DNA of 64,000 nucleotides from NCBI GenBank assembly GCA_036873755.1, contig JAVTVY010036970.1, positions 1 to 64,000 of the forward strand, given 5' to 3'. Positions 1 to 64,000 of this stretch are shown in pieces. Position numbers and translations under genes: made by a program. Positions within the stretch are counted from its first letter, which is position 1, and every line of letters starts with the position of its first letter. This DNA is from Hanleya hanleyi. Its lineage: Eukaryota; Mollusca; Polyplacophora; Lepidopleurida; Hanleyidae. The notes beneath the pieces were generated by a model. It was not told the origin of the DNA. It did no database searches and was given only the letters and a program-made list of their open reading frames with translations.

Positions 1-27
1 AATCAGAGAAGGTACACATAGACACAG

Positions 28-100
28 ATGTTTTATGTCTGTACACACATACACACGGATGGTTCTTGTCTATACATATACACACAGATGGTATGTGCCT
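28..100. repeat. Short degenerate tandem repeat
   Basis: Units of roughly 30 bp built on acacagatg followed by a T/G-rich stretch occur about three times at the left edge of the window. Simple minisatellite-like DNA with no coding signal. Confidence 0.5.
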
Positions 101-102
101 AT

Positions 103-205
103 GGTAATTCCCCTAATAATTCGATCACTGGAAGTGCAGCAGAAATGGCTTATATCTGGCAAGATTGTTCATGGCATCAGCTACAAAGTGTCACATTTGT
201 ATATA
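103..205 (+). repeat. Partial MITE-like copy (ggtaattcccc family)
   Basis: This stretch begins ggtaattcccctaataattc and continues with a sequence closely matching 44280-44382. There the same start sequence is part of a palindromic element ending in the reverse complement. Here only the left part is visible and it runs into a TA dinucleotide run. It is a truncated copy in the intron upstream of the first visible kinase exon. Confidence 0.6.
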
Positions 206-311
206 TATATATATACAGGGGGCAGACATGACAGAGGGGAAAAACTAGAAATTGATCATGAATTTCATTTTTCCCGATGTTCTGCGTGATACTGAATGAA
301 ATAAAAATAGT

Positions 312-552
312 CGGGGTCAAGGGCACAAGAGTCGGGGTCAAGGGCACAAGAGTCAGGGGTCAAGGGCACAAGAGTTGGGTCAGGGGCACAAGAGTTGGGG
401 TCAAGGACACAAGAATCGGGGGGTCAAGGGTGCAAGAGTCGGGGGGGGGGGGGGTTAAGGGTGCAAGAGTTGATGTCAAGGGCACAAGAGTCCGGCCAAG
501 GGTGCAAGAGCCGAGGTCAAGGGTGCAAGAATCAGGGTCAAGGGTGCATATA
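312..552. repeat. 21-bp minisatellite
   Basis: About a dozen degenerate copies of gggtcaagggcacaagagtc, including a run of 12 or more G at about 440. It lies in the intron just upstream of exon E1. The open frame across it only reflects the repeat period. Confidence 0.85.
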
Positions 553-662
553 ATACTTTACATTGGCTGAAATTGTTCTAAAGTACTGGAATGTGTTTCA
601 ATTGTTTGTTAGGTCTTGTTTCTTTCTTTGTCATTCACCTAAATTTGTTCTTGCCTTTTCAG

Positions 663-757
663 CCTCGTTACTGAAGGGATTGAAACACTCCAATATTGTC
701 ACACTGCATGATATCATTCATACCAAAGAGACGCTAACATTTGTTTTTGAATATGTG
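663..757 (+). CDS. CDK14: CDK14 exon E1 (N-lobe beta4-beta5 and hinge)
   Basis: The acceptor is ccttttcag and the donor gtg|gtaagt. The first two bases complete an Ala codon, so the preceding exon must end in phase 1 after the PFTAIRE helix (RE|A in the family). It encodes [13 protein letters not shown] then [24 protein letters not shown] is the stretch leading into the hinge, next to the gatekeeper residue. 95 bp, ending in phase 0. Confidence 0.93.
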
Positions 758-3700
758 GTAAGTCTAGTAATGTTTCATCGTGCATGCCTACAGCTCGACC
801 TATTAAAGTTCTCCGTGTATATTCTACTATGGTGTGAAATGTTGTTAAATGTCGTTAAATGTCATACTCATATGCTTTTTGACATCACAATTGAATTGAT
901 TGCCCCCTAGGAGTAAGCCTATACAATCACAATAATCACAAAGGAGATACACAGACGGCAGAAGTAACAATTCTTTCTCCATTCCCATTATGGAACTTTG
1001 GTTGTGGACTAAAAACAATAAATAATAAATCAAATGATAATCTTTTACAAAATGCAACTGTAAAGCCTTTATGCATACAGGTCTTTGTAATTTTTTTGAT
1101 GACATCGATGACATCGGTGTAATGATGGTGACATCGCTGTAATGTTGATGATATCGGTGTAATATTGGTGACATCGGTGTAATGTTGATGACATCGGTGC
1201 AATGTTGGTGACATCGCTGTAATGTTGGTGACATCGCTGTAATGTTGGTGACAGTGACATTACTGTAATGTTGGTGACATCATGGCAATGTTGGTGACAT
1301 CACTGTAATGTTGGCAGCATCACTGTAATGTTGGTGATATTGCGGCTATAGTGGTGACATCACTGTAATGTTGGTGACATTGGTTTAATGTTGATGACAT
1401 CGCTGCAATGTTGATGACATCTGTGTAATGTTGGTGACATCGCTCTAATGTTGGTGACATTACTGCAGTGTTGGTGACATCGCTGTAATGTTGGTGACAT
1501 CGCTGTAATGTTGGTGACATCACAGCAATGTTGGTGACATCTCTGTAATGTTGATGACATCACTGTAATGTTGGTGACATTACTGCAGTGTTGGTGAAAT
1601 TGCTGCAATGTTGGTGACACCAATGTAATGTTGGTGACATCGCTGTAATGTTGGTGACATCACAGTAATGTTGGTGACATCACTGTAATGTTGATGACAT
1701 CACTGTAATGTTGGTGATATTGCTGCAATGTTGGTGACATCACTGTAATGTTGGTGACATTGGTTCAATGTTGATGACATCGCTGCAATGTTGATGGCAT
1801 CGGTGTAATGTTGGTGACATTGCTCTAATGTTGGTGACATCGCTCTAATGTTGGTGCCATCGCTCTAATGTTGGTGACATCACTGTAATGTTGGTGACAT
1901 CGCTCTAATGTTGGTGACATCACTCTAATGTTGGTGACATTGCTGCAATGTTGGTGACATCACTGTAATGTTGGTGACATCACTGTAATGTTGGTGACAT
2001 CACTGTAATGTTGGTGATATTGCTGCAATGTTGGTGACATCACTGTAATGTTGGTGACATTGGTTTAATGTTGATATCACTGCAATGTTGGTGACATCAC
2101 TGTAATGTTGGTGACATTGGTTTAATGTTGATGATATCGCTGCAATGTTGATGACATCGGTGTAATATTGGTGACATCGCTCTAATGTTGGTGACATCGC
2201 TCTAATGTTGGTGACATCGCTGTAATGTTGGTGACATTGCTGTAATGTTGGTGACATCACTGTAATGTTGGTGACATCGCTGTAATGTTGGTGACATAGC
2301 TGTAATGTTGGTGACATCGCTGTAATGTTGGTGACATCGCTGTAATGTTGGTGACATCGCTGTAATGTTGGTGACACCGCTCTAATGTTGGTGACATCAC
2401 TGCAATGTTGGTGACATCGCTGTAATGTTGGTGACATTACTATAATGTTGGTGACATCGCTGCAATGTTGGTGACATCGCTCTAATGTTGGTGACATCGC
2501 TGTAATGTTGGTGACATAGCTGTAATGTTGGTGACATCGCTGTAATGTTGGTGACATCGCTGTAATGTTGGTGACATCGCTGTAATGTTGGTGACATAGC
2601 TGTAATGTTGGTGACATAACTGTAATGTTGGTGACATCGCTGTAATGTTGGTGACATAACTGTATTGTTGAATGTTATTTGATAGTTTCATTATCTACAT
2701 GTGAACATGCAGTCGATGTGGCCAGTTTGATATAATACATTGTTAGTTGTTATATGACGCTCACCTATCCTTTAATATCATTTCAGTGCTCAGATCTAAG
2801 TCAGTATTTAGAGAAGCATACAGGAGGACTGAATCCATTCAATGTAAAGGTGAGAGACCTCATACCCTACTTTTACTCAGTGGACATATCTTGTTCTTGG
2901 CAGATCAATAGACCCATTTTGTCGGTGATTATAAAGTGAGTAATCTCCCCTAAATAGATTAACGTAAACGTATAAGTGATGTCATGAAGTGCTTGAATCA
3001 AGAGGCACATATTGGCAGGTCAATAGACTACTTTGGCACATCAACGAATGCACATTCCAGGTCGCCTGATGATCGTGGATGATTTGACTGGTGTACGTTG
3101 GCCGTGTACTGTAACCAAGGTGACAGGTGTACATTGATCATGCACTGTAACTGAGATGACAGGTGTACGTTGACCATGCACTGTTACCGAGGTGGCAGGT
3201 GTACGTTGAACATGCACTGTAAATGAGGTGATAAGTGTACGTTGACCATGCACTGTAACTGGGGTAACAAGTGTACATTGACCATGCACTGTAACAGAGG
3301 TGACAGGTATACATTGACCATGCACTGTAACTGAGGTGATGGGTGTACATTGCCCATGCACTGTTACTGAGGTGATGGGTGTACATTGCCCATGCACTGT
3401 TACTAAGGTGACAGGTGTACATTGACCATGCACTGTAACCGAGGTGACAGGTACACATTGACCATGCATTATAACCGAGGTGACAGGTATACATTGACCA
3501 TGCACTGGAACTGAGGTGACAGGTATACATTGACCATGCACTGTTACGGAGGTAACAGGTATATGTTGACCATGCACTGTAACTGAGGTGACAGGTACAC
3601 ATTGACCATGCATTATAACCGAGGTGACAGGTATACATTGACCATGCACTGTAGCCGAGGTGACAGGTATACATTGACCATGCACTGTAACCGAGGTGAC

Positions 3701-6700
3701 AGGTATATGTTGACCATGCACTGTAACTGAGGTGACAGGTGTACGTTGACCATGCACTGTAACCGAGGTGACCGGTAAACATTGACCATGCCCTGTTACT
3801 GAGATGACCGGTGTACATTGATCATGCACTGTAACTGATGTGACTGGTGTACATTGACCATGCACTGTAACTGATGTGACGGGTATATATTGGCCATGCA
3901 CTATAACTGAGATGACAGGTATACATTGATCATGCACTGTTGCGGAGTTGACAGGTGTATATTGACAATGCACTGAACTGAGGTGACCGGTATACATTGT
4001 CCATGCACTGTAGCCGAGGTGACAGGTATACATTGACCGTACACTGTTACCAAGGTGACACGTGTATGCTGGCCATGCACTGTTACCGAATGATACACTA
4101 CACTAGCTCTTCAGAAGATGCCATCTCCGTAAAGGACCCCTGGATGAGTATTGATGGCCATTCCTATATGTCCAATCATAATTGCTATATTATCTAGACA
4201 TTTGGCAGTCTAAGTTCCAACTTCTTCAACTCCTTTGCGGGTTGGCGATCAGAGATACAAACAGCAATACCATTGGCTGATATGAGCTAGGTCACATGAC
4301 TCTTCACACTCAAGAATAATGTATTAATATGTTTATTTTACGCCCAGAGGCATTGTGGCAGCACAAATCTTGTGGTTTGAGAAAGTTCTCAATGGACAAA
4401 AAAGAACCTTATTTAATGTTGAGGTCAAAGGTCAAGGTAACTTAAGCTCAAAAAAAAAAAAAAAATGGAAAATTGTGTTGTTCCTAAATTCGGTTGAGGG
4501 AAGTGGATTTTTTTTCAAATTTCCCTTCTGCCTCAAAGTCATGGCAAGCAAGAAGCCTATTGGTTTTCAGGAATCTCTGCCCGTCTGCTCGTCCGTCTGT
4601 CTGTTCTCCAATTCTATGATGTGGAGCAGATTGTGATCAAAGCTAGGAGAAAAGAAAATCTCTCAGTTTTGGGACCAAAAGTTGAGGGCATACGAAATCC
4701 CACAGGCTCTTATTCATCATATGACTGTGTGCCTACATGCATGACATGTGACAGAGCCGTCACAATACCATCTTCTGTGGTGCTGCTTCTACACGTACAA
4801 ATAGCAAATGTATACTGTGGAAGATACACAGTAGGTTCTATATTAACAGTTTGGGGAAATGAGGGCTTTCCAATTTTGGAGGTAAAAAGTTGTTTCTCTT
4901 GAATAACTTTTAAAATGTAAACAAATTTTCATTTTTTTTGTCAATGGCGCATAAATTTATTGTTTTTCACACTGGTTTACGTGCTTTGAAGAAATTGTTT
5001 CGCATCTACTTCAGGAGATAGAAAACGGATTAATGTTTTTTTTCAAATTGCCATTTTAACATGTTCAAACAAGTTAAATCCTATCAATGGCAAAAGATGT
5101 TAACATGTGTAACTATATATCAATTTATATGCCATTTAGAAAAAAAAAATGCTAGTTTGTTAATATTTTTCTAAGTTATTCAAGAAAAATGACTTTTTGA
5201 CCTCCAAAATTGGAGAGCCCTCATTTCCCTGGCCTGATTAACATTGATTCATACATCTGTCCAAGTTAAAGTTAACTTTGTCAAAGTTGTCATTGTACTA
5301 GAACAATGCAATAACAGTTAACTTTGTTTTGTGTTTTACAGTTATTTTTGTTCCAGTTATTAAGAGGCCTGGCCTATATACACAGGTTTAGAATATTACA
5401 CAGGTGGGTGTGACTGCCATTTCTATAGTAACCTATGATTGACAGATCAGATATGATAGTCATATAGATGAAAATATATCAGTTGTATTATTCCTTCAAT
5501 GACTGTCAGATATGGAGCTGTAATTTGAGGTCTTCCCCGAAGCCGCTGAATAGCTGTCTCTTGGGAATCTCTATAGATTTGAACGGTCCCCACCATCTCG
5601 ACGAGAAGGTTCACAATGATATTCAATGATCTTGTACTTCGAATGATTGCACATTTCAGCGAGTTCCAGCATCTCACTAACTTACTCTCCGCACACAAAA
5701 TACTATATTCATTTCAATTACATCACATTATTAAATTAAAGCTAAAGCAAAGAATTGCTTTGTCAGAATGTTTGTAGATTACAGCGTAATATACTATATA
5801 GATGACATGTTTATTTTCTGACCATTTTTTTGTTGTTCTTTTCAGAGATCTTAAACCTCAGAATTTACTTATTAGTGATGTAGGAGAATTGAAATTAGCT
5901 GATTTTGGTAAGTCCGCTATTCAATCGTGTATCAAATCTGTAAGGACCGATACACTGGCTTGGTTAATTACCCAAACGAGTTCTGGATATAAGTAGATCA
6001 AGGGGTTTCCTCTAAATAAACCAGACCAATGAATGCGCTACTGACTAAGCTAGTTGATTAGGCCAATCCGCTGCGAGGTATGAGATGTGACAGGTTTGAA
6101 TTTCATCACGGCCCAAACTGCTTTGATGTCAAGCTGAAATCGACGTCAGACATCATGAAAAACGGTCCATACAGACCCACCTGGAACCTACACTACATGT
6201 AATACTAAACCATAAAAATTAATCACTGTACTGTTGTCCACTTCAAAACATATACAACAATGGATTTTTGTAGAAATTACAAGGCATCATGGGACTTCTT
6301 CCAGTTTTGTAGTTGCCTCGCCACAATTGAAACATATTGACATGACAGTAATTTCATTTCGATTGCAGGGCTCCCACCAGCCCTATTTTTCCCTATATTT
6401 TCTGCTCCCCCCTATTTTTCCCTATATTTTCTCAAATTTGACCGATTTTGCCCTATTATTCCTATATTTTCAGGATTATTCGTGCTTTTTGCGCAGCTCT
6501 GACCTTGTATTTATTGTGGTATATATATATACGAATAGTTGGCTTATTTAAACCCTCCAAAATAACAATGCCACCAAGTCGGAATGGTCCAAACTAAATT
6601 GTACTGTGTTTTTTCTTTGCTACCTTGTCCCACTGATGAGTACAGGTTGTTTTTGGATAAAAACACTGATCTTATGAGATTGTAATTAATAAGTAATTAT

Positions 6701-9700
6701 CCCTATTGCTGACTGAAATGCCCTGTTTTCTGGATTTTGCTCTATATTTGCCCTATATTTTGGTCATTATATCCCTATATTGCCCTATATTGTGGTCAAT
6801 ATGTCCCTATATTTTGCCCTATATTTTGGCTATGGGTCAGTGGGAGCCCTGCGATTGTTTATGTCATGCAAATGCACATCCTCGTGAGCCAGTGTATCAA
6901 TAGATAGGTTACGATCGATACATTGGCTTGGATAGTTATCGATAGCAGTTCTGGATGTAAATAGCTCCAGGGGTTTCCAGTAAACTGAACCAATCACAGG
7001 CCTTGTACGGTCATTAAAAATCCTTGAAAAGTCATGGAATTGACAATTGTTTTCCAGGCCTTGAAAAGTCATGGAATTTCGTATCAAGTCATTGAATTTT
7101 GTTAGAGGTCATGGAAAAACAAACTGAAACTTGAAAATGTCCGCCAGTCAATGTCAATATTTCTCTGTATTTTTTTTCCTCGAAAACGTGATTTTCACGG
7201 ACCCGCGAACTTCGTTTTGTCGAATGTCGCGTGTTGTCTGAAATTGCCAGAATCTTACATCAGGGGAGATAACTGGTCTTGAAATTCCCCTAAACTCCCA
7301 GGATGCATTTGTGAGGAAAATGGCGCGCAGATCCTGAAGAATGACGGAAAACGGAAAACGCGACCGTGTGAAACAATGCCTGGAAAGTGTTCCTTTCGAC
7401 CATCGTGGCCGTGTAACGATAATTATTGGCAGTGGCTCGAACGTGGGAAGACCCCTGGCGAGGCCGGCTGCAAGGTTTGCCGGAAAAGCTTTGATATTTC
7501 TAACATGGGCGAGGCACCGAAAAAGCCACATGGGCAGCAAGAAGCATGCGGTTGCAATGCAGAACGTATCTATGACGTTGTCAGTATTCAAGAGAATCAC
7601 TACAACCACTGATAAAGATGACAGTGTAGCAACGCCTACCTCTTCCTCTAGTGCAAGTGGCACTTCGACAGGTGAAGTGAAATTCCTTTTAATAATAATA
7701 TATGCACGATGTCAACGAAGCCGTGTCAACAGCCAGGGGAGGTAATTCGTGTTAGTAAAATTTGTAAAACTTTAAAGGGAAGCTACTCTTAAGTGGAATT
7801 ACTCAGAAAAAGTAGAAATTCACATGGAACTAGACATTGTGGGTACAATGTCACAGTCTTTCCTTGACGTCTCCCATAGGTATTATTTCGCTGTATCGTG
7901 ATGTGGCATATACTAAACATTTTCCGGAAAGTTTAATTTGTCAAGATTGCGAGAGCCTTAGATCGAGTGTGAACTTTCATCGTTATGGGCCGTTATCCAA
8001 ACAATTGCTAAAAGATAATCTATTGAAAGTCTATGGTTTTCTGTATGAGTCCGCTCTATCTGGGCACTGAATTTATGTCTCTCAATACTTATTCGTCGCG
8101 TACATCAACATACTTCAAACAGCATGCTAATTGGGGGCGGAAATTGTATGCCTGCCTGCAACAATGCGAATGCATTCTTACTGTCAATTCCAAACACATA
8201 TAGATATTCCCTCAATCAAAATTGATGACCTGTACCAGAAACTTCAGCCACGAATCGTGTGAAACAAACAACAACGAGATGCAATTGCAGAGATGCCGGT
8301 GAACTTACATCATGTGGCGCGCAATTTTAGTCGACTGGGTATTGTTCTTAAATTAGTAAACGAATGCCTACCTTGTTTGCACAGTTCATTCGTACTTCAT
8401 CTGGGAACATTCCACGTAAACGGCGACATCGAATATTCCCTCGTTTTAGGGACTTTAATCCTAAATGTAGACACCTAAATGCCATAATGCCATCCCTGCC
8501 CAGTTTTCTTGGAAATCAGCAATTTTTCTACGCTCGCCGTGAAAGGAACACTCGCGCGTATTTGAGGGACAGACGTGCGCACTTCCGGTGAACCAAATTA
8601 TTCACCTTGTTTGTTTCCGAATACCAGGATCGCTAAGCCTCTGTCTATGCTGTATTATGTCAAACTAACGGCTTTCTCTTAACTGTTCAAGTTTTCGACA
8701 ATTACTGTTCCTGGTACGGAGTCATTGTCAACGAAAGAACACAGTATTGGAAGTAAGTGGCAGCAAATTACAAGTTCGTAACTATTGCGGTTCAAGAGAT
8801 AAAAGGTTTACAAAATTGAGCCGGCCCCGTCATGTAACACGACGTTTATTTAATTGTGAACATTGGATGCCTCGAGTGTTACAGCCGAATCGCTATAGCG
8901 AAATTGACAACACCCATTGAATAGATGAAATCAACATATGACCATTTAACGGCTTAATAGTTCGGGAAATTTGAATTTTTAATATCTCTGAACCTATCAA
9001 AGCTATATTCTTCAAATTTCAAAGGCAAATACATATATATATTCCCTCACTCATGCCTAAAAATAATGATGATTGGATGCATACTTTTCGCAAAACTTGA
9101 ATACATCGTAAATTTCAGAAATTGCTAATTATCTCCCAATCTTTCTGGTATCTTTTTATGGGTTCTACTGATGGTCTGTTACATCGTGTAATGACCTACA
9201 TTCATGTGCAAATTTCAACTTGAAATTTCCAACAGTTTTCCAGTTACGGCACTGTAGTCGCAAAACTATCCGTGGCCATAGCTCAAAAACTAAGGTCAAG
9301 GTCATCTTGAAAATTCGGTGACGTCATACCTGTATTATGGGGTACAAATGTGTTAAATTACAGATTCCTGCAAGTTGTAGTTTTCGAGAAAATTACATGC
9401 AACGCTTTTTACATTTTGTAATATTCAAGGTCAAGGTCATATCGGATGGTTTTATAATTAGCGCCAAAAGAAAGTCAATATTGTACTCAATATTGCGTCA
9501 TTGTTTTGTGACTGTCAGTGTGTTAGTTTTCCAGTAAATGGAAGCTGTATTTTCGATATTCGGATGCTTATCACTTGAAAGATCAAGGTCAAGGCCGAGT
9601 TCTGATACAAGTGCTGACCTTCTGACGTCAGGTAGGTCACGTGACCTTATTTTCAGGCTGATCGCATTGGCCGTTCAAGATTCGACCACCAAACTTTGCA

Positions 9701-12700
9701 CTCATATAGCGACGCTTCTGGAGGTCAAAGGTCAAATTTAAGGTCACATCCTTTTCGGTCATTAAAGTGTTCATTAATATTAGGAGTATCAATGCCGTAG
9801 CTTATTTCCTTATAAATAATGGGTTTTGAAAAACATTAAAAGGGAGATAACTATTTCTTCTTGTTACGTAACAATTCAAAAATATAACTACAGCATGGCC
9901 ATATTTAACACTTAGCAACCATCAACTTTCCTTTAGATATGTTCTTTATTTTTGGCTGTACACAGACGACACGAAAAACAGCACCAGGGGAGAGAACTCT
10001 AAAACCGCTTCCGTGACCTACTTATTTTATTGGTTATTTTGTTGGGTGTATCTGCAAACTTTCACATTTCAAATTTCAGCTGCATGGCCTTATGCGTTTG
10101 GTCAGTATTCACAAAATGGTGTTTTTATCAAAAAAGCCCATAGCGCAATAGGTCAAGGTCAAGGTCAAAATTGAACACCTGTACCAGAAACTTCAGCCCG
10201 GTATCTACAAATGTCCCAAATATCTAAGCTGTATATGAAACCGTTTAGCCGTTATCGCGAAAACAGAATAATAATAATAATCCGTAGAATAACAAAAGGT
10301 CTATCCATTGGAAATGGAAAGACCTAATAATATAATAAAGAGAATCAAGACGGCAATAAATCTGTTTTATCAATATTGTTAATGGGGTCTGATTAAATAA
10401 AAATAATTTCTAAATAGTAAAATGAAAACTGATGCACTGATGGAAGATTCTGGCAATTTCACAGACGACATTCGACTAAATGAAGTTCGCGGGTCCGGGA
10501 AAATAACGTTTTTGGTAAAACAAATACAGTAAAAGGTCATGGAAAAGTCATGGAATTTGTCAAAAAAAGTCATGGAAAGTCATAGAATTTCATAACCCTG
10601 AAAGAGTAAGAACCCTGAATCAGTAAGCACGCTAAAGCAGCTCATCAGGCCAATCTGCAGTGAGGTTTGAGTTTTGACTGGTTTGAATTTCATCGCCGGC
10701 GATTTTTTTGATTTTTTTTTTTTTTTTTTTTTACACAATGACACAGCCGAGGGTGAATACATTCAACGCTCTCTACCTTTGAAGTTAGGCTGAAATCATC
10801 ATCGAGTGTCAAAGCGAAAACTGCAGGCTTCAGATATTGACACGCTAATTCAAAACAACCACTGGAGATGAAATGTTCGAGATTGTATAATAGACACAAC
10901 GACTCGAGAACTCATCCGAATCACCAAAAAGGTGTGCGAGGATTTAGGGATTACCTGTTCCCAGCTCATGCATTTGTATAAACCGATTAAGAATTCTCTT
11001 TCTGAAAGAAGTTCCCTGATGTTATCCATCACAAGTCTTGAGAAATGTGTAAAAAATAAATTCTTCTGTAATTTTATGTATATTATGAAGAGAAAGAATG
11101 TTAACCAGTAATTATGTGTAACTGTTTGTATTTCAGGGCTGGCCCGTGCTAAGTCAGTACCTAGTCACACATATTCACACGAGGTCGTCACTTTATGGTA
11201 TCGACCTCCAGACGTCCTACTGGGCTCCACAAACTACTCCACCTCACTAGATATGTGGTGAGTACATTCAACCCTTCCTCCCACACAAACCACTCCACCT
11301 CACTAGATATGTGGTTAGTACATTCAGCCCTTCCCCCCACACAAACTACTCCACCTCACTATTTATGTGGTGAGTACATTCAACATTCCCTCCACAAAAA
11401 CTATTCCACCTCACTAGATTTGTGGTGAGTACATTCAACCCTTCCCCCACACAAATTACTTCACCTCACTAGATATGTGGTGAATACATTCAACCCTCTC
11501 TCCACACAAACTACTCCACCTCACTAGATATGTGGTGAGTACATTCAACCCTCCCCCCACACAAACAACTCCACCTCACTAGATTTGTGATGAGTACATT
11601 CAACCCTCACTCCAAACAAACTACTCCACTTTACTAGACATGTTTTAAGTACATTCAACCCTCCCCCCACACAAACTACTCCACCTCACCAGATATGTGG
11701 TGAGTACATTCAACCCTTCCCCGAAACTCAACTACTTCCCCTCACTAGATATGTGGTGAATACATTCAACCCTCCCCCACACAACTACTCCACCTCACCA
11801 GATATTGGTGAGTACATTCAACTCGCCCATCATACAAACTACTTCACCTCACTAGATACGTGGTGAGTACATTCAACCCTCCCCCCACACAAACAACTCC
11901 ACCTCACTAGATTTTGTGGTGAATACATTCAACCCTCACTCCAAACAAACTACTCCACCTCACTAGACCTGTTTTGAGTACATTCAACCCTCCCCCCACA
12001 CAAACTACTCCACCTCACTAGATATGTGGTGAGTACATTCAACCCTCCCTCCACACAAACTACTTCACCTCATTAGATATGTGGTGAGTACATTCAACCC
12101 TCCCCCACACAAACCACTCCACCTCACTAGATGTGTGGTGAGTACATTCAATCCTTCCTCCCATACAAACCACTCCACCTCACTAGATATGTGGTTAGTA
12201 CATTCAACCCTTCCCCCCACACAAACTACGCCACCTCACTATTTATGTGGTGAGTACATTCAACATTCCCTCCACAAAAACAACTCTGCCTCACTAGATT
12301 TGTGGTGAGTACATTCACCCCTCCCTCCCTCCACACAAACTACTCCACCTTACTAGATATGTGGTGAGTACTACTCCATCTCACTACATTCAATCCTCCC
12401 TCCACACAAACTACTCCACCTCACTAGATATGTGGTGAGTTCATTCAACTCTCCCCCAATACAAACTACTCCACTTCACTAGATTTGTGGTGAGTACATT
12501 CAACCCTTCCTCCCTCCACACAAACTACTCCACCTTACTAGATATGTGGTGAGTACTACTCCACCTCACTACATTCAACCCTCCCACCACACAAACTACT
12601 CCACCTCACTAGATATGTGGTGAGTACATTCAACTCTCCCCCAATACAAACTACTCCACTTCACTAGATATGAGGTGAGTACATTCATCCCACACAAAAT

Positions 12701-15700
12701 AATCCACCTCACTAGATATGTGGTGAATACATTCAACCCTCCTCCCACACAAACTACTCCACCTCACCAGATATGTGGTGAGTACATTCAACTCTCCCCC
12801 AATACAAACTACTCCACTTCACCAGATATGTGGTGAGTACATTCAACTCACCTCCCACACAAACTACTCCACCTCACTAGATATGTGGTGAGTACATTCA
12901 ACTCTCCCCCAATACAAACTACTCCACTTAGCTAGATATGTGGTGAGTACTTTCATCTCACACAAACAGGGGTAGAAATTTTCAAAAACTGGTACCTGTC
13001 TCTGGAGACAGGTAGGTATTTGTTTTACCTGTCTCCTTCAATGTCTTACCTGAACACTATTCCATTCAGATTTTGGGAAATAAAAGTTAAAAAAATTGAA
13101 ATGAATAAAACAACGACTTATGTTTTCTTTAAACACATTTACTCAACGATAAGATCTGAGAATTCCCAATTACATTACCAGGGAGACAGGTCAGGGCCTT
13201 TATTAACCAGCCAAAGAGTTGTGGCAGATTGCAGCAGAGCATCCATCACTGGTTAAAGTCTTCAGAGCAGTAACTAATTGAGTACCAATTGGTACTCAAC
13301 TGGTTACTGCTCGGGGGACTTTTTATGAGGTCCGTGTGCATCAACTAGCCTTCGTGGACGTTTTGCTGCAGTCCACCACAGCCTCATGGCAGGTTCAGGG
13401 TTGAAGTCTGATACAGATACATCACTGAGAGCTAACATCATCAGGTCATTTAATGGCCCCTGTTGGAGTTTAGACCTCCAATCTGATTTTACACGCTTCA
13501 TGAGGCTAAATCCCCTCTCTACAGCTGATGTTGAGTACATTAGGACCAGAAGAATTCTCACTAACCCCAAAATATTCTTCATCTCGGGGGGATTCAGATT
13601 TCTTTCTTAAAATCTTGGGCCAGAAAGTTTTCACAGTTCTACCAGAAGTTTTATTTGTTGATTTCAGTGTGACTCTCACAAACTCCCATAAAATGACTCT
13701 TTCCTCTTCTATTTTATCTGGTTCGTAACCCTTAGATGCTAACAGATCTGAAAAGTGTGAGCTCAGTTTGTTAAGTTCTTCTCTGCCATAATCTGACAAA
13801 TCATCGTCATCTGACTCCGGCAAACGACTGACATCAAATATTGAAAATAGTGACATGTGACTGTCCCCAATGTCTCCATCATCTAACGGACCAAAGCGTT
13901 CTGTCATACAGTTTTTACCCCTCGGCCAACTTTGGCCTAGGGGTATTGTCGTCATCATGTACGGCTGTCCGTACGTCCGTACGTACGTCCGTCCGTCCGT
14001 TACCGCGATATCTACAGAACCGTTTCATGCATGGCAACCAAACTTGTTACATCTATTTATCTTCATGTAAATCAGAAGCCTATCGAAAATGAGTCATCTC
14101 GGACAATATTTTGCAGAGTTATGCCCCTTTTTACAAATAAAAATCCATTTATGATTTGTTATTGTGATAATTTCAGAACTGTTTCATATACAACATTCTA
14201 ACGTGATACAGTTGTTTCTCTTGACCTGAACTAGATGCCTATCGAAAATGAGTCGTGTCAGAAAGTATTTTGCAGGGTTGTGCCCCTTGTCTAATAAAAT
14301 CCGTTACCGCGATATCTACAGAACCGTTTCATGCATGGCAACCAAACTTGTTACATCTATTTATCTTCACGTAAATCAGAAGCCTATCGAAAAGGAGTCA
14401 TCTCGGACAATATTTTGCAGAGTTATGCCCCTTTTTACAAATAAAAATCCATTTATGATTTATTGTGATAATTTCAGAACTGTTCCATATACAACATCCT
14501 AACGTGATACAGTTGTTTCTCTTGACCTGAACTAGATGCCTATCGAAAATGAGTCGTGTCAGAAAGTATTTTGCAGAGTTATGCCCCTTCCACTAATTCC
14601 TATGTTAAGTTTGCATATAATTTCTATATCATGTTTGTATACCATCACATTTATTTATTGATTGGATGACTGATTTATTGATTTATTCTCTTACACAATG
14701 CGAAGAATGCCTGCAAATCTGTTTTGAAAATGACACTAGATGCCTATCAAAAATGAGTCGTGTCAGAAAGTATGCCCCTTGTCTAACAAAATCCACTAAT
14801 TCCAATGTTAAGTTTGCATATTATTTCTATATCATGTTAGTATACTATCACATTTATTTACTGATTGGATGACTGATTTATTGATTTATTTTCTTAGACA
14901 ATGCAAAGAATGCTTGCAAATCTGTTTTGAAAATGACATACATGTACCTTTTTTTTTTTTTTATAAAAAAGTACACTTACTGTACCAGGGGTAAATATTT
15001 CTTCCCACAAGCCAATCAATTGGTAGAGACACGCTTACATTATAATAGCTGGGGTTCAGAGCCGAGGGGTTTCGATAGCGCAGCTTCATGTTCAAGTTCT
15101 CTACTAATTTTTCTCCCTGTTTTCTGACCATATCATTGACATCAACATGCCTTGCCCCAGTGCATTTTTGCTTCAACTGCACATCTCGAAATATGCTATT
15201 TTCAATGTTTTTGGACTTAAAGTCTGCAATGGCAGTTTCACAGTTGAAATTTGACAGTTTTTGTTTTGCCCGCTTGATCGTTGTAACTAGAGTATCAATA
15301 CTGGTATCATCTGCTTGAAGCAGGCAACTTAGCGTCGAAACAATAGCCAACAAAACTTTTAGAATAGCAAAACAAAATAAAACAATGTTCTCATCCAAAA
15401 GTTTGTCTCTAAGTCCTAGAGCCTTGGCTCTGGTTTCCGTTCTTTGTGTTTCATCCTTGTTGCACTCATTAAGTTGGGCTATGTTTGTTGCGTAATTTCT
15501 ATCTAAAGCAGACAAGGCTCTCTCCCTATGTGCCACCCAACGTGTGCCTTTCGGTGTTGGATGAACCAGAGGTTTGATCCCCAACAGATCAGAAGTTTGT
15601 GTGAGCATCCTGGACTGTAGGCTGCTGTTGTCATAGAAATGGTAAAGTCCATCAAGAAGATCGTGAGCTTCTGTTTGCAAAGTAATGTCCTTGGCTGCAT

Positions 15701-18700
15701 CTTTAAATGCAAGCTCCAGACGATGGTTTGCACAGTGGAAGTTCAACAACCAGGGAATTTTATTTCGAACTTCTTTGTACATGTTCTTCATGACACTAGG
15801 ACCATCTGTGGCCAACTGAACACAGTTATGTTCTACATCGATACCAAGATCGGATAAAGTATGAAAGAAGCATTCAGATAGTTCAGCTGCTCTAGCTCTG
15901 CCATCTATACTGACAATCGTGACAAAGTCAATGTGCGATTCATAGTTCTCATCCAAATAAGACGCGTAGAAAATTTCTTCTTCCAGATTTGCTGAGTCAG
16001 TTGATCCATCTACTGCCACAGATATAAATTGTGAAGCATTTATTTTCTGCAGTTTTTTCTCACGTTCAGCCTCCCCTATAAACTGAACAAACACCTTAGC
16101 TTCTTTGTCCGAGTTGTAATGTTTCCTGATGTGCTCATCTCCAGCATTTTTAGATTGAAGTTCCAACAGTTTTGGAAATTCTGTAAAACTCTTCTCGTGT
16201 TTGCCTATAAAATATGCAGTGGTAAATAGTTTGTTCATGAGATCCACATCATGCTTCTCCATGTTCATTACAGCACGTAATATTGCCTGCCCTGTAGGTG
16301 GTAACTGTTGATTAAAGTTGGCAGTATGGCATGATTTGTGGTCGGTGCTGTCTTCGTGCGATCGGACGTTTTCAATTCTCATAGATTGGCAACCTTCCAC
16401 AAACTTATTTTTTGAATTTCTGCTAAATTCTTTACAATATGTACAGTACGTAGTGTTCGTTTATTCATCATGCGTCAGCCACGGGCGGTTCACTTTCCAG
16501 TTGTCGGAGAATCGAAAACTACGAATTTTAGATTTCTTCGACTTCGTTGGTTCAGGCGATGTATCGCCGTTGTTGTCACTTTCATTTGGCACCGTATTTG
16601 GTGAATACGGTACATCTTTTCGCTTTAAAAACTGAAACATTTCCAGTTGATCGTCAGAATCGATTCAATAAAGCACCGGAAATGAACTGTAAATCTTCTG
16701 TGCAGCGGTGCGGTGCTGCATCCACGCTTTGATCCTGTTTATTGTTATCACCGCTGTGCGGAGAGTGGCACAAAAGGGTGCAGAATTTATTCCCCCCGGA
16801 ACATCGGCTGTTCACCGATCAGACACGATGTACGTTATTCTAAACAACAACTCTACACACATGCTTCGGGACTTTGCCTACCTGTCGCAAGCGACAGGTA
16901 ACAAAATAATTTACCTGTCGCCAGCAAAATCTACCTGTCGGCGACAGGTAGACAGGCGTTAATTTCGATCCCTGCACAAACTAATCCACCTCACTAGATA
17001 TGTGGTGAATACATTCAACCCGCCTCCCACACAAACTACATTTGTACTCCACCTCACCAGATATGTGGTGAGTACATTCAACTCACCTGCCATACAAACT
17101 ATTCCACCTCACTAGATATGTGGCGGGTACATTCAACCCTCCCTCCACACAAGATACTCCACCTCACTAGATATGAGGTGAGTACATTCCATCCACACAA
17201 ACTGCTCCAATATTGTATGATTGTAAGTGTATTTCAGGGGTGTAGGTTTATATAATTGTATGTGTATTTCAGTACTGTAGGTTTTATGTGTATTTCAGTA
17301 GTGTAGGTTGTATGTGTATTTCAGGGGGGTAGGTGGTATGTGTATTGTAGGAGTGTAGGTTGTATGTGTATTGTATGTGTATTTCAGGGGTGTAGGTTGT
17401 ATGTGTGTTGTAAATGTATTTCAGGCACGTGTAAAGTTGAATTTGTATTTTATGTGTATTTCAGGGGTGTAGGTTGTATATTCACTGAGATGATTTCTGG
17501 GTTGGCTACATTCCCTGGTATGAAGGATGCACATGACCAACTAGACAAGATATTCAGGGTAAGTTACATGAAAGTTGCACTTTCGCCCTTCCCGATTTCT
17601 TTACCCATTCTTTTGATCTGAGAGCTCAAACTGAAACATACATCTTTCCATTTTGAATGGTACAGTCTATTATTTTGAAATATTTTTTAATGGATTGAGA
17701 TGTTTTTGTTTTTTTCTTTTAATTAGTCCACAACTGACTCCAGTGTAAAAAGTAAATCCTAACTGACTAGGGATTTCTCACTTTTTCTCATATTCCATAC
17801 TTGACAATAATCCTGATGACTGTTTGGATTGGCAGGTTTTAGGCACTCCAACAGAACGCAGATGGGAGGGAGTAACCCGATATCCTCAGTATGACCCCAG
17901 TAAGTCCCTGATTACCACCTGCTCATCATGTCATAGAAACTGTTCACAAAGATTGCTTGTATATGTTGTGATTCACAGTCTATGAACTCATTTTTCTGTA
18001 TACGCTATTTCTTCTAAGTTTTTGAACAGCATTTTCAGACTTTGAAGCAGAAAAAATCCATCTTTATGTCAACTGAGGCTAAATACTGTGGCGTGGATAT
18101 GTATCCCAAGAACTGCAAAGATAGCTAGTGAAACTTGTAGAATGTTTGCAGAATATGTCTCCACAGTAGCCTGAAGTTGAATTTTGCCGTCTGAATAATT
18201 AGAAGAAATAGGGTAATTATAAGAAAAACTGTACGCATCTTTCACCTCTCTTGTGTGCAGACGAACACTTGTGTCAATCAAAATTTGTAAAGGCTGAACA
18301 CGTTTCTTGGCACAATGCAATTAGAAATTGTTTGGGTGCTATCAAATTCTTAACAATGGCAAAATGATACCATAGCCAAACCTACTGAAAACTTAACAAT
18401 GGCAGAATGATACCATAGTCAGACCTACTGAAAACTTAACAATGGCAGAATGATACCATAGCCAAACCTACTGAAAACTTAACAATGGCAGAATGATACC
18501 ATAGTCAGACCTACTGAAAACTTAACAATGGCAGAATGATACCATAGCCAGACCTACTGAAAACTTAACAATGGCAGAATTATACCATAGCCAGGCCTAC
18601 TGAAAACTTAACAATGGCAGAATGATACCATAGCCAGACCTACTGAAAACTTAACAATAGCAGAATGATATCATAGCCAGACCTACTGAAACTTAACAAT

Positions 18701-21700
18701 GGCAGAATGATACAATAGCCAGACCTACTGAAAACATAACAATGGTAGAATAATACCATAGCCAGACCCACTGAAAACATAACAATGGCAGAATGATACC
18801 ATAGCCAGACCTACTGAAAACTTAACAATGGCAGAATGATACAATAGCCAGACCTACTGAAAACATAACAATGGTAGAATAATACCATAGCCAGACCTAC
18901 TGAAAACTTAACAATGGCAGAGTGATACAATAGCCAGACCTACTGAAAACTTAACAATGGCAGAATGATACCATAGCCAGACCTACTGAAAACATAACAA
19001 TGGTAGAATAATACGCTATTTCTTCTAAGTTTTTGAACAGCATTTTCAGACTTTGAAGCAGAAAAAATCCATCTTTATGTCAACTGAGGCTAAATACTGT
19101 GGCGTGGATATGTATCCCAAGAACTGCAAAGATAGCTAGTGAAACTTGTAGAATGTTTGCAGAATATATCTCCACAGTAGCCTGAAGTTGAATTTTGCCG
19201 TCTGAATAATTAGAAGAAATAGGGTAATTATAAGAAAAACTGTACGCATCTTTCACCTCTCTTGTGTGCAGACGAACACTTGTGTCAATCAAAATTTGTA
19301 AAGGCTGAACACGTTTCTTGGCACAATGCAATTAGAAATTGTTTGGGTGCTATCAAATTCTTAACAATGGCAAAATGATACCATAGCCAAACCTACTGAA
19401 AACTTAACAATGGCAGAATGATACCATAGTCAGACCTACTGAAAACTTAACAATGGCAGAATGATACCATAGCCAAACCTACTGAAAACTTAACAATGGC
19501 AGAATGATACCATAGTCAGACCTACTGAAAACTTAACAATGGCAGAATGATACCATAGCCAGACCTACTGAAAACTTAACAATGGCAGAATTATACCATA
19601 GCCAGGCCTACTGAAAACTTAACAATGGCAGAATGATACCATAGCCAGACCTACTGAAAACTTAACAATAGCAGAATGATATCATAGCCAGACCTACTGA
19701 AACTTAACAATGGCAGAATGATACAATAGCCAGACCTACTGAAAACATAACAATGGTAGAATAATACCATAGCCAGACCCACTGAAAACATAACAATGGC
19801 AGAATGATACCATAGCCAGACCTACTGAAAACTTAACAATGGCAGAATGATACAATAGCCAGACCTACTGAAAACATAACAATGGTAGAATAATACCATA
19901 GCCAGACCTACTGAAAACTTAACAATGGCAGAGTGATACAATAGCCAGACCTACTGAAAACTTAACAATGGCAGAATAATACCATAGCCAGACCTACTGA
20001 AAACATAACAATGGTAGAATAATACCATAGCCAGACCTACTGAAAACTTAACAATGGCAGAATGATACAATAGCCAGACCTACTGAAAACATAACAATGG
20101 TAGAATAATACCATAACCAGACCTACTGAAAACTTCACAATGGCAGAATGATGCCATAGCCAGACCTACTGAAAACTTAACAATGGCAGAATGATACAAT
20201 AGCCAGACCTACTGAAAACTTAACAATGGCAGAATGATACCATAGCCAGACCTACTGAAAACTTAACAATGGCATAATGATATAATAGCCAGACCTACTG
20301 AAAACTTCACAATGGCAGAATGATGCCATAGCCAGACCTGCTGAAAACTTAACAATGGCAGAATGATACCATAGCCAGACCTACTGAAAACTTAACAAAA
20401 TGGCAGAATGATACCACAGCCAGACCTACTGAAAACTTAACAATGGCAGAATGATACCATAGCCAGACCTACTGAAAACTTAACAAAATGGCAGAATGAT
20501 ACCACAGCCAGACCTACTGAAAACTTAACAAGGGCAGAATGATACAATAGCCAGACCTACTGAAAACTTAATAATAGCAGAATGATACCATAGCCAGACC
20601 TACTGAAAACTTAACAAAATGGCAGAATGATACCACAGCCAGACCTACTGAAAACTTAACAATGGCAGAATGATACAATAGCCAGACCTACTGAAAACTT
20701 AATAGTCGCAGAATGATACCACAGCCAGACCTACTGAAAACATAACAATGGTAGAATAATACCATAACCAGACCTACTGAAAACTTAACAATGGCAGAAT
20801 GATACCATAGCCAGACCTACTGAAAACTTAATAATAGCAGAATGATACCACAGCCAGACCTACTGAAAACTTAATAGTCGCAGAAAGATACCATAGCCAG
20901 ACCTACTGAAAACTTAACGGTGGCAGAATGATACCATAGCCAGACCTACTGAAAACTTAACAATGGCAGAATGATACCATAGCCGGACCTACTGAAAACT
21001 TAACAATGGCAGAATGATACCACAGCCAGACCCACTGAAAGTTAACAGTGGCAGAATGATACCACAGCCAAACCTACTGAAAACGTAACAATGGCAGAAT
21101 GATATCATAGCTGTAGTATTTTGTGGTTGACTGTAATTTGTTGTTATTTTACAGGCAGGTTTGGGGTGTACCCTCCACAAAACCTTATGACTGTGATCCC
21201 AAAGATTTCCTTCATGCCATTGGCTGAGCTGTTAGCCAAACAGCTTCTTCAGGTAAACTTCATAGTCTGTGATTGGTGGTTAGAACATCCACCTCCTTGC
21301 AGGGTTCCCAGCCACTCGAGAAAATCAGCGAAATCAGAAAAAATGATTTTCCAGTTTTCCAGTCAGGAAAAACTCAGGGAGTTTGAGAAAAATACCCAAC
21401 ATCAGGGAAAAGTGAGGGAAATTGAGTAGCAAGAGAGGAGTCACATGTAGTGGCTGGCTATGTTGGCTTTTTAGTGCACCCTAGGGATGCACATTTTCCT
21501 TCTTAACACCTCATTAAGGGTTTATCTGGCATAGCTTGAACTCTTATCAGGACTAATTCTTTCATAACTGCATGCAAGTTACCTATGCATCGTACTGTTC
21601 CAATTGCTACAACCCTGTCATGAAGGAAATATTTCTATGGGAATTTGGGAAATTAATCAGGGAAAAATCAGAGAATTTTGTTTCCATGAAAAGCTGGGAA

Positions 21701-24112
21701 CCCTGTCCTTGGCGGTATATGTAAAGTGTTTCAGATGTGTGTGAATGAAGCCAAAAACTCAGCGAAGAGTGAACAAAACCATAGACGGTATCCTACTGTA
21801 CCAATACTACAACAGCTGACATATAGTTCAAGCAATGAATGCATGTTGTAGGTGAACACAGTACCTGCAAAGTAAAATTAAATTAGTTTAGATGAGACCA
21901 TCAATGAATTAGAAGCAAACAAACATCTAATGTTTCATTAGAATTTTTTGCAGTGTTTTTCTATTCATTTGCATCTTCAATGCCCTAATTGCACCTTAAC
22001 CACGCCTTACCTTTATAACATTCCTTTAATCTATTATTCTGCTGTGCGCCTTAATCGTGCCCCGACTGCACCCTATCTCTGCTCCCAGATTGTGTCCCAT
22101 ATGTGCCTTATTTCGAAATAGAGTGCATTTCAGGTGCAATATTGCAAATCTAATGGCAGAGTGGGAGGTGGGGATAGGGCATGTGCACCTAGCTAATTCC
22201 ATCCATTGCTCGGTAAGAATAGGTCTCCGCTCCTCAGAGAGCTTGTCGTAAGAAGCGACTAGCTGGGCACCCGTGGGGATCCCGGGTGTGAAAAGGAATA
22301 GGACCCTACCCGTGTGGTTTCTGGGTGTGAAAAGGAATAGGAACCAATTTCGTGATATGACTGAAATAGTGTTGAAAGTGACGTTAAATCATATTCACTC
22401 ACTCACTCAGAAACTTTGGATATCCTCAAGGTTGTCCGCTGGTGGTTTTGGGCTTTGGCGGTCATTTTCTTGCTCCCACATGGAGCCCTGCAAGTGATTA
22501 TTTGTAGAGCAATATGTCATAGTTTGAGTACAATGTATAATATGTTCTGCCCCCAGATGGATCCTCACAAGAAGTCATAGTTGACATGGTTGAAGTGCAT
22601 GTGTGATAGGTTGTTCTGCCCCCAGATGGAGCCTCTCAAGTGATTATCTATGGAGTAATACATGTATGACATAGTTTGAGAATGCTTAACATGTTCTTCC
22701 CCCAGATGGAGCCTCTCAAGCGATTATCTGCTGAGTAATAGTTGAAATAAATGTGTGATCTGTTGTTGTGTCCCCAGATGGAGCCTCACAAGCGATTATC
22801 AGCGCACAAAGCCATGAGACATGACTACTTTTCTGACCTCCCACCAAAAATTCATGAACTTCCCGAAGGTACGTAAGGTTTCAAGGATCAACAAAACTTT
22901 GAAGTTAGCACAACAACAAACTTCTGTGACTCTGCTGCTCTCCTTTGCTTTGCTTCTCTCCCTTGTTTTGCTTCTCTCCCTTGTCTAGCTGCTGCAGAAG
23001 ATCAGCTGTAATACACTTGCCTTCAGGCATTCATAAAGGTCCATCATTTGAGCATTGAGGCATTTCATTTATTTGACAATTCACTGAAAAATGTTTTCTA
23101 ATTTGCTGCAATTCTTTTATTGTTTTATTCCTAAAATTAAATTAAAATGTGGGTTAGGCAGAATTGTTTTTTTTTTTTTAGACCTCGATCTCAATTAATT
23201 CAGTGATTGATGAGAGTATCTCTTGAATTTGAAATCGTTAACAGCAAGACATTGACCAGTCTGTTACACTGTTTCCATTGACCAGTCTGTTACACTGTTT
23301 CCATTGACCAGTCTGTTACACTGTTTCCATTGGCAAGTCTGTTACACTGTTTCCATTGACCAGTCTGTTACACTGTTTCCATTGACCAGTCTGTTACACT
23401 GTTTCCATTGGCAAGTCTGTTATTTTGTTATTATATTATATTTGTTAGTCTGTTATACTGTTGTCTGCATATAATTGTTGTATATGATGGACAAGGTGTG
23501 ACAATCTTGTTTGAGATGGATGACTAAGTTAAGGGAAGTAACCCTACAGATTAACCTATAGTATTGGACCCTTCTACGGAGGGCCAATGTTAGGCTGATG
23601 CAGCAACAACAACATTTTCCCAGTTTGACGCCAGATTTTGAAATTGAAAACGAGGCCACGCTATGTCATCAGTCAGCTGAGATAGTCACATGGTTGGGTA
23701 TGAAGATTGGGGTGGCTCCTATAAATAGTGATCCAATGAGAATGCTCGTTTTAGTTTAAAATGGCGGGGTCGCATGACCAATCTCTGAAGGGGAGACAGC
23801 TGGTACAGTACGCAGACACTGTCTGTTAATATCTTGATTTAACAGAGAGTCGTACAGTCTACCCTACAGATGAGTTAGATTATCTCCTCTTTTATTGTGA
23901 CAGGGGAGGTAACTCCTGCTTCAGCATGCTGCATGTGATTATTAAAGCTCGTATGTTGGTGATGCAGTAAATTTTCTGTTTGAATTTCTCCAGCTGCTTC
24001 CATCTTCTCCATTCCTGGCCTCAAGTTACACCCAGAAATGGATGAACTCTTAACTGTGATGCCCAAAAAACCTTCCGGTAGAAGTGGTATACGGACAACA
24101 TTGAGGGTCTAA
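663..24112 (+). CDS. CDK14: PFTAIRE-type cyclin-dependent kinase, C-terminal ten exons (CDK14/Eip63E orthologue)
   Basis: Ten exons: 663-757, 2787-2849, 5342-5403, 5846-5907, 11137-11257, 17465-17558, 17836-17899, 21155-21252, 22778-22868 and 23994-24112. All have GT-AG borders, and the lengths sum to a continuous reading frame of 289 residues plus stop. The product is the kinase core from just after the PFTAIRE helix: hinge (FVFEY), HRDLKPQN catalytic loop, [23 protein letters not shown] and C-lobe. The family members are Ser/Thr kinases activated by cyclin Y at the membrane or by other cyclins, with roles in Wnt/LRP6 signalling and the cell cycle (family knowledge). The window lacks the glycine loop, the catalytic lysine and the PFTAIRE motif itself. 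CDK15 or a PCTAIRE kinase is the main alternative. The exon motifs [20 protein letters not shown] and FPGMKD favour CDK14/15. Confidence 0.93.
758..1094. other. Intron sequence without recognised features
   Basis: The first part of the intron after E1 is AT-rich, with no recognisable exon or repeat before the 20-bp array begins. Confidence 0.5.
1095..2668. repeat. 20-bp minisatellite (about 78 copies) with higher-order structure
   Basis: The unit is approximately acatcgctgtaatgttggtg. Variants such as ttggtttaatgttgatgac recur in the same order at about 1378, 1760 and 2060-2140, which indicates higher-order duplication of multi-unit blocks. It fills the intron between E1 and E2. Three units are 60 bp, so all minus-strand frames can stay open for up to 205 codons ([22 protein letters not shown] peptide). 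This is not evidence of a gene. Confidence 0.95.
2787..2849 (+). CDS. CDK14: CDK14 exon E2 (alpha-D region)
   Basis: The acceptor is atcatttcag and the donor aag|gtgaga; 63 bp, phase 0-0. It encodes [20 protein letters not shown] plus K, which matches the family's HTDLCQYMDKHPGGLHP stretch just after the hinge. The usual His at the first position is Cys here. The open frame continues past the donor, but the conserved sequence stops exactly at gtgaga. Confidence 0.92.
3055..4092. repeat. 36-bp minisatellite (about 28 copies)
   Basis: The unit is about gaggtgacaggtgtacattg followed by accatgcactgtaact. Because 36 is a multiple of 3, several frames remain open (up to 330 codons on the - strand, reading as [12 protein letters not shown] repeats). 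This is intronic satellite DNA, not a protein gene. It occupies the intron between E2 and E3. Confidence 0.95.
4093..4846. other. Intron sequence, nothing recognised
   Basis: Unique-looking intron DNA with a poly-A run near 4450. Two short open frames (4355-4636 and 4621-4902) lack homology that I recognise and are not supported as exons. Confidence 0.4.
4847..5236. mobile_element. Foldback MITE with hAT-like CAG...CTG ends
   Basis: The left end CAGTTTGGGGAAATGAGGG and the right end ccctcatttccctggcctg are inverted. The arms continue inward as ccaattttggaggt and its complement. The pentamer attaa flanks both ends (4842-4846 and 5237-5241) and may be the target duplication. No coding capacity. 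It sits about 100 bp upstream of exon E3. Confidence 0.75.
5342..5403 (+). CDS. CDK14: CDK14 exon E3 (alpha-E helix)
   Basis: The acceptor is gttttacag and the donor cag|gtgggt; 62 bp, phase 0 to 2. It encodes [20 protein letters not shown] and the first two bases of the HRD arginine. The exon is too short to stand out as an open frame and was found by following the kinase sequence between E2 and E4. Confidence 0.92.
5846..5907 (+). CDS. CDK14: CDK14 exon E4 (catalytic loop and DFG)
   Basis: The acceptor is ttcttttcag and the donor ttttg|gtaagt; 62 bp, phase 2 to 1. It completes HRD and encodes [20 protein letters not shown] plus F. The catalytic Asp, the Lys and Asn of DLKPQN, and the DF of DFG are all present, so the kinase is predicted to be active. 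Confidence 0.95.
5925..6180. repeat. Dispersed repeat, copy 1
   Basis: A stretch starting near gaccgatacactggcttgg and including aggccaatccgctgcgagg and ggtttgaatttcatc. It recurs at 6905-6996 plus 10601-10800, where a 3.6 kb transposon interrupts it. Family unknown. Confidence 0.6.
6370..6850. repeat. Low-complexity ccctatatttt repeat
   Basis: Irregular copies of ccctatattt/ttccctat cluster at 6380-6470 and 6715-6835 around a less repetitive core. They begin and end with gcagggctccca and its near reverse complement tgggagccctgc (6366 and 6840), so the whole 480 bp may be a MITE-like unit. Confidence 0.55.
6905..6996. repeat. Dispersed repeat, copy 2, left part
   Basis: Matches 5940-6040 (gatacattggcttgg, ttctggatgtaaatag, aggggtttcc). 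It stops at ctgaaccaat where the 6997-10600 element begins. The right part resumes after 10600. Confidence 0.6.
7341..7670 (+). pseudogene. hAT transposase N-terminal zinc-finger fragment
   Basis: One frame reads [20 protein letters not shown] then [15 protein letters not shown] one-base shift near 7510 moves into a frame reading [15 protein letters not shown], followed by a Ser/Thr-rich tail. Together they give a C-x2-C...H-x4-H BED/TTF-like finger (CKVC...SHMGSKKH). It is broken by the frameshift and lacks the catalytic domain, so it is a transposase relic. Confidence 0.6.
7671..10300. other. Interior of the hAT-like element, no intact gene
   Basis: Short open frames only. Features seen: recurrent aaggtcaaggtca, the phrase acctgtaccagaaacttcagcc twice (8229 and 10176), and an aataataataatccgtagaa tail followed by ggtctatccattggaaatgg with a hairpin partner. 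The last two suggest a nested repeat with its tail near 10340. Confidence 0.45.
10601..10800. repeat. Dispersed repeat, copy 2, right part
   Basis: Resumes homology to 6030-6180 (aggccaatctgcagtgaggt, ggtttgaatttcatcgcc) after the transposon. A poly-T run lies at 10705-10732. Confidence 0.55.
11137..11257 (+). CDS. CDK14: CDK14 exon E5 (activation segment to alpha-F)
   Basis: The acceptor is gtatttcag and the donor atgtg|gtgagt; 121 bp, phase 1 to 2. It encodes (DF)[30 protein letters not shown] and [11 protein letters not shown]. The T-loop has Ser at the usual phospho-Thr region (SHTYSHEVV), as in the PFTAIRE family. PPD replaces the canonical APE, which is normal for CDKs. The last 25-30 bp and the donor seed the array that follows directly. 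Confidence 0.95.
11258..12966 (+). repeat. Tandem array made of the E5 exon end plus its splice donor (about 31 copies)
   Basis: Period about 54-60 bp. Each unit repeats the exon's 3' end (ctactccacctcactagata then tgtg), the donor gtgagt, and the first intron bases (acattcaaccctccccccac acaaa). The exon's own 3' end is effectively unit zero. Most copies keep an intact GT donor. Variants include gtggttagt, gtggtgaat and ttttgagt. The array resumes at 16975 after a hAT insertion. Confidence 0.95.
13912..15085. repeat. Nested repeat inside the hAT transposase
   Basis: The left edge reads tttttacccctcggcc, followed by a gtccgtccgtccg run. A 303-bp unit starting ttaccgcgatatctacagaa is present nearly twice (about 14001 and 14304), then a roughly 205-bp unit twice (about 14589 and 14794). 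The right part holds a poly-T run and a tRNA-like stretch. The left terminus resembles, in inverted form, the end of the repeat at 54160-54907. The exact right boundary is uncertain. Confidence 0.65.
15008..15075 (+). repeat. tRNA-like (SINE head) fragment
   Basis: agccaatcaattggtagaga resembles a tRNA D-arm/A box, and ggggttcagagccg resembles a B box about 40 bp later. Probably the head of a tRNA-derived SINE rather than a working tRNA gene. Confidence 0.4.
16975..17205 (+). repeat. E5 donor array, right remnant (about 4 copies)
   Basis: Continues the unit of 11258-12966 after the hAT insertion (cacctcactagatatgtggt then gaatac/gagtac). One copy carries gtggcgggt, which loses the donor consensus. 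Confidence 0.93.
17221..17464 (+). repeat. Array of E6 acceptor plus exon-start copies (seven decoys)
   Basis: Units of about 26-38 bp repeat tgtatttcag followed by ggggtgtaggttgtatg-like sequence, which is the acceptor and first bases of exon E6. Copies lie at about 17230, 17264, 17290, 17318, 17345, 17381 and 17418, and the true junction is at 17464/17465. The copy at 17388 is identical to the real exon start for 16 bases. Confidence 0.92.
17465..17558 (+). CDS. CDK14: CDK14 exon E6 (alpha-F to alpha-G)
   Basis: The acceptor is gtatttcag, the last of a series of copies, and the donor is agg|gtaagt; 94 bp, phase 2 to 0. It encodes (W)[18 protein letters not shown] then [19 protein letters not shown] and FPGMKD are diagnostic of PFTAIRE kinases. 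The preceding decoy acceptors are not in the same frame; from 17388 the frame reaches a TAG within about 80 bp, so the last acceptor is the one that joins the domain. Confidence 0.94.
17836..17899 (+). CDS. CDK14: CDK14 exon E7
   Basis: The acceptor is ttggcag and the donor ccca|gtaagt; 64 bp, phase 0 to 1. It encodes [20 protein letters not shown] plus P. VLGTP-x-E is the CDK/MAPK insert hallmark after alpha-G. Confidence 0.92.
18000..18220. mobile_element. MITE (TATTTCTTCTAA ends), copy 1
   Basis: The ends are ctatttcttctaa and ttagaagaaatagg, inverted over about 14 bp. The interior contains aagaactgcaaagatagcta and has no gene. Related copies lie at 19012, 44597 and 45852 (the last two in the opposite orientation). 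The 83-codon minus frame inside is not supported as a gene. Confidence 0.8.
18335..21110. repeat. 44-bp minisatellite (about 60 copies)
   Basis: The unit is about cttaacaatggcagaatgat followed by accatagccagacctactgaaaa. It fills the E7-E8 intron and is interrupted only by the second MITE copy (19012-19340). No exon sequence is seen in the unit. Confidence 0.95.
19012..19231. mobile_element. MITE (TATTTCTTCTAA ends), copy 2
   Basis: The duplicate of 18000-18220 generated by the 1011-bp segmental duplication rather than by independent transposition. Confidence 0.8.
21155..21252 (+). CDS. CDK14: CDK14 exon E8
   Basis: The acceptor is gttattttacag and the donor cttcag|gtaaac; 98 bp, phase 1 to 0. 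It encodes (S)[19 protein letters not shown] then [13 protein letters not shown]. The family has ...LASKLLQ before the RLSAQAAL helix, which fits. Confidence 0.92.
22195..22405 (+). repeat. tRNA-derived SINE tail
   Basis: Contains tccgctcctcagagagcttg, two copies of gggtgtgaaaaggaatagga, gtgatatgactgaaatagt and gacgttaaatcatattcact, ending in a cactcactcactc run. Inverted relatives lie at 40815, 41240-41420, 41475-41755 and 51141. The gacgttaaa...cactcac tail is one I associate with gastropod genomes. Confidence 0.75.
22475..22777 (+). repeat. Array of E9 acceptor plus exon-start copies (four upstream copies)
   Basis: Copies of atggagcctctcaagcgatt-like exon start occur at 22480, 22557, 22626 and 22706 before the true exon at 22778, with periods of 69-80 bp. 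The last three keep an intact cccccag acceptor; the first has cccac instead. Frames opened at 22557, 22626 and 22706 stop after 7, 5 and 10 codons. Confidence 0.92.
22778..22868 (+). CDS. CDK14: CDK14 exon E9 (end of C-lobe)
   Basis: The acceptor is gtccccag and the donor gaag|gtacgt; 91 bp, phase 0 to 1. It encodes [20 protein letters not shown] then [10 protein letters not shown]. The [14 protein letters not shown] segment corresponds to NRLSAQAALSHEYF. The internal Met at the exon start is not an initiator. Confidence 0.94.
23253..23432. repeat. 26-bp minisatellite (7 copies)
   Basis: The unit attgaccagtctgttacact followed by gtttcc alternates with a ttggcaagtctg variant. It lies in the E9-E10 intron. 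Confidence 0.9.
23994..24112 (+). CDS. CDK14: CDK14 terminal coding exon E10
   Basis: The acceptor is tttctccag; the stop TAA is at 24110-24112. It encodes (A)[19 protein letters not shown] and [29 protein letters not shown] aligns with the family's SSIFTVPNVRL. The remaining tail is basic and unique. Confidence 0.92.
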
Positions 24113-25780
24113 CATCATATACTAGTGGTAAGAGTACAATTGATGGATAGAATTCTGTTTTCATCTGGGGATTACCTGATCAGACAAAGACAAGCACGAG
24201 GACAAGCAGTTGACCAATGTCCATCCTCCATTAATACCATGTGGACTTACTGTGCTGGTCATTGCTGGTTTTATCCTGGTGTTGCATGATGAATTTCTTC
24301 AATCTTAATAAATTAATATCCTATCAATGTTCCCCAATTGTACATGTCGCTATATAGAATCTTACGTACTTCAAGTGAATTTGGTGTTCTGAGCACCCAT
24401 ACCATGAATACTTAATAGCATTCTGACATCATGGTCGCATCTGGACTTACCTACTTGCAGTCGGGGATGGGAGATAGGGTCACTGTGTCTGTTTACACCA
24501 AAGACCATTCCATATATCTACCCCGTATTATGGTGCCACACAATGTAAAGACACCCCGACAGCACAGCATCTAATTCGGCTGAACCAACCAAATGTTCTC
24601 TATAATTAATGTTCCCTTCAAAGCAATATGAAGCTTTATCAGGATTGGTTGACACTCGAGTTACTGCAAGCCTGTTAGATCCTTCAAGTGACATATCCAA
24701 AGGGGGGAGCAGATAGGATTTAATTCTATTTAGATTGGAATTTCTTTGCCTAACAATATTATGTCCTGTATGCCAAAATTATGTCCTACATGTATCTATC
24801 AATATTATTATTATTAATATCGTAGAAATTCATGATTGTATAATCCATGTTCATAGTATTCATATTTCGGGGACAGACAAATCATACTGGAAAAATATTT
24901 TGAATGTTTAGAAAAAACTGTTATGAATTTTCGTACAAAACCAGCCAAAAAATTTTGGTTGTGGTGTGCTACTGCCAGTATTGTAGTAGCACAGGATAAT
25001 ATCAAGGCTATTTTCCGAATGCGCTGTGGAAATTGGCCTTTAGATGTACACATAGTTGATAGTTGTCCAATATGTGAGGGTTTATTTTAAAGCTGATATG
25101 ATGATAATTCTTTCAGTTATAGCCAGTATTCTTGTATATTCAGAGTTTTTACTACTTTCTATTTTCAGCTGGTTCATTCATAAAATGATGCAGGTTTTCC
25201 CATTATAATCTTCAGGATGCATCAACCATTGTGATTGGTCTGTTTTGAACTGTGCAGCTGCTCAATCCTGTGACCTGTTCTGATTGGTCGAACCTGTCAC
25301 ATGACATTTCCAGCATTTCTTATTGGACAACTGGCAAGCAATAAGTTTATACATATGTGTAGAGAAATTACTCACGAACGAGTACACCTGTCAGTTTATA
25401 ATTATTCAACGATTTTTATTGCTAAGTTTTCTACTATAAGTGGCTGCATCAGTGTACATATTAATATTAAAGTGTAGCCTCAAAGCCAAAATGTTTATAC
25501 AGCAATGTAAACTAAGTGTTGTGTGTAACCTCCCTTATCTGTGCGACTGTGTAAATAGTCTACTATCGAGCTTGTATAAGCTCTCTCAATCTGTGCGACT
25601 GTGTAAATAGTTTACTATAGAGCTTGTATATTTTTCAAGCACATCAAAGCAGTGTTTCCTAGTAGAGATATTTTCTATATATATTTGGCTAAATGAACAG
25701 CTTTTTCATTACCTACATGTTTGTGTACTATTTATAACGATTGTGTAAAACACATATTGTAAAGCCTGGCATTGGAGAAA
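24113..25780 (+). other. Probable 3' UTR and downstream of the CDK14-like gene
   Basis: AT-rich, no coding signal. A canonical AATAAA at 24307-24312 is a possible early poly(A) signal. A duplicated 50-bp phrase (ctgtgcgactgtgtaaatag) lies at about 25540 and 25592. The 3' end is inferred only. Confidence 0.45.
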
Positions 25781-27935
25781 ATAGATTGGTCTCCTTGTAG
25801 AAGGACTCACGGAAGTTACTATGGCCAGGTCTGTCCTAATTCAACCAGACTAGACCACACTATAGCACTCATGGAAGCTACTATGGCCAGGTCTGTCCTA
25901 ATTCAACCAGTCTAGACCACACTAAAGCAATCATGGAAGTTACTATGGCCAGGTCTGTCCAAATTCAACCAGACTAGACCACACTATAGCACTCATGGAA
26001 GCTACACATGTACTATGGCCAGGTCTGTCCTAATTCAACCAGTCTAGACCACACTAAAGCAATCATGGAAGTTACTATGGCCAGGTCTGTCCAAATTCAA
26101 CCAGACTAGACCCCACTATAGCACTCATGGAAGCTACACATGTACTATGGCCAGGTCTGTCCTAATTCAACCAGACTAGCCCACACTATAGCACTCATGG
26201 AAGTTACTATGGTCAGATCTGTCCCAATTCAACCAGTCTAGACCACACTATAGCACTCATGGAAGTTAGTATGGCCAGGTCTGTCCAAATTCAACCAGAC
26301 TAGACCACACTATAGCACTCATGGAAGTTACTATGGCCAGGTCTGTCCTAATTCAACCAGATTAGACCACACTATAGCAGTCATGGAAGTTAGTATGGCC
26401 AGATCTGTCCAAATTCAACCAGTCTAGACCACACTATAGCACTCATGGAAGTTACTATGGTCAGGTCTGTCCTAATTCAACCAGTCTAGACCACACTAAA
26501 GCAATCATGGAAGTTACTATGGCCAGGTCTGTCCAAATTCAACCAGACTAGACCACACTATAGCACTCATGGAAGTTACTATGGCCAGGTCTGTCCTAAT
26601 TCAACCAGACTAGACCACACTATAGCATTCATGGAAGTTACTATGGCCAGGTCTGTCCTGATTCAACCAGAATAGACCACACTATAGCACTCATGGAAGT
26701 TACTATGTCCCGGTCTGTCCTAATTCAACCAGTCAAAGACCACACTATAGCACTGGTGGAAGTTACTATGGCCAGGTCTGTCCCAATGCAACCAGTCTAG
26801 ACCACACTATAGCACTCATGGAAGTTACTATGTCCAGGTCTATCCTAATTCAACCAGTCTAGACCACACTATAGCACTCATGGAAGTTACTATGGCCAGG
26901 TCTGTCCTAATTCAACCAGATTAGACCGCACTATAGCATTCATGGAAGTTACTATGGCCAGGTCTGTCCTAATTCAACCAGACTAGACCACACTGTAGCA
27001 TTCATGGAAGTTACTATGGCCAGGTCTGTCCTGATTCAACCAGAATAGACCACACTATAGCACTCATGGAAGTTACTATGTCCCGGTCTGTCCTAATTCA
27101 ACCAGTCAAAGACCACACTATAGCACTGGTGGAAGTTACTATGGCCAGGTCTGTCCCAATGCAACCAGTCTAGACCACACTATAGCACTCATGGAAGTTA
27201 CTATGTCCAGGTCTATCCTAATTCAACCAGTCTAGACCACACTATAGCACTCATGGAAGTTACTATGGCCAGGTCTGTCCTAATTCAACCAGATTAGACC
27301 GCACTATAGCATTCATGGAAGTTACTATGGCCAGGTCTGTCCTAATTCAACCAGACTAGACCACACTGTAGCATTCATGGAAGTTACTATGGCCAGGTCT
27401 GTCCTGATTCAACCAGAATAGACCACACTATAGCACTCATGGAAGTTACTATGTCCCGGTCTGTCCTAATTCAACCAGTCAAAGACCACACTATAGCACT
27501 GGTGGAAGTTACTATGGCCAGGTCTGTCCCAATGCAACCAGTCTAGACCACACTATAGCACTCATGGAAGTTACTATGTCCAGGTCTATCCTAATTCAAC
27601 CAGTCTAGACCACACTATAGCACTCATGGAAGTTACTATGGCCAGGTCTGTCCTAATTCAACCAGATTAGACCGCACTATAGCATTCATGGAAGTTACTA
27701 TGGCCAGGTCTGTCCTAATTCAACCAGACTAGACCACACTATAGCATTCATGGAAGTTACTATGGCCAGGTCTGTCCTGATTCAACCAGAATAGACCACA
27801 CTATAGCACTCGTGGAAGTTACTATGTCCAGGTCTGTCCTAATTCAAACCTGACTAGACCACACTATAGCACTGGTGGAAGTTACTATGGCCAGGTCTGT
27901 CCCAATGCAACCTGTCCAGGCCACACTACAGCACT
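25781..27935. repeat. 62-bp satellite with 373-bp higher-order repeat
   Basis: The unit is roughly ggaagttactatggccaggt, ctgtcctaattcaaccagac and tagaccacactatagcactcat. About 35 copies. The variant tgtcccggtctg recurs at 26707, 27080 and 27453, exactly 373 bp apart (six units), so part of the array grew as six-unit blocks. Confidence 0.95.
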
Positions 27936-28790
27936 TAACATCTGTTTGAGCTACACCAATTAATGGGGACAAACAAGACTTTTGTATACCTCATTTTTCA
28001 TCCAATCCCTATTTATTGATCAGAGTTCATTAAGAGTTAAGCACACTACAAACCTCATTTGTATTGCCCAATTTGCTATGGTTATCAGATACATTGTCTT
28101 TAACTTCATTTTCTGTCCGGTTTGATGTTGATTTCAACCTCATTTCAGTGTTCTTCTTTCTACTAAATCTGTCCTGTTTGATCTCTGTTCAACCACATTT
28201 CATTTGGGAGAACCAATCAGTGACTTTTCCCTGTGACTGACAAGAAGCCAACAGCCAATCGGGAGCCAATCAAATAGTGTTTCCTCCAATGAGCTGATTG
28301 GTCAGTTAGGCTTGTAAATGTGCATTAGAGGGAAGTGGTCAAAGTGCTGACCTCCTCACAGAACTAACATAAACAATCATCATGCAGATGTTATTTGAGT
28401 AAACAATGGAATGGCTACTCTAGCGACTGCTCCAGTCACTACAGACACTAACCCAGGATTGGAAACTGAGCTGACTGATCTAGCCAATTAAATGGATGCA
28501 AAGGAAGCTGATAAAATGGCTTGACTGTGTGATGAATACTCGGCCATATTAGCTTGAGGAATGAGATATGACAGTTGATCTGTCTTGGTTACCATGGTTA
28601 CATGCACTTTCTCCTGTTTGTCAGTCAGTATAACCATGGCGACATTGTTTGTGCTGGTCAGATATTTTCTATGTGCTATCTGTATTTTGTTTCAAAGATT
28701 ATATTGCCGCATTAAAGAATCTCTGATATACATGTACTTTACAATCTCCATCTGTTTACATTTATATAATCAGCTTACAGATGATCCTGA
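27936..28790. other. Intergenic sequence, nothing coding
   Basis: AT-rich. Holds a cluster of CCAAT/ATTGG motifs at 28209-28305. The 71-codon frame at 28585 has no recognisable homology. Confidence 0.4.
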
Positions 28791-29450
28791 AGTTGTCTAG
28801 ATTAGAAGAGAATTCACCAGATCTATGATCCTGAGGGTGTCTAGATTAGGGGAAAATTCACCAGATGATCCTGAAGGTGTCTAGATTAGGGGACAATTCA
28901 CCAGATGATCCTGGAGGTGGCTAGATTAGGGGACAATTCACCAGATGATCCTGAAGGTGTCTAGATTAGGGAACAGTTCACCAGATGAACCTGTGTCAGA
29001 TTAGGGGACAATTCACCAAATGATCCTGAAGGTGTCTAGATTAGGGGACAATTCACCAAATGATCCTGCAGGTGTCTAGATTAGGGAAAAGTTCACCAGA
29101 TGAACCTGTGTCAGATTAGGGGACAATTCACCAAATGATCCTGAAGGTGTCTAGATTAGGGGACAATTCACCAAATGATCCTGAAGGTGTCTAGATTAGG
29201 GGACAATTCACCAAATGATCCTGAAGGTGTCTAGATTAGGGGACAATTCACCAAATGATCTTGCAGGTGTCTAGATTAGGGAAAAGTTCACCAGATGAAC
29301 CTGTGTCAGATTAGGGGACAATTCACCAAATGATCCTGAAGGTGGCTAGATTGTTGGACAATTCACCAGATGATCCTGAAGGTGTCTAGATTAGGGGACA
29401 ATTCACCAATGATCCTAAGGTGGCTAGATTAGAGGAGACTTCGCCAGCCC
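28791..29450. repeat. 41-bp minisatellite (about 16 copies)
   Basis: The unit is about gatcctgaaggtgtctagat then taggggacaattcaccaga. A shortened variant with gaacctgtgtcagatt appears periodically (28987, 29104 and 29297), suggesting block duplication. Confidence 0.93.
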
Positions 29451-30850
29451 TTATAAATGAAATCAGTTTTCAAGGGTTTACTGTTCAGTGTAATTCGGAT
29501 TTATTGTTGTATTTTCAGTGTTTTTAATTACACAGAAAATCCTCTAATACTTATAATCACCCTGAATTGAAATTCAATCAGTCCCGATTTTGTAGACCAA
29601 ATTCAATCAGTCATTCTAATATATTTGATCATTCTCTAAATTTTTTTCGAAATAATGAAGAAATAATGAACTTTCTGCATGATTCTGTACCATTTTGGCA
29701 GCTTCCTGTTCAAATAAATTTGATCGCTTCCTGATTATGTTTGATTATTTCATTTTAGAGTGGTTGAATTAGTAAGGGATTTTCCATATGTTATAAGAAA
29801 CCATTTTAGATCTGTACACATATCTCTTGTCTATACATTATTTTTTATCTATTTTTTGTACACTTTGTGTATTTGTGTTACTTGTGCTATTAATATTCTG
29901 ATTTGATTTTATGATACATGTAAGTACTCGTTCTTGTGAGTGAAGTAGTTTACTTTCTAATTACTATGCATAGTTTAACAGAGCTAGGTCCAGCTCCAAT
30001 GGACTTTTCTCGAAACAAAGAGCCATGGTCCCTTTGCCCAGGTAGCGGCCCATACATACTACATACAATATACATTCAAGCTACCCGCTGGATGGTAAAC
30101 AAAGGTGACATACTAAGCACTGGCGCACACTCAGACGATGATTTTTTTATGGCCAGTCAAAGAAAATTATTTGTTGAATGGTATTTTTTTTATTGACATA
30201 CAGTTGCTATTAACACAAAATATTCTGGTAGTACCGGTATACAACCGTGTTCTAGTCTGAATATAAGCAGGTCAAATATGCAGATGTCATGAAATTTGTA
30301 CGTGAGAGGTTTTATCTAGCAGTTTGTACTCATTTGTATCTCTGATCTGCATAAACCGAAACAAAAATGTGCGGAAACTGTTTTTTGCAACAATGACTGA
30401 CTTGACTAGCATTTACTTGTGGACAGCCCAATGTTGAGTAAGTCCTTAACTGTTGTTACATCATTGCAGAGGTTTGAATATTTGTCTCTCTTTGTTCCCA
30501 TGTTTTTGTGGTATAGGTGTGCTGCTCTGGCTTGGTCTGACATTGTCTAGTTCTTACGGTGCCATCAGAATTTAACATCAGAATTTCTGTTTCATTTCTG
30601 GTTCATACACAAAATATAAGGAAATGCATAGTAATATGTGCAATTTGCAGTGATTTATAAAGCTGATACCGATAGTTCCACTAGCCATTGTAATACATTT
30701 AGAACGATCAAATGCTAACAACATTAATTATCTTGCATTATTAGTTGCAAGCCTCATACAATTAAATCATATTTCTTTTGATAATATTCTGGATGGAAAA
30801 ATGCCAAAAGTAATATAAAATGGAGCACAAAAATGATCACATTGAAAATG
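29451..30850. other. Intergenic sequence, nothing recognised
   Basis: AT-rich DNA without repeats or open frames that I can support. Confidence 0.4.
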
Positions 30851-30854
30851 ATGA

Positions 30855-30938
30855 AAATGGGGCTCGAACCCACAACGATAAAAAACGGCCTATCTCCGGG
30901 CTGAAGCGCAGTGTCTAACTTATTGAGCTATTCTATAT
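30855..30938 (-). repeat. tRNA-like sequence (SINE head or tRNA pseudogene)
   Basis: On the - strand, tagctcaataagttagaca looks like a D-arm/A box and gggttcgagcccca like a TPsiC/B box, spaced as in tRNA. The anticodon arm is weak (gcgcttcagcccgg) and a poly-T-like stretch replaces a variable loop. A tRNA-derived SINE head or pseudogene is more likely than a functional gene. Confidence 0.5.
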
Positions 30939-31654
30939 CCACAGCTTTATATCACTAATTAGAAAAAACATTTTTGGCAACAAGACGACCATTAAAATAT
31001 TTTTTTTTTATTTCATTTTTTAGTGATCAAGGCAAGTCAGAACCAAAATATACTTATGGTAAAACGGTATAGAATTGATATAGTAATTGAATGAATTGGA
31101 TTTTATTCTAGTTTTTGGCTGCCTACTATACAAATTTCTTTTGGAAAGAACTTAAAATTCGTCCAATTTATCGAAAATGAGCTTTCAACACATTTTTCTT
31201 TAAAGATTGGATATGGGGTATTGCTCCAAAAATAACAGTTCCATAACATTTTCCCAAAGGGCCTAGTTGTGGGCCGATGGCTAGGGAAAGGGGCCATGGC
31301 TCTTCAAAACAATAACTTCTCCCTATCCACGGATACTTGAATGACTTGACTGTACAGCTAACTTCCAGAGTAAATGACGGGGTAGTAACATTTTAATGTC
31401 CGCCTGAGCTGTGCTTCAACATGGAGTGATGATTATCACAGTCGTATCTGGTAAAAGTATATGTATGATAAACACAGCCAGAAATAAATGTTTTAAAGCC
31501 AGACATTTACGCTTGAAGCTAGAGCAGTGGTCATGTGACACTGAATCTGTTGGAAGATATATTTTTGTCATTTAGAATGTGGTCATATGACAGGATTTTC
31601 ATTATTTTGGGATTACACTATCTTAGTATAGCACAGATTCTAGTGCTGAAAATT

Positions 31655-31885
31655 GGTCGAGTCCCATGTGGGATTCGAACCAGCGACCCCAGAGTCGGGG
31701 CACCTATAAAATCGCCAGCACTATATGTCAGCGATCAAAACCACTCAGCCAATTGGCCTCCCATTAGTGAACTATTGGCCGAGTAGTTTAGATCGACAAC
31801 ATTTTTTGCCCGTTGGCTGAGTGGTTTAGATCTGTGACATATAGTGCTGGCGATTAGGTACCCGACTCTGAGGTCACCGCATGGG
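31655..31885. repeat. Inverted pair of tRNA-Leu-like sequences
   Basis: 31655-31760 (- strand) and 31805-31890 (+ strand) are inverted copies sharing ttggctgagtggtttagat (box A-like), catatagtgctggcgatt and gactctg. The left one keeps the gggattcgaacc box B-like motif on the opposite strand. They can fold into a large hairpin. Probably SINE heads inserted head to head. Confidence 0.6.
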
Positions 31886-32563
31886 ACTCTGGGATATACT
31901 GTTCTTTTATACAATTAAGAAATCTCGTGTGTTCTAGTCATGACTGAGTTTATCTCATTAACGTTTTTCATCAGTGTCGATGGCGTATCAATTTACTTCG
32001 TGAGTGAATAATTTTTCCAATTATGCAACTTTATTTTAATCAATATGCCAGCATGTTTGAAGGGGAGAGGAGAATGATCAACATTTATTTGGAACAGTTC
32101 ACTATTTCATTGTTGTTTGTTGATGTTTAGTGTAGAACAGTTCTCTTGCACACATCACTCACAACCATCTGTTCACGTTACGGTTTAGTTTATCTATTTA
32201 TTTGTCCTGTTCTCAGTAAGGGTTTTATAGTCTAAACAGTGCATCATGGGAGATCTTTAAATTTTAAAACATCTGATTGGTTAATTCAAATTTTCAAATG
32301 GAAATGTGATCATTTCATTGGCTTGTGAAGAATACTTGAATAGAATCCAGCCAATCACAGAGTTACAGTAATCCAGCCAATCAGTTTCTGTAAAGGTTCA
32401 ATTGCATAGATTATTATCTTTTACATGGTCATGTAATAAAACTGTTTTTGTAAGGTAACAGAATGATTAAGAAGATGTTACGATAGCTATAATGATTGGT
32501 TTTTGTATAAAGCTTGCTTGTCTACCACAGAACAATGATTTGTTGTTGTTTGTGTGAAGCATT

Positions 32564-33220
32564 CTTAAGGGTTCTGAGCCCTCCTGCAGACACTTACACA
32601 CCCTCTAGAATTTGTCTTTATGCAGCTAAAAGTATGCGTTATAGATATGGTAAGGATTCCAAATATATAAATGTGTTCACTATATATAACTTTGTAGGTT
32701 GTGAAGATATTCAAACTTCAATAAATAATTTTAAAAAAATTAGCCTTCTGTTTTAAATGGCTATTTTCAAAAAAGTATTCAACTTACATCATCATTTCCT
32801 ATGGAAGACAACTCCAACAGGAAATTGGTGTCTGTCTCAATTTTGGTCTAGTTTTTATTCTATTGACATTTAATTCAACTTCAAATTTCAAAACTGTGAA
32901 TTGCTCGATTTTGAAAAGAAATATTCCATTAAATGTCAACAGAATGATAACTATACCAAAATTGATAAAACTTGTGATAAGTTGAATACTTTTTTGAAAA
33001 TAGCATTTAAAAAATTAAAATTAAATTTCAAGTTACTTTTTTTTAAATCCAAATATCTTCACAACCTACAGGTTTATAGTGAACAAATTTATATATGTGG
33101 AATCCTTGAGAAATGTATTTTCAGGAAATACATACATTACTATATAGCTATGAGACATACTTTTAGCTGTATAGAGAAAAGTTCTCGAGGGTGTGTGCAG
33201 GAGGGCTCAGTACCCTTAAG
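32564..33220. mobile_element. Foldback element, copy 1 (cttaaggg ends)
   Basis: The left end cttaagggttctgagccctc and the right end gagggctcagtacccttaag are inverted. Arms of roughly 250-300 bp continue with gtaggttgtgaagatattc and its complement. No transposase. A second copy lies at 55254-55979. The 140-codon frame at 32901 is part of an arm. Confidence 0.85.
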
Positions 33221-33711
33221 GGCAGAAGAACCATTTATATTCCACAGTATGAGTGATTGGGCACACTTAAAGCTGAATATCACCCATCAAACTAAACTGA
33301 AACTAGAATGGCAATTCCCCTAGCCTGTGTATGACAAAATACCCATCAGATAATTTCCATTCGAAAAGATTTTGTTCATTTCCAGCTCTGGACCCCATAT
33401 TTGCATTTTTTGCAATCGATCAGTTCGCTGCTTATCCCCAAAAATAAGGCTCGAAGAGTTTGCTGGACTGCACGGTTGAAATGGTTGTTTGGAAAAAATA
33501 CTCACAAATTTCACCGAACACAATGACAGATGTGATGTAAAACTTGTCAACATTTAAAAAAGTTCAAAATATCACTATAAATTTCAAATGACCTCACTCA
33601 ATCCATGAACATACACATCGTAGCCATCCCAGTTCAATGAGCACAGAGCCTGTAGAGGTCACACATATCCACTCTGTTGCAACATTGTGACTTATATGAG
33701 TTTGGTAGTAC

Positions 33712-34044
33712 CATCTTCATATTATCCAGCCATTTTCTACGTTCCCACTTTGAACCTGCCTTGATTTTCCGAGGTGTAAATTTCACCTACGAATGTTCGA
33801 CAAACCAATGAGAACCTGCACACCTATTGTGTGCAGAATGACATCAAGTAGTGATATGGGGTTTGTATTAGTCCACTGTATAGGTCAGCAAATCAATAAC
33901 GCTATTCTAGGACACATTTCGAAATTCAAACGTTTTCGAGGTCAGTGATGTCTCGTGTCTACAAGTTTCGTTGAACATTGAAGGGGGCCAGAAGGGAAGT
34001 TCGAAGTGAGTTACGAAGAAATTGGTTCGATAAAAATGAAGATG
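33712..34044. mobile_element. MITE (CATCTTCAT ends) with 8-bp target duplication, copy 1
   Basis: Begins catcttcatattatccagcc and ends in the inverted ggttcgataaaaatgaagatg. It is flanked on both sides by ggtagtac (33704-33711 and 34045-34052). Length 333 bp. An 8-bp duplication fits hAT-like or Merlin-like mobilisation. No coding capacity. Confidence 0.9.
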
Positions 34045-34164
34045 GGTAGTACAGATATCAGCGTACACTGGTTGAAGTGTAGTATGGTTCACTGAATTGA
34101 ATGGAGTTTATTCAACAATCTAAAGTAACATATTCATAATGAGACAAATGATATAACATGGAGG

Positions 34165-35925
34165 TATATTAAAATTAAAAATCGACCAGAGGTCCATGTC
34201 CCCCGCTAGCAGCACCAGTTATGGTGTAATCCACCATAACTGGCGCTGCTGCTGCGGGGGCCATGGACCTCTATGGTCGATTTTTTTGGTCAATGATATC
34301 TCCTATCATTGATGAAAAGTATGATTTGAAAATGGAGATATCGCTGATGAGCTTAACATAATCTAATACAGTGGATGGCACCCATATTGGATTATGCACA
34401 TCCATAAAACATAATACCAACTGTCCTCTCACCAATGCCCATGCACTCCCCAAGTTTGAAGTAGATTGGTTGAATCATTCTAGAGTTATTGTCCAGACAA
34501 GATCTAAATGCTGAAAATCTAAGATGACTGACGGTGGCCATCTTGGATTACACAGGTAACTGAAAAGCAATGATAACTGTCCTCTCACCGATGTGAAGCC
34601 AAACTGCAAGTTTGAAGTCGATCAGTTGAATTATTCTAGAGTTGTTGTCCAGACAACTGCTTAAAATGCAACATAATCCAATATCGGTGGTAGATGGCAG
34701 CCAAATTTTGACTATGCTCGTTCATGAAACACAATCCTAACCGAGATCTCACCAAGGTCAAGGGACTCCCCCAAGTTTGAAGTTGATCGGTTAAATCGTT
34801 CACGAGTTATTGTCCGGACAAGAAAATCTAAGATCCAACTGCTTATAATCCAATATGGCTGATGGCGGCCATATTGGATTATGCACATTGCTGAAAAACA
34901 ATCCCAACTGTCCTCTCACCGATGTCAAGGCACTCCCCAAGTTTGAAGTAGATCAGTTGAATTGTACTCCAGTTATTGTCCAGACAAGATCAAACTGCTT
35001 AAAATCCAATGAAATCCAATATGGCTGATGGTGGCCATATTGGATTAAGCACGTCCTTGAAAAACAATCCTAATCCTCCTCTCAACAATGTCAAGTCACT
35101 CCCCACATATGAAGTAGATCGGTTGAATCGTTCTCGAGTTATTGTCCGGACAAGATACAACTGCTTATAATCCAATATGGCTGACGGCGGCCATATTAGA
35201 TTACGCACATTGCTGAAAAACAATCCCAACCGTCCTCTCACCAATGTCAAGGCACACCCCAAGTTTGAAGTTGATCGGATAAATCATTCACGCGTTATTG
35301 TCCGGACAAGAAAATCTCATCTTCATTTTATCCAGCCAATTTCTACGTTCCCACTTCGAACCTGCCTTGATTTATCTGACCCCTTCAGCGTTCAAAATCC
35401 GAGGTGTAAATTTCACCAGCTAATGACAGAAGAACCAATCAGAACGTACACATCGATTGCGAGTGAAGTCACATAGAGTGACATCATCCTCTATTAATGG
35501 CGCCCTTCCTCCTAATATGGTGCCCACTAATTAGGTCAGCCAATCAATAAAGCTCTTGTGCGACCCATTTCGAATTTCAAATGTTTTCGAGGTCAGTGAC
35601 ATTATTTGAACATTGAAGGGGTCCAGATATATCAAGGGAAGTTCGAAGTGGGAACGTAGAAATTGGCTGGATAAAATGAAGATGGAAAATCTAAGATCCA
35701 ACTGCTTGTAATCCAAAATGGCTTACGGCGGCCATATAGGATTATGCACATTGCTGAAAAACACTCTCCATCGTCATCTCACCAATGTCAAGGCACACCC
35801 CAAGTTTGAAGTTGATCGGTTAAATCGTTCACGAGTTACTGTCCGGACAAGAAAATCTTACGGAACTACGGACACCGGTGTTTCTAAGTCCCCCACCTAC
35901 TAAGTAGCGGGGGACAATAATGTGT
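34165..35925. repeat. Composite repeat: hairpin head plus about 160-bp tandem units, copy 1
   Basis: The head is a palindrome (atcgaccagaggtccatgtc ... ggacctctatggtcgat, 34180-34281). It is followed by about seven units containing aagtttgaagtcgatcggtt, gttattgtccggacaaga and a small palindrome around tggcggccatattgga. The tail ends in tagcgggggacaataatg. The same architecture occurs at 49498-50740. A MITE at 35318-35684 interrupts it. Confidence 0.8.
35318..35684. mobile_element. MITE (CATCTTCAT ends) with 8-bp target duplication, copy 2
   Basis: Same family as 33712-34044: catcttcattttatccagcc at the left and its complement at the right. It is flanked by gaaaatct (35310-35317 and 35685-35692). 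Length 367 bp. It is inserted inside a unit of the composite repeat, so it is younger than that array. Confidence 0.92.
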
Positions 35926-38900
35926 GATTGGTGGGGAAAAGAACTTTGGAAATAACAACAGCAAATGCATACGTGCTATATATTGACCTTCATGTAACAC
36001 CATGTGTATGGCCAAAAAATCTGCTACTTCTGTGTCTCTTGAACCGAAGAATATCACCCATGATCTTCTCTTCAGGGATATATTGGAGATTTCACTGTTG
36101 ACAAGTTGACGATATACCAAAATGGCAAACACATTGACAAGATAATTCATGAGTATAAATTCAAATGGGCCCAATTCAAATGTACCGAAGCCTAAATCAT
36201 ATACACTTTCGCGAGGTTTTCTTTACGACATTAATAAACCTATAATGTGGCAGTCCCAAGAACAGAGGTTATATAGAGGTAAAAGCTGGGGAGTGATTAT
36301 AGTAAGTGTATGGTGTCGTGAGTTAAAAACCTACAGAACCTCAAATGGAAATGATCAAAGTCCACTTTTTATGGGTGGTTGTGTTCAGCTTTAAGGATTT
36401 GGCGTATTCGTCATGCAAGGAAAACACAATAGGTCACTACATGTAGGGAACCTTGTTAAACCTGGAAAAGGGACCAGACAAATTGTATTGCCGGTTTGAA
36501 GATCCTTACATGACAAACTTCTCAAGGATTTTTACTTTACACGGATTGATAAATGGTGAACAAATTTTCTATCAGAATTTCTATGTAAACATTCTGTTCA
36601 AGTTTTTTTTTGGGGGGGTGTGTACATTTATATATTCCAGTGAAACCATCAGCCTTTCTGATCTAGAATCTCCTCTATATATCTATATATGTATATCATG
36701 AAGGCTAAATTTCATAGGTCACTGCTGCTCATAATTAAATACTGGTCACTAAAACATCATAGCTTCATGTTGTCATTTCTCTGGTCATTCTAGAAGCATT
36801 ATAGCAGGGGTAATAATAGTTGGGGGGGGGGGGGGTTCTACCACTATCCTGTCCTTTTCCCATAATGCTGCCATAGAAACCACAAAAATGATTGCAAATG
36901 TCCCAAAATTCAATAGGCTTCCCTACCCAGCAGTGCTGTATACCAAATGTTAAGTCTGTGGTTGGAACGTTCATTTAGACCGTTTTCATCACAAAAATGG
37001 GCAGCAGGACGGATGGACAGATAGCGTGACGACAGGATCCCATCTGACATATATGCAGCCAGTGGGATTAAAAAAAAGAAAAAAAACCCCCATAAATAAT
37101 GCATATAGTCTTTATTAATCCTGATGAATATAGCATGGATGAGAATTGCGTACAGTACATATTATATATAATAGACATTCATAAAATGGCTGATACAGCT
37201 AGAGTATTACATATAATGTATTGCACTATACACCTGTGCATATATATATAAAACATTGGAGGGTCGTGGAGCTTGTCTAATCGATAGCTGTAATAGGTGA
37301 ATGTTATAACTCAATTGTGTGTTCAATCATATCTCATAAAATACATGTAGAACACAATAAGTAAAATTATTCATTAATTGGCTTCTCTGGCATAATTAAC
37401 ATAATTTATTCATGAAATACTGAATTTGAAAAAGTTGGAAGTATCTCCAACGAAACCTCAGCTCCACAGCAATAAAGAAGTTGTTATCCATAGAATAGCC
37501 TTGTGTTGCAAAAAGAATAGTTCAGCTCTAGATTTTAATACATCATTTGAACAGATGTACGGTACTATCTTTCACTTTGCCAAGTTGTAGAAATTTATCT
37601 CCAGTTTGAGCAAAGAATTTTAGAAAAAATATCTTGCGCTTCACTGAGGCCTAGGTTAAAAATCCCCCAGTTGCATCGGTGGGGATTACGGCACCGTAAT
37701 TGACAGAACAGCGGATATTTTGTTTCAAGCTGCTGTTCCTTCCAGTGTACCTGGCAGTTGTGGTAGATCGAACAATTGACCAGCTCTCCTTGGGTTTGTG
37801 CAAAACAAATTACAGCTGGAAGAGAGCAGATTAAAGAAAGCAAATAATGGGCCGGCCCTGAAGTTGTGCAACTACATACTATTAAAGATTTGCTAGCCTG
37901 GCAGTTGAACAGTGTTGGAATCTTGTAAAGTATTCTGCTGTTCAAATCCATACAATTCTCTGGTTGAATTCAGCAAGCTCAGCAGGACACCACAATTATG
38001 ACAACGACAATGATTACATCATCAGCCTATAATAACATGTTCATCTCCAGACTATAATAATTACAGATCACCTCTGTAAATTCAGTTATTTTAGGGATAT
38101 CATTTTCTCAGTTAAGCACAGCACTAAAGGCCTGTCCTCTCCATATACATAGCCCTCTGATGGAGGTGTCACATGACCATGATGTGAAGTGGTGAGCAAT
38201 TCTCCCCACGTACTTAACCCATGCACATCACTACTGCACAAAATGCCATTAAAATTCTGTTTACTGAAGTCATGAGAATAGACCCAATTAATGTGGCAGA
38301 ATTCTCATCAAGTCCATTAAAAAATTTAATGGTCATAGAATTAATGGTCATTAAAATTATGACAACAAATTCATTGCATTAAAAGGCTTTTCATCGACCC
38401 CCTTAACTTCCATCACAATTAATTGCCAATATTTTTTTATTGCACAAATTAATGGTGTTTTACTGCTGGAAATCTGACTAATTTTCAAATTAATGTCTTT
38501 CAATGGAGTATTAAAGAAATTACAACAGAAATTAATGGCTGTTTTAATGAGATTTTGATGATATTCTAATGGAGATTTAATGAAATATATGCAGTTATGG
38601 ATGTACGAGTCCTCTGGTATGTTCAAAAGCCCTCTAATTGTAAGCTTGGCTACACACAGAAGATATCGATTATTTTCTACTTTATATCTGACATGTGGAT
38701 TGTGTTTACTCAATACTATAATCTACACTATGATGACTTCATGATGCGAGTCGTACAATCTCAATGAACAAGAACCACAGAAATCGATGAACATTTTATG
38801 AACATTTCAATTAATGGCTGGAACACTCACATACATGTTAATAGCTGAGTACAAAATCTGGCATTTGAAATCACAACCACAACTGAAGAAGGTGTACATT

Positions 38901-40800
38901 GATGGCTTACATAGTTCATGTATCACAAGACAGTTTGAGTCACAAGCAGTGAGTCGGTAAAAGTGAGTCAGTAACAAGATATGAGCACATGATTGACATT
39001 CTATTCTTCGAAGAAAAGCTACAGAAACTGGACATTCTATCATCAGTACTGAAATATCCTTCACCACTCGTTATCTTAACTATCGCAAATATGGCACTGT
39101 TGATTAAGAACATTTTAAAACAAGGTATGTGATGTATATAGAGTTTTCCAATGCAGCATACATTTGAAATTTAATCTTTTCAATAATATATGTGGTCATT
39201 TCTTAATTAAATTTACAATATCGTCATAAATAATATATGTATACACTGTAAAATGCCCAAGATATGACATTGACCTTATTGCTGACATAAAAACAATAAA
39301 TTTGATATCTCATCTGTAAGAAGCACGTTTTTTTTAAAATGAAAATCGATGATAAAACAAACATGAATAATTTTAAAATGCCTGAATAATGCAATCTGCC
39401 ACAACTGAATGGTAATAAAATGAATGGACTATATGTGCACCTGATGCCGAACCATCATTCCACTATCTACTGTTATCTCTCCATGATGGCAGACCAGAGT
39501 ACACCAGACCAATGTCTGAAGGACAGGATTGCACTGGGTATGTAATTATATATGCTCATATCCCAGCTAATGTTCCTCACTCTCCTTGTTCCCCTGCTCA
39601 TTCATTTTGTCAAATATTCACCTGTTGGTCACTAGGGGGCGCTTTGAATATCCAGTTACTGAGGACAGGCAATCGATTTCATCAATGCCATTTCGGATAT
39701 TGTTTATCGCAGTGATCAAATCAAAGGGACAGCCCTAGTTCAGAATAAATGTTGTTAATTTCATGCGTGTCAGGAGACATGTAAAATATCCCTAGAGGGG
39801 ATGGTATTCTTGATCAAACAGGCAGTGGTGCCAGGCTGGCAGCCTCATGCATTAATAGTAGTAGTGAAGCAGTTTTAGTTACAGTTCCATATTTTTATGG
39901 AAAGTTTTTAACATTGGGAGCAATTTACTGGAGATTTCGACTTTGCTAGTCGCTAATGTGCCCCTCCCCAAAAAGAAAAGGAAGAAGGGTGTAGTGAGAA
40001 TATAGGTTCTCTCACAGTTCAAACAATAATATGTAGTTTGCATCAGCACAGCGTGGAGGAACAAACTAATGTTTGTGCTGTACTGGTCAATGCCTGAAGG
40101 GAGGCGGGGCTAAACGGGGGCGTGGTCGAGCCACGTGGTAGTTTGTGAGATGCAGGGCGCATGGTCATTCTAGAGTTTTCCCTCTCAACGTGCAGCACAT
40201 ATTTGTTATTAAAAATATTTCCCCCATGGGGGGGGGAAATTTCTTGAGTATACCTTCAGCCTAATCTCCATGTGTATAAACCCATCCCAAAGATAACAGT
40301 ATTATAGTAAATGACACCTATAGATGCTTTTCCCAGAGTCTTTTCCATTACATCCGGTTCATGGTTTATCTCTGGGTTTGTAATGCCAGGTTGTCAATCA
40401 TATACACCAGTGTATGGTGCATTATAGTATATTACATGATAAGATATGATATGACTACATGATGTTATATGAGCATTGGTCTAGCATGATAAGTCGTCTA
40501 TTTGTACGAGCTGCACAACTGGAATAAACTCCCACCTTATGTTTTTATTCATTTGCTTTATTAGGACAGGTGGCAATAGGAAGGGAGAACAAACATGCTA
40601 TTAGCAAGTATAGTGGCATCATGCTGGGGAGACCACGGACTGTATTATAGAGTGGTCTCCCCTTGGTAGAGGGTACTGATTAACAAAAGCCAATGAGAAT
40701 AGCTCATGGGCAGAGTGAAGGAACTCAGACTACAGATTGACTGGGAGTGAAAAGGACGCGACAGACTGTTTCTCCCGGGAAATATCCAGCAGGCCTGCTC
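35926..40800. other. Intergenic sequence, no gene supported
   Basis: AT-rich with homopolymers (G run at 36823). A stretch at 38300-38600 is rich in aattaatgg. A CTCF-like core lies at 39639-39653. Short open frames have no recognisable homology. Confidence 0.4.
39639..39653 (+). promoter_or_regulatory. CTCF-like core motif (candidate)
   Basis: tcactagggggcgct matches 11 of 12 positions of the bilaterian CTCF core consensus CCASYAGRKGGC in + orientation. Motif match only, no binding evidence. Confidence 0.3.
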
Positions 40801-40811
40801 GTTCTACTGGC

Positions 40812-40905
40812 TTAAAGCGAGTGAATATAAGTTAACGTCGCTTTTAACTATATTTCAGTCATATCACGACGTTGGGTCCTATTCCTTTTCACACCCTGGC
40901 TTAAA
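40812..40905 (-). repeat. SINE tail fragment
   Basis: Reads on the - strand as gggtgtgaaaaggaatagga ... gatatgactgaaatatag ... gcgacgttaa, matching 22320-22395. Confidence 0.7.
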
Positions 40906-41074
40906 GCTCTATGGGTGTAGTGAATTTAATGTTTACCCGATTCAGCGGATTTATCAATTTGTATTTTCGTCCACAATTTCACGTGTACATGGTGAAAGGC
41001 TATCAAACCAATAGTAGGATGAATCCGACATAAACCCTACATTACAGCTAAATGATTGGATAACATAGAAAAAG

Positions 41075-41180
41075 TGCCTCAGGTGGTCAAGTGGTCTAAG
41101 ACGCTAGCCTCACACAGCTGGACTGGCACAGGTTTGAGCCCCCACTGGTGCATATGTGAAAGTTGTCATTTACTTCCCCG
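41075..41180 (+). repeat. tRNA-derived SINE head
   Basis: aggtggtcaagtggtctaag (A box-like) and caggtttgagccccc (B box-like) lie about 45 bp apart, as in tRNA. It is followed by a non-tRNA body and then by an inverted SINE tail at 41240. Confidence 0.6.
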
Positions 41181-41239
41181 ACGGGTGGTGGTTCTCTCCA
41201 GTTACTCCGGCTTCCTTCACCAACCAAACTGACCAGGGT

Positions 41240-41755
41240 GAGTGAGTAAATATGATTTAACCTCGCTTTCAACAACATTGGTTCCTATTTCTTTTCACAC
41301 CCGGAAACCACACAGGTGGGGTCCTATTCCTTTTCACACCCGGGATCCCCACGTGTGCCCCAGTTAGTCGCCTCTCATGACAAGCTCTCTGAGGAGCTGA
41401 GACCTATTCTTACCATGACCTGGAGTGTGCACAACAGCAGCCCAGGTCAATCCCCGGGAGCCTCACGGGGCCCAAATTGACCATCACGATATGAGTCAAC
41501 TAATCTTGAGTGTGACATTAAACCAATATCCCCCCCCCCCCCACTTCAGGTGGTTGAGTGAGCGAGTGAAAAAAAATTGTATCACATGTTTGGTTCCCAT
41601 TCCTGTTCACACCCGTGAACCCCATGTGTGCCCCAGTTAGTCGCCACTTACAACAAGCTCTCTGAGCTCAGGGGGCTGAGGCCTTTTCTTACCTGGAGTG
41701 TGCAAGACGACACCCCGGGTCAATCCCCGGGGAGCCCGATGGTGATTATCAGTCT
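41240..41755 (-). repeat. Two tandem inverted SINE bodies
   Basis: On the - strand, 41420-41240 and 41755-41475 each contain the cagagagcttgt phrase, gcgactaactggggcacac, gggtgtgaaaaggaata and the gttaaa tail. They are separated by a poly-C run at 41531. Relatives of 22195-22405. Confidence 0.7.
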
Positions 41756-43810
41756 GTATGATGAATCAGTGGGCGAAACAAGTGGAGTAAGGGATATACA
41801 AGCTGGTATAGGAGCCTAGTAATTATCTTCTTGATGATATTTTAACACGACCTGGCCTGGGGGGACTTTCCGCCCTCCCCTTTGCTTCTATCTCCGGAAC
41901 AACAAAAATTTGATAGCTGAGACTCCATGAGCAGAGGGTCATGGGTAAATTCGAAATGGCGGCCATGTGGGATACCAAAAAAGTGATGTTTTCATCGGAT
42001 TTCTGCAAAATTTTTGCTTTTCTGCATGAAAAAGTGGGCAAAACCATGAAAAAGTGGGCAAAACCCATTTTATTTCATATCAGATTATTATTTACTAATT
42101 TATCATGCAGTTTTTGCAAAGAAAATACAAAATTCCAAAATTCTGAGCAAAAAATACTCTTTTCGGAAATATTGTCACTGTGACGTCATGGCGGCCATCT
42201 TTTTCTTGTAGATCGAGCTTGACCGAAAGATATAGTGTGTTCAGTTTCAGCCCTCTACCCTTAGCGATAGCGAGAATATATAGGGAGGGAGGGTACTCCC
42301 CCTCGCCCCACCCAGGCTCCGGTACACCCCAAATCGCACAGGCCAGATGGTGTTAACACTTAACTCCCTCTCTCCCTTGTTATTAAACATTACATTTAAA
42401 AAACTATAGTACTAATTATAATGACTACATGTAAAATAAACTGACTAGAGTAAATGAGACAAGTGTAATTGAATCTGGTCAGCAGATTGACTAATTGATG
42501 GTAGGCCTTTATGTGATCTCTAGAAATGAAGATAGAAATAGATCTGATATATCAGGCATGTCAGGAGACAAATAACTTAACACAGGCCCCATGATTGTTG
42601 TACACACCGGCGCACTGATCAGGGAGACCATGCAGACTGGACAAGTGAGCTTCACTGGGTATGTTATTGTATAATCTGGACTCCTATAGATGGAAAATGG
42701 AGATAATTAGCAACTGATGTGCCAATTATTCAAAAATGACCAGGGGAAAAACATGAAATATTGATTAAATAATGAAGTGAAATGTGAACTAATACTAGCA
42801 TCTCGGTGAAATACAAATTCACGCTTTCTCGCCTATAAGAAGTCACTCGCCAAATTTGAAAACAATCGATACATCATAAAAGTCTAAAAGTTATTTCCTG
42901 GATAAGAAAAATATTACAGGATCATGGAATTACAGATGCCCAGTATTCCCGAATTCCCCTCCAGCCTCCACAGGGGACAAAAAAAAACATAAAAAAAAAA
43001 AGAAGTTTATTCAGGGGAGATAATTCATATTGATGATATAGTTGATTCCCTTTGGCTTCTCAATTAGTATGTAATAATTTGTACACCTTCAATCAAGCAT
43101 AGGATGAAATACCACTAACCTTAAAACACTGAACATTCGATAAAAGATATGTCGCGATTTGAAATCCAAATCAGGTTTTATTGGCTCTATATGTGTGTCA
43201 TATACTTGTTACCTCTTGTCTACTTGGATGAAGTGTACCCAAGATTATTTAGACAGACATTGCTGGATTCAGTTTATCTCCACTTTTCTCCACTTGAACA
43301 CCATTGGATTCACCTATGGTTGGATTCACCTATGGACAACAACCCTGTGAAGTTTTGCGGAGATCGGTGGACTTATCGACCAGACAAGGTACAGAAAAAC
43401 TGGTAAGATAAAACTTCAACCCACATTTACGGGGAATTTGAGAAAATTGACAGAAGGTAAATAATGCTGTTAACACTTTCTTCTCAACAAAACAGGGAAA
43501 TAACGTACCTTAATTTCTAGAGATCAATACCCACATCATTTAGTGCATTGTGACCATTTTTGGAAAGATAACATTTTAAAATGTTGATAATATCATGAAG
43601 GTTATAAATATCCAATTATGGATGTTAATATAAATAAAATCTTACCTATAGCATAACCATGACAACGCTCGATCTTTCTGTGACCTCTAACCAGAATGCA
43701 ATAGCACACGTCGTCAGTCTAACTAATGTTCATTGTACATGTTATAAATGTATATATGAAATGTATATGTGTATGGCAAAATGAACAGTTATAATTGATT
43801 AACTATTAAA
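41756..43810. other. Intergenic sequence, nothing recognised
   Basis: No supported gene. Short open frames at 41941 and 43149 show no family motifs. Confidence 0.4.
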
Positions 43811-44562
43811 ATGGTAAATTCTCTAATAATTCAATCACCAGGGCCTGATCCAGGCCGTTTTTGAGTCCGTTATAATGGGTTTGGGCGCCATGAATTTGGG
43901 CACCCAAATGATGGACAAAAAAAAAAAATTACTCCAAACCAATACTAATGGAAGTACTGTTGCCAAATATTAAGTTATCAGGCTGTTTGGACCATTTAAT
44001 ACTCCCACATCTTCCATGGGCTTCGACAGTCTCACATCATGGCCTATTTCACTATAACTCATCACACTGCGCCGTGCCCAAACTGAAAGTCTAGATCAGG
44101 CCCTGATCACTCTATTAAAGTTTAATCAACCTATTATAATTCAATCACCCCCCCCATGTTGTCAATTGTTCTGATGAATTTCATCACCTATAAAATTCTT
44201 ACAATAAAAAAAGAATTAATTGATAATCTGCAAGGTATTGGACCATTTCGTCAACTCCTGTTAAAAATAAATTTGATTACGGTAATTCCCCTAATAATTC
44301 GATCACCGGAAGTGCTTCGAAAATGGCTTATATCTGGAAATATTCTTGATGGTACCAGCTACAAAGTATCCCATTTTGTCATTATAAGACTTTTCTTCAG
44401 GTTGAATGAAGGATGGGAATGCTACTTTTTCTCTGTGTTTGAATAATAGAGTTGAAATGTGAACTTCCTGTGATTGAATTATTAGGGTAATTACCGTACC
44501 CCCTGATTTGAGGTGAAAAATTTAACTTCCTGTGATTGAATTATTGGAGAATTTACAGTAAC
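43811..44562. mobile_element. Nested MITE pair (outer element)
   Basis: The left end ggtaaattctctaataattc with aatcacc is inverted at the right as gtgattgaattattggagaa. Inside it a related element, 44280-44494, has ends ggtaattcccctaataattc and gaattattagggtaattacc. Two relatives of one family are nested in concentric order. A truncated copy of the inner one lies at 103-205. Confidence 0.75.
44280..44494. mobile_element. Inner MITE (ggtaattcccc ends)
   Basis: 215 bp with inverted ends of about 25 bp. Contains aaaatggcttatatctgga, as in the copy at 103-205. No coding capacity. Confidence 0.75.
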
Positions 44563-44596
44563 ATGTGAATGTAAATGAAATGAAAACATTTTAAAA

Positions 44597-44800
44597 GACT
44601 ATTTCTTCTAATTAGTCAGACGGCAAAACTTAACTTTAGGCAACTGTAGAGAGAAATTCTGCTAACATTCTATCAACTCACTAGCTATCTTTTCCGTTCT
44701 TGGGATAAATACCATATCCATGCCACAGTTTTTACCCTCAGTTGATATAAAGATGCATTTCTAAAAATGCTGTTAGAAAAATTAGACGAAATAGGGTAGA
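44597..44800. mobile_element. MITE (TATTTCTTCTAA ends), copy 3
   Basis: Related to 18000-18220 in inverted orientation: ctatttcttctaattagtca at the left, attagacgaaatagggta at the right, and a shared tcactagctatctt core. The most diverged of the four copies. Confidence 0.75.
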
Positions 44801-45851
44801 ATACAGAAGCATATGTACTCATGATAAGGATTATTAACACAAAATCACACCAGTATATATATTTACAGTTTGTAAAAAATTGGCAATTCAAACACTTGAT
44901 CAGCACTGAGGTAAAGCGTTTTCTCAGATAAACAACACAAAAGAGTTAATTCCATATCGTCACGGTTACTGCAGCTTTTACAAAATGGCCGAATCCTGGC
45001 AGTGACCGTGGTAACCATACAGCATATATAGTGTTAAGCATACAAGTAGAAGGGTTAACATGACAATATAAATGGACAAGTGAGAATGGAGACCTCTCCA
45101 ATGGAAGGAATCCAAATCTAAAAGAGATTTGCTTTAAAACTCTCATTTGCGGACTCGTCCGACTGGTGTAAATGAACGATTCAGTCATGCACAGCATATA
45201 AAAATCATCCAATTCAGAACAAGATTGTCGGAATAAAAAAGTGGCACCATCAGCGACATCAAGTATATTATAGTAATGTACAGGCGAATATAGATATGTT
45301 CACAATTTCTGCAGTGAAGTGTCGAAGAGCGTCAATACACAAATAGTTTCTACTAATTTATTAATTTATGTATGTGTGATTAACATATTAGTTACACCTT
45401 GACACAACTCACAAATGAAGCATCGTCAAACTTATCACCAACGTCCTACTTCATCAACGTAACAAATATGGTGGAAAATCAGATCATTCAAACAATCAAT
45501 ATAAGAGCAGGCCTTGTTTTTCATAAAAATTCATGGGAATCCAAATAGATTCTCGCAACCCAGCTCTATGGGAATCCACGGAAATCCAATGCTATCATTT
45601 CTTTACAGATTGCTAATATTTTACGGGAAGATTTCCACAAATTATTTTGCGGGAGTACTGATGCAAATCGGATTCCCATGGACAAACAAGCCCTGAAGAG
45701 TGAGGTCCACATTCGGAGTCGTGCAGTGAATGTCCACGAGACGCTATGCAATGCTGGCATCAGACAACGTTGTCTCCCACCTCCCAAACCACATTCTGAG
45801 CTTGGGACATACATGTACATGTATGAATTCTGAGTGTTTGATAAAATCAAT

Positions 45852-46068
45852 GATACCTTATTTCTTCTAATCATTCAGATGACAGAACTTCAGGCTACTG
45901 TGTAAAGAAATTCTGCAAACATTCTACAAATTTCACTAGCTATCTTTGCAGTTCTTCGGATAAATAACATATCCATGCCACAGTATTTAGCCTTAGTTGA
46001 CATAAAGATGTTTTTTTCTGCTTCCAAGTTTAAAAATACTGTTCGAAAATGAGAAGAAATAGGGTATC
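45852..46068. mobile_element. MITE (TATTTCTTCTAA ends), copy 4
   Basis: The ends gataccttatttcttctaa and gagaagaaatagggtatc are inverted. The core cactagctatctttgcagtt is the complement of that in copies 1 and 2. Confidence 0.82.
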
Positions 46069-46107
46069 CTGTTCTGATACAGATATAATAATCACACCCC
46101 CTTGTCT

Positions 46108-46138
46108 ATCAATTCAATTCAATTCAATTCAATTCAAC
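46108..46138. repeat. Pentanucleotide microsatellite (attca)n
   Basis: Six perfect copies of attca. Confidence 0.9.
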
Positions 46139-47688
46139 TTTATTGCGATCTCTGCACTGAAGGCATGGACCAAGGGGAGACAACTCCCAAGGGTTGAAAA
46201 GGTTGTCATCTACAGTACCAATTTCAGCCATCTCATCAGATTACATCACAGCTGTCAGCAGATAATCTCATTTCGATGTTGATGAATTGATCAATCTGAA
46301 TCAGATTGTTATGAATGTAATTTAGATTATAATGAACCTAATACAGATTAAATTGAATCTGATTCAGATTGTGAATAATAGAATTCAAATTGTGAATAAT
46401 CCATGTAAAAATTGTAATTCATATTGTAAACGATTTTAATTAAAATATTAATGAATCTAATTCAGACATTTGAATCTAATAGAGACTGTTACGATTCCAA
46501 TTCATATTGCAAATTAAAAATTATTCATATTGTAAATAATTCAGACCAGCCTGTCAAATATCTACTCATTCAGCTACTATAATTGTAATAATAGGGAATA
46601 TTCTGTGACCATATTCAACAATTTCATGAGTCGACAAGCCACATCTCTAATCTTGCTGACAAATATTTCAGAATAGCCCCGCTTCTCTGTATCACTGTTG
46701 ACTCACAGAACTTATTATATATTTATTTATTTACCAAGTACAGTGTATTCAAATTGCCATGTATACAAATCATGGGAATTTCACATGGGACAGTGGGGGT
46801 TAAAATAACATGGGACAATGAGGGTTAAACTTAATCATTTGTTTATGTCCCTGTACCATTAAATTTCGAGAACTTGGCCATCATGTACTAAGACTCCAGA
46901 GGTGAGCGATGCAGGACTTGTTCAGCTTTGGTATTATGTATCTACATGTATATATGTACTACCATTAATAATATAATTAAAGTCATTAAAACTAGGATCT
47001 ATTAAAACCAATTAACTAACGATAAAAAAGCCTTAGGTGAGATTACCAAAAGACCCAACCAATCAAAAGTACATATTCTTAGCCTTCCATCGGATCACGT
47101 TTGGCCGAGAATTTACTACATCCATTGAACATTTCTAAACAAGCCACTTTGATCCACATATATTCTTCAACACAATTAGTTTCTTCAAAATCAGTTTGGA
47201 ACTACATGTAGCTAATACTGAGCACAGAGACACTGAAAAGAAATTGCAGACTGGACTATGCTGATAGCAAGCTTGGAGTGTGTACTTCTGACTGACCATT
47301 ACTTTCGTGAAATTTCATCAGGCCAATTTCACGTATTTACTGAAGCAAGTACTTCCATAGTGAGATCAGCTACATGAAGATGCGAGCCTCCTCTTTGGAC
47401 ATGTATCAATATATCAAAATTATTATTATTATATCAAATTAATAATTTTAGACATCAAATTCCGACAAATCCTGCACTGGTCACCTGGCAAGCATGAAAA
47501 AAATCATCTTAAAAATGTGTAAGTTCAAGTCCTTTAGTATCTTTATCACATTTACAGCTCCACTCGTGGATTTCAGCAGGGGCAGACAACTCCTGTGTAC
47601 ATGGGTTTAAATGGAACGTTCAGCTTCTACCCATATAAATATTCATGTGGACCATGGGACCTATGTCAAGCCCAGGGGGAGATAACTG
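46139..47688. other. Downstream of catulin, nothing coding
   Basis: 46270-46560 is a degenerate series of attcagattgtgaat-like phrases. The remainder is AT-rich and includes the presumed catulin 3' UTR next to 47689. Confidence 0.4.
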
Positions 47689-47871
47689 TCAGTGTCTGTC
47701 ATAGCTGGCCAGTGATTTTGTCAAGGAGGCACTTCTGTACATGTTTTCTGAATGCATGCTGACAGCGGAGTCCGTGTCACTACTGTTAGATCGGACTTCG
47801 GACGAGGAGGATGGGTGGCGCCACCTGCTGGTGATACTGACTGGGGACGAGGCCTGGTAATCTACATTATA
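47689..47871 (-). CDS. CTNNAL1: Catulin terminal exon C6
   Basis: The acceptor is ctcattccag; the stop TGA is at 47689-47691; 61 codons. It encodes YNVDYQASSPVSITSRWRHP, a Ser-rich stretch and SDTDSAVSMHSENMYRSASL, ending in SYDRH. SDTDSAVSMHS is the conserved catulin-like tail. The exon also contains a CTCF-core-like string. Confidence 0.9.
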   Translation of the reverse strand, partial: YNVDYQASSPVSITSRWRHPSSSSEVRSNSSDTDSAVSMHSENMYRSASLTKSLASYDRH

Positions 47872-50800
47872 CTGGAATGAGAACCAAAGAAAAAAGATAA
47901 ATAATAATGGAGATATTGAAGGTGAATGGGGAAGGAATGTTGGAATTTCCTGACAATTAGCGAAGACTTTGTGAAACAAGCCCAATTCAGGCTGGAGCTG
48001 GTTACAAGAGTTACCTACCTTGGTAGCACAGATAAAGCATGTCGTGACGACCTTGGCCACAACGTTCATCAGATTCTTTGTCTCCTGTATGGCACTATCC
48101 ACCTGGTAATAACAGGAAACACAAAATTACACATTACCGTATGGCTGGTATTAACAAGAAAAACAAAATACACATTACACTATGACACTGTCCACCTGGT
48201 ATTATTAACAGGAAACACAAAATTACACATTACAGTATGGCTGGTATTAACAGGAAAAACAAAATACACATTACACTATGACACTGTCCACCTGGTATTA
48301 TTAACAGGAAACACAAAATTACACATTACAGTATGGCTGGTATTAACAGAAAAAACAAAATACACATTACACTATGACACTATCCACCTGGTATTATTAA
48401 CAGGAAACACAAAATTACACATTACAGTATGGCTGGTATTAACAGGAAAAACAAAATACACATTACACTATGACACTGTCCACCTGGTATTATTAACAGG
48501 AAACACAATATTACACATTACAGTATGGCTGGTATTAACAGGAAAAACAAAATACACATTACACTATGACACTGTCCACCTGGTATTATTAACAGGAAAC
48601 ACAAAATTACACATTATATTTTGAAACATTTACACAGGGTACAAAGTACAGTTCGTCAAATAAGTTTTTAGTGATATACTAAATGGAAAAGATGATGCGC
48701 CAACCCCTCAACCCATTAATAGTTGACACTATGATGGGATAGGTGTAGGAGTTATGGCCCTTGAGTAAAACAGAGTTATGACCCTTGAGTATAACAGAGT
48801 TATGACCCTTGAGTAAAACAGAGTTATGACCCTTGAGTATAACAGAGTTATGACCCTTGAGTATAACAGAGTTATGACCCTTGAGTAAAACAGAGTTATG
48901 ACCCTTGAGTATAACAGAGTTATGACCCTTGAACACACTTATTGGTATGAACCAATCATTGGCAAGGCTTTGGTGTAAGACCTTCCATTGAAAAGGTAAT
49001 ATCCTGGACAAAAGACTGACAATACAAATTGCAGCAGATGCCTTGTCAATTATATTTCCAAATCGTTGCCCAATCATTGCTGGGCAATCTCAAGTTTTGG
49101 ATTTCGACAAGTGATGTACAACTCGCGCTGCGCGCTCGTTGTACATCATTCGTCTCGAGCTGACAAATCATGATGTCCCACTCTATAACATGCAATAATT
49201 GTATACCCTCGCATCCCAGATTTTTCCATCAATTATGTATACTTTTCCTTGAAAGCTAAGACATTAAGTTCGATAAAAGAGGTATTACTTGAGACCACAC
49301 TCATGTTTGATGAGCTGCACACATTTTTGTGAATTGTGCAAATTGACCATAACTTGGCTAGGTTATAATTTTTATAACTTCTGTAGTTGGTCGCCTGATT
49401 GATCACTCTCATCATCCATCAATAGAGAATGTACGAACCTTGTTAGGAGTGGCAGCTTTCCCAAAGGTAAGAGCCTTCAATATTCTACCATAATAAATAT
49501 CGACCATAGAGATGCACGTCCCCTGGCATTGCACCCACCATATCTGATGCTGCTGCTGGGGACGTGGACCGATATGATTGATTTACTTTGGTCGATGATA
49601 TCCCATATCATTGATTAAGAGTATGATTTTGAAAATGGAGATCTGTCTGATGAGCCATACTTCCCACAAGTCAATCAGTTCAATAGTTCTCGAGTTATTG
49701 TCCGGATAACTTCTGACAGTTATCTTGCATTACACAGGTAACTGAAAAGCAATCACAACTATCCTCTCACTCCATGATGTCAATTCACTGTCCAAGTTTC
49801 AACCTTGATCAGTTCAATAGTTCTAAAGTTATAAGTCAGAGAAGGAATGTGTCACAATTCAACCGCTGACAATGCACGATGTCTGATGGCAGCCATCTTG
49901 GATTACACAGGTAACTGACCCAACCACCTAAAATTCAAGACGGCTGACAGTGGCCATCTTGGATTATACAGGTAATTGGAAGGCAATCTCAACAGTCCTC
50001 TCACCGATGTCAAGCCACTCTCTAAGCTTGAAGTCGATCGGTTCAATCGTTGGTCGAGTTACTGTCCGGATAAGATCAAACTGCTGAAATCCAAAATGGC
50101 TGGCAGCCATCTTAGAGTACACAGGTAACTGAAAAGCATGACAACCGTCCTATCACGGATGTCAAGACACTCTTCAAATTTGAGTTCAATAGTTCTCGAG
50201 ATTTGAGTCAGACAAGAAATGTGTAAAGATCCGAAAATACAAGATGGCTGATTGCAGCCATCTTGGATTATACAGGTATTTAACTGAAAAGCAATCCCAA
50301 CTGTTCTCTCACCGATGTCAAGGCACTCTCCAAGATCAAAAGTTACCAAGTTATTGGTCTGACAAAAAATGTGTCAAGATCCAACTGCCGACAATCTAAG
50401 GTGGTTGATGACGGCCATCTTGGATTACACAGGTAACTGAAAAGCACTCCCAACAGTCCTCTCACCAATGTCAAGACACTCTCCAAGTTTGAAGTCGATC
50501 GGCTGAATAGTTCTAGATTTATTGATCAGAGAAGAAATGTGTACTGCTGAATCCAAGATGGCTGATTTAGGCCATCTTGGATTACGCAGGTAACTGGAAA
50601 GCAATCCCAACCATCCTATCACTGATGTCAAGACACTGTGCAAGTTTGAAGTCGATCGGTTCAATGGTTCTCGAGTTATTGGTCAAACAAGAAATGTGTA
50701 CCATAACGGGAAAATATTTACGCGGCGGGGGACAATTAAAATAATAATAATAAATTATTGATTAATTAGTGTACAAACCTTGTTAAAAGTGGCAGCTTTC

Positions 50801-53800
50801 CCAAACGTAGGAGCCTTCAATGTGACCTGGAGTGATTGACATAGACTAGGGATCCTCTCCAGATGTATCAACATATCCTCCTTAGGTGTACCTGCTGGTA
50901 CCTGAATACAGACAGACAGACCATCAACATCTAAACGTGACAAGGGGGAACAACTCTGTCAACCCAAGTTCGAATTTGTGCCTCTGGGCATTGATCTGGC
51001 CAACCTGGCACATTGCAACATGCTTTATGGAAGTATCAAATTTGATTTGAAGATTGCGGTGAAATGCATACATTGATATAAATTTCAGAATGATTTAGTT
51101 CAAGAAATATTCACGCAGCATGATAAAATGTATTCTTCACCAGTGAGTGAGTGAATAGGGTTTAACGTCGCTTTCAACATTTTTTCAGCTATATCACGAC
51201 GGGGAAGGGAAGGGGGAGGGGCAGGGGTACCTACTTGAAACAGAGCAGATCTAATGCTGCCATTTTATAGTGCTGTCCCACTGAAATATCATGCCGTAGG
51301 CAGACATGACACCCCACCCAGTCACATTATACTGACACCGAGCGAACCAGTCCTTGTTCTATCCTCTTAATGCTGAGCGTAAGCGAGGGAGCAACAAGTT
51401 CCATTTTTCAAGTCTTAGGTATGACCCGGCCTGGGATCGAACCCAGTACCTAGCAATGCCAAATGCGGAAGGTACATTTAACAATAGATGTTCGTAGGAA
51501 TTGGAATTACTTATCCCTATATGGGATACGGGTTTTTATAAGCAGTGAAATTGAGTGGATTTTCTCAAATTTAAGGAAAAGGGCCAAGGGAGGTAAATCA
51601 GGGCAAGGGAGGTAACTCTTACCTTGAGACCAAACTCACGAACTGTCTTGTACAGCTTTCTCCCCTCTTCAGAGAAGTACTCTGCCTGAGTGAACAGGTC
51701 TTGAGTGGTTCTCAGCGGCCCCTCCCCGCGTGTGAACAGGTACATAGAGAAAGCCATACTAGACATATTCTTGGCTCGTTTGACGATGTCATTATCAGGC
51801 TCCTCCCACTTATCTGTCTCCGCATCCATTTCAGACGTGATCAGTTTCATCTCCAGTCCAAGTTTGGCAATCCTGGCTTGCTCCTGTAACACAACGACTC
51901 CATGAAAACTAGAACACTTTATTCACTATAAATAAAGCAGAAACAAAATTTCCTGTCCCACATACATCATTTTTTTATTACAAAGTTGCAGTCAATCAAA
52001 TAAACTGATGCAGCATAGTATTCATATTTTCATCCAATGATAAGGAAGAATAAATTTCAGTGCATAAACAAGTCAAGCAGAATTTACAGGCGCCTTTGCC
52101 ATTTTAGAATAATTTAGTCTTCAACATTTGAAAATAAAAATTTGAACATTGGATTGACAGACTGAGAATAATAATGGCATTACACACCTTGAGAAGAGAA
52201 AAATATAAACACAAATTATAAGACTGCAATGTTGTTCATGTTAAACAAATAAACCAAAAAAAAATAAGGTTCAGGCCAAAAAATAAAATTTAAATGTTTC
52301 TCATGGACTTTTTTTAAATGCTGGTGTAGGCGGGCAGGTTTTTATTTCATTTTATTTTATTTATTTTTTTGGTGGTGTGGGCGATTTTTTCCCCAATATT
52401 TTTCCCCCTAATATCCAGGTGATCTCATTATCATTAAAGGTTGCTTGATATCATACTTATGTGGTACATGTAGACGTGATCCATCTATGTTTGTCTCTGT
52501 GCATAATTTTTGCATCAACTCAAATGCATTTACAATCGCTGATGGTTGCTGAGGTCCGTACCCTGGCTCATCTACGATCAGCTTGAAGCGCAGATATCTC
52601 CCAAACAACTCGATGGACACCAACTCTGGAGGAATGATCGTCTCCCGACAGTTTGTCCTTCCCGGTTAAACAATTTAACATTGTCGGCGGCGGGAAGACA
52701 CACTGACGTGTCCTCAATTATTTTCTTGTACACCTCAAAAATTGTAGCTAGTTCGTCTACAAAAACGACCTACCAATCCCTGATCAGTTGAAGAACGCCT
52801 GTACTCATCCTCTTGATGACACACGCCGACACAAGCATTGGTGTTATGGAAAAATATGAACTTGAAACATGAAAACAATGACCTTGTGCATTTTTCGGTA
52901 GCTTTGAAAACTGTAATCATGAATCCGAAACAAAAACAATCCGGAACACACTGGGCTTTATCAAAAAAACAATTTCCGCATGATCAAACATAATCATATC
53001 GAGAGGAGTTGCATATAGTCAGCTGATTTAAGCAGTATTCCATATTGTATGCATTTCAAAAGTGAAACACTATTTAGTTTGAAATCTTTTACATCGCTTT
53101 TCAAATTATTGTTTTTCGACTGAACTGATCCTACTTTTACATACAATATGCGCAATGCATGCGTCTATAGTGCATTTCTGCGCATCGAAATTCGGGTAAG
53201 CATGAACGAATCTAAGATGCGGGAGCGAAGATACGCTCTGAAAAATAAATTTCAATGAAATTACTTTGAGATACATGTATGCAGTTTTATTGGATAGATC
53301 CAGATATCTGGCAGGTATTCATCCAAAGTTACAGATAAAACTAGTCTCCAAAACATGTATTCAACAGGCATTCAGATCGATGCGGCAGTTGCTTTTTTTT
53401 TTGTCGAAAATGTCAATAGAAGGGTTGGGCGGGAGGTAAATCATCGGTGCGGCAGTCCATGAGAAACATGTCATTATTTTTTTTTTGCCTTGCTTCCAAA
53501 AACATGAATTGCAGGCAAGCACCTAAAAGGTGCGTGGACCCCTCAGCCTGTTTTTTTTTAGTCAAGTAGGATCAGGGCTGCATCTAGAACCAGTTTAGTT
53601 TTGGAAAACATATGGGCACCCAAAACTCAAATGAAACAAAAAACGAAAGTGTTGTTGTTGTTCAATTTGAAAGGATTTCTGAAGGAAATACTCCTAGAAA
53701 AAGCTTCTGGAAGCCTCAATATCGATCCGATTGCATAGCTGGCTATTGAATTTCATGTTAATAAACCTCTGTTTTGTCACTGATCACAGGCTCTTTGCGC

Positions 53801-56800
53801 CGAAATTCACTTAAAAAAATTGGACCCTCAATAATGAACTACGAAAAGGAACTGGGAGTTTGGGATCGGAACCTGCAAAAAATCCCAAGGGGGGGGCATA
53901 AGCTCCAGGTATGCAAACTGATTCAAAATTGCACAGAGTCCGGCTAAAAATGGGCTCTCCTAATCACTCTTTTTACATAATTTCCAAGGTACAGTAACAT
54001 GTTTGGTGACAAAAATTGAAGCATTATGTTGTACCAGTTAAATGTGTGGACACAAATATGATTCATGCAAAAGTTTTAGAATAAATCATATGATGTAGAA
54101 TAGAATGATTTAATAGCAAAATTTAAGAAAAATGTTGTCCTTCATTCAATGAGAATCATGAATGGACCAGGCTTTCTTGTATCAGCGAACCTTCAAAATT
54201 CACAACGAAACATGCAACCAAGGGTTCCCGATGGGCATAGATAACAGTGCAAAAGCTAAGCCATCAATAAATTAAAAAATTTAAAAAAATTAAAAATCAT
54301 GAAATTATCATAGCCATCTGAAAATCTAATCATTTCATCCGTCAACATTCAGGAAGCTCTCACCAAAGTTTGGTCAGGTCCGACTTGATAGATCTGCAGA
54401 TATTCAGCGGACAAGAACATGTTGATGGGCATAGATAACAGTGCAGAAGCTAAGCCATCAATCATGTCAATAAATAATAATTTTTTTTTTTAAATCATGA
54501 CATCATCATAGCCATCTGAAAATCTAATCATTTCATCTGTCAACATTCAGGAAGCTCTCACCAAAGTTTGGTCAGACCCGACTTCATAGATCTGCAGATA
54601 TTCAGCGGACAAGAACATGTTGATGGGCATAGATAACAGTGCAAAAGCTACGCCATCAATAAATAATAAAAAAAATAATTAAAAATCATGACATCATCAT
54701 AGCCATCTGAAAATCTAATCAGTTCATCTGTCAACATTCAGGAAGCTCTCACCAAAGTTTGGTCAGGCCCGACTTCATAGATCTGCAGATATTTAGCGGA
54801 CAAGAAAATGTTGACGGACGGACGCTAGGACGGACGCACGCTAGGACGGACGGACGTACGTACATGGCAACGACAAGACCCCACAGCCCTATGGGCTGAG
54901 GGGTAAAAATGTGAACTGGCTCGTATCTTGTAAAAACTGACCTCAGCATCGAGTTTAACTGGTCGTAATGCTTTTGAGGTTGTCCCATGCTTCTGTAAGG
55001 GAAGAAAATAAACAACATTCTCAAAGGCATGGAGACGAACAAGTGAAGATGTTTGCAGACAAGACCCATAAGCCAAGGTCAAAGATCAAAGTGAGATCCT
55101 AACCCCATGCTATCAGGATATATTATCATCATGCCAAACATGCCAGAAGGCTGGACAAGCAGTCTTCAAACTAGGGTCAGTTCTCTGTAATTTGTAACAA
55201 TTAGAAAATGGTAAATATTTTCAGATCACAAGATCTTTTCCATCTTGTGTAATCTTAAGGATACTGAGCCCTCCTGCAGAAACTTTTACACACCCTCTAC
55301 AATTTGTCTTCATTCAGGTAAAACTATGCCTTCTAGCTATGGTAATGTATATATTTTTTGAAAACGCATTTCCGAAGGATTTCAAATAAATAAATTTGTT
55401 CGCTGTAAATCTGTAGGTTGTGAAAATATTCGAATTTTAAAAAAATAATTAAAAAAAATGAACCTTTTTTAAATGGCTATTTTCTAAATAAGTATTCCAC
55501 TTATAGTCACTCACATCATCATCATTTTATGCAGGAGACAACTCCAACAGAAAATCTCTGTCTCAGTTTTGTCAATTTTGGTCTAGTTCTTATTTAAGTG
55601 ACATTAACTCCAAAGTTCAAAACTGTGAGATGCTCAATTCAGGTGAATGTCAATAAAATGAGAAAAAGTGAGACGCAAATTTCCTGTTTGAGTTGTTTTC
55701 CACAGAAAATGATGAAGTAAGTTCTGGTAAGTTGACTACTTTTTTGAAAATAGCATTTAAAAAATTTAAATTAAATTTTAATTTAAATTTGTTTAAAATC
55801 CGAATATCTTCACAACCTACAGGTTTACAGTAAACAAATTTATGTATTTGGAATCCTTAAGAAATGTGCTTTCAAGAAATATATACATTACAATAGCTAT
55901 GAGGCATACTTTTAGCTATATAAAGACAAGTTCTAGAGGGTTGGTAAAAGTGTGTGCAGAATGGGTCAGTACCCTTAAGCCAGAGAAGTTTTTTCCCATG
56001 GGAATCTGATAATCCAATTCCTATAAAATTCCTGCCAATTGAAATCAAAGGAAGCCAATAATTTGAGCAGAATTTGATCAAAATATATACAAATAATTAA
56101 TTGGATTAATGGGAGATCACTTCGGCCAAATGCAAGAGTCTGTCTGTCTGTCTTCACTGACCCATGACTTCAGCTGATCAGCTACTGGTTTGTACAATTT
56201 CAGTTTACCCTATCTTTTAACACAGGAGAATATTTTGAACTGGTGATAACTGACATAATTTTATACATGCATATGTACTATATTCTTCCACTATTCAGAG
56301 AAAGTGTCGTTATGGTTAGAATAACGTATAATTTGGCGAATAAACCATGAAAATGTGCCAGCTATCACCAATTCAAAATATTCTCCTGGGTTGAAAGATA
56401 GGGCAAACTGAGATTATACTGAATTAGCAGCTGATCAGCTGAAGTCACAGGTCAGAGAAAACACAGGATCCTCTCTGCTCTCTCAATAAGGCGCAAAGAC
56501 GGATTGAAGCAGAGTAGTTGTAAACCATTACCCAATCTACAAGTCGACATGCATGTATAATAAGTAACAACAATCAACATGATTTGTGAATTATCGACAT
56601 ACATAATATATATCGGATTAAACATTCGGAGACTCAAGAATAAAATTTAAGGGCTTTACAAAGCCATGAATGCCTTGAAGCATCATCTAGAGCATTTCTA
56701 TGTTTCCTTGACTGCGAAGGAGCCCTGTAATTGGCATATATGTACATGTATGGGGAGTGATTGCTCACCTGCAGTTCTTAGAAGAGTAATTTACTGCTCA

Positions 56801-57024
56801 CCTAAAAATATGATTCATGGCAAACACTGCTGACTTACCCCTGGTCTAGGCAAAGAGAGGTAGACTTGTTTCTCCATTTTCCCCTGAACAACATCATTAA
56901 TGTCCTTGACTAGAATAGATAGTTCATTAATCTGTGACTCCCAGGCATCAGCAAACACATCCAAATTCTCCTTGGCGATTTTACTGACTGGGTATTGGGC
57001 CAGAGACTGGGCAGCATTTAATGT
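47689..57024 (-). CDS. CTNNAL1: Alpha-catulin, C-terminal six exons (CTNNAL1 orthologue)
   Basis: Exons in transcript order on the - strand: 57024-56839, 54992-54942, 51883-51623, 50901-50779, 48102-48019 and 47871-47689. All have GT-AG borders, all are in phase 0 and are multiples of 3, giving 295 residues plus stop. The sequence carries SLPRPGKHGTTSKALRPVKL, LGLEMKLITSEMDAETDKW, NDIVKRAKNMSSMAFSMYLF and TRGEGPLRTTQDLFTQAEYF. These are hallmarks of the vinculin/alpha-catenin superfamily tail as found in alpha-catulin, a cytoskeletal scaffold linked to dystrobrevin and Rho-GEF signalling (family knowledge). Alpha-catenin is less likely because of the RGEGPLRTTQDLFTQAE and GKAATFNKV motifs. 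N-terminal exons are not found up to 64000. Confidence 0.92.
47820..47831 (-). promoter_or_regulatory. CTCF-like core motif in coding exon (candidate)
   Basis: gccacctgctgg is a 12/12 match to the reverse complement of CCASYAGRKGGC. It lies inside exon C6 and faces the + strand match at 39639. Motif match only. Confidence 0.3.
48019..48102 (-). CDS. CTNNAL1: Catulin penultimate exon C5
   Basis: The acceptor is gttattaccag and the donor aag|gtaggt; 28 codons, VDSAIQETKNLMNVVAKVVT then TCFICATK. The 147-bp intron that follows (47872-48018) is a multiple of 3 and has no in-frame stop. Confidence 0.93.
48103..48615 (-). repeat. 96-bp array of C5 acceptor plus exon-start copies (five decoys)
   Basis: On the - strand each unit ends aataccag followed by gtggacagtgtcata, a copy of the C5 junction (gtggatagtgccata). 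The junction phrase ccacctgg starts at 48099 (true) and then at 48192, 48288, 48384, 48480 and 48576, with steps of 93, 96, 96, 96 and 96. A second, weaker ttaataccag lies mid-unit, so the unit is itself a dimer. The 232-codon plus-strand frame arises because 96 is a multiple of 3. Confidence 0.93.
48752..48937. repeat. 24-bp minisatellite (8 copies)
   Basis: The unit is ttatgacccttgagtaaaac plus agag, with an a/t variant at gtaaaac/gtataac. In the C4-C5 intron. It is open in several frames because of its period. Confidence 0.93.
49437..49487 (-). repeat. Duplicated C4 exon end and splice donor
   Basis: On the - strand, gctttgggaaagctgccact-like exon sequence, an aacaag exon end and gttcgtac intron start reproduce the C4 donor junction at 50779 with few differences. 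It lies immediately next to the composite repeat at 49498-50740, which is therefore flanked by two copies of one exon-intron border. Confidence 0.85.
49498..50740. repeat. Composite repeat: hairpin head plus about 155-bp units, copy 2
   Basis: The head tcgaccatagagatgcacgt ... ggacgtggaccgatatgat resembles 34180-34281. It is followed by units containing aagtttgaagtcgatcggtt, gttattgtccgga, and ggccatcttggattacacag with a matching palindrome. The tail ends gcgggggacaattaaaat. Second copy of the 34165-35925 family. Confidence 0.8.
50779..50901 (-). CDS. CTNNAL1: Catulin exon C4
   Basis: The acceptor is ctgtattcag and the donor aag|gtttgt; 41 codons: VPAGTPKEDMLIHLERIPSL, CQSLQVTLKAPTFGKAATFN and K. 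The donor gtttgtac is a weak match to consensus. A second copy of this donor lies at 49437. Confidence 0.92.
51141..51470 (-). repeat. Near-complete tRNA-derived SINE
   Basis: On the - strand: a head with tactgggttcgatcccaggc (B box), a body with tggttcgctcggtgtcagta, atgtgactgggtggggtgtc and tacggcatgatatttcagtg, then cgtcgtgatatagctgaaa, gcgacgttaaaccctattca and ctcactcac. The best-preserved SINE in the window, in the C3-C4 intron. Confidence 0.8.
51623..51883 (-). CDS. CTNNAL1: Catulin exon C3
   Basis: The acceptor is tgtgttacag and the donor aag|gtaaga; 87 codons, the largest coding block of the gene here. Begins EQARIAKLGLEMKLITSEMD and contains KRAKNMSSMAFSMYLFTRGE and DLFTQAEYFSEEGRKLYKTV. 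It corresponds to the C-terminal helical-bundle region. Confidence 0.95.
52408..52840 (-). pseudogene. Frameshifted coding relic of unknown family
   Basis: On the - strand three frames join into one plausible protein: CHQEDEYRRSSTDQGLVG, then (shift near 52757) DELATIFEVYKKIIEDTSVC with LPAADNVKLFNREGQTVGRR, then (shift near 52633) ELVSIELFGRYLRFKLIVDE, PGYGPQQPSAIVNAFELMQK and MRSPGY before a TAG. The composition looks like a real protein. At least two frameshifts and the position inside a catulin intron suggest a processed or decayed copy. I do not recognise the family. Confidence 0.5.
52841..54160. other. Intron sequence, nothing recognised
   Basis: AT-rich unique-looking sequence in the C2-C3 intron with several poly-T runs and no supported exon. 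Confidence 0.4.
54160..54907. repeat. Tandem repeat element with gacggacgg end (about 190-bp unit, 3 copies)
   Basis: Three units start near gatgggcatagataacagtg (54231, 54424 and 54622) and contain catagccatctgaaaatcta and gctctcaccaaagtttggtc. After the last unit comes a gacggacggacg run and an end gggctgaggggtaaaaatg. That end is, inverted, similar to the left end of the nested repeat at 13912. Confidence 0.8.
54942..54992 (-). CDS. CTNNAL1: Catulin exon C2 (51 bp)
   Basis: The acceptor is cccttacag and the donor gag|gtcagt; 17 codons, KHGTTSKALRPVKLDAE, joining PRPG of C1 to EQARIAK of C3. Too short to stand out as an open frame. The conserved KHGT...RPVKLDAE motif supports it. Confidence 0.92.
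55254..55979. mobile_element. Foldback element, copy 2 (cttaaggg ends)
   Basis: cttaaggatactgagccctc at the left and tgggtcagtacccttaag at the right. The interior matches 32564-33220 (caacctacaggtttacagt, ttttttgaaaatagcattta). Slightly longer than copy 1. In the C1-C2 intron. Confidence 0.85.
56180..56450. repeat. Imperfect inverted repeat
   Basis: tcagctgatcagctactgg and aatttcagtttaccctatct (56170-56218) recur inverted as agatagggcaaactgagatt and gcagctgatcagctgaagt (56395-56443). ggagaatattttgaactgg pairs with ccaattcaaaatattctcc. A probable 275-bp foldback MITE. Confidence 0.7.
56839..57024 (-). CDS. CTNNAL1: Catulin exon C1 (first visible)
   Basis: The acceptor is taccctcag or atcctcag and the donor ggg|gtaagt; 62 codons: TLNAAQSLAQYPVSKIAKEN, LDVFADAWESQINELSILVK and DINDVVQGKMEKQVYLSLPR. 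It begins in phase 0. Its acceptor and first 36-40 bases are duplicated 78 bp upstream (toward higher coordinates). Confidence 0.93.
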
Positions 57025-57122
57025 CTGAGGATAACAACAACAGAAACATTGGTGATTTTACTGTCCTGGGTATTGGGCCAGAGACTGGGCAGCATTTAAT
57101 GTCTGAGGGTAACAACAACAGA
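57025..57122 (-). repeat. 78-bp duplication of the C1 acceptor plus exon start
   Basis: ggtattgggccagagactgg starts at 56991 in the exon and again at 57069. The copy carries its own cccagaca-type junction (ctcag|acattaaatgctgc) and a gttgttgttac tract. It diverges where the exon continues (tcctgggt instead of tgactgggt). Confidence 0.92.
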
Positions 57123-57284
57123 AACAAATCCTAGTGGCATGAAATAAAATATGTTCTAAATCCTAAAAAATTATATTATTTAGTTATTAAATGTCACTAT
57201 ATTAGGATCTTAATAATTAATATGCAGTACTTCTGATCTCAAAAAACGACCCACAGGATTGCCACTCCCATGTTCTCTGACTCA

Positions 57285-57625
57285 CGGCTTTCAACATCAC
57301 TTAAACTGCAGTCTGATCGGTCAGCCAATGGGGGTCACTGGGATATCCTGTACTCAGATTGGTCAGCCAATGTGAGTCGGTGCACATGACCTGTACTCGG
57401 ACTGATCAGCCAGCGAGGGTCATCGGCCAACCAATGGGGGTCACTGGACATATCCTGAACTCTGATTGGTCAACCAACGAGGTCGCTGGACATAACCTGC
57501 ACTCAGATTGGTCAGCCAATGGGGGTCACTGGACATAATTGTACTCTGATTGATCAACCAATGGCGTCACTGTACATAACCTGTATTGTGATTGACCAAC
57601 CAATGGGGGTCACTGTCATGACTGT
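57285..57625. repeat. CCAAT/ATTGG-rich tandem repeat
   Basis: About six degenerate units of 45-60 bp containing gattggtcagccaatggggg and tcactggacataacctgtac. Each has ATTGG and CCAAT in a palindromic pair. It lies upstream of exon C1, within the gene or its 5' intron. Confidence 0.75.
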
Positions 57626-57659
57626 ACTCGGGCTAGATTAACAAGTACAAGTGGACTGA

Positions 57660-58850
57660 CCTGGAGTGGTTGGGGTTATTCTCCCTTAATCTACGGCAAA
57701 GACTTGATTATAAGTACTTATGATTGATAGTTTTGTTTTCAAAGTATTACATACAATCATACGTATAATTGAAGATAGAATTTACAATAACAGAAAACGA
57801 ACTAACAAGTAATAAAATGGTGAAAGTATTTCAACACCTGGGTGATTGTCCATAAATAGTTGTGTATACTTCTGACGCACACAGTCATGACAGTCTGCTA
57901 ATGAACAGCACACTGAGTGAAGTGGTAAGTGGTTAGGTCAGTCATCAGGATATAAAGTACAATGTATTATAATTTATACCAGGCTTTTGCGTGGGTATAC
58001 AGGCTGGTATTTCGTCGAGAAGATAAATAATTTCACGAGTCCCCAGGCTGGTATTTTTGTCGAGAAGATAAATATTTTCACAAGCCCGCACCGCTTCTGA
58101 TGATAATTTACTTCTTATCTTCATCCACAAATACGCAAATTCCCTCACACAACTTGTCCTATTGTGCGGTACTCGCACATACAAACTCGCTCAGTCAAAT
58201 TCGTCTGTAACAGTATTTGCCTGCAGGTGTTGCACACGTGCCCTTGACTGCGTTGGTATATGGGCACATGCGCCCTCGACAGCATTTGCCTCAATTGGTA
58301 TACAAACTGTGACCAGTGGAGACTTGCAATATGGCCTCATGCACTAGGGTAATTACCCAATCAGAGCTCTACCATTTACTCTGAAATATGATATTATACA
58401 ATATGTGATTCCAACGAGGTGGATACACTGTTCTATGGACCAGAGAAAAGCAATATTCACAGAGGCTAAAGGCATACATATATTACATATGTATGAAAGA
58501 ATTATGATTATTCTGAGTAATTTTGTTAAGAATATCTCCAATCGAGTCGGACCATGCATGTGGAAAAATGCCATCAGCCACAAAACAGTTGTTCCAAGTG
58601 ATGTCGCGTGATAAGCTTCAGCAGTGACATCAACCGGTCACCAGTTGGTGAATATAACTTTCTGTGAGATATCACCTGCCCTTCAATGGACCAATCAAAT
58701 GGAGGAATCACAGCTAGTCATATAATAAATATAAATCCATGACATTTCAGCACGCGAAAGTTGCTGAAATATCGCGGATAATCGTGGGAAACTACTAGAA
58801 TCTACAACTTGGTAATTCTTAAAATGGTCTGTTTATACAGTACGTGAAAG
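57660..58850. other. No gene recognised
   Basis: A short duplication (ggctggtatttcgtcgagaa and ggctggtatttttgtcgaga at 58002 and 58045) and AT-rich DNA. No upstream catulin exon seen. Confidence 0.4.
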
Positions 58851-58861
58851 AAATGAACTCA

Positions 58862-59050
58862 ACACTTGGCTGACATGATCTTAACATCATGACAACCCGA
58901 TTCTGTCACGATGTTAACATGATGATAACCCGATTCTTGTCCTGATCTTGTCCCTGTTTTGTCCCGATCTTGTTACAAGGACGACATCGGGACGTCATGT
59001 TGTTAACACGATGACGACCCAGTGATGGTCCAATATTTGTCCCCATTCCT
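58862..59050 (-). repeat. gatgttaacatgatgacaac-type repeat, left inverted copy
   Basis: Degenerate 20-25 bp phrases (cacgatgttaacatgatg, cccgattcttgtcc). On the - strand this matches 63835-63990, including aggaatggg, gggacaaat and ggtcgtcat. Confidence 0.65.
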
Positions 59051-59962
59051 CTGAACAAAATCGAGAAGTTGAGTCGATACAGCATTTTTTAATTTCATAA
59101 AAGGCCGCGAGCAATGTGATGTCCAAATTACAATCGCCTACATGACATGTGAATACAGAGCCAATTGCGTTAATGTTTACACTCGTTTCGTTCATTTCGG
59201 TTCGGTTATTAAAATTTGACCGCAAAAGTTTAAATCGGAACGAAGTTTGAACGGAGTTTGACCAGAACGAAATAACCGAAACGAAATGAACGGACGAAAT
59301 GAACGAGTGAGCGAAGTTTGGACTACCGCAGTGGACTGCCCGGTGCTGCAGTTAAACTTTAATCGGCCGTACATGTTTGCCTGTGAATAAAGTTGGATGA
59401 CTGACAGAATGGCTCAGGAACCCGTATAGTTAAATGTTTACAAAATGTACTGATTGTAATTTGTATAGAAAGATAAAGAAATATGAAGAATGTCTTTTCT
59501 CCACTCTCGCGGCGAAAAGCCCCATGTGGTCCAAATGTGCGAACTTTGACCCTGCAGAGCTATACCCCTGAAAACAGCCGCACCACGTACCGTAGTCCTA
59601 CCCGTGTTGTGCTTTTAAAGTGTGATCACCTACTGTTCACTTCCATAGTGTGATTACAGATGAATTGATTCTCAAAATACTATAACAACTACATGGCTTG
59701 TTGTCCCAAGATTCTGTTATAGTCAGCGTCTTTTGTTTGTTTGTGAGACGAATGTATACATTTTTGTTGTACTCAGAATTAAGAGCCCCCCCCCCCGCAA
59801 TACATAACAACGGAATAAAGAACAACTGTGATCTAATCCCCATTACGAAGTTAGAGCATATTAACAATATAATAATGGTAACACTTTAAATTAAGCCTAG
59901 AGCTCAAATTAACAAAAAAATGAATCCCGTTTTGCGAGACATGACAAAATATAAAATACCAC

Positions 59963-62530
59963 CAGGGATTCATTGACGTCCGTTTTTACTACCGTTAAAC
60001 GGTAGAAAAAAAATGTCAAAAACTGAATATAGACAGCAAAAAACTCAAAAGTGTACGTTTTGGACAAGAAATACTCAATGTTTTTGACGAAAACTCAATA
60101 CTGGAAATGGTGCAAATTATTTCAGTGATGTGAAAATCTGAAAATCATTGCCGATCCTTCGACAATTTGTCTTCGAACGTTTGGGGATTCCCAGTTCTAG
60201 ATATAATTTCCGTCTTTCTTGCCGATTATACCTCACCATGGGCTCTCAGTTACTATCCATACTCGACGGAGGCAAAAAATACGGTTTCGGAGATTAATTT
60301 TCGGGACCGGGAATTGCCGATTCAATGACATCACCTAATCAGAATTCGTTAGCCAATGAGCATCAAGAAATTATCGGGGCCGAGTTAAATATAGCTCCAC
60401 GAGACTAGAGGTGGCGGGATTTGTTGACAGTTCCTTTGTTCTAAAGTTCGACGGCGACCATGCGATGGACGTAAAGAAGTCCGAGTTCAAGACATCTTAC
60501 GTGAAAATCCGCTGATGTCTGCAGGCCAAGAAAAAAAATATGTCTGCTTCCGGTTACCCGACCGAGTCTAGATAAATCGTGCGACTCTAAAAAATTTATC
60601 AACGAAATCACTACCAAGGCCGCGTTTTACGACAACAACAACAACAACCGTAAAGCGGCGCGCCCATTGACTTGTCAGCATACCGTAAAGTGTGACTGGA
60701 GCAGACCGCATGGCATGGCGGCAGGTTGACGATCTTTTCAGGAAATAAAACCCCTACTTCTAGGTCGGGAATCGAGAAATCAGCAACCTGTTTACGCTTC
60801 AGTCGACTTGATCATGTTTACCAGCACAATTTTAAACATATTCTCCATCAACTTCGAAAGGAATCTACTGATTTTATGGCTTGAAATGACGTTTGTTAAA
60901 GCAGTGTTTAGCGGACACGGCAGCTTGCAAATGGTGTTCCGTTTTCAGCGAAATCGGCAACGACACAGTCAAAGTCGCCGTCAAAGTCTAACCGACCGCT
61001 AAAAAATCCACAATTTCCCGGACTTGTTTTATTATGAATGCATTGAAATAAACCCCCAAGATTCAAGCAAGTAATAATTCTTCTGTTTTCGAGAAATGGC
61101 GTGTTCAAATCGTTGTACTGTTGTACAGTCCCGACTCACGTCTCGTTTCTCAAATTGCTCGAATTACATAGGCGCTGGTACAAACCTCCATGATGTTCAA
61201 ATTAATTTCCCATTTCATGTTATGTTGTATTTGTCAATTTTTTCTTCAGGCTTTTCCAGAAAATAAGTCCACTCTCCATATGGAAGGCACTGAAATTCCA
61301 CATGGAATTTTGTATTTTTCACTAAAAATCCTTGAAATTCTACAGGAAAATTTCATCATTTCTGGGCGGAAATCCTTGGAATATATTGTTTTGCATATCA
61401 AGTTAATAAATTAAAACGATACTCGTTTTGGTGGTAAACAGCAGTCAAACACATTATTGGCAATTCTTATTTCCATAATATCAGTACAATAACTGGTTTC
61501 AGCAGAACCTATTGAAATATAAAGATTTGCTGGATCCAGTAAAGATAAAAATACCAACGATATATATTTGGAGGGTATCTCCCCCCTTTATCTTTTGGGG
61601 GATAAGATCTTTTGAATATCTGAAAATATGGGGGGATGTGTTTCTGGGAGAATATGTTAAAGTGGTTGGGAATGTTACACAATCAAGAATATATTTGTAG
61701 ACCATTGTATATGGGACAGGAGTACTGGACATCAAAATAAAATTTATTTCCAAAATAAATTTTTTTTTGGCCCTACCTACTCTATTTTTTTCTGGCCCGT
61801 ACGGAAACAGACATATATTTTTTTTGGCCTGATGTAAGGATTTATAGCGTCTCTTGCAAGCGTTATATGATAATTATCTTTGAATGTTTATGATAGTTTG
61901 TGATCTCCTACCGCTGTTGTTGTCTCTAAAAAGTTGAAACACGAAGTCCAAGGGAGATAACTTTGTTATATCAAATAATCAAGTTGAGAACAAAAAAGTT
62001 TGATTTCCTACAAACATTACCATGGGCTTGGAATCGATATTTTTAGCTTTGTTTATTTTTCTTCACATAGTCCTTATAGTACCAGTGGACTAGACTGGAT
62101 CAACAAGGTTCTTTTCTATCAAACAATGTTTTTAATTAATGTCCCTATTTAATCTCCCCATTTTATCTGTCAAGTTAGACACTTACCCATAGAAAACTTT
62201 TTCAAATTTTATTTCATTATTTCATTATAAAACACGTTACCAGCTTCACCTGGATGAGTTATTTATCATGTTTAATTATATTTGGATTTTACAGTGAAAA
62301 TCTGTATCAGAGGTGAAGTGTGCCAGACGCATTGGACAGTTTTTGTAGCTCACCTTAGTACTACAGAAACTATTTGTTAATATCTTAATTGGTAGGGTGG
62401 TAAAAACATTCAAAAACTCAATATCAACTTGTGGGTGGGCCGTAAAAACTTGGAAAAACTCAATTTGAGCATAAAAAGAACTCAATATTTTAATTTGGGT
62501 AGAAAAAATTTGGACTTCTATGAATCCCTG
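59963..62530. mobile_element. hAT-like non-autonomous element (2.57 kb), 5-bp target duplication
   Basis: The ends are CAGGGATTCATTGACGTCC and ggacttctatgaatccctg, inverted. The flanking pentamer accac is present at 59958-59962 and 62531-62535. Subterminal caaaaactcaatat-type repeats occur at both ends. The interior holds a CpG-rich stretch (60400-60770) but no transposase frame. A 5-bp duplication fits the hAT5-like group rather than 8-bp hATs. Confidence 0.8.
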
Positions 62531-63479
62531 ACCACATATCTTGAAATGGAATCTTTAGTACTTCCATTTATATCTCCCTCTGCTCTCTCATTGTTATTTA
62601 TTATTTAATTATTTATTTTAATATCTAGCGCTGCAAAAGATCTTAAATGATCGAAGAAATGTACCGTGAAATTTAAATAGAACATTGAGTTGATGGGCCG
62701 CGAAATCCGAATGGGAAGCGGACTACAATTTCAATCAATCAAAAATCGAAATGTAATCGGGTGGGTCTAACAAAAGGAAAAATAGTTGAGAAAATACTTA
62801 ATTAATATTATCCTGGATGGCATAAAAAAAGATTCGTTCTCATCGAGGCGTACAAGGTACATTCCAAAGATGTTTTCCATCCTCAATACAATTGTGTTGC
62901 GGAAACCTGTCGCTTATGTACGGAAGATATCACGGAGAAACAACTTATTAGACCATTCTTCCTAAATATTTACATAATACTAAAAATTTGTCTGGACTAA
63001 TGTGATAACAAACGAGAAGAATGCAAGATAATTTTAGCGATAGCACAGAAGAATATATAAGATAAATATTCTGATAAAAAATATTATTAAACAATTTTGA
63101 ATAACTTTTTCTTTTCTCATATCGCCCAATCTTATAAACAGTTCATAACAGATCATATTGTGAAACGCAAATAGAATACAGATCTAGAATGAATGGACAA
63201 AATTCTTGCATAAAGCATTCACTTTTTGCACGAGAAAACCGGAATGTGAAGTTGAAGCACGGACCTCGGCGAGAGCACTCTTTCGTGCAGACGTCGCGAA
63301 AGATTTCATTCCAATTTAGAACCTATAAAATTATGTTTTTAGATCTGATATAAAGTTGATTGTAATAGAAAGAAGAAACATATGTCTCTGTGAATCTGGG
63401 GATGATGAAGATCGATCTTCGTTGTTTTCTTGAAGTTGGAAATCCGTGACAAGTTGCCATTTTCAACTACTGTTCTTCG

Positions 63480-64000
63480 TGAATGTGACCGATGATACGA
63501 CAAAATAATTTATGATTTATGAGAACGAACCGGAATGAACAGAATGAACGCAAAAGGATGAACGGAGTTTGAACGAAATATAACCGAATTGTGTCGATAG
63601 ACAAATGAAAATATGTTTGATCACTATATCCAAACATGCATGTACCATGCAGATTTATGTTCGTTTTGACGCGCTGGAGACACGCGGGTGTGAACGTCAC
63701 TCACAGGCGTATATGCTATACCCGGTGCCACAGGCCATACGGGATGTCGTTTGGCCCCAGCATATCAGATTTACGGATCAGAAAAATAACCTCAATTGTA
63801 CAACATATTAGTGCCAGGGTTTCCAAGTTACTTTGTAGGAATGGGAAGAGAATCAGCGGTGAGAAAATCGGGACAAATAATCGGGACAACATCGGACCAT
63901 GATCGGGTCGTCATGATGCTGTCACGATGTTGTCCCGATTTTTCAACCGGGACAAGACCATGGTCAAAATCAGGACAGCATGATGTTAACACGGTGAAAA
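63480..64000 (+). repeat. Right inverted copy of the 58.86-59.3 kb repeat
   Basis: 63835-63990 (gggacaacatcggaccatga, tcgtcatgatgctgtcacga) is the inverse of 58862-59050. In addition gatgaacggagtttgaacga (63557) resembles 59240-59290. The copy runs off the window end. Confidence 0.6.

Follow-up and report, generated by a model that had tools for sequence, protein, structure and literature searches.

Minisatellites that repeat the boundary of an exon have been described in amphioxus, where they are called 'mirages' (PMC3087553, PMC3902484). The passages of PMC3087553 that deal with them describe mirages in Adh3 (as cited there) and in the globins BflGb6 and BflGb9, with units of 10-72 and 150-160 bp. 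In these accounts AG/GT is kept in many, not all, of the copies, the repeats are homogenised within clusters, and RT-PCR showed normal splicing of the genes that carry them. Length polymorphism and somatic instability count as further marks of a mirage. In the lancelet gene PGBD5, 60- and 108-bp tandem repeats include the 5' and 3' splice sites, and the same report cites similar cases in Adh and troponin C (PMC3902484). Two further systems are related. In potato RdRp a tandem duplication that crossed an exon border made a new intron (PMC4974935; after Rogers 1989 cited there), and intron 3 of an abalone TSSK1-like gene contains a 27-bp array of variable length (PMC6905558). In the literature that we searched, mostly open-access and with subscription papers largely outside it, we found no mirage in a mollusc; searches on chitons gave no result, and the term itself appeared in amphioxus papers only.

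Here we describe arrays at the exon borders of a chiton that, judged from their sequence, are mirages in another phylum, with large arrays. As in the amphioxus genes described in PMC3087553, exon edge and splice signal are repeated together in tandem, the units are gene-specific and of minisatellite size, and both 5' and 3' borders are affected. The retention of AG/GT is likewise partial, with 31 of 35 copies at the donor of CDK14 exon E5 and three of the four extra copies at the acceptor of exon E9, and there is turnover within an array, seen as a duplicated block at E5. The differences lie in the host, a mollusc, and in the size of the arrays, which reach 35 and 75 copies here as against 3 or 6 in BflGb6. 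The amphioxus mirages also have RT-PCR behind them, whereas the chiton arrays are known from the sequence of a single assembly. The PGBD5 repeats (PMC3902484), as far as the passages on them go, are alike in spanning splice sites but belong to another phylum and have few copies. The potato duplication, in the account of PMC4974935, created an intron, whereas in the chiton it is existing introns that become longer, with no new one seen. The abalone array is intronic and of similar unit size, and the passages of PMC6905558 that describe it mention no exon edge. The first-pass annotation of this DNA knew of no standard name for the phenomenon; the amphioxus term fits it.

Results

The window, the whole stretch of DNA analysed, comprises bases 1-64000 of contig C32325 (158,066 bp) in a 2.48-Gb assembly. 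It contains ten exons of CDK14 on the plus strand, from 663 to about 24100, and six exons of catulin on the minus strand, from 57024 to about 47700. The first-pass annotation had counted 30 visible borders, 19 in CDK14 and 11 in catulin, and exact sequence contexts place all 30. When joined, the exons form a single open frame in each gene, and tblastn with homologues from Liolophura sinensis, a chiton, finds them again. CDK14 is 89% identical over 288 aa to the cyclin-dependent kinase 14-like protein of that species (P0001) and catulin 93% identical to its alpha-catulin-like protein (P0121), both being colinear with their homologues. By coding sense and homology the joined CDK14 exons align to P0001 without insertion. 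A search with P0121 added no catulin exon to those in the window, and one window ORF compared with solved structures gave no match. Six of the borders had been reported as copied locally, exon edge and splice signal together, and careful counting bears out all six. All of them are among the same-strand self-BLAST matches of the window at E≤0.01, so the copies are more than chance similarity. When ±10 bases are required on each side of the border a copy covers 5/30 borders, and at ±5 bases 6/30.

The intron between CDK14 exons E5 and E6 measures 6,207 bp and is made up of 1,940 bp of donor array, 252 bp of acceptor array, an insert of 4,008 bp and 7 bp of other sequence. Exon E5 (11137..11257, plus strand; exact borders and tblastn with P0001) leads into a donor array at 11228..12966 (plus strand), for which TRF and a copy listing give 31 copies of a 55-bp unit, the genuine one included. 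The unit consists of the last 30 bases of the coding exon, GTGAGT and the start of the intron. The array is split by the insert at 12967..16974, which appears to be hAT-like, as its ends read CAGGGG...CCCTG and its ORF at 14961-16460 on the minus strand carries a PF25431 zinc finger. A 7/8-base target repeat was noted by eye at the flanks of the insert. Beyond it the donor array continues at 16975..17205 (plus strand; TRF and copy listing) with four more copies, making 31 + 4 = 35 with the genuine one included, in agreement with an earlier count of about 35. The E6 acceptor array (17213..17474, plus strand; TRF), with units of 26-37 bp, follows directly and ends at exon E6 (17465..17558, plus strand; exact borders). 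It contains the seven copies first counted, each with TTTCAG and the genuine one among them, plus one degenerate copy.

Within the E5 array the decoy splice sites decay like the rest of the unit. GT is kept in 31/35 copies, with 30.2 expected from the exonic columns, and GTGAGT in 24/35, with 22.6 expected. Conservation is 0.937 in the splice columns vs 0.930 in the exonic columns, with no sign that the splice columns are favoured or disfavoured. Turnover was looked at in this array only, where a multi-unit block occurs twice, with 147/154 positions alike, as would be expected from unequal exchange or slippage. A 201-bp CDK14 probe was searched against the 2.48-Gb assembly with the best candidates scored, and among these all 16 matches fell at its own locus on C32325.

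At exon E9 (22778-22868) self-BLAST finds diverged acceptor copies with a spacing of 69-80 bp at 22463..22803 on the plus strand; four are extra copies, and CCCCAG is kept in three of them. Catulin exon C5 (48019..48102, minus strand; exact borders) adjoins an acceptor array with a 96-bp unit at 48088..48627 (minus strand; TRF and self-BLAST, 97% matches), which has five extra border copies and also five secondary acceptor copies that lack the exon edge. The acceptor of exon C1 (57024-56839) has one 78-bp tandem duplicate that takes in about 53 exon bases (56972..57126, minus strand; TRF). The donor of exon C4 (50901-50779, minus strand) has a single copy at 49430..49481 (minus strand; self-BLAST), the exon-like part of which ends at 49439. 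Situated 1,340 bp inside the intron, this copy is dispersed, not tandem; the other five of the six window cases are tandem. The numbers given for E9, C5, C4 and C1 in the first-pass annotation (4, 5, 1 and 1) all stand. Both types of border are hit, with the donor at E5 and the acceptors at E6, E9, C5 and C1, and the arrays differ in age, with 97% matches at C5 vs a best BLAST identity of 76% at E9.

By coding sense, a junction between the first donor and the last acceptor yields the conserved protein. Translation past the first E5 donor meets an in-frame stop, and all 20 decoy acceptors tried (six at E6, three at E9, ten at C5 and one at C1) read into a stop.

Arrays also occur away from the borders. 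As comparison cases that cross no border, TRF and self-BLAST identify a 43-bp unit repeated 64 times at 18349..21111 and a 20-bp unit repeated 78 times at 1109..2670, both intronic, and further arrays that cross no border lie at 3085-4083, 23250-23422 and 48749-48932. Within the window 36-39% of the intronic points of CDK14 and catulin have a local copy, a figure absent from the first-pass annotation, and 1-4.5% of the exon-middle points do. A repeat family of about 155 bp with a AAGATGGCTGCC-like core is found at 34374-35317 and 49668-50701, apparently on opposite strands; given its presence in both places it is dispersed and not a junction repeat.

Junction copies recur at loci outside the window, in two further sets of borders. 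The first extends catulin upstream, where P0121 locates ten more exons on C32325 with 19 borders. Copies are present at 2 of the 19, namely the 87023 donor and the 81058 acceptor. The unit at the donor is 39 bp long and consists mostly of exon; its border occurs in 75 copies (at most four errors, genuine one included). In this set 20% of the intronic points have a copy but 0 of the exon middles. The 39-bp array is interrupted by an insert at 86388-86913 of the same contig (L008), the ends of which, judged by eye, are inverted. The copies at acceptor 81058 also carry the exon start, and array edges lie 9, 12 and 20 bases from the catulin acceptors at 87201, 75859 and 81058, respectively.

The second set contains 39 borders at 22 loci elsewhere, the exons of which were found by a Pfam Pkinase search. 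Partial matches were chosen by hand because many matches span the whole domain in one exon, and the borders were set, with no spliced alignment, at consensus splice sites close to where the match ends. Out of 20 exons we kept 35 borders from 19 loci, dropping as ambiguous the whole of L050, the donors of L047 and L048 and the acceptor of L057, and we added four borders, at L038 (both), L025 and L020; loci L022, L024, L031, L032, L037 and L041 were inspected but left out. At ±10 bases 1/39 borders has a copy (the L056 donor) and at ±5 bases 2/39 (with the L061 donor). In L056 (1573-1914, contig C4719) an array of 11 copies of a 31-bp unit crosses the donor of the kinase exon. In L061 (1565-1660, contig C38908) a donor copy with exon sequence lies beside a kinase exon that we take, by motif, to be CDK1/2-like. 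A copy is present at 13.9% of the non-exonic points (8,488/61,157), not all of which are proven introns, and at 13/4,655 (0.3%) of the exon-middle points. The threshold for a copy was E≤1e-3 on 3-kb loci in the kinase set and E≤1e-2 on longer sequence in the window and upstream catulin. The junction units measure 26-96 bp in the window, 39 bp at the upstream catulin donor and 31 bp at L056.

The first-pass annotation had suggested that duplications are seeded preferentially across splice junctions, or that selection tolerates or favours them there. Counted per base, borders are poorer in copies than introns. At ±10 bases 8/88 borders of all sets have a copy, where about 20.5 would be expected at the intronic rate, and 3/58 in the independent sets, where about 9.2 would be expected; at ±5 bases the count for all sets is 10/88. 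When the window borders are rotated along the genes, the mean is 10.9, against the 5/30 observed (P(null≤5)=0.05). The order of the copy rates is the same in every set, intronic points above borders and borders above exon middles, as expected if a slight reach into the exon is harmless and a duplication in mid-exon is not.

Counted per event, the result is an excess. In the window 6/17 BLAST families cross a border (1.46 expected, P=0.0016), as do 4/23 TRF arrays (1.19 expected, P=0.023) and 5/14 hand-listed tandem families (0.55 expected, P=9.5e-5), or 5/16 with two long-unit families added (1.07 expected, P=0.0017). In the independent sets the crossings are 4/35 for BLAST families (1.51 expected, P=0.06) and 2/43 for TRF arrays (1.08 expected, P=0.29). 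The three sets pooled, which include a window picked for its junction copies, give 10/52 BLAST families (2.96 expected, P=0.0005) and 6/66 TRF arrays (2.27 expected, P=0.021), and in all these tests the borders of one gene are not independent of each other. The nulls disagree, with a deficit per base, a strong excess for the hand-listed families and a weaker one for the automatic families. A per-event excess of two- to threefold is possible; it has the same direction in every set and is non-significant in the independent ones. It could be inflated by the choice of window, by the exon half of a copy decaying more slowly and by introns that were originally short. Given the deficit per base and the P values of the independent sets, preferential seeding at junctions is unproven. 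Tolerance by selection fits the data, as copies are almost absent from exon middles in all sets.

Discussion

The reading that we favour, with a probability of roughly 0.72, is that these arrays are mirage minisatellites produced by frequent, untargeted tandem duplication and tolerated at exon edges. The genome would often make local tandem duplications, and some of these would by chance span the edge of an intron, copying the splice site together with about 10-53 exon bases. We infer that splicing stays at the copy adjoining the intact exon, the first donor or the last acceptor, and exon edges would tolerate the copies because this exon-proximal site remains in use. The mRNA would therefore be unchanged and the extra copies would become neutral intron, which may then expand further through slippage or unequal exchange. 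Selection would purge duplications in mid-exon, and any targeting of splice sites would be unnecessary. Local duplication is frequent, and the junction copies seem to be a common by-product of it. Against an untargeted process stands the per-event excess at borders in the window, hand-listed and pooled sets.

The same excess, in the window and with all sets pooled, would be explained if splice borders were preferred birthplaces of tandem duplication, for example through co-transcriptional breaks or R-loops. The array edges close to three catulin acceptors (9, 12 and 20 bases) and an E5-E6 intron that consists of arrays and insert with 7 bp left are also in keeping with such an origin. We nevertheless regard it as unlikely, since the independent sets give 4 vs 1.51 expected (P=0.06) and 2 vs 1.08 (P=0.29), borders lie below intronic points per base, and the biases of window choice, slow decay of the exon half and short ancestral introns all favour an excess. 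It is equally doubtful that the frequency with which duplications cross borders is two to three times that predicted from their size. Junctions would then be hot spots at which tandem repeats are born, and introns of the E5-E6 type would grow mainly from their edges.

The decoy sites might instead be under selection, for example as brakes on splicing or as sources of non-coding isoforms. Because stops are met past the first E5 donor and from the 20 decoy acceptors tried, use of a decoy would yield truncated messages, but any intron sequence is expected to hold stops and the splice columns of the E5 array are no better kept than the exonic ones (0.937 vs 0.930), which makes this explanation highly improbable. 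Errors of assembly or of the reads are less probable still; long arrays are difficult to assemble, but the units differ among themselves, the hAT-like insert splits one array and like cases are found on other contigs. The least probable source is a mobile, introner-like element that makes introns and has spread sequence bearing splice sites. The window does contain dispersed repeats, for example one family with members at 34.4-35.8 kb and 49.7-50.7 kb, yet each junction unit copies its own exon edge, and the CDK14 unit matched its own locus only, among the best candidates. The units are of several kinds and ages, and the earlier view that they do not form one transposon family holds. So does the view that existing introns gain arrays at their edges; the copies are recurrent and lengthen introns already present.

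The occurrence of mirages at 10/88 borders (±5 bases) suggests that they are no oddity of lancelets but occur where tandem duplication is frequent. They illustrate how introns can lengthen from their edges, with the message presumably unchanged. The possible excess per event means that junction hot spots are testable in any repeat-rich genome. Mirages are a caution to gene finders, which may meet false exon edges in them. They create ready-made cryptic splice sites, and they also provide raw material for the gain of introns.
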